DNA of 64,000 bases from Monosporascus cannonballus. Taxonomy: Eukaryota; Ascomycota; Sordariomycetes; Xylariales. The notes beneath the pieces were generated by a model. That model worked only from the letters and a program-made list of their open reading frames with translations. It did no database searches and had not been told where the DNA came from. The stretch is taken from the NCBI GenBank assembly GCA_004154925.1, contig QJNS01000039.1:313009-377008 (forward strand), given 5' to 3'. Position 1 is the first letter of the stretch. Each line of letters begins with the position of its first letter. Positions 1 to 64,000 of this stretch are shown piece by piece. The position numbers and the translations under genes were made by a program.

Positions 1-3000
1 TATAGCTATTTTGTTAAAATTTTAAATAAACTTTCTATAATAATTGGCAAATCCAAGAAGTACCTATATCTCTTTAATTATAGTTGGCGTCTGCTATTCT
101 GTAATTATAGCGATTTTCTTAAAGTTTATTCTGATATATCCTAAGCTAATAATATATTCTAGATACTTTATTTTCTGAACGTAAAACTTTTTTTTTGCAT
201 TAATAAATAGCCTTATGTCCTATAAAACTTAAAAAACTTTATAAATATATTATATAGATATTCTTTCCGTTATTTAAAAAATTAAAATATTATCAAGATA
301 ATAAACGACGAAAACATCGAGGTATTCCCGTAATACATAATTAATTATCCGTTAAAAAGTTGCTAATACGTTCGTAAATTCTATTAGTATAACTAAATAC
401 TTAAATAATCCGTATTTCGTTCTAAATGTTATTTTCTATTTGTTTTCCTTTTTAATTTTTATAAGGTGATATCCATTTTTAAGATCGAATATTATGAATT
501 ATTTAACTCTCTAAAATTAGTTTTTTATTTCCGTAATTAAGTGTAATGATATTTAGTTTTTAATAATAATGTTATTTAATTATTGATAATTAACTATAAG
601 TCGTAATTTTTCGTCCTTTTTGGTATAAAGAAGATTAGATATCTTATTAGTAACTTTAAAGGTCGAATCCATTTTTTCTATAACCAATTTTCCAGGTATT
701 TTTTAAAAGTACGTAACTTGTTTTTATTAAAGTTATAAATGGGGTAAAATTTCGTCGAGGAGCCTTTCTTAAAAATTATCTTATAATCTTATTCGTTATA
801 TTTTAGTAGCTTCGTATTAAGCTTTTTTTTTAAAAAGCTGTTCGTATTCGTATTATTATGGTAACATATTAATTAAATTTTCTAATTTTTAGGGCTGCTA
901 TTTTAGGTCGTTATTTAATTATTTTACTTTCGCTTTGATAATAATAAGGATACGTCCTATTTTTTCTGGATGCCTGTTTTTTTTCTGTTTTTTGTTTCTT
1001 TAGATAATAATGTTTTTATTATATCTTTATGCTTACATTTGTCGCTATTTTTAATCAAGTGTTAAGATTTTAATTCTTTTTTTATCCGTTAATAAGGTAT
1101 AAAATAAACTTTACTTAACCAGTCCATTTATTAATTAAAATTCCGTAATAACGTATCTATAGTAATTCTAGAATTATATTGTAATTCCTAAATAAAACGA
1201 TGTCGAAATTTATTATCTGGTATTATCCTTGGACAAAAATGTCGAAATAATTAATTTCGCGTATAATTTTCTTATTGTCGTAAGCGAATTCCTAACTTTC
1301 GACATTTATCGCTGTATAAGATTTTAACTTTTATTTCCATAGTAATTTAAATTTATTAACCACGTTTAGTATAATGTAATTTCCGCCCAAAGTTCTGCAA
1401 TTTATTATTGCGGTATATTAATACGTTTTAATTTCTATATCCAAGGTGATAAGGTTATTAACGGCTTTTATTATCGCGTTTACAGCCTTTTTAAACAATT
1501 TTTCTAATTTTTCGGGTTTCATTATCTTACGCCTTTTTTATAAATAATTCTTTTTAATTGTTTTTCGAATTTGTCAAAATTTATTTATATTTTTGTATTT
1601 AATGCGTTAAGTTCTTATATTGGTGGTTATTGCCAGCGTATGTTTTCTTCGCATTATATAAATTATTTTTGGTTTTTTTATAATTTGTTTTTCTATTAAG
1701 TAAATTATTTTTTTATAATTTCGAATATATCCTATTATGCGTTATATTAATTATCGTTTTAAAGTCGTTTTATAAATTAACATATATTTTGGATAATTCT
1801 TTTTTCATAAGTGTTTATAATAAATATTAATTGAAAATAAAAATCTGTAATAATCTTTTGGTAATATGTTTTTATTATATACTAAATCAATCCTGTTTTC
1901 TTTTGTTAATTATGTAACTAATAATAATAAAAAAGGGTTTTTTGCGGTTATTATTTTTTTCCGGACTAGCTTTTTGTTTCGGCCAGTTATTAAATAATTT
2001 TTGTGGTTATAAATCGAAAATATCGATATTATTATTTATTATTTTTGTTATTTCCGATTCGATTTAAAAAATCGAATCCTTTATAATATATATGGGTAAC
2101 TTTTCCATAAATATATTATTTCTATTTTTCGTAATCAGGATATTCTCGTCGTCGACAATAAATGGCATGTATTTTGCCGTACCGATTATGGATTCCGGGA
2201 CAGAGTTTTTTTTATTTAATCCTACTATTTACGTAATTATCTTTGTAATATTTCTTATTATATTTGCAATATTTATTAAGCCAACCTTTTTGCTTTTCGT
2301 ATTTCTTGTTGGATTTTTCGCCTTAAGGGGCCCGGTACGTACTTAGGCCGAATTATATTAATAGATTTACTTCCGTTTCTTTGATTTTCTCTAGATTATC
2401 TCCCGGGTATAGGTTTTCAGTTGTCCTAAAGGGGTTTTTTAGGTGCCTTGTACCATGCTGCTTTATATCCCATTCTGTCGTAATTGAAACATTTAATCTG
2501 GCTTTAATCCTTTTTGTAAATGGCTCCTAGTTCCATGGGTCCTAGTTCCGTATCTTAAGAAATGCTATTACGTCGAAAAACGCTAATATTGGCCGAATGT
2601 CGAAATTTGTTATCGTTTTTCTTTCTTTGGTGCTCTTAGTACGCCAGGCGTATTATCGATTGTCGATTTTAATTACCATAACGATATAATCCGATAAATA
2701 ATTAAGCCGATTAAAATTAAAAAATTCTTTTCTTAATTTTTAAGCAATCGTAAAATTTAATTATTAATACTTTTTCTTTTTAATATAACTTAAATTTTAA
2801 TTAAATTAATATATTCTTATAATTATATTTTAATCTTTTTATCGTAATTATTAGATTTATATTTGGTTTTTATTTTCTTATTTATTATTCCGACGGTTTC
2901 CGTTAATACTTATTTAAATTATTCGTAAGTATTATATATTTATATTATTTCCGTATTTCCTTTTTTTATTTATACAATAACGCATTCCTTTATAATACTT

Positions 3001-3500
3001 GTTAATTAAATAATTTTATTTTTAATAAATCGTTTAATTATGTATTTTACTTGTATAATAAGCATAATTAATTAAATAAAATAATACCAGAAATATATTG
3101 GGCATTACGTTAAAAATAGTTATAATTTAATTAAGGTTCCGTCGAAAAGTTCTGCCTAAAGAAGCTTAAAAACCTTTTTTTAATTCCTAGGTTGAATTTA
3201 AGTAAAAATTTGGCTCGTTCGAAAAGGTTTTTTAATTTCAAAGCCGTTTCTTTTCTTTAAGCTTTTTATTGGCGGCTTATAAGGACGTTATAAACTTATT
3301 ATTATCTTTCTTAAGTTAAACAATACATTCGTTTATAGCGTCCAAACGTCGAAAATTTTCTGCGCGAAAAAGGCGAGGTTTTGTTTTTCTTTTCGGATTC
3401 TATTCCAATGTCCGAGTTATTAGTGACTTAGGAAATGGGCTGTTCGGGCTACTTGCTGGTAGATATAATGTCGGCGATATTGCTCAAAGTTTAACGATAT
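1..3500 (-). pseudogene. Gy1 gag-pol remnant
   Basis: Broken gag-pol of a gypsy element. Reading right to left, a gag nucleocapsid knuckle lies at 2450-2491. It translates as C-F-N-Y then Y and Y at the H and C positions of C-x2-C-x4-H-x4-C, the changes expected from RIP (C to Y, H to Y). The protease region is near 1370-1420. Reverse transcriptase occupies roughly 1-960; its YxDD box is at 289-297 and now reads L-D-N. Many stops interrupt all frames, so no protein can be made. The 84-codon plus-strand frame at 2092-2346 is an antisense shadow of the gag-protease linker. Confidence 0.8.
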
Positions 3501-3522
3501 TATTAAATAAAAATTTGCAACG

Positions 3523-3938
3523 TATAACGGCTAAAAGATTTAACCAACTATTAAACCTTAGTTATACGGGTTTATGTTAGCAGGAATATCGTGGAAAACT
3601 AAGCAATAAAAATAATAACGTATTACGTCTTATGATACTAAGGGCGTTTTAGGTAACGAATTGTTATTACAAGTTAAAGCTATTTAAACTATGAAAATAA
3701 TAAGCGTATATATCTGATTCCGGCTTAAGGTATCTTTAACTGGCTTAAAGATATTTAAATAATTCAGTCCCTTTAAGCCTCTTTAAGCTTTCCGTGGCTT
3801 AACTGGTTTAACGTCTCTGAAATAATGGTAACGTTTAAGCCTATTAAGCCAGTTACGTGATTTCTTGGCGTGGGTCAGAGCTTCTTTCCCTTAGGGCCCC
3901 GACCGTCCGTAAACGGCCAAAACCGTTAGGTTATAACA
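3523..3938 (-). repeat. Gy1 5' LTR (416 bp)
   Basis: LTR on the minus strand, ending in the family's TG...CA termini (minus 5' end at 3938, minus 3' end at 3523). The part facing outward (about 3780-3938) keeps many CpA/TpG steps, while the inward part is heavily RIP-mutated. It carries a RIP-altered copy of the TCACGTGA palindrome (TTACGTGA, 3853-3860). Short 'cttaag'-like motifs recur in its U3. U3 is diverged from the other LTRs in the window, but the R/U5-like segment is shared. Confidence 0.85.
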
Positions 3939-5794
3939 GTTTATTCGAAACTTTAGTAAAATAATTATACTTCTAATAAGTTTTAAGAAAAAGAAAAGTT
4001 TAAATAAACGTCTGAAATAAAAAAGGCATTTTAAAATATCAAAAATACGATTACTAACAAGCTAATATTCATTATATACGAACTAAACCGCCCCGTTAAG
4101 CTAAAAACCGATATTTCGGATTACGTATTATGTATAATAATCGGATAACGAAATAATTAAAGCAAATTATACCGTATTATATTCGTTTTATACAAATTAA
4201 AAAAATTAGCTTAATTACGATATTTTAAATAAACAATTAATAATTATTATTATAGCATTCCGAAAATTTAGATACTTTTTAAAGGGAAATTTGTACAAGG
4301 TCAAAATTTATACGGATTATTAAAATCTTACCTAATTTATTACGACCAAGGAACTTATAACACGATAATTTCGTTACGCGAAAGAAATGGCGAATTTCGA
4401 TTTCGTTATCATCTATAGGAACAACTCAGAAAACGGCAAAGCAAACGCCTTAAGCAAACGACCAGACCTCGAGAAAAAATTAGTCAAAATTAATTATATA
4501 ATTTTCGATATTATATTAAGAAGATATTTGCGCTCGTAACAAATTGCGACAATTCGAGCAATACCTTTTAATATATATTAACTAATCTGACAGTATAACG
4601 ATAATCTTTCAAAAAACTAAAAAACGAATAAAATTCAAATTCCAGAAAAATATCGGAAAAATGTAATACGAAATATATACGAACATTAGTTATATAAATA
4701 TTTAGCGATTTACAAAATCTTAAAACAGCTTTAACGTATATATTCCTTTTTTAAAATAAAATTAACGATATGAGGATTCCTACAACAATACGATATTTGC
4801 GCTAAAATAAAGGCTTAACGATATAAGCTATATGGAAAATTACAGCGATTACTAATCGTAAAGCGACCATAGTATTTAATTATATTCGATTTTATTACCA
4901 AACGCTTTATGTTAAAAACTCTAATTATAAAAGTATATTATAATAATACTTTCGTTATTATCGATCGTTACAAAAAACTTTCCTATTTTTTTACAATATT
5001 ATAAGGATATAAATACCGAACAAATAATATACATATTTTTAAACATATTTTTAAAATATCCGGATTGCTAATAAATATTATTTTCAATAAAAAATTAATA
5101 TTGGCATTTAAATTTTAATAAGACTTTACGTTATAAATCGGCCTGAATTACAAATTATTTAACGTATTTAAACCTTAGATAAATAAATAAATAAAACGAA
5201 CAAACCAAACCTTAAAAATTTACTTATAATATTATATTAATTACGAACTAAATAACTAAGTTAAAAAATTACTTATTATTTAATTAGCCTATAATACCAG
5301 CTATTACGAAAATATCAAAATAACACCAGTAAACGCGAATTTTGGTTTTATTCCAAAAGTTTAGAAAAGAATACGTAACGATAATCTAATTAATATTAAA
5401 ATAATTTCTACGTCAGAATAATTATAACGATTATATTAAAAAAAATAAAAACAAAACCAAAATTTGTACATAACCAAATAAGCAAATATTATAATTGGAA
5501 AAGCGTAAAAAACCAATATTCTAAAAAGGGGAAATAATTTTTGTTATTATCAAAAATATCCAAATAAAACGATCTAACAAAAAACTTTATTTTAAATATA
5601 TCGGTCCATATAAAATCGCCAAGAAAATCTTAAAAAACAATTACTAATTGGAGCTTTTATCAAAAGTTAAACTTTGTTTAATTTTTTATTTTTTTATTTA
5701 AATTAACAACCGATATAATTAAAGTATATACGATACAAAACGATATGGAAATAAAAGACGAATAGGTATAAAAGATAAAGAAAATCCTTAACAT
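3939..5794 (+). pseudogene. Gy2 pol remnant: RNase H, integrase, start of chromodomain
   Basis: Polyprotein segment starting at the RT/RNase H boundary, where Gy1 interrupts the typical F-x-R-x-F-S run. RNase H covers about 3950-4520, with a well preserved stretch at 4390-4490 (ANFDFVIIYRNNSENGKANA). Integrase follows. Its HHCC zinc finger keeps Y-D-I-C (first C to Y) at 4789-4800, followed by a degraded catalytic core. At 5740-5794 the frame enters the chromodomain and is cut at the Gy3 insertion. Stops and frameshifts occur throughout; no product is expected. Confidence 0.85.
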
Positions 5795-6187
5795 TGTTAT
5801 GACCTAACGATCTTGGCTTCCCCAAAACGGTCGGAGAGCTTGGGCACTTAAGCCCGAACATGCCAAGAAGATCACGTGATTGGCTTAAAGGACTTAAGGA
5901 CTTGGCGCCTTTGAGCCGGTTAAGCCAGTAAGTGGCTTAAGGGGCTTAAGAGGCTTAAGGGCTTAAGCCAATTAAGTACTTTGAGCCAAAATAAGAATAT
6001 ATACGTTTATTATTTCCATAATCTGGATAGTATTAGTTTGCAATATAATATCGTTATTTAAAGTATTTTTGGTATTACGAAATGTAATGCGTTACTATAT
6101 TTATTGCTTAGATTTTTACGATACTTCTATTAATATAAATCCGTTAACTTAAGGTTTAATAGTTAGTTAAATTGCTTATCCGTTATA
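5795..6187 (+). repeat. Gy3 5' LTR (393 bp)
   Basis: Starts TGTTATGACC and ends CCGTTATA (ancestrally CCGTCACA). The first half (5795-5960) is nearly free of RIP. It contains AAAACGGTCGG, an intact TCACGTGA and a run of 'cttaagg'-type repeats. The second half is strongly mutated. A TATA-like AATATATACG near 5997-6006 precedes the segment conserved in all LTRs of this family, so transcription probably starts shortly after it (inference). Confidence 0.93.
5872..5879 (+). promoter_or_regulatory. TCACGTGA palindrome in the U3 of Gy3
   Basis: Intact palindromic E-box-type site (CACGTG core, the recognition sequence of bHLH/Cbf1-class factors). The same site, intact or RIP-altered, occurs in an LTR of every gypsy family member in this window except Gy7. 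The surrounding U3 sequence differs between them. Confidence 0.5.
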
Positions 6188-6205
6188 CGTTATAAGTTTT
6201 TGTTT
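6188..6205 (+). other. Gy3 primer binding site (candidate self-priming type)
   Basis: Sequence directly after the 5' LTR reads CGTTATAAGTTTTTGTTT. It does not begin with TGG, so a normal tRNA 3' end is unlikely. Less mutated relatives show a core TTGCAAGCT that is the reverse complement of AGCTTGCAA inside the LTR. Tf1/sushi-type elements prime from their own RNA in this way. Confidence 0.5.
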
Positions 6206-6229
6206 AATAATACCGTTAAATTTTAAGTA

Positions 6230-8090
6230 ATATTTAATACTGTTAAAATGTTAACCAGTATTTAGGAAACCCTTATTTAATAATTTTAGGTTCGAATTCG
6301 GGAACTAAAGTAAGAAATTCGATAACTTAAGGTTACGGCACCTGCTTAATCCTTTTTCGCCCGCATAAAGCCTAAAAAGCCAGAACCTTACGATGGAAAG
6401 GATAACCCTTAAACCTTTTTAATTTAAATACGAATTTACTTTTGTTTTTTAAATTTTAATAACTTAGCGGATATGGTCCTAATAATGGGAATATGTTTAA
6501 TAGGGGATACGGCTAATTAGTGTTAATTTATTATGAGAAATTTTTAAAAATAAAAAAAGTAAATAAGGAATATTTTATTAATAAGATTTTTTTAATTTAT
6601 ACCAATTTCGAAAATAAAATACGCGATAATTTCGGTAATCCGGATAAAGAATAATTTGCGGCCTAATAATTCCTATAATTCCGATAAAAAGGATTTGCGT
6701 TTAAGTACGCCGTGATTTTCAAAAGTTTTGCGGTTAAGGCCGGATGGGGAAATAATAAGGCCGATATTTTTATCGATATGTTTTGTAAAGGGTTAAAGGA
6801 TAATGTAAAAAATAAAATTATTCGAATTAAACGATTAATTACTTTAGATCGGTATATTATAAAAATAATTAAGATTAATAACCGATTGTTTAAAAGATGA
6901 TAAAAAAGAAAAAATAATATGCTTTACGAACGGGATATAAATTTAATTAATGGAAAAAATAAAACGTACCTTTTATTTCTTATATAATAATGTTAGGATT
7001 TATGAAATTCGGCTTTACGTATAGATAAGATTAGAACCAAATTAAATGCTTTAATTATAGCAAAATGGGATATAAAATTTATAAATATAAAAAGCTTAAG
7101 AAGTTACGATAGGATAATTAGACCCTTGTACCGGAGGAATAATTTAAGAATAATTAAGGAAATAATAGCAAGGTTATTAACATAATTTAAACCAAGTACG
7201 TATTAGACCTTAAATAAAAGGTTTAATAAGGATTATTACGATAAAAAATTTAACGAAAAAAGCGAAAAACCAAAATATTAATTTAATAAATAACGTAAAT
7301 ATAGCAAAAGGTATTATAAGGATAATTACGCGAATATTAGAATTAAATAAAAAAAATTTGTCCCAGAATTTCTGATTAATACGGCAAAATATATATTATA
7401 TACTATCGATGACGAAAATATCTCGATTACGAAAAATGGAAATAATATATTTATGTACGAATTACCCGAATATATTATAAGGGATTCGACTTTTTAAACC
7501 GTACCGGGCCTAATAAGAATAATAAATAATGGTATTGACAGTTTCGAACCATAACCCCAAAAAATATTTAATAATTAACCGAAGCAAAAAGTTAATTTAA
7601 AGGAAAATAATGCCCGTAAGAAAACCCTTTTTGTTATTATAGATAATGTAATTACCAAACGGAAAAGGAGTTAATTTAACGTACGGTAAAAAAGCATTAT
7701 TAAAAAATTATTACGGATCTTTATTTTTAATTAGTATTTATTATAAATCTTTACGAAAAAAAGGCTATTAAGGAAAAAATACGTTAATTCATAAAAAATC
7801 TTTAAAACGATAATTAAAACGATATATAATGGGATATAATTGTAAATATAAGAGAACATTATATTTAATAAGAAAAGGAATTACAGTAAAACCAGTAATA
7901 ATTAAATCGGTTCGAAGGAATAATACGCCGGCAATAATAACAGATATAACAGCTTAACGCATTAAACGAAAAAATATAAATAAAATTCGATAAATTCGAA
8001 TAGGAATTAAAAGAAAAAGTTTATTTTTAAAAAAGCCGCAAAATAACAAAACCTAGAAAAATTAAAGGGAATTCCCAAAAAATGTTTTAA
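6230..8090 (+). pseudogene. Gy3 gag remnant
   Basis: Degraded capsid/nucleocapsid gene. An open 62-codon piece at 6712-6900 matches the retrotransposon gag family (pattern FxKGLKDNVKNKIIRI...), the capsid region. The nucleocapsid knuckle is at 7048-7089: C-F-N-Y-S-K-M-G-Y-K-I-Y-K-Y. The first cysteine survives, and positions C4, H9 and C14 have become Y, as RIP predicts. A linker with the run YTIDDENISITKNGNN lies at about 7400-7450 and recurs in all sister elements. Stops are frequent. The gag/protease boundary is not sharp; 8090 is approximate. Confidence 0.75.
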
Positions 8091-8099
8091 ACGTAACAA

Positions 8100-11000
8100 T
8101 AAAAAACGTTAACGACTTTATTATTTTGGATATACGAATCGGAATATACTGGTATACCGTAATGGTAGATTGCGGAACTTTGGGCGGAAATTATATTGTA
8201 CCGGATGTGGTTAATAAGCTTAGACTGTTATGGAAATATAAGTTGGAACCTTATATAATGACGAATGCCGAAAATCAGGAATTCGCTTACGATAACGGAA
8301 AAATTATACGCAAAATTGATCATTTCGAGATTTTTGTTAAACGATAATACCAAATGATTAATTTCGATATCGTTTTATTCGAGAATTACGACATAGTCTT
8401 AGGATTATTATAAATATGCTAATACGGAATTTTGATTAACGGCGGAACTGGCCAGATAAATTTTGCTTTATTCTTTAATAATAAATAAAAAAAAGAAAAA
8501 CTTAAAATTTGGATATTCGATCGATAATAATAACAAATAAAGGCATAAGGATACGATAAATATCTTATTAGCTAAAGAAATAAAATATAAGAAAAAAAAC
8601 GAGTATTAAAGAAAAATACGACGTATTATTATTATTATTAAAACAAAATTAAAATAACTGAATAACGATTTGAAAAAATAAGAATAATAACTTAAGGAGT
8701 TAAAAGATTTAATTAATATGGTACCATAATATTATAGATACGAATAGTTTTTTAAAAAAAATTCGATACGAAATTATTAGAATATAGCAAATAAAATTAT
8801 AAAATAATTCTTAAGGAAGGATTTTTGACAAAGTTTTACCTTATTTATAATTTTAATAAAAACGAATTACGAATTTTCAAAAAATAGTTGGAAAATCGGC
8901 TATAAAAAAGATGGATTTAATTTTCGAAGTTACTAATAAAATATTTTATATTTTTCGTATTTAAAAAAACGGAAAATTACGACTTATAATTAATTATCGA
9001 TAATTAAACAACGTTATTATTAAAGATTAAATATTATTACCTTTAATTACGGAAATAAAAAACCGACATTATAAAATTAAACAGTTTATAATATTTAATT
9101 TTAAAAATAAATATAACTTTATTAGGATTAAGAAAGGATACGAATGGAAAATAGCTTTTAAGATAAAATACGGATTATTTAAATATTTGGTTATATAAAA
9201 AGGACTTACAAACGTATTAGTAATTTTTTAGCGGATAGTAAATTATGTATTACGAAAATACTTCGCTATTTTCGTTATTTGCTATTTCGACGATATTTTT
9301 ATTTTCTTAAAAATAAGAAAAGCATACGTAAAATAAGTTTATAATGTTTTTTAAGTTTTATAGGACGTAAGGTTATTTATTAATGCAAAAGAAAGTTAAT
9401 TCCATATATAAGAAAAAAGATATTTAAAATATATTATTATCTTAAGACATATTAGAATAGATTTTAAGAAAATCGCTGTAGTTACAAAATAACAAACGTT
9501 AATAATAATTAAAAAGGTATAGGTATTTTTTGGATTTGTTAATTATTATAGGAACTTTATTTAAAATTTTAGCAGAATAATTATATCCCTAACGAATTTT
9601 ACGAAAAAAAAATTTAAATAAATATTAAATATAAAAAAGGTATTTTAGAATATTAAGGATGCGATTATTAACGAATTAATATTAATTATGTACGATTTAA
9701 ACCTTTCCGTTAAACTAAAAACCGATATTTCGAATTATGCGTTAAGTATAATAATTAGATAACGAAATAATTAAGGCAAATTATATTTTATTGCATTTTT
9801 TTCGTATAAGTTAAAAGGAGCCGAACTTAATTACGGAATTTTAGATAAGGAATTTATGGTTATTATTATGGTATTTTGGAAATTTATGCATTTCCTAAAA
9901 GGAAATTTGTATTAGGTTAAGGTTTATATAAATTATTAAAATTTTACCCGATTTACTATAATTAGGGAGTTTATAAAACGATAATAAAGATATGCAGAAA
10001 AATTGGCGAATTTCGACTTCGTTATTATCTATAAAAAAGGCTTAGAGAACGGCAGAATAAATACCTTAAATAAGCGATTAAACTTCGAAAAAAAATTGGT
10101 TAAAATTAGTTATATAATTGTTGATATTATTATAAAAAGATATATATGTTTACGATAGATTACGATAATTCGGGTAATACCTAATAACATATATTAGAAA
10201 ATTTAATAATATAATAATAGTTTTTCAAAAAATCAAAAAACGGATAAAATATAAGTAATAAAGGAATACCAGAAGAATTTAATACGAGAAATATACGAAT
10301 ATCAGTTACATAGATATCCAGGGATTTATAAAATCTTAAAACGATTTTAACGTATATATTTTTTTCTTAAAATAAAATTAATAATATAAAAAATTATTCG
10401 GTAATGCGATATTTGCGTTAAAGCAAAAATTCGACGATATAAATTATACGGAAAATTACAGTTATTATAAGTTATAAAACGATTATGGTTTTTAATTATA
10501 TTTAACTTTATTATTAAATTTCTTATATTAAAAGATTTAAATACAGAAATATATTACGATAATATTTTCGTAATTAGTAATTAATTTACGAAATTTTCGT
10601 ATTTTTTATTATATTATAAGTATATAAATGTTAAATAATTAGCATATATTTTCTTTAAATATATTTTCAGAATATACGGATTATTAATAAAAATTATATT
10701 AAATAAAGGATTAATATTTGCATTTAAGTTTTAACAAGGCCTTATGGCATAAATTAGCTTAAATCACAAATTATTTAACGTATTTAGATTTTAAATGAAT
10801 AAATAAATAAAACGAATAAATTAAACTTTAAAAATTTATTTATAATATTATATTAATTACGAATAAAATAATTTGGTTAAGAAATTACCGATTACTTAAT
10901 TAGTTTATAATATTAGTTATTACGAAAGTATTAAGATAATATTTGCGAACGTAAATTTGAATTTTATTTTAAAGGTTTATAAAAAAGCGCGTAACGATAA

Positions 11001-11560
11001 TTTAATTAATGTTAAAATAATTTCTACGTTAAAATAATTACGATAATTATATTAAGAAATAAAAATAAAAATAAAATTCGTACGAAATTAAATAAGTAAA
11101 TATTATAATTAAAAAAGATTAAAGGAATTAATTTTCGAAAAGAGAAAAATGGTTTTTTTCGTTATAAAAAATATTTAGATAAAAAAACTTAATAAGAAAT
11201 TTGATTTTAAATATATCGGTCCATATAAAATCGTTAAGAAAATCTTAAAAAATAATTATTAATTGGAATTTTTACCAAAAGTTAAATTCCATTTAATTTT
11301 TGATGTTTTTTTATTCGAATTAATAATAAATATTATTAGAATAAGTACGGTATAAAACGATATTGAAATGGAAAACGAATATATATACGAAATGGAAAAG
11401 ATTTTCGATATACGGAAATAAAACGGATTTACTTAATACCTAATTAAGTGGAAAAAGTACTTAAATTCCGAAAATATTTGGAAACCTGCCAAAAACTTTA
11501 TTAACGCTTAACGCCTATTAAAGAACTTTTATTAATAACGACGGACGCGTCCTAATTAAG
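8100..11560 (+). pseudogene. Gy3 pol remnant: protease, RT, RNase H, integrase, chromodomain
   Basis: Retropepsin-like region at 8126-8347 (an open 73-codon frame), with D-C-G in place of the D-S/T-G catalytic triplet. RT lies at about 8690-9560, with the YxDD box preserved as F-D-D at 9286-9294. RNase H is at 9600-10130; the D of T-D-I-S is visible near 9720. Integrase occupies 10200-11250, with its C-D-I-C zinc ligands intact at 10405-10416. The chromodomain is at 11380-11530 (YLIKWKKYLNSENIW). The domain order RT-RH-INT-chromodomain defines a Ty3/gypsy chromovirus. Dozens of in-frame stops mean it is dead. Confidence 0.9.
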
Positions 11561-12070
11561 GGTCGACCATTTAATAACTGGGATATCGGATTAATTGGCC
11601 GCGACCTATGTTAACGTAATAACTGTAATGGCGGCCTTTAATTGTTTTTGTTTTTTTTTCGAAACGCTTAAATTCTTTTATCATTTTTACACCCTAAATA
11701 TTATAACGAAATATTTTAATTTTACGACGGCAAAGTAACTTTCGTTATTTGTGCAAATAATTTAATTTATTTGCAATATTACGCAAAGCCTTACGGACTT
11801 ATTTCTTTTCGCGTTCTAAACGGTTTTCCTTATTAAAAAATTTTTATGTTTAAATTCCGAAAGGACAAATAAATTACAAAAATCACCGTATTATATATAA
11901 CGGGCGTATTTCTCAAAATTACGGTAAACCTTATAGGGTACGCCGACAGAATAATAACGAAAATAAAAATTTTCTTAAGGCATAATAAAATTTAATAATG
12001 TAATACGTTCTGCAAAAATAAAAGCGTTAATACGTTTGCGGAAACGGGATTTTTCGATACGACCAAATAT
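11545..12070 (-). pseudogene. Gy3 antisense ORF with six-cysteine motif
   Basis: Minus-strand gene remnant between the chromodomain and the 3' LTR, converging with pol. At 11876-11965 it reads Y-x2-Y-x6-Y-x8-Y-x2-Y-x6-C, where the final C (TGT) is intact and the Ys are RIP-type replacements of C. This is the spacing of fungal Zn2Cys6 clusters, and it recurs in Gy2, Gy5, Gy6 and Gy8. The N-terminal part resembles Gy4's start (F-G-R-I, with ATG mutated to ATA). The function is unknown. The boundaries are approximate because of stops. Confidence 0.65.
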
Positions 12071-12160
12071 GATAAATATAAAGAAAAAAAAGTTATTTAC
12101 CGGAATTAACAAATAAATGAATAATTTTTAAGGATAAAAATCCTGGAAAAGGAAAGATCG

Positions 12161-12554
12161 TATTATAACCTAACGATTTTGGTTTCCTCAAAACGGTTGG
12201 AGAACTTAGGTACTTAAGCCCAAATATGCTAAAAAAAATTACGTAATTAACTTAAAGAACTTAAGGACTTAGCGCCTTTAAGCCGGTTAAGCCAGCAAAT
12301 GGCTTAAAAGGCTTAAGGGGCTTAAGGGCTTAAGCCGGTTAAATACCTTAAGCCAAGACAAAAATATATACGCTTATTATTTCCATAGTTTGGATAACAT
12401 TAGTTTGCAATATAACATCGTTATCCAAAGCACCCTTAGCATTACGAGACGTAATACGTTACTATATCCATTACTCAGATTCCCACGATACTCCTGCCAA
12501 CATAAACCCGTCGACTTAAGGTTTAATAGTTGGTTAAACCGCCTAGCCGTCACA
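12161..12554 (+). repeat. Gy3 3' LTR (394 bp)
   Basis: Partner of 5795-6187. Here the first (inward) half is RIP-mutated and the last (outward) half is nearly clean, the reverse of the 5' LTR. It ends GCCGTCACA at 12554, followed by the target duplication. The E-box is altered to TTACGTAA at 12239-12246. Confidence 0.94.
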
Positions 12555-12690
12555 AACATGCGAAAACAACACGGATTTACCCAGTATCTAATTAAGTGGA
12601 AAAAGCATTCGGATTTCGAAAATACCTAGAAACCCGCCAAAAGTTTTATTGGCACCTAACGCCTGCTAAAGGATTTTTACTAATAACGAC
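12555..12690 (+). pseudogene. Gy2 chromodomain, continuation after the Gy3 insertion
   Basis: Resumes the frame broken at 5794: the codons after the AACAT duplication read RKQHGFTQYLIKWKKHSDF, the second half of a chromodomain. Joining it in frame to 5740-5794 gives the same layout as the uninterrupted copies in Gy3 (11380-11530) and Gy5 (26450-26600). The downstream tryptophan of the E-N-T-W motif is a stop (TAG). Confidence 0.85.
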
Positions 12691-12839
12691 GAAACCACCC
12701 GAAACAATGGTATTTCAATCCATAAGATCTAAGGAAAAAAATCCTTAATTTACCGTATTCCAATTAATAACGTTTATCCTATTTAAAGCCTATACCTTGA
12801 CCATAAATTCTGATTCCAAATAAGTAAAATTATTAAAAT
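12655..12839 (-). pseudogene. Gy2 antisense ORF, C-terminal part
   Basis: The distal end of Gy2's antisense gene, separated from its N-terminal part (19739-20115) by the Gy4 insertion. It aligns with the same region of Gy5 at about 26620-26790, where the sequence is continuous. It contributes only the low-information tail; the cysteine motif lies in the other piece. Confidence 0.5.
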
Positions 12840-13241
12840 TGTGAGGAGCTAGGGGGTTTAACCAACTATTAAACCTTAGTCGTACGGGTTTATGTTGGCA
12901 GAAGTATCGTGGGAATCTGAGTAATAAATATAGTAATCGCATTACGTTTCGTAATACCAAGGGTGCCTTGGGTAACGAATTATTGTTATAAGCTAAAGTT
13001 ATCTAAATTATAGAAATAATAAATATCTTATATTTAATTTTTTTAACTTATCGATCCTGGCTTTATAAGCTTTACGATCGATCCTGTCGAACCTAGCTTT
13101 ATAAGTTTTACGATCGATCTTGTTAAACCTGGCTTTATAGGCTTTACGATTAATCCTGTCGAGCTATTACGTAACTTAACCCATATAGCTTAATCGTTTG
13201 TTGCAACCGTTTCCGAGGCCGCAACTTATTAAGTTATAATA
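12840..13241 (-). repeat. Gy4 3' LTR (402 bp)
   Basis: Starts on the plus strand with TGTGAGGAGCTAGG. Outward sequence (12840-12960) is little mutated. It contains about three copies of a roughly 36-bp unit around 13055-13160 (each with 'cgatc...tttacgat'), one more than the 5' LTR. The E-box has become TTACGTAA at 13167-13174. Confidence 0.9.
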
Positions 13242-13310
13242 CGATTTTCCTTTTTTATAATTTTCGTCCCGAAAATTTCTTTTTTTTCTGTAAATCTTTT
13301 TTTTCCCATT

Positions 13311-13812
13311 ATGTTAGGTCGTATTAAAAAGCCGATGAACAGAAAAACGAAAAAGCGAAATAATTTGCTTAAAATAATTATTTTTCGAATTATGGATATA
13401 CTTATGTGTTTTTATTATGTTCGTTCCGGGTTGTTATTTTGTCGTACTTTTTTGTCGGATTTTTCCAGGTATAAAAAATACGTAACGCGGAACTAAAGCC
13501 TTTATAACGTTAATGGTTTTTTTTATTTTTTAATTCGAAAAGCTTATTTTAAATTACTTTCAGGTTTAAACGAAACTTAAGAAGGCCGAAAAAAAAGCGA
13601 AATAGGCGTAAGCCAAAGTTTATTATTTTTGAAAATAAAAGAAATTATAGGCCGACCGTATAATACGTATGTTATTTCGTGGGCTTCGGTCCCTGGAGGA
13701 GCTGGATGAGTTGGAACGTCGAGAAAAACAGGCCGAACTGGAGGCCGCTAAGGCCATAACGGCGGAAGCCGTGCCTTCTTTTAACTGGTTTATCTTGGAG
13801 TTCATAAATTAG
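13311..13812 (+). pseudogene. Gy4 antisense ORF: six-cysteine motif and coiled coil
   Basis: Best-preserved copy of the antisense gene, on the plus strand of this minus-strand element. ATG at 13311 opens 61 codons (MLGRIKKPMNRKT...). The motif at 13407-13505 is C-x2-Y-x7-C-x9-Y-x2-Y-x7-Y with two cysteines intact (13407-13409 and the TGT eleven codons later). After RIP stops, the stretch 13670-13812 remains clean and GC-richer. It encodes a highly charged coiled-coil-like helix (LEELDELERREKQAELEAAK) and a short tail ending at a stop at 13810-13812. The gene lies downstream of the chromodomain and is not a shadow of pol. The combination of zinc cluster and coiled coil suggests a nuclear DNA- or chromatin-binding protein, but this is inference. 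Confidence 0.7.
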
Positions 13813-13899
13813 TTATCCATTAATTAGGGAACTTTCGACCTTGCCGATTTTGGCGTTATTAATAAAAACTTTTTAATAAGCGTTAGGCGTTAATAAGGA

Positions 13900-16800
13900 T
13901 TTTAGCGGGTTCCTAGGTGTTCTCGGAATTTGAATATTTTTTTTATTTAATTAGGTATTAAATAAATCCATTTTATTTTCGTATGTTAAGGATTTTTTTT
14001 ATTTCGTATGTTTGTTTATTTTTTATTTTTACGTCGTTTTATGCTGTATACATTTTAATTAAATTCGCTGTTAATTTAAATAAGAATACGAAAAAAATTA
14101 AATAGAATTAAATTTTTGGTAATAATTCTAATTAGTAATTATTTTCTAAGATTGTTTTGCCTATTTTATATAGATTAATGTATTTGAAATTAAGTTTTTT
14201 ATTATGTCATTTTATTTAAATGTTTTTTGTGGTAAAAAAAACCTTTTCCCCTTTTTTAAAAGTTAACTTTTTTAATTTTTTTTAGGTATAATATTTAGTT
14301 ATTTAATTACGTACGAATTTTAATTCCCTTTTGATTTCTTAATATACTTATTATAATTATTTTAATATGAAAATTATTTTGATATTAATTGCATTATCGT
14401 TACGTACTTTTTTATAAATATTTAAAATAAATACAAAATTTACATTTACACGTATTATTTTCATATTTTCGTAATGATTAGTATTATTAGTTAGTTATAC
14501 GATTAATAATTTTTCAATCTAATTATTTTGTTCGTAATTAATATAATATTATAAATAAATTTTTAAGATTTAATTTATTTTTTCCATCAATTCGTTCTTC
14601 TATGGTTTAAATACGTTAAATAATTTGGTATTTAGGCCGATCTATATTATTAAACTTTATTACAATTTAAATATAAATATTAATCCTTTATTTTAAATAA
14701 TTTCTATAAATAATCCGTATATGTTGAAAATATGTTTAAAAAAATATATGTTATTTATTCGGCGTTCGTATTTTCGTAATATAGTAAAAAAATAAAAGAA
14801 TTTCGTAAATCGATCGACGATTACGAAAATGCTATCGTAATATATTCCTGTAATTATATTTTCAGATATAAAAAGTTTAGTAAAAAAATTAAATGTAATT
14901 AAATATTATAGTTATTTTGCGACTAATAATAATTGTAATTTTCCGTATAGTTTATATCGTCGAATCTTTGCTTTAAAATAAATAGCGTATTGCCGTATAA
15001 TTTTTCATATTATTATTTTTATTTTAGGAAAAAAAATATATAGATTAAAACCATTTTAAGGTTTTGTAAATTCTGGATATTCGTATAATTAGTATTCGTA
15101 TATTTTTCGTATTAAAATTTTTTAAAATTCTTTTACAATTTATATTTTATTCGTCTTTTTATTTTCCGGGAAATTATTATTATATTGCTAGATTTTCTGA
15201 TATATATCGAAAGGTACTGCCCGAATTATCGTAATTTGCCGTAAGCGTAAATATTCTTTTATAGTAATATCGAAAATCATATAATTATTTTAAACTAATT
15301 TTTTTTCAAAATTTAATTACCTGCTTAGGACATTTGCTCTCCCATTTTCTAAGTTTTTCCTATAGATAATAACGAAATTAAAGTTCGTCAATTTTTCCGC
15401 ATAACGAAATTATCGTTCTATAAGCTCCTTGGTCGTAATAAATCGGGTAAGATTTTGATAATCCGTATAAATTTTAATCTGATATAAATCTTTTTTTAAA
15501 AAATATCTAAATTCGCAAAATGCCATAATAATAACTATAAATTCCTTTTCTGAAATACCGTAATCAAGTTCGGTTTTTTTTACCTTATACGAAAAGAATA
15601 AAATAGGATATAATTTATTTTAATTATTTTACTTTCCGATTATTACGTTTAATACGTAATCCGAAATATCGGTTTTTAATTTAATAAAGCGGTTTAGATC
15701 GTATATAATTAGTATTAACTCGTTAATAATTGTATCCTTAATATTCTAAAATATTCTTTTCTTATTTTGTATTTATTTACTTTTTTTTTATAAAATTTAT
15801 TAAAGGTATAGCAATTTCGCTAAAATTTCGAATAAACTTCTTATAGTAGTTAACGAATCCAAGGAATGCCTGTATCTCCTTAATCGTTATTAGTATCTGC
15901 TATTTCGTAATTGCAGCGATTTTTTTAAAGTTTATTCTGATATATTCTAAAGTAATAATATATTCCAGATATTTTACTTCTTGCTTATGGAACTAACTTT
16001 TTTTTGCGTTAATAAATAAACTTACATTTTATAAAACTTAAAAAGTTTTATAAACGTATCTTATATGTACTTTTTCCGTTTTGGAAAAGATAAAAATAGT
16101 ATCGAAATAATAATCAATAAAAATATCAAGGTATTTTCGTAATACATAGTTTACTATCTATTCAAAGGTTACTAATACGTTCGTAAATCCCATTAGTATA
16201 ACTAAATATTTAAATAATTTGTATTTCGTTTTAAAGATTATATTTTATTAGTATATCTTTTTTAATTTTAATAATGTTATATATATTTTTAAAAACGTAT
16301 GTTATAAATTATTTAGTTCCGTAAACCTAATTTTTTAATGCCGTAATCAGGGGTAATAATAGTTAATTTTTAATAATAATATCGTTTAATTATTAATAAT
16401 TAATGAAAAATCGAAATTTTTCATTTTTTTTAAATACCAAAAACATTAGATACCTTACTGGTAATTTCGAAAGTCGAATCTATCCTTTCTATAACCGATC
16501 TTCCAGGTACTTTTTTAAAATACGTAATTTGTTTCCGTTAAGGTTATAAATAAGGTAAAATTTTGTCGAGGATTTTTTTTAAGGATTATTTCGTAATTTT
16601 ATTCGTTATATTCCGGTAATTACGTATCGAGCTTTTTTTTGAAAAATTGCTTATATCTATAGTAATATAGTAATATATTAATTAAAGTTTCTAATTTCTT
16701 GGGCTGTTATTCTTATTATTTCAGATCGTTATTTAATTATTTTAATTTCATTTTAATAATAACAATAATACCTCGTATTTTTTTAATATCTATTTTTTTT

Positions 16801-17330
16801 ATATTTTATCTTTTTAGGTTTTAAAGCTTTTGTTAGATCTTTATGCTTACATTCGTCGTCATTATCGATCAAATATTAAAAATTTAATTTTTTTCGTTTA
16901 TTGATAAGGAATAAAATGAATTTTATTTAACCAGTTTTACCGTTAATTAAAATTCGGTATTAACGTATCCATAATAATCCCAAGGTCATATCGTAATTCC
17001 CGAATAAGACGATATCGAAATTAATTATTTGATATTATCCTTTTACAAAAATCTCGAAATAATTAATTTTGCGCGTAATTTTTCCGTTATTGTAAACGAA
17101 TTCCTAACTTTTGATATTTGTCGTTGTATAAAGTTCTAACTTATATTCCTATAGCAGTTTGAACTTATTAATCATATTTGGTATAATATAATTTTCGCCC
17201 AAAGTTCCGTAATCCACTATTGCGATATATCAATATGTTCCGATTTATATATCCAAAGTAATAAAATTATTAATATTTTTTATCGTCGTATTTAAAACCT
17301 TTTTCGGAAATGTTTTATAATTTCTTTAGA
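13900..17330 (-). pseudogene. Gy4 pol remnant
   Basis: Minus-strand pol. The chromodomain is near 13880-14010, integrase about 14150-15330, RNase H 15360-15800 and RT 15800-16750. Its box at about 16089-16106 reads F-D-T-I-F-I, with the second catalytic D lost. Protease is around 17130-17250. The RT end and RNase H start are clearly recognisable in the minus-strand reading of 15800-15960 (LGFxNYYRKF-type motif). All frames carry stops. Confidence 0.8.
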
Positions 17331-17339
17331 TTTCGTTAT

Positions 17340-19300
17340 TTTGCGGCTTTTTTATAAATAATTTTTTTAACTTTTATTCGAATTTGTCGAATTTTGCTTA
17401 TGTTTTTTGTTTAACGCGTTAAATTACTATATTTATTGTTATTGCCGGCGTATTATTCCGTTAAGTTATATCAGTTATTGTTACTTTGGCTGCAATTTTT
17501 TCCTCTATCGAATAAATTATTTCTTTATATTTGCAATTACGTCCTATTATGCGTTATCTTAGTTATTATTCTAAAGATTTCTTATAAATTAATAGATTTA
17601 TTCCTTAATAATTTTCCTTTTTTGGGGATTTGTAATAAATGCTAATTAAAAATGGAAATCCGTAATAGTTTTCTGGTGATGTTTTTTTACTGTACGCTAG
17701 ATTAACTCTTTTTCCGTGTGATAATCATATTATTTATAATAACAAAAAAGGTTTTCCTATAGGTATTGTTTTTTTCCGGGCCAGCTTTTTATTTCGGCTA
17801 GTTGCTGGACATTTCCTAGGGCTGTAGTTCGAAAATATCGATATTATTGCTTATTCTCTTTGTTATTTGCGGTACGGTTTGGAAAGTCGAATCTTTCATA
17901 ATATATACGGGTAATTCGTTCGTAAATATGTTATTTTTATTTTTTGTAATCTGGATATTCTCGTCGTCGACAATATATGGCATATATTCTGCCGTATCGA
18001 TTAAGGGTTCCGGGACAAATTTCTTTTATTTAATTCTGGTACTTACGTAATTATCGTTATAACGCTTTTTGTTATGCTCGCGATGCTTATTAAGCTAGCT
18101 TTTTGGCTTTTCTATTTTTTATCGAATTTTTTATCGAGATAGCCCTTATTATATTTCTTGTCATAGGAGACCTGGCCCGTATTTACGTTAAATTATATTA
18201 ATAAATTTACTTGCGTCTTTTTGATTTTTTTAAATTTATTTTTTGGACACAGATTTCCAATTATTTTAACGCGGCGTTTTAAGTACTTTATACCATAATA
18301 TCTTATGTCCCATTTTGTTATAATTATAACACTTAATTTGGCTCCAGTTTTTTCTATAAATAATTCTTAGTTCCATAAATCCTGGTTCTATGTCGTAAAA
18401 AATATTGCTACATCGAAAAATGCTGATATTAGCCATATATCGGGATTTACTATTATTTTTCCCTTTAATATCTTTAATGCATTATGCGTATTATCGATCG
18501 TCAATTTTAACTGCCATAACAATATAATCCAACAAATAATTAGGCCGATTAAATTTAAAAAGTTCTTTTTGCATTTTTTTAGGCCGTCGAAAAACTTAGC
18601 CATTAATGTTTTTTGTCCCTAGTTCAGTTTAGTTATTAGCTAAATTAAGGTATTGCCGTAACTAAATATTAATCATTTTTATTATAACTACTGCATTTAT
18701 ATCTCGGCTTTTATCTTTTCGTTTATTATTCTGAAAGTTTTTGTTAATACTTGCCTAAATTATTCGTAATTGCTGTAAATTCGCATTATTTCTAGGTTTC
18801 GTTTTTCAACTGACAAAATAACGTATTTTCTTATTACAGGCTCGAATTAAATAGCCGTATTTCCGGTAAATCGTCCGATTACTAACTTAATTCGTATAAT
18901 AAACGTAATAAGTCGAACAGGAAAATACCTAAAATATATTCGGCACTAAATCAAGAATATTTATAGCTTGGTCAAAGTTCTATCGAAAAATTCTGGCTTG
19001 GAAAACTTAAAACCTTTTCCTAGTTCTTTAGTAAAATTTAGCTGGATAACCTGGTTTATTCGAAAAAGCTTTCCAATCTCGAGAGCTTTTCCTTTTTCCT
19101 TAAGCTTTTCGTAAACGGCTTAAAAAGACATCGTAAGATCATTATTGTTTCTTTTAAGCTGGAAAATGCGTTTATTCATAGTATCAAGTTGTCAAAAAAC
19201 TTTTTTGCAAGATAAACAAGGGTTTTTCTTTTCCTTCTCGGATTTCATTTTAATATCTAGATAATTAAAGACTTGGTAAATGGGCTATTCGGGCTGCTTG
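17340..19300 (-). pseudogene. Gy4 gag remnant
   Basis: Minus-strand gag. A 71-codon open piece at 18388-18603 (MAKFFDGLKKCKKNFLNLIG...) corresponds to the conserved capsid segment seen at 6712-6900 in Gy3. The nucleocapsid knuckle at about 18285-18330 keeps both the first cysteine and the histidine (C-Y-N-Y-N-K-M-G-H-K). Plus-strand frames at 17436-17645 and 17847-18050 are antisense shadows of the gag-protease region. Confidence 0.75.
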
Positions 19301-19353
19301 CTGGTAAATATAATGTAGGCGATATTACTTAAAGTTTAACGGAATTACTAAAC

Positions 19354-19367
19354 AAAAGTTTATAACG
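19354..19367 (-). other. Gy4 primer binding site
   Basis: Minus-strand sequence CGTTATAAACTTTT immediately inside the 5' LTR. It is the RIP-altered form of the family core CGTTGCAAGCTTTT, which is not complementary to a tRNA 3' CCA end but matches the complement of AGCTTGCAA in the LTR. Confidence 0.5.
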
Positions 19368-19733
19368 TATAACGAACTAAAGGGTTTAACCAATTATTAA
19401 ACTTTAATCGTACGGGTTTATATTGACAGAAATATCGTAAAAATCTAAGCAATAAATACAGTAATCGTATTACATCTCGTAATACTAAGGGTATTTTAGG
19501 TAACGAATTGTTATTACAAGTTAAAATTATTTAAATTATGGAAATAATAAATATCTTATACTTAACTTTTTTAACTTATCGATCTTAGCTTTATAGGTTT
19601 TACGATCGATCCTGTCGAACTTGGCTCTATAGGCTTTACGATCGATCCTATCAAGCCATCACGTGACTTGACCCACATAGCTTAGTCGTTTGTTGCGACC
19701 GTTTCTAAGGCCGCAACTTGTTAGATCATAACA
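19368..19733 (-). repeat. Gy4 5' LTR (366 bp)
   Basis: Right-hand LTR ending in ATCATAACA at 19733, followed by AAAAT. The outward end (19600-19733) is almost unmutated and the inward part is RIP-mutated. It has two copies of the 36-bp unit that occurs three times in the 3' LTR. The LTR includes GACCGTTT (AAACGGTC on the element strand) at 19697-19704. Confidence 0.92.
19659..19666 (-). promoter_or_regulatory. TCACGTGA palindrome in the U3 of Gy4
   Basis: Intact E-box palindrome about 70 bp from the start of the 5' LTR, at a position similar to that in Gy3 and Gy5. The neighbouring bases are not conserved. Confidence 0.5.
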
Positions 19734-19738
19734 AAAAT

Positions 19739-20115
19739 CGTCCAAGGATTAAAAAGTATAATTAACAAATTTCGCACCCTGGGATTAGTAATATTGGCGC
19801 TAACGACGTATATAAGAAAAACGCGCAAAACCTTTGGACAAAGATTTTTCGGCCGCTAATTTTTCCTTTTTTAACCTTTTCGACTTTATGATATAACGAT
19901 TAATCATAAGAACAAAAATTTCTATCCCGTTATACGAAGAGCTTTAACGAACACATTTTTTATAACGAAAAACCCCGTCCATTATTTGGTAATTAAGCTG
20001 TTAGGCAGAATAAAAAAACAAAATATTGCGTCAAAACTTTCAAATCCAATTAAATTAACCAGAGCAAATCGTTATTCAGATTTGCGAAAACTACGCTTAG
20101 ATATACCGGAAAACA
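19739..20115 (-). pseudogene. Gy2 antisense ORF, N-terminal part with six-cysteine motif
   Basis: Minus-strand remnant beside Gy2's 3' LTR. Between 20012 and 19932 the frame reads Y-x6-Y-x8-Y-x2-C-x6-Y, positions 2 to 6 of the six-cysteine motif. The fifth cysteine (TGT) is intact. The first position is lost at a T-run, which looks like a frameshift. The rest of the gene lies at 12655-12839, on the far side of Gy4. Plus-strand codons at 19986-20171 are a shadow. Confidence 0.6.
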
Positions 20116-20158
20116 TATTGAATAAATACAAAAAGCTTACCGAAAGAAAAAAAAATCG

Positions 20159-20579
20159 TATTATGGTTTAACGAACCACAGTTTCCAAAAACGGTCTGCC
20201 ACGATCTAACCACAAATGCACGGTAGGGCAGGTTACGTAATAAATTACCAACTTATTAGTGGTAAACTAATAAACCGGATTACCAACTTATTAGTAATAA
20301 GCTAATAAACCGGATATCAACTTACTAATAATAAGCCAGTAAGCCGGATTACCAACTTACGGATGGTAAACCAGTAAGCCGGGTTAAGATATATACGCTT
20401 ATTATTTCCATAATTTAGATAATTTTAACTTGCAATAATAATTCGTTATCTAAAGTACTCTTAGTATTACGCAACGTAATACGTTATTATATTTATTACT
20501 TAGTTTCCTACGATACTTCTGCCAACATAAACCCGTACGACTAAGGTTTAATAGTTGGTTAAACCTCCTAGCCGTCACA
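20159..20579 (+). repeat. Gy2 3' LTR (421 bp)
   Basis: Begins TATTATGG (ancestrally TGTTATGA) and ends GCCGTCACA at 20579. AAACGGTC is at 20189-20196 and a RIP-altered E-box (TTACGTAA) at 20233-20240. It contains a four-unit tandem array. The outward third is almost free of RIP. U3 is close to that of Gy5, so Gy2 and Gy5 belong to one subfamily. Confidence 0.92.
20244..20382 (+). repeat. four tandem ~35-bp units in the Gy2 LTR
   Basis: Units at 20244-20278, 20279-20313, 20314-20347 and 20348-20382, each of the form 'attaccaactta...taagccgg'. The Gy5 LTRs have about two (5') and three (3') units of the same repeat. Confidence 0.85.
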
Positions 20580-20904
20580 AAACGTTAATTCGTAAATAGC
20601 GAAACCACTACGAATCGGTAACGGTACTATATGGCACCTAAAATTAGGACACCCAGGACCCGAAGTGATCGCATAGTTGCAGTCCTATACGAAAGGAGTC
20701 CGCTTAAAGGGTTTTATAACAGTCGAATGCCAAGCATGTGGCCAGGCGAAAGCCAAAAGGCAAATACGCCGTGCGCCTAAGGAAGGAATTTCCCGATCAG
20801 GATAAAAAATCACTATCGATTTTACAGATTTCGAAGAAAACCCTGAAGGATACAGATACGTTATGTTTGTATCCAAGTAATATTCAGGTTTTATTTGGGA
20901 TATT
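20580..20904 (+). pseudogene. Co1 integrase zinc finger and start of the catalytic core
   Basis: A lightly mutated stretch. It reads WHLKLGHPG, then ECQACGQAKAKR: the H-x4-H and C-x2-C ligands of the copia GAG-pre-integrase/integrase zinc finger are all intact. The catalytic-core start IDFTDFEENPEGYRYVMFVS holds the first acidic residue of the D,D,E triad. One frameshift lies near 20780. The frame is interrupted in Y-S-G-F-I-W-D-I by the Gy5 insertion and resumes at 27632. Confidence 0.85.
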
Positions 20905-21275
20905 TATCATGACCCAACGGGCCACGGTCTCCAGAAACGGTCTGACATGACCCAACCATAAGTGCGTGGTGTGGCAGATCACGTGATGGATCACCAACTC
21001 ACTGGTAGTGAGGTAAGCCAGTAAGCCGGATTACAAACTTATTGGTAATAATCTAGCAAACAGAAGAAGGATATATACGTTTATTATTTCCATGGTTTAG
21101 ATAGCTTTAATTTACAATATTTATTAATACTAATCTTTTATAATACGCTTTTACACTTTTGGTATTAAAAAACGTAATTAAGTTATTTTATTGCTATAAA
21201 ATCTTACGATATTTCTATTAATATAAATCCGTACGATTAAGATTTAATAATTAATTAAACCCTTCAGCCGTTATA
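20905..21275 (+). repeat. Gy5 5' LTR (371 bp)
   Basis: Starts TATCATGACCCAACGG. The first ~120 bp are essentially unmutated and the rest is RIP-converted. AAACGGTC is at 20935-20942. Confidence 0.93.
20979..20986 (+). promoter_or_regulatory. TCACGTGA palindrome in the U3 of Gy5
   Basis: Intact E-box palindrome 75 bp into the 5' LTR. The 3' LTR carries TTACGTGA at 27300-27307. Confidence 0.5.
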
Positions 21276-21293
21276 CGTTATAAGCTTTTATTT
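21276..21293 (+). other. Gy5 primer binding site
   Basis: Sequence CGTTATAAGCTTTTATTT follows the LTR directly. This is the same non-tRNA core as in the sister elements. Confidence 0.5.
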
Positions 21294-21339
21294 ATTAATA
21301 CTGTTAAATTTTAAATAATATTTAATATTGTTAAAATAT

Positions 21340-23160
21340 CGACCAATACTTAAAAAACCTTTATTTAATAGCTTTAGATTCGAATTCGGAAATTGGAAAG
21401 AAAAATCCGACAAATTAAAGCTATATTATTTGCTTAAGCCTTTTTCGGCCGTATGAAACCGAGGAAGCTAAAGCTTTACGATAGGAAAGGTAATTTATAG
21501 ACCTTTTTGACTTAGGCGCGAATTTACTTTCGTTTTTTAGATTTTAGCGATCCGGCGGATAAGGTCCTAATAATAAAAATATGCTTAACGGGAGATATTG
21601 CTAACTGGTTTAAACTTATTATGAGAAATTTTTTGGAAATAAAAAAATCGGATAAAAAGGATTTTATTAATAAAACTTTTTCATTTTATATTAATTTCGA
21701 AAATAAAATATGCGATAATTTCGGTAATTCGAATAAAAAACGATTTAAGACTTAATAATTTCTGTAATTCCGATAAAATAAACCTGTATCCAAGTACGCC
21801 GCAACTTTTAAAAGCTTTACGGTTAAGGCCGGATAGGAAAATAATAAAACCGATATTTTTATCGATATATTTTATAAAAGGTTAAAGGATAATATGAAAA
21901 ATAAAATTATTCGGATTAAACGATTAGTTATTATAAACTCGTATATTACAAAAGTAATTAAAATTAATAATTAATAATTTGAAAAACGATAAAGAAAAGG
22001 ATAATATATTTTACGATCGAGATATAATAAATTTAATTTAAGAAAAAAACGAAATATGCTTTTTATTTTTTATAAAATCGCGTTAGGACTTATGGAATTA
22101 GGCGTTACCTATAAACAAAACTGGAGTCAGATTAAGTGTTTTAATTATGGCGAAATGGGATATAAGATTTATAAATACAAGAAATCCAAAAAGTTACGAT
22201 AAGATAACTAAATACTTTTACTGGAGGGATAATCCAGAAATAATTAAGAAAAAGATAACAAAGTTATTAATATGATTCAAACTAAGTACGTATTAGGCTT
22301 ATAGCAAAAAGTTCAACAGGGATTTTTACAATAAAGAATTAGTCGAAAAATGCGAACAGCCAAAAGGCTGGTTTAATAAATATTGCGAATATAACAAAAA
22401 ATATTATAAGGATAATTACGCAAATATTAGGGATGGATAAAAACGTTTTGCCCCGGAATCCTTAATTAATAAGGCAAAATATACGCCATATACTGTCGAT
22501 AACGAAAATATCCCGATTCCAAAAAATAAAAATAATATATTTACGAACGGATTACCCGTATATATTACGAAGGATTCGATTTTCCAAACCGTACCGGAAA
22601 TAATAAGGACGATAAGCAATAATATCGATATTATTAAAACATAACCTTAAAAGATATTTAGCAGCTGGCCGAAACGGAAAATTGGTTCGAAGAAAAATAA
22701 TGCCCGTAAAGAAACCCTTTTTATAATTATGGATAATATAATTACTAAACGGAAAAAGGATTAGTTTAACGTACAATAAAAAAACATTATTAAAAATTTA
22801 TTACGGATTTTCATTTTTAATTAGTATGTATTACGGATGCATAAAAAAGAAAAATTATTATAAAAGAAATACGTAAATTTATAAAAGATTTTTGGAATAA
22901 TAGTTAATTTAACGTATAATGGGATATAGTCGTAAATATAAAAAAATAATTTATTCGATAAAAAAAGGAATTACAGCAACATTAAGTATAACTAATATAA
23001 TTTAAGGGAATAATATGCCGGTAATAATAATAAATATAATAACTTAATGCGTTTAACGAAAAATATAAATAAGGTTCGATAAATTCGAATAAAAATTAAA
23101 AGAAAAAAATTATTTATAAAAAAGCCGTAACATAACAAAATTCGGAAAAATTAAAAGGAA
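21340..23160 (+). pseudogene. Gy5 gag remnant
   Basis: Capsid segment around 21820-21970 aligns with the open piece of Gy3 at 6712-6900. The CCHC knuckle at 22137-22178 reads C-F-N-Y-G-E-M-G-Y-K-I-Y-K-Y, with the first cysteine kept and the others turned to Y. The linker YTVDNENIPIPKN lies near 22490-22530. Minus-strand frames at 22416-22776 are shadows of this linker. Confidence 0.75.
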
Positions 23161-23179
23161 TTTTTAAAAAAGGTTTTAA

Positions 23180-26100
23180 AAATGACGATAAAAAACGTTA
23201 ATAATTTTATTATATTGGAAATACGACTTAGAACGTATTAATATATTGTAATAATGGATTACGGAAATTTAAGCGGAAATTATATTGTATTAAATATAAT
23301 TAATATTTTTAAATTATTATTAAAATATAAATTAAAACTTTATATAATAACGAATACCGAAAATTAGAAATTCGTTTAAGATAACGGAATAATTATATGC
23401 GAAAATAAGTATTTTAAGATTTTTGTTAAAGGACAATATTAAATAATTAATTTCGATATCATTTTATTTGGGAATTACGATATAATTTTAGGATTATTAT
23501 AAATATATTAATATGAAATTTTGAGAAATAAAAAATTAACCAAATAAAGTTTATTTTACTTTTTGTTAATAAACGAAATAAAAGATTAAAATCTTAATAT
23601 TCGATCGATAATAACGATACGTACAGATATAAGAATACGACAGAAACTTTATTATTTAAAACGATAAAATATAAGAAAAAAAACGGGTATTAAAGAAAAA
23701 TTCAACGTATTATTATTATTATTAAAATAAAACTAAACTAATTAAATAACTATTTAAAACAAAAATAATAATTTTAAAAGTTACAAAATCTAATTAATAC
23801 GCTATTATAATATTATAGATATAAGGAGTTTTTTTTAAAAAAAATAAGTTCGATACGAAGTTATTAAAATATAGCGAATAAGATTATAAGATAGTTTTTA
23901 AGGAAAGATTTTCGACGAAATTTTATCTTATTTATAACCTTAATAAAAATAAGTTACGTATTTTTAGGAAGTATTTGGAAAAATAGTTATAAAAAAGATA
24001 AATTTAATTTTCGAAATTACCGGCAAAATATCCGATATCTTTCGTATTACAGAAAATGGAAAATTACGAGTTATAATTAATTATCGATAATTAAACGACG
24101 TTATTATTAAAAATTAAATATTTTTATCCTTAATTACGGAAATAAAAGACCGATTTTACGGAACTAAATAATTTAAAATATTCGATTTTAAAAATAAATT
24201 TAACTTTATTAAAATTAAACAAATATGAATAAAAAATACCTTTTAAAACGAAATGCGGATTATTTGGATATTTAGTTGTATTAATAAGGTTTACGAAAAT
24301 ATTAGCAATTTTTTAATAAATGGTAAATTATGTATTACGAAAATATTTTGATATTTTTGTTATTTATTTTCTTTATAACATTTTTATTTTTTCGGAAATA
24401 AAAAAATATTTTAAGATACGTTTATAAAGTTTTTTAAATTTTATAGGACGTAAAATTATTTATTAACGTAAAAAGAAATTAATTTTATAAATAAAAAATA
24501 AAATATCTAAGATATATGATTATCATAGGATATATCAAAATAAATCCCAAGAATATCGTTATACTTATAAAATGACAAATATTAATAATAATTAAGAAAA
24601 TATAAGTATTTTTTGCATTCGTTAATTATTATATGAAATTTATTCGAAACTTTAATAAAATAATTATGTTTTTAACGAATTTTACGAAAAAATAAATTTA
24701 AATAAATATTAAGTACGGAAAAGATATTTTAGGATATTAAAAATGCGATTACTAACGAACCAGTATTAATTATGTACGATTTAAACCGCCTTATTAAGTT
24801 AAAAACCGATATTTCGGATTATGTATTAAGTGTAATAATCGGATAACGAAATAATTAAGGCAAATTATACCTTATTATATTTTTTCGTATAGGTTAAAAG
24901 GAGCCGAATTTGATTACGGTATTCCAAATCAAGAATTTATAGCTATTATTATAACATTTTGAAAGTTTAAGTATTTTTTTAAAAAAAAGGTTTATATTAA
25001 ATTAAGGTTTACCCGGATTATTAAAATTTTACCCGATTTATTACGACCAGGAAACTTATAAGACGATAATTAAAATATGCGAAAAAATTGGCAAATTTCA
25101 ATTTCGTTATTATATATAAAAAAGGTTCAGAAAATAATAAAGCAAATACCTTAAATAGGCAATTAAAGCTTAAAAAGAAATTGGTTAAAATTAATTATAT
25201 AATTTTCGATATTATTATAAAAACGTATTTACGTTTATCACAAATTACGATAATTCGGATAATACCTTTTAATATATTCCAAAAGACCTAATAATATAAT
25301 AATAGTTTTTTAATAAATTAAGAAATAAATAAAATATATGTTTTAAAGAAATATTAAAAGGATTTGGTACCAAACATATATAAATATTAGTTATACGGAT
25401 ATTTGAGAATTTATAAAATTTTAAAACGGTTTTAATGTATATATTTCTTTTTCAAAATAAAATTAACCGTATATAAAGTTATATAGGAATACGAAATTTG
25501 CGCCAAAGCAAAAACTCGACGACATACGCCATACGGAAAATTATAATTATTATTAATCACAAAACGATTATAATATTAAGTTATGTTCGATTTTATTACC
25601 AAATTTCTTATTTTAAAAATTCTAATTACAGGAATATATTACGATAATATTTTCGTAATTCTCGATCGATTTTCGAAATTTCTTTATTTTTTATTATATT
25701 ACGAAAGTACGGACAGTAAACAAATGGTATATTTTTTTGGAACATAATTTTAATATATAGAGATTATTTATAAAAGTTATTTCAGATAAAGGATTAATAT
25801 TTGTATCTAAATTTTGGCAAAGCATAATAATATAAATCGGCCTAAATTATATATTATTTAAAGTATTTATAGCTTAAATAAATAAATAAACGAAAAGATT
25901 AAATTAAGTTTTAAAAAATTATTTATAATATTATATAAATTACGAACAAAATAATGAAATTAAAAAATTGCTTATTACGTAATTAACTTATAATACCAGT
26001 TATTATAAAAATATTAAAATAATATTTACGAATATAAATTTTAATTTTATTTTAAAAATTTATAAAAAAAATACGCAATAACGATTTAATTAATACTAAA

Positions 26101-26610
26101 ATAATTTTTACGTTAAAATAATTACGATAATAATAATAAAAAATAAAAACAGAATTGAAATTCGTACGTAATTAAATAAGCAAATATTATAACTAGAAAA
26201 AGTTAAAAAAATTAATTTTCGGAAAAGAGAAAATAGTTTTTTTGTTATAAAAAAATTTAAATAAAATCACCTAATAAAAAATTCTACTTTAAGTATATCG
26301 GTTCATATAAAATTATTAAGAAAATCTCAGAAAATAATTACTAATGAAAACTTTTACCAAAAGTTAAATTTCATTTAATTTTTAATTTTTTTTTCGAGTT
26401 AGCAATAAATATAATTAAAATGCATATAATACGAAACGACGTAAAAATAAAAAACAAATAAATATACGAAATAAAGAAAATTTTCGATATGCAAAAGTAA
26501 AACGGATTTACCCAGTACCTAATTAAATGGAAAAATTATTCAAATTTCGAAAATACCTGGAAATCCGCTAAGAACCTTATTAACGCCTAACGCCTATTAA
26601 AGAATTTTTA
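23180..26610 (+). pseudogene. Gy5 pol remnant
   Basis: Protease is near 23220-23460, RT about 23830-24640 and RNase H 24700-25290. RNase H includes an open 67-codon stretch, ANFNFVIIYKKGSENNKANT, from 25088. Integrase covers 25300-26400, with its zinc-ligand run at about 25490-25510 (E-I-C-A-K-A-K), and the chromodomain 26450-26600 (YLIKWKNYSNFENTW). RIP stops break every domain. Confidence 0.87.
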
Positions 26611-26639
26611 CCAGTAACGACGGAACCACCCGAAAAAAT

Positions 26640-27149
26640 GGTATTTTAGTTTACAAGATCTAAAAAGGGAAGCCCTTAATCCACCGTATTTCAATTAATA
26701 ACGTTTACCTTACTTAAGGCCTGTACCTCGACGATAAACTCTGATTCTAATTACGTAAGCTCGTTAAAATTATCTAAAAATTAAAGGATACGATTAATAA
26801 ATTTCGCATTTTGGGACTGATAATATTGACGTTAACGACGTATACGAAAAGAACGCGCGAAAATTTCGGATAAACATTTTTCGGCCGCCAGTTCTTTTTT
26901 TTTTTAATTTTTTCGATTCCGCGATATAACGAATAATTATAAAAATAAGGATTTTTGTCCCGTTATACGAACCACCCCGACGAACATATTCCTTATAACG
27001 AAAGACCCGGTTATTATTTGGTAATTAAGCTGCCGGACAAAATAAAAAAAATAAGGTATTACGTTAAAACCTTCGAATTTAATTAAATTAACTAAGGCAA
27101 ATCGTTATTCGGATTTACGAAAATGACGTTTAGATATACCGGGAAACAT
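26640..27149 (-). pseudogene. Gy5 antisense ORF with six-cysteine motif
   Basis: Minus-strand gene starting at an ATG at 27149 (MFPGISKRHFRKSE, then a stop). Motif positions 1-3 (Y-x2-Y-x6-Y) lie in one frame. Positions 4-6 (RYKEYVRRGGSY) lie in another, and the whole motif spans 89 bp (26965-27053), one base short of the 90 expected. A single-base deletion therefore sits inside it. With that allowance the spacing equals that of Gy6 and Gy8. A lysine-rich segment follows. All cysteine codons here are RIP-converted to Y. Confidence 0.65.
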
Positions 27150-27225
27150 ATTAAAGAAATGCAAAAGGCTTACCAAAAAGAAAAAGGGAAATTTTAAGGG
27201 CAAGATTTGTAAAAAGGGGAAATTA

Positions 27226-27626
27226 TATTATAACTTAACGGGTTACGGTTTCCAGAAACGGTCTGACATAACCTAACCATAAGTGCGTGGTAGGGCAGGT
27301 TACGTGATGGATTACTAACTTATTGGTGGTAAGCCAGTAAGCCGGATTACTAATTCACTAGTAGTAAGCCAGTAAGCCGGATTACAAATTTACTGATAAT
27401 AATTTAGCAAGTAGGAGAAGGATATATACGCTTATTATTTCTATAGTCTAGATAGTTTTAATTTGTAATATTTATTAATACTAATCGTTTGAAATACGTT
27501 TTTGCACCCTTGGTGTTAAGAAACGTGATTAAGTTATTTTATTGTTACAAAGTCCCACGATACTTCTGCCAACATAAACCCGTACGACTAAGGTTTAATA
27601 GTTGGTTAAACCCCCTAGCCGTCACA
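27226..27626 (+). repeat. Gy5 3' LTR (401 bp)
   Basis: Inward half mutated, outward ~90 bp (from about 27535) clean, ending GCCGTCACA. About three tandem units of the 35-bp repeat. Confidence 0.93.
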
Positions 27627-27631
27627 ATATT

Positions 27632-30350
27632 TACTTCAAAAACCGAAAGCAAGATATACTAATTATAGCGTTCTGACTCCTTTTAGGAATTTTAAAGAAC
27701 TAGGATAAATCGCCTCCCTTTAATATCAGATTTGAACCTTTAATACCATATACCCAGATTCAGAATGGGGGTGCAAAGCGCTTAGGGGGTGTGATTAAGG
27801 AGAAAGCCATTGCGATACGAAATGGCGTTAAGTTACTCTTATTCATAATCGTATATATTTTCAAAACGGCAGTATACCTATATAACCGTACCCTCAAATA
27901 CGTATTTTTTAACAAAGCCCATATAAGGTTTATTACATTTACCTGGCGTATAAAAAGGGCATAGCAATATTTATTTCAAAGCTTTAATAAATCTATTTGC
28001 AAATATATAGCACTATGGCGTACGTTATAATAATTACCACTATAAAGAAAAAATAAAGAATTCAGAAATTAAATCTTAAAGCATAAATAAGTTATTTCGC
28101 TAATTATCGATTTACGAATATTTACGAAATTTGGAATCCGTTAATTAATAAAATTATTATTTAAATAATAATAAAAACTTAAAGGATAATATATTATATA
28201 TAATAGAAAATAAGTTATAAACATTATTTTAACCGATGAAAATATCTAAGTAAATAAATAATTATTTTTTATCTTTGCGAAAAACGAAAGCTTAAGCGAA
28301 ATAATTTAATTATCGGTTACATAAGAAAAGTAATTTTTTAAAAAAATATTAACGTAAAAAACGTACGGAATCAGGAAAAATACGCCTGTTTGTTAAAGAT
28401 TAAATTACTTTATACGACCGTTATATTCGAATTATTTCCGTTTCTTAAATTATTATTATTGTCAACGTTTATCTTAATAATCATTATAATTATTGCGCTA
28501 GCGGAAAAAATAAAAGTAACTCTAAGTTTTTATTATATTTTTAATTTAAAATAACGGTAAAAGATAAATGTACTTTATAGGTTATAAACGTAAACTTCTC
28601 GTATATTCCGTATCGAATTAATATTATTCAAAACCAATATAGGGTATAAAAAACCGCATTTAATATAAAATGTTTAACCTCTTTTATAAATACAAATAAT
28701 AATCAGCCGGTAAATTACGGAAATTTAAGAAAAATAAATACCTGAAATACGGGTTATTTTAAAGGGAAAAACCTTGATATTAAAACGTACAAAAAAAACC
28801 TAGATCTCAAAACAGAATATATAGGCGTAATTTACCGTTATTATCGTAAAGTCATAAAAAGGTAAATATATACCAGTTAAGGGAGATATTTCGTAAAACT
28901 AAAAGAATTTATGTATAAAGTTATAAAAAAAATATAATCTTAAGAAATATTTAATTAGTTTTTTATTCAAAGAAAATATATTTTTAGATATACATAAATA
29001 TATATTTATAAATTTAATAAATACGACTAATTATAAAAATATAAGGCCCGTTTTATTATATAAGGCGATTAACAATCAAAAAACATTTATAAAAACATAT
29101 ACGTATTTATATTCGTTATAAAGTTATTTCGAACTTTAATTATTACTATAATTAAGTTTAATTTAAAGTTTAAGTAATATAACGTGATAAATGTTTTCGT
29201 TAATATGATTTACCTTACGAAATATATATTAAAATATCCTTAGGATATTTATAATATAAAAAGGAATTTTTAATTAGGACAGTCTTATATGGATTAAAGA
29301 AATTATCTTTATTTTAGCAAAAAGAATTTATTAATATATTAAAAGATTTAGGATGAAATTTTATTTTTTACGAACTTAATTATTTTATTTATTAAGGAAT
29401 ACTTTTTTTCGTAAACGATACAATCGCTGCGTATAATAATAAAAATTAACACTTTATTAATTACTTTAATAAATCCGAAAACGGTATATTTTTTGAGAGG
29501 TAATGGTTTATAGTAATTTTTCGGAATCGAAATAATTAAAAATAAATTGAATAAAAATATTTTATTATTTTGATTTAATTTTAAAAATAAATTGGTTAAC
29601 TTGATGTTTAAAAAAACGTTTAAATAACTGCTTAAAAATATTTCTAATAATCGTCGAATTATTGCAGAATTATAATTTAGCTTACCCAGGTTTAGTTAGC
29701 ATATATTTGAAAAATTGGTTTTATTTTATATATTATAATTCATATATAACCAAATATACTTTGGCGGTATTTTAATTGACTCGATTGAACTTAAACCTTA
29801 ATATCATATATTCTAAAATCATGAATCAAATGATATTATTGTTATTTAACACTAAAATATTATTACTATAATTGAGAAATTGAAATTTAATAAGTATATA
29901 AACGAATACTTTTTTTACATATAATATCGTTAATCGAAAGAGTTGTTAAATTTATATTATAAAATTATTCAGCAATATAATAACATAATAAATAAACAAA
30001 CAAAATATAATAATCATTTTTAAAATCGAAACAAAACTATTTTTTACATAAGTTTTAAAGAAAAACTGTATTTTAGTTTTAATTAATTTGGAAATTAAAA
30101 TATACTTGAAATACGAAATTATCAAATATATAATATAATAATTAATAAATTACATAATTATTTCACATTAATTTTATTTTTTGAAAGATTGAATTAAAAT
30201 TCGTAAATATATATAATTATTAATTACGAAAAATGAGAAATAGTTTCATTGAAATTAATAAATATTATAAAACTTTTAAATTAATAAAAAACACTTTAAA
30301 AATTTATTTTAAATAAAATTTATTTATTAAAAAATTAAATCATTATAATT
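27632..30350 (+). pseudogene. Co1 pol remnant: integrase core, RT, RNase H
   Basis: Continues the frame cut at 20904. Integrase core at 27632-27960 holds PYTQIQNGGAKR (the copia P-x-T-P-x-Q-N-G-x-A-E-R signature) and AVYLYNRT. RT at about 28850-29560 is recognised by VLYGLKK and F-V-N-D in place of F-V-D-D. RNase H at about 29650-30100 shows a V-N-R-K-S segment. The C-terminus runs to about 30350. The last 600 bp have lost CpG as well as CpA, unlike the rest of the window. Confidence 0.8.
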
Positions 30351-30408
30351 TTAAAAAATAATGAAATATAATAATTAATATTATAAATATTTTAAAACGT
30401 TAAAGGGG

Positions 30409-30574
30409 TATTTTAGTTAACTGGGGGTACGGAACGTTCCCCATATACGGAAAGGTCCCATATTGATCGGCTCATATATGTTCCGTGGCTAAGTTACTTA
30501 GAGTTGTACGCGTATGAGAGCACCTACAACTTAACTGAATACAACAACACAACTGATGTCCCCTATATCTGACA
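30409..30574 (+). repeat. probable Co1 3' LTR (about 166 bp)
   Basis: A purine tract (AAAGGGG, 30402-30408) is followed by TATTTTAG... (TG to TA by RIP) and a compositionally normal segment ending ...CTATATCTGACA at 30574. Position directly after the copia RNase H end supports an LTR. There is no second copy in the window and the duplication cannot be checked. It contains the palindrome GGAACGTTCC. Confidence 0.45.
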
Positions 30575-30984
30575 GTTGTCCATCCATATTTCCTCTGCAG
30601 CTACGGAAGAACGAAGAATCAGCATTTCAAGAAGCTTTTTTCCATTTCGAAATACACTGCCGGGCTTTCTTCTTCAACGATAAATTTTTATTCGACCGAG
30701 ATTTCCGCCCACGCGTGGATTCGTTTCACAGATTCGACCAGCGGTGGTACTCGGGTAGAGAATGTATTAATAACTTCTACTCGGTCCTGCATTCCGTATT
30801 TTGGCAGCACAAAGTCAACCTTCATGGCGTTGCAAATGATCTTATGAAGCGGGCCCACCGGGGTCCAGACAGCCATCTTTTCGAGCAACAGGCGGCAACA
30901 TCATATGACGGTCAACATATGGAGAACGATAAATTTGACTTGACAGGATTTCTCCAGAGAGAAAGGCAACAAGAGAACGGATAA
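30556..30984 (+). CDS. uncertain 142-codon ORF in the host GC island
   Basis: An open frame in the short island of normal composition between Co1 and the pogo relic. The product is rich in F, H and R and I do not recognise it. The opposite strand of the same stretch is also open in pieces (30688-30888 and 30842-31087). One of these (VDFVLPKYGMQDRVEV) looks at least as protein-like, so the real gene could be on the minus strand with introns, or the island may be non-coding. An AATAAA motif lies about 130 bp downstream on the plus strand (near 31110). The start overlaps the probable Co1 LTR, which argues against this ATG. Confidence 0.2.
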   Translation: MSPISDSCPSIFPLQLRKNEESAFQEAFFHFEIHCRAFFFNDKFLFDRDFRPRVDSFHRFDQRWYSGRECINNFYSVLHSVFWQHKVNLHGVANDLMKRAHRGPDSHLFEQQAATSYDGQHMENDKFDLTGFLQRERQQENG

Positions 30985-31179
30985 GATGGCCCCCCCACTG
31001 ACGGGCCACCCCATCAACGCGCCACCCATTTTTGAAGCCATCGCCATAATAACCCTTCCATACAAATGACAATATCTCAACAACCACTTAATCAATTGAT
31101 TCCATATTAAATAAAGCGTACAAAAATGTAATCCAGTTTACCTCACTATTTTTTCGCTTTCGGAAGGCTCGTTTTACTC

Positions 31180-32780
31180 TTGATCTTTCCGAGTGACGGT
31201 AAAGCGTCCTTTCGCAGAGGCTTTCCGCCTTATTTTTACCTTTTTGACCGAGATTATCTTTACGAAATCCTTATTTGGTTCGGGTTATATTTTGCTATGT
31301 TTTTTGGGTTTCGCTTTTTTAAAGGCTGCAGTTGATTGGCTGTTATAAATCTCGGCGGCGGAGAGCTTAGCGGTTTTATCGTTAAGGACCTTGGCGAATT
31401 TGCGGAATAAGAGGCGTACGGTAGGATTCCTGTACGTTGGATTAATTTTTACAAGGGATTTTTCGAACCAGGTTAATTCCTTAAATAATTTAGGCGTTTT
31501 AATACCTAAAGCAGTTATCTGGCTAAAGAAATTAAGACATTTTAGGGTACGAATCGATTTTAGGACGGATATATTCGTTATCGCCTTTTTTCTTCGACGT
31601 ATTTATTATTTAATATTTTTCTTTTGTGAATAAAACATAAACCTGTTATTTTTTTATTTTTTTATAATATATTTTGAAATTATTATAACTTTTTTTTATA
31701 TATTTGCAAAAGCTTAAAGAAATCGGTTTTATTTGATAATTCCGGAAACCCGCCCGTAATACTGTTTGCGGAATTAAAAACAATACTTTTATTTTAAAGT
31801 AATAAATATATTTATATTGAAAGGTTTCAAAAAATATAAAAAACGTAAGCAGATAAAAAATTAATATATATTTTACCTTAAAAATATATTTATATAAATT
31901 CTTTCATCAAATAATTATTATTGCTATTACTTATTAATAACTTGTATTTGTCCGTATTTTCCGACTTAATATAAGGAATACAAATTTTACGAAATTACTT
32001 TAAATCGATTTGGTATTTGTTTACCCGTTTTTTAACAGAATAAAATATTAACTTTCGTATATTTTATTATCCAAATTAATAAAATATTATTACCATACAT
32101 TAATGCCGTTAAAGATTACGAAAGATAATAACGAACGCTTATTAAAATTAATTTACGTAATTATAGTAATCTATTTTTTTAAATACATTTTTTAAAAAAC
32201 AATGTTTTTCTTAAAGGTTGTTCCAAAAATAAAATAATTTTTTCTTATGCCTTTTATTATGTTAATTTCGTTTACGTTATATTAATTTTTTTAATTAATA
32301 ATCTTGACTTTCGGCAAAACCAAATGTTCGAATAAAACGTAAGTAAAAACCGGAAAAACGCCATTTAAATGCTTATAATCGATCGTCGTATTTTTAAAAA
32401 TCCTAATTTTAAGATAACGACGTAAAAATCGGGTTATTTAATATTTTTTTATGCGTTTAAGGTTACCGTTATTAATTAGGAGGCGTTTTACGTATAAACT
32501 GAATTACGAATAAGATAACGCATAATTTAATTAACTTTATACGACAACTTAATAAGTTAAAGTTTTTTCCTGGATTCGTAATAACGTTTGGCGAACCTTA
32601 TTAATTTTTTATTTCCTAGGCATATTTTAAATACGGCATATTATATATTATCTGTTAACCTAATAGCCCTTTAAAATTAAACGCAGAGAATTTTTTTACG
32701 TTTTATTTTGTTAATCGCTTAAGCCGTACGGAATTAAGCTAAAACCTGTATATCGTTCGAAAACGCAGATTCTGGTAGAT
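31180..32780 (-). pseudogene. pogo/Fot1-like DDE transposase remnant
   Basis: Minus-strand remnant of a Tc1/mariner-superfamily (DDE1) transposase. Reading right to left, N-terminal DNA-binding parts are unreadable. At about 32100-32260 there is a region matching W-x-T/I-I..(ten residues)..L-x-P/S-x-V-I-F-x-G, the segment around the catalytic core in fungal pogo-like transposases. At 31330-31480 the C-terminal region is clean (VRLLFRKFAKVLNDKTAKLS). The C-terminal 300 bp are GC-richer than the middle. Terminal inverted repeats and a TA duplication were not located. It is not autonomous. Confidence 0.6.
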
Positions 32781-32803
32781 AAGAAGATAATTTTTTCAAT
32801 TTT

Positions 32804-33394
32804 CTAAATCGTTATGAAGATAGTTTTTATAGGAAAAGAAATCAGTAAGTGGATCGACGCGCAACGCGAATGTGGGGTGTCATTCCAGTCCTCCCGCAAT
32901 TGTTCCTCTTTCTCCCTTACTTGCTTGTAAACTTGGGTTTCCAGCTCGTAACAAGCAGCTTCATACTCCGCAGAGTCGCCCGGGGCGCTGAGCTCAGGGG
33001 GAGGCCAAGTATCGCGATAACCTTCTTTGGCCCTGGCCTCCTCCGCAGCGCTGTTCTCCGTGCGGCGCATCCTGCGATGATCTCTGACCTGCCAGGGATT
33101 CAGGCCGGCCCTCTCGGCCCTCACCCGCTGTACATCGTCCAGGAGGTCCGCCGTATGGAGGTAGAACCGCGTATACGCGGCGAGGTCGTTCTCGAAGGCC
33201 TCGCCGTCCTCCGCCTCCAGGAGGTGGGCGTCGTCGGCGCAGTAGGGGCAGAGTTTGTCGTCGATAAAGGCCTGGTTTGGGCAGTCGAGTCCGAAAGAAC
33301 AGCCTTTGAGGAGCATTTTGCACCGCGAGCAGAATTGGTGGCCTACAACCTTGGGCGGGTAAATCAGTGGTGTCCCATGAATATGGTCATGCAT
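32804..33394 (-). CDS. hypothetical cysteine-rich (zinc-ribbon-like) protein
   Basis: 196-residue frame with normal fungal codon use and high GC. The N-terminal region has C22, C25, C32, C38, C49 and C52 in a C-x2-C ... C-x2-C arrangement compatible with one or two zinc sites. It is followed by an acidic segment and a charged helical region (RVRAERAGLNPWQVRDHRRM) with an E/K/R-rich C-terminal helix. No signal peptide or membrane segment. I do not recognise a family. The last about 22 residues are encoded by AT-rich sequence, hydrophobic and unlike the rest. The authentic 3' end was therefore probably replaced when the pogo element inserted. The 190-codon frame on the opposite strand (32849-33421) is a V/L/A-rich shadow. 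Introns cannot be excluded. Confidence 0.55.
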   Translation of the reverse strand: MHDHIHGTPLIYPPKVVGHQFCSRCKMLLKGCSFGLDCPNQAFIDDKLCPYCADDAHLLEAEDGEAFENDLAAYTRFYLHTADLLDDVQRVRAERAGLNPWQVRDHRRMRRTENSAAEEARAKEGYRDTWPPPELSAPGDSAEYEAACYELETQVYKQVREKEEQLREDWNDTPHSRCASIHLLISFPIKTIFITI

Positions 33395-33745
33395 CTTGCT
33401 TCACCGTATCGTAGCCCTTGAAAGAGGGCTGTCATCGTACACATCTCGTTCTGCGTTCCCGGAAGATATGGAAATTCGGTACAAGTCTACTTCTTGATAT
33501 AAGTTTTGGCTTGTGATGGGTTATCATGATGTTCCGGTCATTTTGTATGACTATTGGGGAATCACCGGTTTTTAGAAGTCTATAGTTCAACTTATCCAAG
33601 ATGACCGAATATCATAGACTTTATTCTTTGGTCCATCGGCGCTCCGTGGTTGCTTGAAGAAAGGAATCATGATTGTGAATCATCGCTGAGTGCCGCGTCC
33701 TTTACCATAGAAACTTCCCCGTTCAACAGATTCACGGTTGGTAAT
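33395..33745. other. host intergenic sequence, no gene seen
   Basis: Normal base composition, not affected by RIP. No frame over 60 codons is convincing. It probably contains upstream sequence of the 32804-33394 gene. Confidence 0.5.
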
Positions 33746-33948
33746 TCAGCCCTCTTGGACGAGCCGGCCAAATTTCGCCTTCGACCCGGGACCAATCACA
33801 GTCACGGGTCCATTCAACCGAATCTGCCCGTCCTGATGCCCAAAACCCATGGCGGACTGACGATAGCTTTCAGGGCGTGTTATACTGTGATTAGCCAGGA
33901 TTTTTGCAACTTCTCGAATTGCCATCACCTCAGCTGAGGCAGCATAAC
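33746..33948 (-). pseudogene. possible host ORF split by Co2, 3' part
   Basis: Minus-strand frame ending at a stop at 33746. It reads ASAEVMAIREVAKILANHS and continues to ...GSKAKFGRLVQEG. Removing Co2 and one AGAAC copy joins it in frame to 62156-62240, giving 96 codons including the stop. The join could be chance (about 35 codons upstream stay open). No family is recognised. Confidence 0.3.
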
Positions 33949-33953
33949 AGAAC

Positions 33954-34140
33954 TGTCACAGTTAGGCTGATCGCGAGAAAAGGTTGCATGGAGTGTGGGA
34001 AGTGATAATTGTCTGACTAGAATTGAGCTCTAAGGAGCGGTAATTAGGAAGCTCTCTATATACTGTGGGAGTGCCGGAATAAGGTTTTTCCGGGTGCTAT
34101 AGAACTTGATAATTAATATAGATACCCCTATTTTATGATA
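33954..34140 (-). repeat. Co2 3' LTR (187 bp)
   Basis: Begins TGTCACAGTTAGGC on the plus strand and ends ATGATA at 34140 (CACGACA in the other copy). The outer half is clean; the inner end is RIP-mutated. Confidence 0.92.
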
Positions 34141-34295
34141 TACCTCTTAAATAAAAAGGAATTATTCTTTTAAATTTGCTTATCGTAATTTTTGTAATTT
34201 CCAAATAATTATAATAACAAAGAAAATTAATATAATTAAGTAACTTAATTAATAAAAAAATAAGCCATATATATATTAGGTACGCGAGGGAAAAA

Positions 34296-34703
34296 TGTGA
34301 CGGCTATGCGGTTTAACCAACTATTAAACCTTAAGTCGACGGGTTTATGTTGGCAGGAGTATCGTGGGAATTTGAGTAATAAATACAGTAACGTATTACG
34401 TCTCGCAATACCAAGGGTGCCTTGGGTAACGATATTATATTGCAAACGATTGGTATTAATAAATATTGCAAGCTGAAATTATTTAAATTATGGAAGTAAT
34501 AAACGTATATATCTTAATTTCTTTATTACTGCTTACTTTTGTTTAGTACAACCTCGTTAAGCGGTTGTTTAATACTGCTTAGTCGTACTTAACCGAGCTC
34601 AGTTAAAACCCGTTAAGTATTGATTACGTAATTTTAGGCTAACGTAACTTTGTAATCTTAGCCCGGACCGTTTTCGCAGGCCCAGTTAATTTAGGTTATA
34701 ACA
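34296..34703 (-). repeat. Gy6 3' LTR (408 bp)
   Basis: Starts TGTGACGGCTATGCGG; the left, outward part is clean. It includes TTGCAAGCT at 34466-34474, the LTR segment that matches the primer site, plus TTACGTAA (34624-34631) and GACCGTTT (34666-34673). Confidence 0.93.
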
Positions 34704-34779
34704 CGATTTCCCTTTTTCTCAAATTTTGCCCTTAAGATTTTTTTTTTCCTTTTGGTAAGCCTTTTTCCTTAAGATATCG

Positions 34780-35345
34780 GCCCGCGTTATTAAAAATTGC
34801 CGTTAGGTTCTTTCGTCTATTACGCGACGTCAAAATTTGCTTTTTATTTTTGACGATTTCAGTTTTAAAGTTATACCGTATTTTTTATATTTTTTTAAAG
34901 GCTGAAAATGCGAAATAATGGAAAACATTTTTAAATATAAGGCGTATGTTAAACGTGGTTATTTTTATGATATTAACGGCGTTTCTTTATTTTTCTTAAA
35001 GAATATTTGTACCGAAAATTAAGGTTTAAAACGTAAAAAGGTGCTGGCGGAAAAACGTTTCTTGGAATTATAAAAACGTTATTAGTAAAAAATAAACGAA
35101 GCTATTACGCGGTTAATCCGTTTTCGAAAATAAAAAGTATTTTTTCGTTCGAAAAAGGTTAAAATGGTATAATAAAAATTGTAATCGTTAAAGGAGCTGG
35201 AGAAATAAAAGCGTTAGGAGCAGGCCAACGCCGAAATTTCCTTAGCCGCCTTGGCTTTTTTTTTTAAGTTGCCCGGCATTGTTTGGCTGCTGGAAAACGT
35301 TAATTGGGACATAATTATATCCGGTGGTTCCGTCGTTATTAGTAA
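34780..35345 (+). pseudogene. Gy6 antisense ORF with six-cysteine motif
   Basis: Plus-strand gene remnant. The motif at 34879-34968 reads Y-x2-Y-x6-C-x8-Y-x2-Y-x6-Y with the third cysteine (TGC) intact. It is followed by K-R-G and then a charged region (about 35080-35250) resembling Gy8 and Gy4: a run of L-K-E-L-E-K and Q-x-N-A-E-I-S-L-A-A-L. It ends before the chromodomain on the opposite strand. One stop interrupts the motif (TGA between positions 2 and 3). Confidence 0.65.
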
Positions 35346-35389
35346 AAGCTTTTTAACAGACGTTAGGCGCTAATAAGGTTTTTGGCAAA

Positions 35390-38300
35390 TTCCCAGGTAT
35401 TTTCGGAATTTGAATATTTTTTCCACTGAATTAGGTATTAGGTAAGTCCGTTTTGTTTTCGCATATTAAAAAGTTTTTTTATTTTATATACTTATTCGTT
35501 TTTTATTTTTACGTCGTTTTATGCCGTATGTACTTTAATTATGTCTGCTGTTAATTCGAATAAAGAAATATAAAAAATTGAATAAAGTTTAATTTTTGGT
35601 AAAAGTTCTAATTGGTAATTATTTTCTGAGATTTTCTTGGCGATTTTGTATGGACCGATATATTTGAAATCGAGTTTTTTGCTAAGTTTCTTTGTTTAAA
35701 TACTTTTTATGGCAAGAAAAATTATTTTTCCTTTTTCGAAAATTAATTTTTTAACCTTTTTTGATTATAGTATTTGTTTATTTAATTCCGTATGAATTTT
35801 AATTTTATTTTTATTTTTTGGTGCAGTTATCGTAATTATTTTAACGTAAAAATTGTTTTAATATTAATTGCACTATTATTACATATTTTTTATAAACTTT
35901 TGGAATAAAATCAAAATTTGTATTCGTAACTATTATCTTAATGTTTTCGTAATAATTAATATTATAAGTTAATTATATAATTAGTAATTTTTTAATTTAA
36001 TTATTTTATTTATAATTAATATAATACCGTAAATAAGTTTTTAAAGTTTAATTTGTTCGTATTATTTATTTATTTATTTATGGTTTAAATACGTTAAATA
36101 ATTTGTGATTTAGGCCGATTTATGCTATAAAGCCTTATTAAAATTTAGATGCGAATATTAATTCTTTATTTGATATGATTTTTATTAGTAATCCGTATAT
36201 GCTAAAAATATGTTTAAAAAGGGTATATATTAATTGTTCGGCGTCTGTATTTTCGTAATATAGTAAAAAATAGGAAAATTTCGTAAATCGGTTGACGATT
36301 ACAAAAATGCTGTTGTAATATATTTTTGTAATTAAATTTCTGACATAAAGAATTTAATAATAAAGTCGAATATAATTAAATATTATGGTTATTTTGTAAC
36401 TGGTAATAGCTGTAATTTTCCATATGGTTTATATCGTTAAATTTTTATTTTAGCGCAAATATCGTATTATTATATAATTTTTTATATTATTAATTTGATT
36501 TTAAAAAATGAATATATACGTTAAAACCTTTTTAAGGTTTTGTAGATCCTTGGATGTGCGTATAATTAATATTCGTATATTTTTCGTATTAGATTTTTTG
36601 GATATTTTTTTGGAATTTATATTTTATCCGTTTTTGGGTTTTTTGAAAAACCGTTATTATATTATTAAATGTTTTAATATATATCGAAAGGTATTACCAG
36701 AATTATTATAATTTGTCGTAAGCGTAAATAGTTTTTTATAGTCGTATTAAAAATTATATAGTTAATATTAACCAATTTCTTTTAAGGTTTAATTATTTTC
36801 TTAAAATATTTGCTTTACCGTTTTTTAATTTTCGTTTTGTAAATAATAATGAAATCGAAGTTTGCTAATTTTTTCGTATAATAAAATTATTGTTTTATAA
36901 GTTCCTTAATCGTAATAAATTAGGTAAGATTTTAATAATCCGTATAAACCTTAACCTGGTATAAGTTTTTTTTTAGAAAATACCTAAATTCCCGAAATGC
37001 TATAATAATGGCCATAAACCTTTTATTTAAAATGCTACAATTAAGCTCGGCTTTTTCTAATTTATACGAAAAAAAATGTAATGAGGTATAATTTGTTTTA
37101 ATTATTTTGCTATCCGATTATTACGTTTAACGCATAATCCGAAATATTGGTTTTTAATTTAATAAAGTAATTTAAATTGTATATAATTAATATTGGTTCG
37201 TTAATAATTATATGCTTAATATCCTAAAATATTTTTTTATGTTAGGCGTTTATTTAAACTTTTTTTTTCGTAAAATTCGTTAAAGATATAATTATTTTAC
37301 TAAAGTTTCGAATAAATTTCCTGTAATAATTAGCGAATCCAAGGAATACCTGTATTTTTTTAATTATTATTAGCATTTGCCATTCCGTAATTGCAGCCAT
37401 TTTTTTGGAGTTTATCTTAATATGTTCTGAGGTAATAATATATTCCAGATATTTTACTTTTTATATATGGAATTAATTTTTTTTTTACGTTAATAAGTAA
37501 TTATACGTTTTATGAAGCTTAAAAAACTTTATAAATATATTTTGCATATATTTTTTCTATTTTTAAGAAAATGAAAATATCGTCGAGATAACAAATAACG
37601 AAAATATCGAGATATTTTCGTAATACTTAATTAATTATTCGCTAGAAAAATATTAATATATTCGTAAATCCCATTAACGTAATTAAATACTTAAATAATC
37701 CGTATTTTATTATAAAGGTCGTTTTTTATTCGTATTCTTTTTTAATTTTAATAAAGTTATATCCATTTTTAAAATTAAATATTATAAATTATTTAGTTTC
37801 GTAAGGTTGGTTTTTTATTTCCGTAATTAAAGATAATAATATTTAATTTTTAATCATAATATTATTCAGTTATTAATAATTAATTATAAATCGTAATTTT
37901 TTATTTTTTTTAATACGAAAAATATTGGATATTTTGTTAATAATTTCGAAAATCGTATTTATTTTTTTTGTAATCGAATTTCCAGGTATTTTTTAAAAAT
38001 GCGTAACTTGTTTCCGTTAAAATTATAATAAGGTAAAGCTTTATCGAAAATCCTTTTTAAAAAATTATTTCATAATTTTATTTACTATATTCTGGGAATT
38101 TTATGTTAAGCTTTTTTCTAAAACGTTATTTGTATTTATAATATTATAATAACATATTAATTAATATTTTTAATTTTTTAAGCTATTATTCTTATTATTC
38201 CAAATTGTTATTTAATTATTTTAATCTTATTTTAATAATAATAATAATATGTTGTATTCTTCTTTAATACCTGTTTCTTTATATATTTTATTTTTTAGGT

Positions 38301-38830
38301 AATAAGGTATTTATCGTATCTTTATATCTGTATTTATCGTTATTATTAATCGAATATTAAATTTTAATTCCTGTTTTTTATTTATTAATAAGATATAAAA
38401 TAAACTATATTTAATTAATTTTTTTATTAATTAATATTCCCTATTAGCCTATTTATAATAATTTTAAAATTATATTGTAATTTTAAAATAAAACGATATC
38501 GAAATTAACCGTTTAATATTGTTTTTTAACAAAAATCTCGAAATAATTAATTTTGCGTATAATTTTTTCAATATCGTAAATAAATTTCTAATTTTCGGTA
38601 TTTGTTGTTATATAAGGTATTAATTTATATCTTTATAGTAATTTAAATTTATTAACCATATTTAATGCAATATAATTCCCGCTTAAAATTTCGTAATCTA
38701 TTATTACGATATATTAATACGTTCCGATTTATATATCCAAAATAATAAAGTTATTAAAGTTTTTTATCGTTACATTTAAAGCCTTTTTTGGAAATTCCTT
38801 TTAATTTCTTTAGGTTTTATTATTTTGCAG
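35390..38830 (-). pseudogene. Gy6 pol remnant
   Basis: Minus-strand chromodomain near 35390-35520, integrase 35600-36860, RNase H 36900-37290 and RT about 37290-38130. RT has its catalytic L-D-D intact at 37579-37587. Protease is around 38640-38740. Plus-strand frame 36508-36711 is a shadow. Stops throughout. Confidence 0.85.
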
Positions 38831-38839
38831 CTTTTTTAT

Positions 38840-40660
38840 AGGTAATTTTTTATTTTTAATTCCTATTCGAATTTATCGAACTTTATTTATATTTTTTTCG
38901 TTCAATACGTTAAGCTATTATATTTATCGTTATGGCCGGCATATTGTTTTTTCCAACCATATTAATTATTCTTAGTTTTTTTATAATTTTTTCTTTATTA
39001 AATAAATTATTTTTTTATATTTACGATTATATCCTATTATACGTTATTTTAATTATCGTTTTAAAAGTTTTTTATAAATTAACGTATTTTTTCTTTAATA
39101 ACCATTTTTTCTTAAAGATTCGTAATAAATATTAATTAAAAATGGAAATTTATAATAACTTTTTAATAATACTTTTTTACCGTATGTTAAATTAATTCTT
39201 TTTCCGTTTAATAATTATATTATCCATAATAATAAAAAGGGTTTTCTTACGGGCATTATTTTTCTTTAGGCCAGCTTTTTATTTTGGCTAATTACTGGAT
39301 ATCCTTTGAGGTTATGGTTCGAAGTTATCGATATTATTACTTATCGTCCTTATTATTTCCGGGATGATTTAGAAAATCGAATCCTTTATAATATATACGG
39401 GTAATTCTTTTATAAATATATTATTTCCATTTTTCGTAATCGGGATATTCTTGTCGTCGATAATATATAACGTATATTTTGCCATATCGATCAAATATTC
39501 CGGGATAAATCTTTTTTTATCCAGTTCTAATATTGGCGTAATTATCCTTATAATGCTTTTTATTATGTTTGCAATATTTGTCAAATTAATTTCCTAATTT
39601 TTCGTATTTTTCGTCAGATTTCTTATTATAATGGTTCTTATTAAACCTTTTACTATAAGCCTAATATATATTTGGCTTAAATTATATTAATAACTTTATT
39701 ATTATTTTTTTAATTATTCTTAAATTATTTGTCCGATATAAGGATTTAATTATTTTATCGTGGCTTTTTAAGCTTTTTGTATTTATAAGCCTTATATCCT
39801 ATTTTGCCATAATTAAAGCACATAATTTGGCTTTAATTTTATTTATGAGTAACGCCAAATTTTATAAAATTTAATACCGTTCCGTAAAAAATAAAAGGTA
39901 CGTTTTGTTTTTTCTTTTAATTAAATTTATTATATTTCGAACGTAAAATATATTATCTTTTTTTTTCTATCGTTTTTCAAATTATCGATTATTAATTTTA
40001 ATTACCTTTATAATATACCGATTTAAAAAAATTAATCGTTTAATTCGAATAATTTCGTTTTTTACGTTATTTTTTAACCCTTTATAAAATATGCCGATAA
40101 AAATATTAATTTCGTTATTTCCTTATCCGGCCTTAACCGCAAAACTTTTAAAGGTTACAGCGTACTTAAATATAAATGCTTTTTATCGGAATTACAAAAG
40201 TTATTAAACCGTAAATCGTTTTTTATCCGGATTACCGACATTATTATATACTTTATTTTCGAAATTGATATAAAGTAAAAAAATCTTGTTAATAAAATCC
40301 TCCTTATCCGGCTTTTTTATTTTTAAAAAATTTTTATAATGGGCTTAAATTAATTAACTGTATTTCTTATTAGGTATGTTCTTATTATTAGGATTATATC
40401 TGCTGGATTATTAAGGTCTTGGAAATAAAAGTAAATTTGTACCTGAATTAAGAAAATCTAAGGGTTATTTTTCCTATCGTAGGGTTCTGGTTTCTTAGGT
40501 TTTATACGGGCGAAAAAGAGTTGGGCAGGTGGCATAGCCTTAAGCTGTCGAATTTCTTTTTCCAGTTTCCGAATTCGAGCCTAAAGCTGCTAAATAGGGG
40601 TTTTTTAAATGCTGGTCGATATTTTGACAATATTAAATATTACTTAGAGTTTAACGATAT
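38840..40660 (-). pseudogene. Gy6 gag remnant
   Basis: Includes an open 71-codon minus-strand piece at 39369-39584 (the linker with YTLYIIDDKNIPITKNGNN-type sequence). The CCHC knuckle at 39779-39820 reads C-F-N-Y-G-K-I-G-Y-K-A-Y-K-Y. The capsid segment is near 40090-40190. Plus-strand frame 38932-39135 is a shadow. Confidence 0.78.
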
Positions 40661-40668
40661 TACTGAAT

Positions 40669-40682
40669 AAAAGCTTATAACG
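40669..40682 (-). other. Gy6 primer binding site
   Basis: Minus-strand CGTTATAAGCTTTT, adjacent to the 5' LTR. De-RIPped, the core TTGCAAGCT is complementary to AGCTTGCAA of the LTR. Confidence 0.5.
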
Positions 40683-41090
40683 TATAATAGCTATACGGTT
40701 TAACTAATTATTAAACCTTAAGTCGACGGGTTTATATTAATAAAAGTATCGTAAAAATTTAAGCAATAAATATAATAACGTATTACCTCTCATAATACCA
40801 AAAATGCTTTAAGTAACGATATTATATTACAAACGATTAATATTAATAAATATTATAAGCTAAAATTATTTAAATTATAAAAGTAATAAACATATATATC
40901 TTAATTCCTTTATTACTGCTTACGTTTATTTAATAAAGTTTCGTTAAGCGGTTACTCAGTGCTACTTAGTCGTACTTAGTCGTGCTTAGTTGAGATACGT
41001 TAAGCACTGATTACGTGACTTTGGGCTAGCGTAGCTTTGTGATCTTGGCCCGGACCGTTTTCGCAGGCCCAGTTAACTTAGGTTGTAACA
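40683..41090 (-). repeat. Gy6 5' LTR (408 bp)
   Basis: Inward (left) part heavily mutated, outward part clean. TTACGTGA is at 41011-41018 and GACCGTTT at 41053-41060. Ends GGTTGTAACA at 41090. Confidence 0.93.
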
Positions 41091-41286
41091 AAAAATTATT
41101 ATTATATTTGCTTTTCCTTATTATCGCCGCACTAATAAGTAACGAAATAATAAGGTTTACGTTTTACCTGCTTATTTTTTTGTTATTTTCGCATATTGGA
41201 CTTTTTTTTTCTTTAATTCGTATAATAATTTTGTAAATACCTTATATTAGAAAAAAATAATTACGATATTAACATATATAATATAA

Positions 41287-41326
<40 letters not shown>

Positions 41327-41353
41327 TTATTATTATTATTATTATTATTATTC

Positions 41354-41436
<83 letters not shown>
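41287..41436. repeat. (ATT)n microsatellite
   Basis: About 150 bp of near-perfect ATT triplets with two ATTCTT interruptions in the first half. It lies in the non-coding 3' part of Co2. Confidence 0.95.
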
Positions 41437-41438
<2 letters not shown>

Positions 41439-41602
41439 AAATAAATATTTTTTTTATTTTATATATATATATTATATGCGTTATAAATTATTAAATATAT
41501 TAATTATTAATTATAATTATTAATAATAATAATGTTATTATTATTAAGTAACTTTATTTAAACTATTAATAATAATTATGGTAAATACTTTTTTAAGTTT
41601 AA

Positions 41603-42300
41603 CGTATTACGGCTGTTTATATTTACGTAACGCGCGTAACGCGCGCGGAGGCCGCCGCCGCCGCCGTTACTACCGCAGACGCCGCCGCCGATACCGAACG
41701 CAAACAGGACGTTTTTGCTTTGTCCGCGTTCGCGCCTATTACCGCGCCTGCGACGCCCGTAACGCCTATAACGCCTATTTGCCTGCCCCGCCAGCGTCCC
41801 GCGCGTAAAACGCGTTATTCCGAACCTTATTTCGGTTACTTACGTTCCGCGTTCGCCGGCCGCTCTAACGGTACGTATTATAACGCTGCCGTAGGCAATC
41901 GTTACTGGCATTACGCTTCCGGGCATATTTACGTACCGGTATACGTACTTTTTTGCTTTTTAGGAATTTTTTCCTTTGCTAACTATTAATCGTAACCCTG
42001 CCGTCGCCCGCGTTACCGCAATATGCCTCGTAAAGGTATTTAAAAACGACGCCCCCCGCCGTATATATTCCTTTTTTATTCCCGTTCTTATGCTTTAAAA
42101 AAGTATTAACCGAAATTATGAGAAGTAAATCGCCTTCATACGGCTATTTGTATGCTTTTCGAAAAACAGAAAAAAAAATAAAAAGATACGGATATGCCTG
42201 CCGTTATAATACCTACCGGTATTATGGCGGCTACCGGTAATACGCTTACCGTACGTGCGTAAATACTGGCCCTAATTAGGCAAATTCTTAATTTATTTTT
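41603..42300 (+). other. GC- and CpG-rich patch of unknown origin in Co2
   Basis: Lies between the Co2 RNase H end (about 42370) and the Gy6 insertion, where a copia 3' end should be short. On the plus strand (antisense to Co2) 41603-41989 is open for 128 codons. It has an Ala/Thr-rich start (EAAAAAVTTADAAADTERKQ), a Pro/Thr run and a hydrophobic C-terminus, with no ATG near the start (ATG to ATA by RIP is possible). GCC triplet runs lie at 41650-41692. No homolog is recognised. It could be a captured fragment, an unrecognised small insertion, or a Co2-specific accessory region. Confidence 0.35.
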
Positions 42301-42369
42301 GTTATAAATATAATAATAATAGTAATAATAATTTTTTTTAATTTTTTTAAAAAATTTAAAAAAAGTTCG

Positions 42370-45300
42370 CCCCGAAAGTATTAAACCTAATAAAATATTA
42401 CGTATTTTATTTGTTTTTATATTTTTTTAATTATATTTACCGTAAATCCTATAAATTAAAAAATAATTTAAAATATATAAATTATTATTTAGAAAAACTT
42501 TCCTTAATTTATTAATAAATATTTAAATTATAAATATATAAATTATGTAAAATAATTTATAAATTTATTTTTAATGTAATTATATATTTCATATATTAAT
42601 ATAACATAATTAAATATTAATGTTTTTATTTTTTTATTTCAAATTTAATTATTTATTAATTATTATAAAAGAATTTGAATTTAACTTAATATTAATTTTA
42701 AATCTTAAAATAAATATTTAAAAAATTATAATTTATTTAACGGTATATTTTAACGTAACTAATTTAACCTTTATTATAAAAATCGTTATTATTACTTAAT
42801 AAATTATTTTTTATATAATTAACTTTTTAAAACAAATTATTATATAATTTTAGGAAAATTACTATATTTTGGAATTAATGGTAAACGATACGTTTTTTAT
42901 AATTAATAATATTTAGGTTTTTATATTTTTACGTTTATATATAATTATTAGAAAATATTTATAATAAAAATAACAAATTATTTTATTAATTGTTTTATTA
43001 TATTTATTAAATAAATTAATTAAAAATTTTAATAATATAGAAATTATATATATTATGTTTAAGCGGATTATCATTATTATATATAAAATAAAACTTACGC
43101 GTTCTTAATAGTTTTTAACTTATTCCTTAAACGTTATTCCGGTATTAAAAATTAATTTTTTATTTTTTTAAAAAATAAATAAAACGTAAATATTTTTTAT
43201 AAGGCCAAAATAAAAAATAATTTTCTTAATATAAAAGTTATGCATTAGGAAAAAAACTTTTAATTTATCCCGGATTATTAAAATATTTAAAATTAATTCG
43301 TTTCGATTTAATTTTTAATTTTATAAATTTCTTTTAATTTTAAAAGTAATTTATTAATTTAATGTTAATTTTTTCAATAATAAAAAATATTAAATTATTA
43401 ATACAAAACATAAAAATAAACGTATAATATTTATTATACAATAGGTACGGCTTTTTTAAAAATATAATATATTTTAATTTCCGTAAATTAAAAAGAATTC
43501 CTAATATTACAGCAAAAATAAATCCTTAAATCCATATAATATTTGTTTAAATTTTGTATATATTCCGTTTTTCTTAAAGCTATCGGGAAAACCATAAATT
43601 ATTTTAGCTTATTTTTTACGAAAAATATTTAAAAAAGTTATTTCGATGTCGAATTAACGAATTTTAAGGTTAAATTTAATAATTATAATTATAGTTATTT
43701 TAAAAGCTTTAGCCGCAAACATAATAATATAAGTATTAATAAATAAATCGGTTTTCTGGAAATTGCCGTATACGTAAATACGTAATTTATAACGTTTTAA
43801 CTAGCTATTTTTATCGAATTTGTATATAAAAACCTATTTTAAAAGGATTAATTTGGACTTAGCTTATATAATCGGTCTTTCCTTTTATATTCCGCGTTCC
43901 GTAAACGCCTTAATTTCTTTTTTAATGTTTTTTTTAAAAAGTTTATCTTAAAAAATATTTTTCGAAAGTTTTTTAAAATTTGGACGGCTTAAATAACTAA
44001 TTCTTATAAATTTTAAATCTTCTAAATATTACGCCTCAGTTTTTAATGTTTTGTATAATATTTTTATTATACTTATTACATAAAAAATATAAAGTTTTTC
44101 GTATTTTTATTCTGCTATATATTATAATAATAAAAATAATGAATTAATTTTTATTTAATTTCAATTTAAGATTAAGCATATTTCGCTATTTCCGTAAATT
44201 ACGGTAATATTTACCAAATAAACGCCGCTATTTTTAATATTATTATGATTTTTTCGTTTCCGTAATTTTTCATTTTTATAAATAGGTATTTGCGGTTATT
44301 TTTCTTTACTTTCTTTAGGTATAGGAATACGGGAAGCAAGGTTTTTTTAATTACCGGAATTTTCCTTATTTATTAAAATTCCGAACTTAATATTAAATAT
44401 GTATAAATAAGTTAATTTATCTATAGGTCTCGTTACATACATTTTTTAGAAAATTTTCTTTATATTATTTTTCTCGTAATAAACTTACAGATACTTTATA
44501 GGCTTTATATTTTCAGCAAGTAATTAAGCCTTGGCGTTAACGAATAACTAAACCATATTTTTTAAGCATTTTCCTAAATCTTATTTTCCGGATTAGGAAT
44601 ATTTTTAAGGGTTAAAAATTTACGATTAATTCCAGTTTTGCTCGTAAGCTCCTTTATTTTTAAATTTTAACTTCTCAGTTGGCCACCCGTAAAATCTTTA
44701 AGCTCGGGATTAAACCTTTTAACGTTTTTTAAAGTATTATAATTAATATATAAATTATCCTATACATTAATTATTTCGAAAATTAAATTTTCTTTTTTAA
44801 TTAGGCTTTTAAAAATATGGAAATTTTGTACAAATTCCTAGATTATAACTAAAGCGAATACCTTTTTTTTCTTTTTTTTAGTTAATAAAAAGTATTTTTA
44901 TCGAATATAATATTACGCGTAATAATAACCTTACAGAACTTAAGTATACATATTCGGTAAATATTAAAAGCTCGGTACCTTACTAAATATCTAATATAAG
45001 CTTTCGGTTCAAGTTTTTATGTTCGCTTATTTATTTTTACTCTTTGCTTTTTTATTAACGGATACGTTCGTACGCCGTATGCGAAAATCCCAGATTAATT
45101 GGGCTTAAGATTTACGGTATTCGTATTAATTATAACGGGATTATATTAACGAAAATATTGCCTAAATTAACGAACGAATACCTTCTTGAGTAAAAATTAA
45201 TCGTAAAAATGGTTCGGGCTTATATTATATAATTACGATGTTGCTTTTATTACTTTAGGCCAAAATTCCTTAAGGAAATTTATTTCTAACTTTATTTTAA

Positions 45301-45551
45301 AAATTTCTTTAATTAGTTTTTTACTTACTTACTTATTCTTTCCTATAAACTTTTTAAAATATAATAGTAAAAATTTAATTTTAATTTTTTAAATATATTA
45401 TATTTAATAAATTATATATTTATTTATTACGATTATCTTAATATCGTTATTTTACTTAATTTGGCAAATAAAAAGCTTATATTATTTACGTATTTAATAT
45501 TCGAAATCTTTAATAACCCGGAATTTTATATCTTAAATATAAATAATAATT
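42370..45551 (-). pseudogene. Co2 pol remnant: integrase C-part, RT, RNase H
   Basis: Minus-strand copia polyprotein. RVT_2-type RT lies at about 43420-44000: FIYKFDKN, then TDLFINTYI and ITFLNIFRKK, and ILYGFKD near 43545. RNase H covers about 42400-43100. The integrase C-terminal/linker region is at 44900-45120, with YIRYLVRYRAFNIYRI and IIFDKNTFY matching the copia pattern 'GYLVGY...W...I...RDVIFDE'. It ends at the Gy7 target duplication. Many stops. Confidence 0.82.
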
Positions 45552-45757
45552 TGTGAGAATACAGCCCTTATGAGGATAAGGCTGGTAACCGACCAGTTAC
45601 CGATCAGTTACCGACCCACTTACTAGTATAAATCCACCATCTGGCAATTAGTAAGAAATGCCAGATAAAAATAACCTAATATATTTATTTCTTGGAATTT
45701 GTTTTATAATTAGTTAGAAATTACCTTATCCAGTTTATAATTATTTATTATTTTACA
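45552..45757 (+). repeat. Gy7 5' LTR (206 bp)
   Basis: Starts TGTGAGAATACAGCCC and ends TTTTACA. The first 100 bp are clean and include a short repeat (ACCGACCAGTTACCGATCAG). The 3' end is RIP-mutated. Confidence 0.93.
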
Positions 45758-45829
45758 ATTTTTTATTTATTATAAAAGATAACGCGATAATTATTAAAAG
45801 CAAAGTTTGCTAATTACAAAACGAACCTA

Positions 45830-47060
45830 AATTATTAATCGAAAAGACCGCCGATCGGAACCCAACCGACGAACGATCGATTACGGTATAGAAATAGGCG
45901 AAAAAGCTTATAACGGAACCTTAACGGGCAGAGAACTATAATTCCCGAAATCCTAAATCCCCTTATATATATAATAAGGATACGTTCCGATAACCGTTAA
46001 TTAAATAATTGAAAAACGGGCGTAATACAATAAACGCGTTCCGAAGTTTAAAGCAAATAAAGGTTAAACTTTTTAATAATAACCAGATTTTAAAAATTAT
46101 TCGTTAATAAAATAAATAATATTCGGAATTATTCGGATAATTGGCCGAATAATAAGTGATAATATAGGTTAAAAAAATAAGGCTTTATAAATTAATTACG
46201 ATATCATTATAAAAATTTAAAGGCGATAAATAAATACCGTATTATAATTATCCGAAATTTTCCGAACGCGCGTCGATTAGAAAAAAAAAATTAAATAAAA
46301 GTTATTACGGAAATTTATGCCAAAAGGCCAAGGCGAAATGCCTTTATTTATATTTAATAAGCTATGGGCCATATTGGAATTTTTATTACGAACGTTTAAT
46401 AATTATACCGTATTACGCTTAATTATTTTAATTATGAAAAAAATTAAAAATGGAAAATTTATAAACTTTTATTAGGAAAAATTACGTAAATCTTAACTTT
46501 TTCGATAAGGAATATAAGGAACAATTTATAGAACTGCAATAACGATCCGATTAATCGCCGTTGGACTTTTACTTTAAATAAAAGTTCTTAATTTATAAAA
46601 TAAAATATACGGATATTTTTAATTCGGAAAATAATGAAAATAATAAATATTTGTTTTTAATTATTTTTATAAATTAATATTAAAGTTACGAAATACTTTA
46701 TTACGGAAAAACGTTAAATTAAAACAAATTAATAACGTAATACATAAAATAAAACGTTATTAAGATATTTAAAAAAAAAACGAAAAAAAACTAATTATTT
46801 TTTGTTAAAGGTATTAATAAGGATAAATAATTTTATTTTAACGTTTTCGGGAAAAAAATCATTAAAATAAATTAAAAACGTTACGTAAAAGTAATAGGAA
46901 TTATAGCCGTTTTTATATTCGGAAGGCAGATAATCGCCGATTTAATTCCGAATAAAATAAGGCCGTACGATTTAATATTTTTAATTTTTATAAAAGCTTA
47001 TTTAAATATTATAATTATAAAACGCTAAATTATAAAAATATAAATTACAAATTAAAAAAA
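45830..47060 (+). pseudogene. Gy7 gag remnant
   Basis: Plus-strand capsid region around 46450-46560 reads LNFFDKEYKEQFIELQ with downstream helical segments. A nucleocapsid knuckle at 47007-47048 has the exact C-x2-C-x4-H-x4-C spacing, but all four ligands are now Y (Y-Y-N-Y-K-T-L-N-Y-K-N-I-N-Y). Confidence 0.7.
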
Positions 47061-47259
47061 AATACGAATATTTTATTATCCCGGTTATACGGAAACCAAC
47101 CTTTAAAAGCCATATAGGGTATTATAATATATAACGACGAATTAAATTAATTTCTAGACGTAAATTTAAAAAAGGAACCGGAATAAGTATATATATTTAA
47201 TCTATTTCGGCTAATAATTGTAAAACGGTTAAAATAAACCCGCTTTTTAAAAAAAGGGT

Positions 47260-50200
47260 ATTTATTAAAAGAAATACGGGGGACGTAACGATATAAATAA
47301 ATATGGATACCGGAATATAAATAAATATTATAAGCAGAAAATTGGCGAAAAAGCTTAATTTTTAACAAATTTCCGTAAATATTCCGGGCTTTATCGGTAT
47401 TAATAATACGTATATTAAATGTTATAAAGTTTACGAAATTCTTATTAATATAATAAATAATGACGAAAACGAATAAAAATTTAAGTAAATTTATTTTGCA
47501 ATATGCCGTAATCGGAAAACGCCTAATTTTTCATTATTTAAACCCGGAATAAGTAAATTAAGAATTTTGTTAAATATAATTATATATCAATAATTGTACG
47601 GATTATTACCAAAAAGTTAATAAATAAAAAATCGTAAATTTAATGTTTTTTAATAAATAAATTTATATCGTTAATTTAATAAATTTAGCCGAATAATTAA
47701 ATATTCCGGAATTTAAGGAATAACAAAAATAAAAAATAACCAACCTTTTTATATATTTAAAGAATTTCCGGCGAATATATTCCAAAAAAGTAACGAAAAA
47801 AATATTTTAATTATTGAAAGCAAAATATATAATAAATTTAATCTTAAGGAAAACGCCTTTATTTGGCCGAATTTACCTTATTTCAGAAATTTAAAGGAAG
47901 GTATTCGAAAAATATATTCGAAAAAACTTAAAAATAAGCCGGATACGTTATTCGAAAGTAAATATAAAGGTATTAATATTATTTGTATTTAAGAAAAACG
48001 GCAATTTTCGATTATGCGTTAATTATAAAAGGTTAAATTAAGTAATAATAAAAAACTGATATCTTTTATTTTTAATTTTAAAAGTAATAAATCGCTTAAA
48101 ATTAATTAAGATATTTTCGAAAATTAATTTTAAAGATATTTATTATCGTATTAAAATTAAAAAAAGCAATTAATAAAAAATTATTTTCCAAACGTAATAC
48201 GGGTAATTTGAATATACGGCTATATTATTTGGTTTTATTAACGCGTTAATTATATATTAAGCTTTTTTACATAAAGTATTAATTAAATTAATTAATTAGA
48301 TATATGTAATATATTTAAATAATATAATTATTTATTCGGATAACGAAAAAAAATATACGAAATATTTCCAGTTAATTTATAAATAGTTATTATATTATTA
48401 ATTATTTACCAAAACGTTTAAATGCGAATTTTTCAAAAAAAATTAGGATTTATAATTAATATTAACGGTTTAAAAATAGACCGTCGACGGGTTAATATTA
48501 TTAAAATATGGTTAAAGTTAAAATTAATGTATAATATTTAAATATTTTTGGGATTTGCGAATTTTTATCGGAAATTTATCGTTTATTATTTACATATTAC
48601 CGAACCTATTATTAAGTTTTTAAAAAGGGCGTAAAATAAAAGAAAAATAATAAAATTCCGGTAACCCGAAAAAGTTAAAAAAGCGGTCCAAAATTTAAAA
48701 AATATTTTTTAGTCGGCGACCATTTTCCGATATTAAGATAATACCAAAAATACCAGGGTTAAAATAAACGCCTTGGTAAAAACCATATTAAGGATATTTT
48801 TATAAAAATACCGAAAATATTAACGTTTAATTGCATATTAGTCGTAAAAATTAAGTTTTACTAAAAAACTTTAAATTATAAGGTAATAAAAATTATTGGC
48901 AATTATAAAAAATTTAAAACATTAACGGTAATACCTTAAAGGTATAAAAAGAAATTTCTTAATATTTACCAATTACATAACGTTAAAAAACATAATAAAG
49001 GCGCCGGCGCATAACCTTAAAAAAAGGTTAACCCGATAAATTTATCGTTTTACGTAATTTGATTTTAAAATCTAATACCGACCGGGCGTTATCAACTCGG
49101 CGGATAAATTATTTAAATATCCGGATTATATATTAAGGAAAATTATATATAAAAATGTAATTTTTACGTTATTTAAGAAATTCGGATTTACGAATAATAT
49201 GCCGGAAAACGTATAGAAAATAATTGTAAATATATAATACGATTTAAAACATTATAAAAGGGTAAAAAGCCTTATAAAAATAACGTAAAATTCGCTTATT
49301 GCAAAATTTCTAGGTAAATTTTAAATAACGAAAACTTAAGTAACTATTATCGGCGTAAAAAAAACGGAAAATTTTTACTATAAGATTATAAAAAACTTTT
49401 AAAAAAAAGAAAATAAAAAACCACATATTTGCCGAATTTATCGTTTATAAATGATAATATAAATATAAATTATAATAATAATACGATTAACGGTTAAATA
49501 ATAATAACCGTAAATTGCGATTATATTATAATCGGATTTCAAGAAATTTAAAAAAAACAAAATTAATATTAAAGTTATTATTTATAATTAATATATTTTA
49601 TGTTCTTTAGCAAAAAAGCTAGCCAAAAACAAAATAATATTTTAACCGAAAATTTTTTAATAATTTTATAATTAGGTTCGAAAGTTATAAATTAAGGATT
49701 TAAATATTATAAAATTAATACGAATAATTAGATATTAAGTCGGAATAAAAAAGAATTTCCTAAATTTAAATAAGGTTTTATATTATTAAAATAAATTTAT
49801 AATCCTATCGTAAAACGTTTTACGGAAATAATAAATTAATTAATGTTATAATAATTTAAAAATAAAATATATAAAATATATTTATATGTTAAAATTAATA
49901 ATTATAAAGTTTTATTAAGAAAATATGGTAAACGATATTCGAAAATATACTAAATAATATCCGAATTATTAGGGCATAATAAAATTACGTTATAAATTAT
50001 ATAAATAATTATAATTTTTGTTATTATTTAAATAACGTTTTTAATAAATCGTATTAAATTTTATTACGAGATTTCTCAAAAACTTAAATTTAAACGGGTT
50101 AAAATATAACGTAATTCTGGTGATCGTCGACCGCTTTACGAAATTGGGATTATTTATTTTTACGGTTAAAATTTTACCCGTGATCGAATTAGCCTAATTA

Positions 50201-51070
50201 TTTTATGATAAAATTAAATGCAAATTCGATACGCCAGCCGGAATTATTAATAATAAAGATAAATTATTAACGAATTAATTTTAAGCGGAATTTTATAAAA
50301 AACAAAAAATAAAATGGCAAATATTAATTATTTATTATTCGTAAACCAATAAATAAACGGAATATATTTATTAGGCTTTAAAATATTATTTCCGTAATTA
50401 CGTTAATATATATTAAAATAATTAAATAAAATTATTACGAAATACGAAATTCGTATATAATAATATACGGAATGCGTTTATTGGCCGTTTTTCGTTCGAA
50501 ACCTTATATGGTATTATTTAAGGATAATAAAATATTTTTTATAAAAATTTAAGGAATAAATATAAAAAATTAAAAAGCGTTTTGAAAAAATGGCGGTTAT
50601 TTATCGAATAATATACAAAAATTAAGAAAAAATAATAATAACCTAAAAAAGTATTTTAATTAATACTATATATTTATGGAATTTTAATTAAAATATTAAA
50701 TAAATTTATTAATTAAAACTTTTAAATTTAAAAATAAAAGGTTTATATTTATTTATATCTGGGTTATAATTAAAAAATAAATAGGTTTTTAGCCGTATAA
50801 AATAATTTTTCTTATTAAATATTAACAGATATATAATATATTTTTAATATTTTTGTTAAAACCGTAATATAACCGAGAACCGGGTAATATTTAGATAATA
50901 TTGCCGGACTTAATAAAAAAACAGAAAAAATAGGTAATAAAAGATATTATCCGTTACCGAGATAACCGGAGATAACGCGAATATCTAATTAAATAAAAAA
51001 GTTAATCCGCCGAATATAATACGCAAAAGCCCCGAAAATATTTTAAATACGTATTTAAAATATTATAACG
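47260..51070 (+). pseudogene. Gy7 pol remnant: protease, RT, RNase H, integrase, chromodomain
   Basis: Protease keeps its catalytic D-T-G (47306-47314), followed by INIISRKLAKKLNF. RT at about 47990-48640 has the YxDD box as Y-L-N-N at about 48305-48325 and YSDNEKKYTKYF after it. The integrase core at 50090-50520 contains VILVIVDRFTKLGLF with the first catalytic D, and AFIGRFSFETLYG. The chromodomain is near 50915-51060 (D-N-R-R followed by REYLIK). The minus-strand frame at 47147-47368 is a shadow of the protease region. Broken by many stops. Confidence 0.87.
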
Positions 51071-51099
51071 TTATAAAAAAAATTAAATATATATATAGG

Positions 51100-52700
51100 A
51101 AATAAAATAATTTAAAAATTGCAAAATAATAATAATACGATCGGAAATTAATTGCTTAATAATTATAAGAATTATAAAAAATAATTTTAATTAAAATTAA
51201 AATATTAATATTAAAATATTATTTAATTATATAATTATTTTTAAGTTTTTGGCAAATAATTACTTTATTATATACTGATTAAAAACTTATAAATAACGTA
51301 AAAAAAATTAAATTTTTATTTCGAAAAAAAGATTTTACATTTAATTATTAAGTTTTATATTAATTAACTTTTAATAAACGTATTAGGGAAATTAATATAG
51401 AAATATCGGAAAATAATTAAAAAAATATATAACGGCAAAAAGCAGGTATATTTATTAAATTTATTAAACATAAAATCCGGAAAAAAATTTAAAAGTATTT
51501 TATTTTTTACCAAAAATAAGGTTTAAATAACCGGAATATAATTTATTATTAATCAGAAATAAGGCGTTATTTTTAAAACGTTTAATATATTTAGGTTTAA
51601 TAATAATTTTGCTAAGTAAAACCGTTTTTTAATTATAATTTTTCATAAGTATTAAAATTTTATTAAGGTATTAGAAAACGGGCGGAAAATGTTTATAAGC
51701 GGAAAACGTAATGGTATAACGGTTTTCGAAAATCGCCTTATTTATAGGGATACCTTAAAATTACGCCTAATCGGAAATTAATTACGGAATAATAAGAAAA
51801 GGAACGTAATATTTATAAAAAAAACTTAAGTTTGTAAACTTATAAAATGGTATTAAAATTAAATTTCCGTAATTATAACGAATAATCGGAAATTAATTTT
51901 AATTATATTAAGGAAACGATATTCTTTAGCAATAATTATATTAAAGGCGAATTCGGTTTTGCGAAAAACGTTAACGACCGACCATAATTACGTTAAAACG
52001 TTCGTATTAGGTACTTTTAATACGAACTTTTTCATGTTCGCCGATTAATTCCTAATTATCGGTACCGAATTAAAAAACCATTTAGGTAATACCTTTAAGG
52101 ATAATTAAAATTTAAACGAAAATTAAATAACCATATTAATAATATTAGGAATAATTACTTATTATATAAAAGATTTTATAATAATAATTAATTATAACGT
52201 AATTTAAGGCGTTTAAAGTTTAAACGTAAATCGTATAATAATCGAAATAACGTTATATTACATAAATATAATACGGTTTATTGATATCCGTAATGCGATT
52301 AATATTTATTTTATTATCGGCGTCGAAGGGATAACGTTAAAGGAAATTTTAATTTTTTTTGGTATTAAAGTATTATTTTTCTTAAAATTTTTTACGAAAA
52401 AGGAATATGGCGAACGGAAATAATACGTAAAATAAACGGAAAAAGCGAAATAAGAATAAAGAAAAACGAGAGATTGAATAAAACGTATACGTAAAAGGAA
52501 TAGAAATAAGGGTACGAAAGGGGAAAAAAAAGGCAAATAAGGTAGGGTTAAAAACGGATTATAATCAGGAATTAAGCGGAACATAATTAATTACGTAATA
52601 TGGTACGCATTAATTATTACGGTAATTATTTATAATATAATATAACGGTAAATTATCGGCAAGTATACGTAATCAGATTTGTAAAATGCGTTATATCAAA
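51100..52700 (+). pseudogene. Gy7 extra 3' region with sense-strand coding traces
   Basis: About 1.6 kb between the chromodomain and the 3' LTR, longer than expected for a simple chromovirus. Sense-strand stretches look protein-like, for example TTDHNYVKTFVLGTFNTNFF at about 51970-52030 and a very basic, charged stretch at 52390-52540. The product is not recognised. The 92-codon minus-strand frame at 52306-52584 is F/L/Y-rich and most likely the shadow of that basic stretch. No six-cysteine motif like that of the other gypsy elements was found here. Confidence 0.35.
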
Positions 52701-52749
52701 TTAATAATAATATTATTAGGGATTAATAACATAAAAAGGGGGGAATAAT

Positions 52750-52955
52750 TATAAGAATATAACCTCTATAAGGATAAGGCTAATAACCAACCAGCCACCA
52801 ATTAATTACCGACCTATTTACTAGTATAAATCCACTATCTGGCAGCTAATAAGAAACGCCAGATGGAAATAACTTAATATATTTATTTCTTGAAATCTGC
52901 TTTACGATTGGTCGGAAATCACCTTACCCAGCTCACAGCTATCTATTATCTTACA
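52750..52955 (+). repeat. Gy7 3' LTR (206 bp)
   Basis: Inward start mutated (TATAAGAATATAACC) and outward ~90 bp clean, ending ATTATCTTACA. Confidence 0.93.
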
Positions 52956-53350
52956 TAATTAGAAAAACGAAAATCTTTTTATTATATATATTTTTAATTA
53001 TTAAGAATTATTTAAAATTATTATAACCCGTAAGATAATCAAAATAATTTTAAGTAATATGCTAAAAGGGTTTAAAGGTTAAACTTTTTAATAAATGCTT
53101 TAAAATTATTTAAAAAGCGTATATACAAATATAAACCTTATATTTCCGGCGCGTTATTTTTTTATAATAACGTTTTTAACGTTTTTAACGAACGATTTCA
53201 ATACCGTAAATTCTATATACCTTAATTTTAAATATTAAAGATCTTTTATTCTTATACGGGGGCATAAATAATCCCTTAATTGCTTTTACGGTTTTTTTCT
53301 TTTTTTATTAATCGTTAAATATATTAAAACTTTAATTGAGTTTTACGGAA
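52956..53350 (-). pseudogene. Co2 pol fragment between Gy7 and Gy8 (pre-integrase/integrase)
   Basis: About 395 bp of Co2 isolated between two insertions. The minus-strand reading (KVYICIRFLNNFKAFIKKFN) resembles the copia integrase core around 'V-x-x-x-F-x-D-D-x-S/T-R-x'. It is collinear with the gag piece on the right and the integrase C-part on the left. Assignment rests mainly on position. Confidence 0.55.
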
Positions 53351-53725
53351 TATGACGGCTAGGCGGTTTAACCAACTATTAAACCTTAAGTCGACGGGTT
53401 TATGTTGGCAGAAGTATTATGGGAATCTGAGTAATGAATATAATAATCGTATTACATCTCGTAATACCAAAGGTACCTTAGGTAACGATATTATATTGCA
53501 AGCTGAAGTTATTTAAATTATGAAATTAATAAGCGTATATATTTTTCTTTTTCTTAGTTTAATTACTTGTAATTATGCCGTTAGTAATAATTACGATCGC
53601 TTAAAATCACTTTTAATTATTAATAATCATTAGCTTGGCAATGATCACCGTTACGTAACCCGGGAAGTGGCCCGTATGCTCCTGCCTAACCGTTTTTTAA
53701 GACCGGAGTTTGTCGGGTCGTAACA
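53351..53725 (-). repeat. Gy8 3' LTR (375 bp)
   Basis: Starts TATGACGGCTAGGCGG; the outward part is clean. TTGCAAGCT (primer-site partner) is at 53496-53504 and TTACGTAA at 53651-53658. Ends GGTCGTAACA. Confidence 0.93.
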
Positions 53726-53782
53726 TAATTTTCCTTTTTCCCAAATCTTATCCTTAAAATTTCTTTTTTTCTTTTTTTTCGT

Positions 53783-54420
53783 TTGGTAAATATCCTTTTT
53801 TTTTTACTTTTAATCATATCATTTCGCATTTCCAAAATTCGTCGTATTCCCCGTTCTTTTACCGTTTGTCGTATTAACTTCGTTAAAGCCTTTAACGAAT
53901 TTGGTTACGAAATTATGATTTATTTTTATTATTTTTCGAAAAACATAAAGTATAAAATAATAAAAAACGTTTTAAGGTATAAGGAATATATTAATCGGGG
54001 TCGATTTTATAATAATACCGATATACCTATTTCTTTCTTGCAAAATATTCGTCATAAATATTAACGTTTGGAACATAAAAAAGCGTTTATCGAAAAGCAA
54101 TTATTAAAGCTTTAACGGTTTTACCTCGAAATTTAACGCAAATATTAAGAAAAAATAAATAAAGTTTTTTTTCGTCTTATTTATTTGCGTAAATAAAAGG
54201 CGTTAATTCGTTCGAAAGGTATTACCATAATATAACGTAAGTTCCAATTATTAGATAAGTTAAAAAAACAAAAACGTTAAAAACAAAAACAGTTAAAAGT
54301 CGCCGTTACGGCTATTACGTTAGCGCAGGCCGTAATCGACTAGCCCGATATCCCGGCTATTAACTGGTCGACTATTAATTAGGACGCGCCCGTTATTATT
54401 AATAAAAGTTTTTTAACAGG
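53783..54420 (+). pseudogene. Gy8 antisense ORF: six-cysteine motif and coiled coil
   Basis: Open for 93 codons from 53783 (TTG/ATG-proximal start uncertain) to 54064. The motif at 53921-54010 is Y-x2-Y-x6-Y-x8-Y-x2-Y-x6-Y, with R-Y-K-E-Y-I-N-R-G at positions 4-5, exactly as in Gy5 and Gy6. Downstream of a stop the reading continues with basic helices and, at 54249-54350, a coiled-coil-like run (LLDKLKKQKR...KQLKVA). The end near 54420 converges on the chromodomain of the opposite strand. All six cysteine codons are RIP-converted to Tyr. Confidence 0.68.
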
Positions 54421-54479
54421 CGTTAAGCGCCAATAAAGTTCTTGGCGGGTTCCCAGATATTTTCGGAATTTAGGTACTT

Positions 54480-57400
54480 TTTCTATTTAATCAGGTACTA
54501 AATAAATCCGTTTTATTTTTGCAAATCAAGAATTTTCTTCACCTTATATATTTATTCGTCTTTTATTTCCATATCGTCTTATACCGTATATATTTTAATT
54601 ATATTTGTTATTAACTTAAATAAAAAAATATAAAAAATTAAATAAAATTTAACTTTTGGTAAAAATTCTAATTAGTAATTATTTTCTAAGATTTTTTTAG
54701 CGATTTTGTATAAACCGATATATTTGAAATCGAGTTTTTTGTTAAGTCGTTTTATTTAAATGTTTTTATGGCGAAAAAAATTATTTCCCCTTTTTCGAAA
54801 ATTAATTTTTTTAACCTTTTCTGGTTATAATATTTACTTCTTTAATTTCGTACGAATTCCAGTTTTATTTTTATTTTTTAATGCAATTATTATAATTATT
54901 TTAATGTAAGGATTATTTTGATATTAATTGGATTATCGTTACGTATTTTTCTGTAAACTTTTGGAATAAAACCAAAATTTGCGTTCGTAAATATTATCTT
55001 AATGCTTTCGTAATAATTAATATTATAAATTAATTATATAATTAATAATTTTTTAATCTAATTATTTTATTAGTAATTAATATAATATCGTATATAAACT
55101 TTTAAGGTTTAATTTATTCGTTTTATTTATTTATTTATTTAAAATTTAAAGGCGTTAAATAATTTATAATTTAGGCCGATTTATGCTATAAAGCCTTGCC
55201 AAAATTTAGGTACAAATATTAATTCTTTATCTGATATAATTTCTATTAATAATCCGTATATGTTAAAAATATGTTTAAAAAAAATGTATGCCAATTATTC
55301 GGCATTTATATCTTTATAATATAGTAAAAAATAGGAAAATTTCGTAAATTAGTTAATTATTACGAAAATATTATCGTAATGTATTTCCGTAATTAGATTT
55401 TTTTTAATATAAAAAGTTTAATAATAAAATCGAATATAACTAAATATTATAATTGTTTTGTAATCGGTAATAGTTATAATTTTCCGTATAATTTATATCG
55501 TTAAGTTTTCGTTATAACGTAAATATCGTATTGCTATATAATTTTTTATATTATTAATTTTATTTTGGGAAAAAAAATATATACGTTAAAATCGTTTTAA
55601 GGTTTTGTAAATTCTTAGATATCCATATAATTAATATTTGTATATTTCTCGTACTAAATTTTTTTAATATTTTTCTGGAACTTGTATTTTATCCGTTTTT
55701 TGGTTTTTTGGGAAACCGTCGTTATGTTATTAAATTTTCTAATATATATCGCAAGGTATTGCTCAAATTATTGTAATTTGTCGTAAGCGTAAATATCTTT
55801 TTATAATGGTATCAAAAATTATATAGCTAATTTTAATTAATTTCTTTTTAAGACTTAGTTATTTACTTAAAATATTTGTTTTGTTATTTTCTAATCCTTT
55901 TTTATGGATAATAACGAAATCGAAATTCGCCAATTTTTTTCCGTATTTTAATTATTGTCTTATAAGTTCCCTGGTCGTAATAAATCGAATAAGATTTTAA
56001 TAATTTATATAAATTTTAACCTGGTATAAGTTTCTTTTTAAAAGTGATTAAATTCCCGAAATGCCATAATAATGACCATATATTTTTTATTAAGAATGCC
56101 ATAATTAAGCTTGGTTTTTTTTTAATTTATATAAAAAAATATAATAAGGTATAATTTGCCTTAATTATTTCGTTATCCGATTATTACGCTTAACGCATAA
56201 TTCAAAATATCGGTTTTTAACTTAATAAAGCAGTTTAAATCGTACATAATTAATACTGGTTTGCTGGTAATTATATCCTTAATATTTTGAAATATTTTTT
56301 CCATATTTGGTATTTATTTGAATTCCTTTTTTTTCGTAAAATTTGTTAAAAATATAATTATCCTGCTAAAATTTCGAATAAATTTCCTATAATAATTGGC
56401 GAATCTAAAAAAATATTTATATTTCCTTAATTATCGTTAACGTCTGTTATTTTATAACTACAGCAATTTTCTTGAGATTTATTCTAATATATTCTAACAT
56501 AATAATATATTCCAGATATTCCATTTTTTATATATGGAATTAATATTTTTTTATATTAATAAATAACTTTACGTCCTGTAAAATTTAAAAAACCTTATAA
56601 ACGTATTTTACGTATACTTTTTCTATTTCAGAAAAAATAAAAATATCGTTAAGATAACAAACGACGAAAATATTAAGGTATTTTCGTAATACATAATTTA
56701 TTATTTACTGAAAGCTTGTTAATACGTTCGTTAATTTTATTAATATAATTAAAAATGTAAATAATCCGTATTTTATTTTAAAAGTTATTTTTTATTCGTA
56801 TCCTTTTTTAATCCTAATAAAATTATATTTATTTTTAAAATTAAATATTATAAATTATTTAATTCCGTAAAGTTGGTTTTTTATTTCCGTAATTAAGGGT
56901 AATAATATTTAATTTATAACAATAATATCGTTTAGTTACCGATAATTAATTATAAATCGTAATTTTTTATTTTTCTTAGGTACGAAAAATATTAGATATC
57001 CTGCCGGTAACTTCGAAAATCGAATTTATCCTTTTTATAACCGATTTTTTGGTATTTTTTAAAAGTACGTAATTCGTTTTTATTAAGGTTATAAATAAAG
57101 TAAAATTTTGTCAAAAATCCTTCTTTAAAAATTATTTCGTAATTTTATTCATTATATTCTAATAATTTCGTATTAAGTTCCTTTTTAAAAAACTATTTAT
57201 ATTTATAATATAATAATAATATATTAAACAAATTTTTTATTTTTAAGTTATTATTCTTATCATTCCAGATCGTTATTTAATTATTTAAATTTCGCTTTAA
57301 TAATAATAATAATACGTCGTATTTCTTTTTAATATTCGTTTTTTTTTGTATTTTGTTCTTTTAGGTAATAAAGTATTTATCGTATTTTTATGCTTACATT

Positions 57401-57890
57401 TATTGTTATTATCAATTAAATATTAAGATTTTAAGTTTTTTTTTTTTATTTATTAATAAAAAATAAAGCAAATTTTACTTAACTAATTTTTCCATTAATT
57501 AAAATTCCGTATTAACGTATTTATGGTAATCTTAAAATTATATCGTAATTTTCGAATAAAATAATATCAAAATTAACCGTTTAGTATTATCCTTAAATAA
57601 AAATCTCGAAATAATTAATTTCGCGTATAATTTTTCCGTTATCGTAAACGAATTCCTAACTTTCGGCATTTATCGTTATATAAGGTTTTAACTTATATCT
57701 TTATAATAATATAAACTTATTAATTATATTAGGTACAATATAATTTCCGCCCAGAACTTTGCAATTTATTATTGCGGTATATTAATACGTTCCGATTTAT
57801 ATATCCAAAATAATAAGGTTATTAACGTTTCTTATTATTACGTTTAAAGCTTTTTTAAAAAATTCTTTTTAATTTCTTTAAATTTCGTTA
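54480..57890 (-). pseudogene. Gy8 pol remnant
   Basis: Minus-strand chromodomain near 54440-54570, integrase 54650-55880, RNase H 55900-56350 and RT about 56350-57200. The catalytic box at 56646-56654 reads L-N-D. Protease is near 57720-57800. Extensive stops. Confidence 0.85.
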
Positions 57891-57899
57891 TTTTGCAGC

Positions 57900-59720
57900 T
57901 TTTTTACAGGTAATCTTTTTTTTAATTTTTGTTTGAATTTATCGAACCTTATCTATATTTCTATATATAACGCGGTAAACTATTATATCTATTATTATTA
58001 TCGGCATATTATTCTTTCGAATCGTATTAATTATTCCTAATTTTTTTATAATTTTTTCCTTATCGAATGAATTATTTTTTTATATTTGTAATTATATCCC
58101 ATTATGCGTTATTTTGGTTATTATTATAAAAATCTTTTATAAATTAACGTTTTTTTTCCTTAATAACCTTTTTTTTGTAAGGATTTATAATAAACATTAA
58201 TTAAAAATAAAAATCCGTAATAACTTTTAAATAATATTTTTTAACCGTACGCTGGATTAATTTTTTTTCCGTTTAATAATTATATTATTTATAATAACAA
58301 AAAAGGTTTTTTTACGGATATTATTTTTTTTATGCTAGTTCTTTACTTTAACTAATTATTAGATATTTTTTAAGGTTATGGTTCGAAATTATCGATATTA
58401 TTACTTATTATTTTTGTTATATTCGGTACGGTTTGGAAAATTGAATCCTTTATAATATATGCGGGTAATTCGTACATAAATATATTATTTCCATTTTTCG
58501 TAATCGGGATATTCTTATCGTTGACAGTATATGGCATATATTTTGCCGTATCGATCAGAAGTTTCGGTATAAAGTTTTTTTATCTAATTCTAATATTTAC
58601 GTAATTATTCTTATAACGTTTTTTGTTATATTCGTAATATTTATTAAATTAGCTTTTTAGTTTTTCGTATTTTTCGTCGAATTTCTTATTGTAATGGTCC
58701 TAATTAGATTTTTTGTTATTAACTTATTATATATTTGGCTTAAATTATATTAATAATTTTGTTATCGTTTTCTTAATTATTCTTAGTTTATTTTTCTGGT
58801 ATAGGGGTTCAGTTATTTTATCGTAACTTTTTGGGTTTTTTGCATTTATAAACCTTGTATCCTATTTTGCCATAATTAAAGTATTTAATTTGGCTTTAGT
58901 TTTATTTGTAGGTAATGCCGAGTTCCATAAGTTCTGGTGCCGTTCCGTAAGAAATAAAGGGTATATCTTATTTTTTCCCTTAGTTAAACTTATTATATCC
59001 CGAACATAAAGTATATTATTTTTTTTTTATCGTTTTTCAAATTGTTAGTTATTAATCTTAATTATTTTTGCGATATACCGGTCTAGGGTAACTAATTATT
59101 TAATCCGAATAATCTTATTTTTTATTTTATCTTTTAATTCTTTTTAAAATATATTAATAAAGGTATTAATTTTATTATTTCCTTATCCTGCTTTAATTGC
59201 AAAGTTTTTAAAGATTACGGCGTACTTGGACGTAAGTTTTTTTATCGGAATTATAGGAGTTATTAAGCCGTTAATTGTTTTTTATCCGGATTGCCAAAAT
59301 TATCGCGTATTTTGTTTTCGAAATTGGTATAAATTAAAAAATTTTCGTTAATAAAATTTTCCTTATTTACTTTTTTTATTTTTAAGAAATTTTTCATAAT
59401 GGGTTTAAACTAATTAACTGCATTTCTTATTAGGCATATTCCTATTATTAGGATTATATCTGCTAAATCGTTAAGGTTTAGGAAACGAAGGTAAATTCGT
59501 ATTTAAATTAGAAAAATTTAAAGGTTATTTTTTCCATCGTAAGATTTTGGTTTTTTCGGTTTTATGCGAATGAAAAAGGGTTAAATAAATAACGTAACCT
59601 TAAATTATCGGACTTTTTTTTCTAGCTTCCGAATTCGAGCTTAAAGTTACTAAATAAAGGTTTCCTAAATGCTGGTCGACATTTTAACAATATTAAATAT
59701 TACTTAGAATTTAACGGTAT
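57900..59720 (-). pseudogene. Gy8 gag remnant
   Basis: The CCHC knuckle at 58842-58883 reads Y-F-N-Y-G-K-I-G-Y-K-V-Y-K-C; the last cysteine survives. Capsid segment near 59150-59260 on the minus strand. Confidence 0.75.
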
Positions 59721-59728
59721 TACTAAAT

Positions 59729-59742
59729 AAAAGCTTATAACG
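59729..59742 (-). other. Gy8 primer binding site
   Basis: Minus-strand CGTTATAAGCTTTT next to the 5' LTR, identical to Gy6. Confidence 0.5.
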
Positions 59743-60117
59743 TATAACGGTTAAATAGTTTAATCAATTATTAAACTTTAAGTTAACGGGTTTCTATTAG
59801 CAGAAGTATCGTAAAAATCTAAATAATAAATACAGTAATCGTATTATATTTCGTAATGCCAAAAGTACTTTAAATAACGATATTATATTGCAAACTAAAG
59901 TTATTTAAATTATAAAATTAATAAATATATATATTCTTTTTTTTCTTAGTTTAATTATTCGTGATTACGCCATTAATAGTAATTACGATCGCTTGGGATT
60001 ACCTTTGATCACTGATAATCACTGGCTTAGCAGTGATCACCGTCACGTGACCCGGGAGGTGGCCCGTATGCTCCTGCCTGACCGTTTCTTGAGACCGGAG
60101 CTTGTCGGGCCGTAACA
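59743..60117 (-). repeat. Gy8 5' LTR (375 bp)
   Basis: Inward (left) part RIP-mutated; outward 130 bp almost untouched, with repeated GATCACTG/GATAATCACTG motifs (60008-60040) and GACCGTTT at 60080-60087. Ends CCGTAACA. Confidence 0.94.
60043..60050 (-). promoter_or_regulatory. TCACGTGA palindrome in the U3 of Gy8
   Basis: Intact E-box palindrome within CCGTCACGTGACCCGG; the paired LTR has TTACGTAA at the same place. Confidence 0.5.
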
Positions 60118-61950
60118 CGGAATTACTGGTAAAATATTTAAGTAAAAAGAAAACAGCTTATATTCGAAAAAAACTAAATTATGTAATTATTGAAATTTTG
60201 CAAAAAATAATATTTTTCTTAATTTTTCCCATTTTAAAGAAATAATTCAAATTGCAGTATTAAATCCCAGCTTTACAAAATAAAATTTTTAAAATAATAT
60301 TAACGTAAAATTTTTTTATTATTATTATATCCTTAAATATAAGATTATATTTTAACTTACCAAAAATTCCATATAATATTTCCTTAATTACTTTTTCCCT
60401 TATGCCATTAATCGAAAACGAAAAAATACCCGTTTTTATTATATTTTCCGTAATATTAAATATAAAGATACCGGAAACGAATAGATTTTTAAAATTTATT
60501 AAATACTTGGCCCTATAATTATCGATTAAGGTAAATTAAGATAAAAAATATATGCCAAAATAGATAATAATATAAATCTTTAAAACTGAATTAAGGGGAT
60601 TAAAGGTATATAAATTAATAAACGCCATAATAATATTACCGAACTATATAATAAAAATAAACGGTAATCGCTTTATGATTTCCCGAATAACTTTTTTTTA
60701 TTTAAGGAATTTTATAAAGTTTTTATGGAATTCTTTTTACTAATTATACTTAAACCGCTTACGAATCCCTTTAACATTTTTTTAATTTAAATAACGAAAC
60801 TTTTGAATAATTACTTCCGTAATTACAAAATATAAGTAAACGTATTCGTTAAGTTCTTATAAGTAAATCTTATTTAATATAATTAAATAAAGATATTTAT
60901 TCCTTTTTTTAAACGTATTTAACGGAATAAAACCTATATTAAATTACGATAATATAGTTTTTTAAATTGTAATCTTAGTAATATAATAACGAAAATCCCG
61001 GGCTTTTTAATTTCGGCCCTTACTTTATTTTTATAGCATATGGCCGAAAACTAATCCTTAAATTCTTTTAGGTTTATTATAAGCTTACTAAAAGAATTAT
61101 CCTTAATAAAGTTAATTAATTTCCGTTATTTTTAATCTGATACAAAACGTTTTTTTACGGTATTTAAAAAATCTTTTACCGTAAACGTTCCCTTAACTTT
61201 TTAAAAGTTATATATTTTCGTTTTAATATAAATAACGTACTAAGTCTAATATTATTAATTAGGCTTTATATGGCCCACCTTAATTAAACGTAGGGTTTTG
61301 CGGTAATCCTTGCGTACCGTTAAAATGGTGCTTAATAGAAAAAAGGCGAACTAATCCCTTAGTTCCCTAAGCAAATCCTATACCGTAATCTTTCCTTAGA
61401 TAACCAAGGTAATTTAGGTATTTTTAAAAACCTGGCTTTCCATTATTACGTTAATCCATATCTAAATATTAAAATATCGGATATCAATTTTGGAAACTTC
61501 CCGTTACTTTCTGCGCACGGCTTTCGTAAGGCGCTCGATATCCTTATCGTATTTTTTTTCGAAATCATCAAAAAATAACTCCTTAGGTTCTTTTAAAGGA
61601 GGATTACGTTAAATAATATCAATATAAAAGTTTTCCCAAAGAGCTAATACTTTTATATATTGTTTTTTCGCTTTGGCGTTAATTTTTGCTATATATTTTT
61701 CGATTAAAAATTTTTTCGAAAGCCTATAAAATAATCCGCATTAAGTATATTAATGTTCATAAGGTGCTATATGCCGCGTTAAATAACATTAAATCGTAAA
61801 AAAAGAAATTAATTAAAATAATTAAAACGATTTTTAAGAAATACGTTTTTAGGAATAAGATTATCCAACATATTAATAGGTAATATAATATTTTAAAATC
61901 AGTAAATAAAAAATTGCGATTAATTTAACTGTAGTTATTTTATGCAACTA
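60118..61950 (-). pseudogene. Co2 gag and pre-integrase remnant
   Basis: Minus-strand copia-type gag (UBN2-like), clearest at 61000-61560: FFDDFEKKYDKDIERLTKAV, then LLRELRD, FIKDNSFSKLIINLKEFKD and RAEIKKPG. The left end (about 60118-60430) reads like the protease-to-integrase linker of copia polyproteins (K-A-G-I, then ENIIF). Gy8 separates it from the rest of pol. Stops in all frames. Confidence 0.75.
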
Positions 61951-61968
61951 AAGCACCGGGCTTATAAC
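61951..61968 (-). other. Co2 primer binding site (half-tRNA initiator Met type)
   Basis: Plus strand AAGCACCGGGCTTATAAC abuts the 5' LTR. It matches the anticodon stem-loop of initiator tRNA-Met (GGGCTCATAAC, with one RIP change). The minus-strand primer site would therefore pair with the cut 5' half of that tRNA, as known for Drosophila copia and fungal copia elements. Confidence 0.65.
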
Positions 61969-62155
61969 TGTTATAATTAGGCTAATCGCGAGAAAAGGTT
62001 GTATGGAATATGGGAAGTAATAATTGTCTGACTAGAATTAAGCTCCAAGAAGCGGTAGCTAGGAAGCTCTCTATATACTGTGGGAGCGCCGGAATAAGGT
62101 TCTTCCGGGTGTTGTGGAGCTTGATGACTAACACAGATACCCCTATTCCACGACA
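61969..62155 (-). repeat. Co2 5' LTR (187 bp)
   Basis: Partner of 33954-34140. Inner end mutated (TGTTATAATTAGGC), outer end clean (...CCACGACA at 62155). Short frames across it (61977-62240, 62010-62207) are accidental. Confidence 0.92.
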
Positions 62156-62240
62156 AGAACCATATACAAGCCATATCAGATCGAATAAAATGTGCGTAGC
62201 CGCGTAGATAGCGAAAGGAGACGATGCATAGCCCGGTCAA
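62156..62240 (-). pseudogene. possible host ORF split by Co2, 5' part
   Basis: Minus-strand ATG at 62240 opens a frame (MTGLCIVSFRYLRGYAHFIR) that reaches the AGAAC duplication. In the empty-site arrangement it stays open into 33948-33746. Evidence is only the preserved frame. Confidence 0.3.
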
Positions 62241-64000
62241 CTACCGACATTCCTCAGTGCCTTCTCCTTCTCTGTGTTCTATTAAACCCGTTCGCCCGCG
62301 CTCTGTCAGTTGCTATTAATACGGGCTACCGCATGATTTTAAGCTGCCAGATTCCTACCACAGTCCAAGTCGCCAGCGATAATGACGACAGGTAGGCAAA
62401 GAATTACAACAACCTCTGGGTTCTGCATACCTGTACGAGGGGCGCCCGCTTTTGGACAATTACCCTCATAGGGGCATAACGCCCCCGTGAATATTGTAAA
62501 GGGTACGTTACAAAACCGGTGCAGCCATCATGGACCGTGGTGGCGGTCTTGTTATCTTCCCAATTTAGAGTCACACTGGCTACTATGATTAACCCAATAG
62601 ACCTATATCAGAGTGGTGTCATAATGGCAAGTACGGCCATGCGGTTCGTGTCAATGTTTTGGAACCGAGTTTTCAAATCACAGATATTCGATTAAGGTTA
62701 TGGTCCCCTAGGACACTGATGGAACTCCTCTTCTAGAAAGGGAGGCACCTGAATGGATTTGGATTGTTTCGCCATCAATTCTCTCGAACTGGGCAACTAG
62801 GTCCATCCGCTGGCATAGACCTAATTACGGTTTCAAAGCATCACGCTTGTTCTCCATCTAGAGGAATTGTTTAAAGTTGATATTCAAGTTCTACAGCGTC
62901 TGAAACTGGAAGTTGTACGCCAGGCAAATCTCAAATGATTGAACCTAGACGTAGCAGGTGTAACTAGGCTTTAGAGCTGCGTCTAGAAAGGAGGACACGG
63001 CGAGGAAACGTGAGGTAATTGTTATAGCTCTCATTATGATATCTAAAGGGCTGACTCGGAAACCCCTGATTATGGGCGACTAATCTAGCGCAGTGTTGTA
63101 TACAATATGCATTGCAGGCCTGGATAGTTCCACTATGTTTCAAGCTAACATTAGACGTGTTCGGGAGCTAGCCGAGTTGTGCTACCCTAACAACGCTACT
63201 GTCAGGGGCTAAGGGAGTGTGAGCATCACTAAGGGGACGCTAAGCATTCTATGTGTCATTCCTACGCAATAGCTACGAGGTCGTTGCGGGGTAATTGCTT
63301 TATCGGTTGTTGCTCACTCCTCTCTCAGGGAAGAAGGGCAAGTTTCAGACTGGTCCTTAACATACCCGTATTGTTCCTCTCACTCTGATCCTAAAACATT
63401 TGACAGCTACCCAGAGGCCGTTGACGGCTGAGGCAACCTCAAGGGCCATCCAGTTTTATCGTCGCTGTATTATTATATGACGTACAGCCTGTGGTAATGG
63501 GTGTCTGGAGGGCGATGCACAGGTATCGTGTCCATGTTTGCAAGTGGTTCTCTGTTGTGTAATACCGTTCTATAGAAAGTAAAGTTACATGCAGGGCGAA
63601 ACCCGCGCAGCGAAAGGTTAAAAGGGAAAATGAACCGCGTTAGGATAAAGGCTCATGCCGTGGAATATGAGGATTCTACCACAACAAGTCTAGTTGATCC
63701 GTTATCATAATATAAGATGTTGGCGAAGTCGGGGAACACCTCTAGCTTGTAGCAGAAAACGGTCAGAGAAGCCTATAATACATTGGTTCAAGAGGGAGAT
63801 TTGGCTACGAGATTCGAGGAGCGGCGTTGGCTTCCGTGAATAACTGGCTTCATCTGGCATAGCAATGGGTCATATAAGCATATCGGGCATCATATCATGC
63901 GGGGACAAAAAAGCCCAACGGTATTGGAACTCATGATGATATCCCCAAAGAGTTGCGCCCTCCTGAATTCCGGCGGCGCACTCATTATGGAATGACGTCA
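62241..64000. other. host flank, no gene recognised
   Basis: About 1.8 kb of near-balanced composition with normal CpA/TpG content and stop codons in all six frames. Only one accidental 67-codon frame (62192-62395) overlaps its start. No tRNA, repeat or transposon motif was recognised. The sharp change at 62155 marks the edge of the RIP-affected block. Confidence 0.6.

What the first reader, a model, noticed from the sequence alone, without database searches (positions are those of the whole stretch)
11545..54420. Antisense gene with a Zn2Cys6-spaced motif conserved in six gypsy elements
Between chromodomain and 3' LTR, on the strand opposite to gag-pol, six elements carry the same remnant. 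Five have the exact spacing C-x2-C-x6-C-x8-C-x2-C-x6-C (Gy3 11876-11965, Gy6 34879-34968, Gy8 53921-54010, Gy5 26965-27053 with one lost base, Gy2 19932-20012 for positions 2-6). Gy4 (13407-13505) has x2-x7-x9-x2-x7. Most positions are Tyr, the expected RIP product of Cys. Intact Cys codons occur at different positions in different copies: 1 and 3 in Gy4, 3 in Gy6, 5 in Gy2, 6 in Gy3. The spacing is that of fungal GAL4-type zinc clusters. A retroelement-borne antisense DNA-binding protein would be notable.
Basis: partly seen in the sequence, partly recalled or inferred. Interest (0 to 1): 0.9.

Follow-up and report, generated by a model that had tools for sequence, protein, structure and literature searches.

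The report
Antisense zinc-motif gene in fungal retrotransposons
Several families of mutated (RIP-damaged) retrotransposons in this fungal genome carry, on the strand opposite to their own genes, the remains of a small gene for a six-cysteine, probably zinc-binding protein with a long coiled-coil stretch, and an undamaged relative of that protein exists in another fungus.

Summary
In 130 aligned copies of five element families, the six positions are Cys or Tyr codons in 761 of 780 cells, and 28 of 30 family-positions keep Cys in at least one copy. One own-genome copy keeps all six Cys. In Gy6 the antisense frame stays open, apart from RIP-type stops, to a fixed stop at codon 166; the chromodomain frame stops at codon 146, so the two genes overlap tail to tail by about 60 nt. 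All 10 family pairs match in this frame above every shuffle. A search found an intact 194-aa relative in Monosporascus with exactly C-x2-C-x6-C-x8-C-x2-C-x6-C (E 1.5e-44).

Pfam Zn_clus is the best match, but borderline, and the basic first half and linker proline of Gal4-type clusters are missing. With its coiled coil the protein looks like a small dimeric nucleic-acid-binding regulator; zinc and DNA binding are inferred. Antisense genes in LTR elements are known (Botrytis brtn; plant Retand TRP28); listings of the library searched showed no zinc-cluster-like one. New variant of a known kind.

The parts
11876..11965 (-). Gy3 six-position motif (Y-Y-Y-Y-Y-C) in the antisense gene
11640..12064 (-). 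Gy3 antisense gene remnant: stretch similar to Monosporascus P0003 residues 3-141, in two reading frames (window copy carries a frameshift near 11840); the main Gy3 subfamily has a fixed stop just before the motif
   Evidence: tblastn
11398..11544 (+). Gy3 chromodomain (end of pol)
12163..12550 (+). Gy3 3' LTR (partner 5797-6183)
34879..34968 (+). Gy6 six-position motif (Y-Y-C-Y-Y-Y)
34873..35376 (+). Gy6 antisense gene: ATG/ATA codon two codons before the first Cys position (ATG in 20 of 30 copies) to the stop at codon 166 (30 of 30 copies); the last ~60 nt overlap the end of pol
   Evidence: start codon inferred
35318..35476 (-). Gy6 chromodomain (end of pol)
34303..34703 (-). Gy6 3' LTR (partner 40690-41090)
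53921..54010 (+). Gy8 six-position motif (all Tyr in the window copy)
53915..54436 (+). Gy8 antisense gene remnant, ATG to the stop after the ending shared with Gy6; end inferred by likeness to Gy6
54402..54536 (-). Gy8 chromodomain (end of pol)
53366..53725 (-). Gy8 3' LTR (partner 59758-60117)
26965..27053 (-). Gy5 motif; the window copy lacks one base, other copies keep the frame
26577..27059 (-). Gy5 antisense gene remnant, to the stop at codon 159 (29 of 30 copies); start inferred
26477..26629 (+). Gy5 chromodomain (end of pol)
27217..27622 (+). Gy5 3' LTR (partner 20897-21271)
13407..13505 (+). Gy4 motif, spacing x2-x7-x9-x2-x7 (C-Y-C-Y-Y-Y)
13841..13996 (-). Gy4 chromodomain (end of pol)
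12846..13239 (-). Gy4 3' LTR (partner 19374-19731)
19932..20012 (-). Gy2 motif, positions 2-6 (Y-Y-Y-C-Y); its chromodomain (by inference) lies at 12555-12698(+), separated by the Gy4 insertion

Best explanation
At least five related Ty3/gypsy (chromodomain) families in this fungus carry a small antisense gene between pol and the 3' LTR. It reads towards pol and, in Gy6, overlaps the end of pol tail to tail. Its product is about 160-195 aa: an N-terminal six-cysteine cluster C-x2-C-x6-C-x8-C-x2-C-x6-C, then a long coiled coil, then a short tail. The copies examined here are decayed by RIP, which turns TGY (Cys) into TAY (Tyr). Inferred mechanism: an antisense promoter in or near the 3' LTR (the motif begins 164-198 nt inside the LTR edge) makes the mRNA; the protein binds zinc, dimerises through the coiled coil and binds nucleic acid, most likely as a regulator of the element's own transcription or silencing, broadly as antisense retroviral regulators do. 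Shown: the gene, the Cys set, its conservation and an intact relative. Inferred: promoter, zinc, dimer, DNA binding, target.
For: Cys/Tyr codons in 761 of 780 cells and 112 of 130 copies with C/Y at all six. 27 of 30 positions against 78 of 3526 other codon columns. 8 of 8 further copies, chosen from the 151 matches, keep the spacing with C/Y only, and one has six Cys. Cys number rises with GC outside the motif (pooled rho 0.30, p 6e-4; no single family significant), as expected if Tyr comes from RIP. In Gy6 each of the 12 stop columns (stop in at least 30% of copies) from codon 1 to 165 has a RIP-source codon in other copies, and the first column without one is the stop at codon 166. Between-family profile matches beat 30 of 30 shuffles in 10 of 10 pairs. 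RIP-insensitive R/Y differences are highest at antisense third positions in 6 of 6 pairs by copy-pair fractions; site-level p 0.05-0.08 for third (highest) and 0.03-0.05 for second (lowest). Intact Monosporascus protein P0003, E 1.5e-44, six Cys in register with Gy3; it also matches the Gy6 antisense gene in 4 of 30 loci (best E 6e-7, residues 28-193) and one of 20 Gy4 loci (E 5e-6). Zn_clus 23.7 bits on its N-terminal piece. Predicted helix 69-150 (10-residue pLDDT means 81-98 from residue 71).
Against: Zn_clus likeness is borderline and lies in half-domain stretches. The predicted model is of low confidence over the cluster. The first half lacks the basic residues of host Zn2Cys6 domains. 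The main Gy3 subfamily has a fixed stop before the motif in 24 of 24 copies with the extra codons. Gy5 has one stop (codon 91) in 29 of 30 copies with no source codon seen. The antisense frame is the best-scoring of six frames in only 4 of 6 family pairs over the motif alone. By site counts third positions are strictly highest in 4 of 6 pairs and tied in 2. P0003 gives no match at E <= 1e-3 in 30 Gy5 and 20 Gy8 loci. CGG/CCG pairs in the 3' LTR and spacer showed no layout common to three families. No transcript data. Whether P0003 lies antisense in an element could not be checked.
Confidence: 0.6

Rival explanations
1. The antisense gene is real, but the six-Cys protein does not act on DNA: it is an RNA-binding, nucleocapsid-like or anti-silencing accessory factor, or a protein-protein adaptor with a coiled coil.
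For: First half of the cluster is not basic and the best matched stretch is that of the second half of Zn_clus; coiled coil dominates the protein.
Against: Zn_clus, a DNA-binding family, is the only Pfam family near its cut-off.
Confidence: 0.27
2. A host zinc-cluster gene fragment captured once by an ancestral element and carried along without function in the element.
For: Host genome has 150 scored Zn_clus matches, 143 over the cut-off; the main Gy3 subfamily may have been broken before it multiplied.
Against: Cys set and coil are kept across five diverged families, the end of the gene in Gy6 and Gy5, and both in Monosporascus, which needs selection; the profile match of decayed motifs to host Zn_clus domains is weak.
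Confidence: 0.08
3. Chance or sense-strand artefact: C/Y columns produced by RIP in AT-rich DNA or by coding constraint of pol on the other strand.
For: Tyr codons are common at 20% GC; in Gy6-Gy8 two other frames score slightly higher over the motif.
Against: The Gy6 chromodomain frame stops at codon 146, so codons 1-145 are outside pol; Cys present at 28 of 30 positions; intact relative with the same six Cys.
Confidence: 0.03
4. The antisense transcript, not the protein, matters (double-stranded RNA and siRNA control of the element).
For: Proposed for plant antisense ORFs (PMC7264820, passages seen).
Against: Protein-level conservation of six Cys and coil across families and species is not needed for an RNA function.
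Confidence: 0.02

Closest known systems
brtn, antisense gene of Botrytis Boty-like gypsy elements (Zhao et al. 2011, Virology; title seen as a citation only)
   Same: Additional antisense gene in a fungal LTR element; Boty-like elements with brtn are described as having a CHROMO domain (PMC4227169 passage); a BRTN-like Monilinia transcript is reported (PMC5987419 passage)
   Different: Its sequence, exact place and domains were not seen here; homology with the present protein is untested
Plant Retand antisense ORFs with TRP28 domain (PMC11963269, passages seen) and other plant aORF-3R (PMC7264820, passages seen)
   Same: Antisense ORF between pol and 3' LTR; predicted DNA binding; regulatory role proposed
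   Different: Different domain: TRP28 (PF04195) appears in no Pfam scan here; non-chromovirus plant lineage; the word zinc does not occur in the Retand paper
HTLV-1 HBZ (recalled; the passage mentions only the antisense promoter in the HTLV 3' LTR)
   Same: Antisense gene at the 3' end of a retroelement; coiled-coil nuclear regulator
   Different: bZIP, no zinc cluster; not compared here
Fungal Zn(2)-Cys(6) binuclear cluster (Pfam PF00172, Gal4 type)
   Same: Six Cys as two C-x2-C-x6-C halves near the N terminus, coiled coil after it; Zn_clus match near cut-off
   Different: Linker 8-9 (host set 5-6), no linker proline, first half not basic, very small protein, borne by a retroelement in antisense
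Hypothetical protein DL771_010968, Monosporascus sp. 5C6A (P0003)
   Same: Homologue of the Gy3-family antisense product, and more distantly of Gy6's, over nearly its whole length, six Cys in register
   Different: Intact; its genomic setting is unknown here

Membership tests
Pfam Zn_clus (PF00172) | Six Cys with Zn2Cys6-type spacing (allowed linker range recalled) | tested here: met
   x2-x6-x8-x2-x6 in P0003 and, as C/Y, in four families; x2-x7-x9-x2-x7 in Gy4
Pfam Zn_clus (PF00172) | Score over the curated cut-off of 21 bits | tested here: inconclusive
   59-residue N-terminal piece of P0003 23.7 bits; P0003 full length 19.6; six-Cys own-genome copy 20.1; 0 of 9 RIP-decayed copies listed
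Pfam Zn_clus (PF00172) | Basic residues between Cys2 and Cys3 and a proline in the linker, as in the host's own domains | tested here: not met
   20 of 20 host domains have the proline and 2-5 Lys/Arg; P0003 has none and one; among the copies read, only the L086-L088 subfamily has a K-rich first half
Pfam Zn_clus (PF00172) | Two zinc ions bound by six Cys; sequence-specific DNA binding | not testable with these tools
   needs protein
brtn-type antisense gene of fungal gypsy elements | Additional antisense gene in a chromodomain gypsy element | tested here: met
   (here between pol and 3' LTR; brtn's own place was not seen)
brtn-type antisense gene of fungal gypsy elements | Sequence homology to BRTN | not tested
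   BRTN sequence not available; paper not held
Plant Retand TRP28 antisense ORF | TRP28 domain (PF04195) | tested here: not met
   Not listed in Pfam scans at E <= 10 of 9 and 9 raw copies and of P0003

The most novel reading that the evidence does not exclude
A lineage of fungal gypsy elements encodes, from an antisense promoter at its 3' end, a dimeric zinc-cluster regulator of its own LTR: a fungal counterpart of the antisense regulators of complex retroviruses, with a cluster made of two copies of the second Gal4 half.
Probability: 0.4. Interest if true: 0.8.

Novelty: new variant of a known kind. Interest (0 to 1): 0.62.

Why it matters
Additional antisense genes of LTR elements are known in plants and Botrytis, but without an established function. 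A six-cysteine, zinc-cluster-like protein kept across five element families and in a second fungus gives one such gene a testable biochemical activity. It also shows that RIP-decayed copies, read as segregating Cys/Tyr columns, can reveal lost genes without rebuilding any sequence.

Tried and rejected
Homologue search with a mixed-family profile (A1) gave none at E <= 0.01 among 1811 candidates, and a single Gy6 copy gave none at E <= 10 among 85. Only the Gy3-family profile A3 found one relative (1 among 1420). The database may hold few fungal proteins, so absence elsewhere means little. A Gy6-like match without stops (C141, the only such row of 150) proved to lie in AT-rich decayed DNA with stops on both sides. 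Profile comparison of decayed motifs with 20 host Zn_clus domains was weak: score 11.1, reached by 4 of 200 column shuffles and by 18 of 200 that keep the Cys columns. The intact P0003 motif did better: local score 24.9, reached by 0 of 100 full shuffles and 1 of 100 that keep Cys; global 19.0, reached by 0 and 2 of 100; the local alignment covers only 15 columns, P0003's first half on the host's second half. PDB sequence searches gave nothing significant; GAL4 (3coq) appeared at E 1.1. NCBIfam and the plasmid collection gave nothing useful. CGG/CCG layout in LTRs gave no common pattern. Some tblastn matches of P0003 in Gy6 loci (L015 at 3239-3800, L033, L037) lie away from the Gy6 antisense gene and were not counted; those in L012, L015, L020 and L023 lie on it.
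Full report
Setting. The window lies in an 88.8 Mb, 618-contig genome with 150 scored Zn_clus matches, 143 over the cut-off, a fungal trait (recalled). Most 2-kb stretches of the window have 18-33% GC and the window is full of diverged repeats, as expected of RIP-decayed gypsy elements.

The observation. Chromodomain matches (Pfam Chromo 39.2 bits for a Gy6-family piece; tblastn of that piece in the window) and LTR pairs place five of them between pol and the 3' LTR, on the opposite strand. The motif begins 164-198 nt inside the LTR edge (Gy3 198, Gy4 168, Gy5 164, Gy6 176, Gy8 196). Gy2 fits too, once the Gy4 insertion between its presumed chromodomain (12555-12698) and its motif is allowed for.

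Copies elsewhere in the genome. Window plus own-genome copies were aligned: Gy3 28, Gy6 30, Gy8 21, Gy5 30, Gy4 21, 130 in all, taken from the best-scoring matches of searches that score 40 of 595-2251 candidates each; Gy2 copies were listed but not aligned. At the six positions 761 of 780 codons are TGY or TAY, 236 of them TGY. 112 of 130 copies have C/Y at all six. Both residues occur at 28 of 30 family-positions; Gy6 positions 1 and 23 have no Cys in 30 copies. With a strict rule (at least 85% C/Y, both present) 27 of 30 positions qualify, against 2 of 563 other codon columns of that frame and 76 of 2963 in the other five frames. Copies with higher GC outside the motif keep more Cys (pooled rho 0.30, p 6e-4; no family alone is significant). 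TGY to TAY is a C-to-T change at CpA on the other strand, the usual RIP change (recalled). Eight further copies, chosen from the 151 own-genome matches of the Monosporascus protein, all keep the exact spacing with C/Y only, and one has six Cys, with a stop inside the motif.

Gene, not only motif. In the Gy6 antisense frame there are 12 stop columns (stop in at least 30% of copies) from codon 1 to codon 165; each has CAA, CAG, TGG or CGA in other copies, and the first column without is the stop at codon 166 (30 of 30 copies). Gy5 ends alike at codon 159 (29 of 30), but has one unexplained stop at codon 91 (29 of 30). In Gy3 all 11 stop columns from codon 1 to the end of the alignment (about codon 140) are of the RIP type, but a stop is fixed at codon -3 in 24 of 24 copies with three extra codons, so its main subfamily may have been broken early. 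In Gy6 the chromodomain frame has a stop in 30 of 30 copies at antisense codon 146, so pol and the antisense gene overlap by about 60 nt at their ends and codons 1-145 are free of pol. This was not worked out for the other families. Upstream, ATG/ATA stands two codons before the first Cys position in 29 of 30 Gy6 and 21 of 21 Gy8 copies; the intact relative starts further upstream, so the start is uncertain.

Constraint between families. Profile-profile scores in this frame exceed all 30 shuffles in 10 of 10 pairs (weakest: 21.1 against a maximum of 14.0). Purine/pyrimidine differences, which RIP cannot make, are highest at third codon positions in 6 of 6 pairs of four families by copy-pair fractions and lowest at second positions in 4 of 6. 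By site counts third positions are strictly highest in 4 of 6 pairs and tied in 2; site-level tests give p 0.05-0.08 (third) and 0.03-0.05 (second). The antisense frame has the best mean BLOSUM score in 4 of 6 pairs over the motif; in Gy3-Gy5 it is a hair below another frame and in Gy6-Gy8 two other frames score higher. This last support is modest.

Un-RIPped relative. Profile A3 (8 raw Gy3-family copies) found hypothetical protein DL771_010968 of Monosporascus sp. 5C6A, E 1.5e-44, the only hit at E <= 10. It is 194 aa with Cys 33, 36, 43, 52, 55, 62: exactly x2-x6-x8-x2-x6. By tblastn it matches 28 of 28 Gy3-family loci, window 12064-11640 on the minus strand, and 1 of 20 Gy4 loci (E 5e-6). 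It also matches the Gy6 antisense gene in 4 of 30 loci (L012, L015, L020, L023; E 2e-4 to 6e-7), in L020 from residue 28 to 193 with the first Cys in register. At E <= 1e-3 it matches 0 of 30 Gy5 and 0 of 20 Gy8 loci. Its profile scores against Gy6, Gy5, Gy4 and (barely, 14.1 against 13.6) Gy8 exceed all 30 shuffles. In the own genome it gave 151 matches (150 of 983 candidates scored, not all rows shown); two of the rows shown have no stop inside the matched stretch. Its genomic setting could not be checked.

What it is. The protein has a six-Cys cluster near the N terminus, a helix at residues 69-150 (10-residue pLDDT means 81-98 from residue 71; the cluster itself 52-58; single-sequence prediction), and a short acidic, Trp-containing tail. 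The fold search never ran. Zn_clus is the best Pfam family, over its cut-off for a 59-residue N-terminal piece (23.7 against 21) and under it for the full protein (19.6) and for the six-Cys own-genome copy (20.1). The best stretch matched is that of the second half of the model. Against 20 host Zn_clus domains P0003's motif scores 24.9; 0 of 100 full shuffles and 1 of 100 Cys-keeping shuffles reach this. All 20 host domains have linkers of 5-6 residues with a proline and 2-5 Lys/Arg in the first half; here the linker is 8-9, without proline in P0003, and its first half has one Lys. I therefore call it Zn2Cys6-like and do not file it in the family.

How it may work. An antisense promoter at the 3' LTR, translation of a small zinc-binding, coiled-coil dimer, and action on nucleic acid, most likely on the element's own expression. 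Only the gene and its conservation are shown; the rest is inferred. A search for CGG/CCG layouts in the LTR and spacer of three families found none in common.

What is known. Antisense additional genes are known: brtn in Botrytis Boty-like elements (citation title and passages seen in PMC8365987, PMC7264820, PMC4227169), a BRTN-like Monilinia transcript (PMC5987419 passage), plant aORF-3R (PMC7264820 passages) and Retand TRP28 antisense ORFs predicted to bind DNA (PMC11963269 passages). The listings (titles, starts of abstracts) of nine library searches showed no zinc-cluster antisense gene in a fungal LTR element. Two papers holding the words Zn2Cys6, antisense and LTR (PMC7014384, PMC8557909) were not opened, and most subscription journals are not held, so this is not proof of novelty.

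Noticed in passing
window 3900-20607: Apparent nested insertions: Gy3 (5797-12550) and Gy4 (12846-19731) seem to lie inside Gy2, whose pol-like match (4873-5205; query piece without a Pfam match of its own), chromodomain (12555-12698) and 3' end (about 19732-20607) are split by them.
   Followed up: partly
window 32804-33421: A GC-richer island (41% over 32001-34000) with overlapping ORFs of 196 aa (-) and 190 aa (+) among RIP-decayed DNA; the 196-aa ORF has a Cys-rich N-terminal stretch but no Pfam family near its cut-off.
   Followed up: partly
window 62001-64000: GC rises to 47%: edge of the AT-rich block; only short ORFs seen.
   Followed up: no
Gy3-family loci L086-L088: A Gy3 subfamily lacks three codons before the first Cys position and has a K-rich first half, closer to classical Zn2Cys6 and to the Monosporascus protein.
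   Followed up: partly
Gy6 family, codon 28: An extra C/Y column (8 Cys, 21 Tyr of 30) two codons before the sixth position, seen only in Gy6 among the five families.
   Followed up: no
G000:C33:171342-171456 (L150): A copy in this genome that keeps all six Cys codons, with one stop inside the motif.
   Followed up: no
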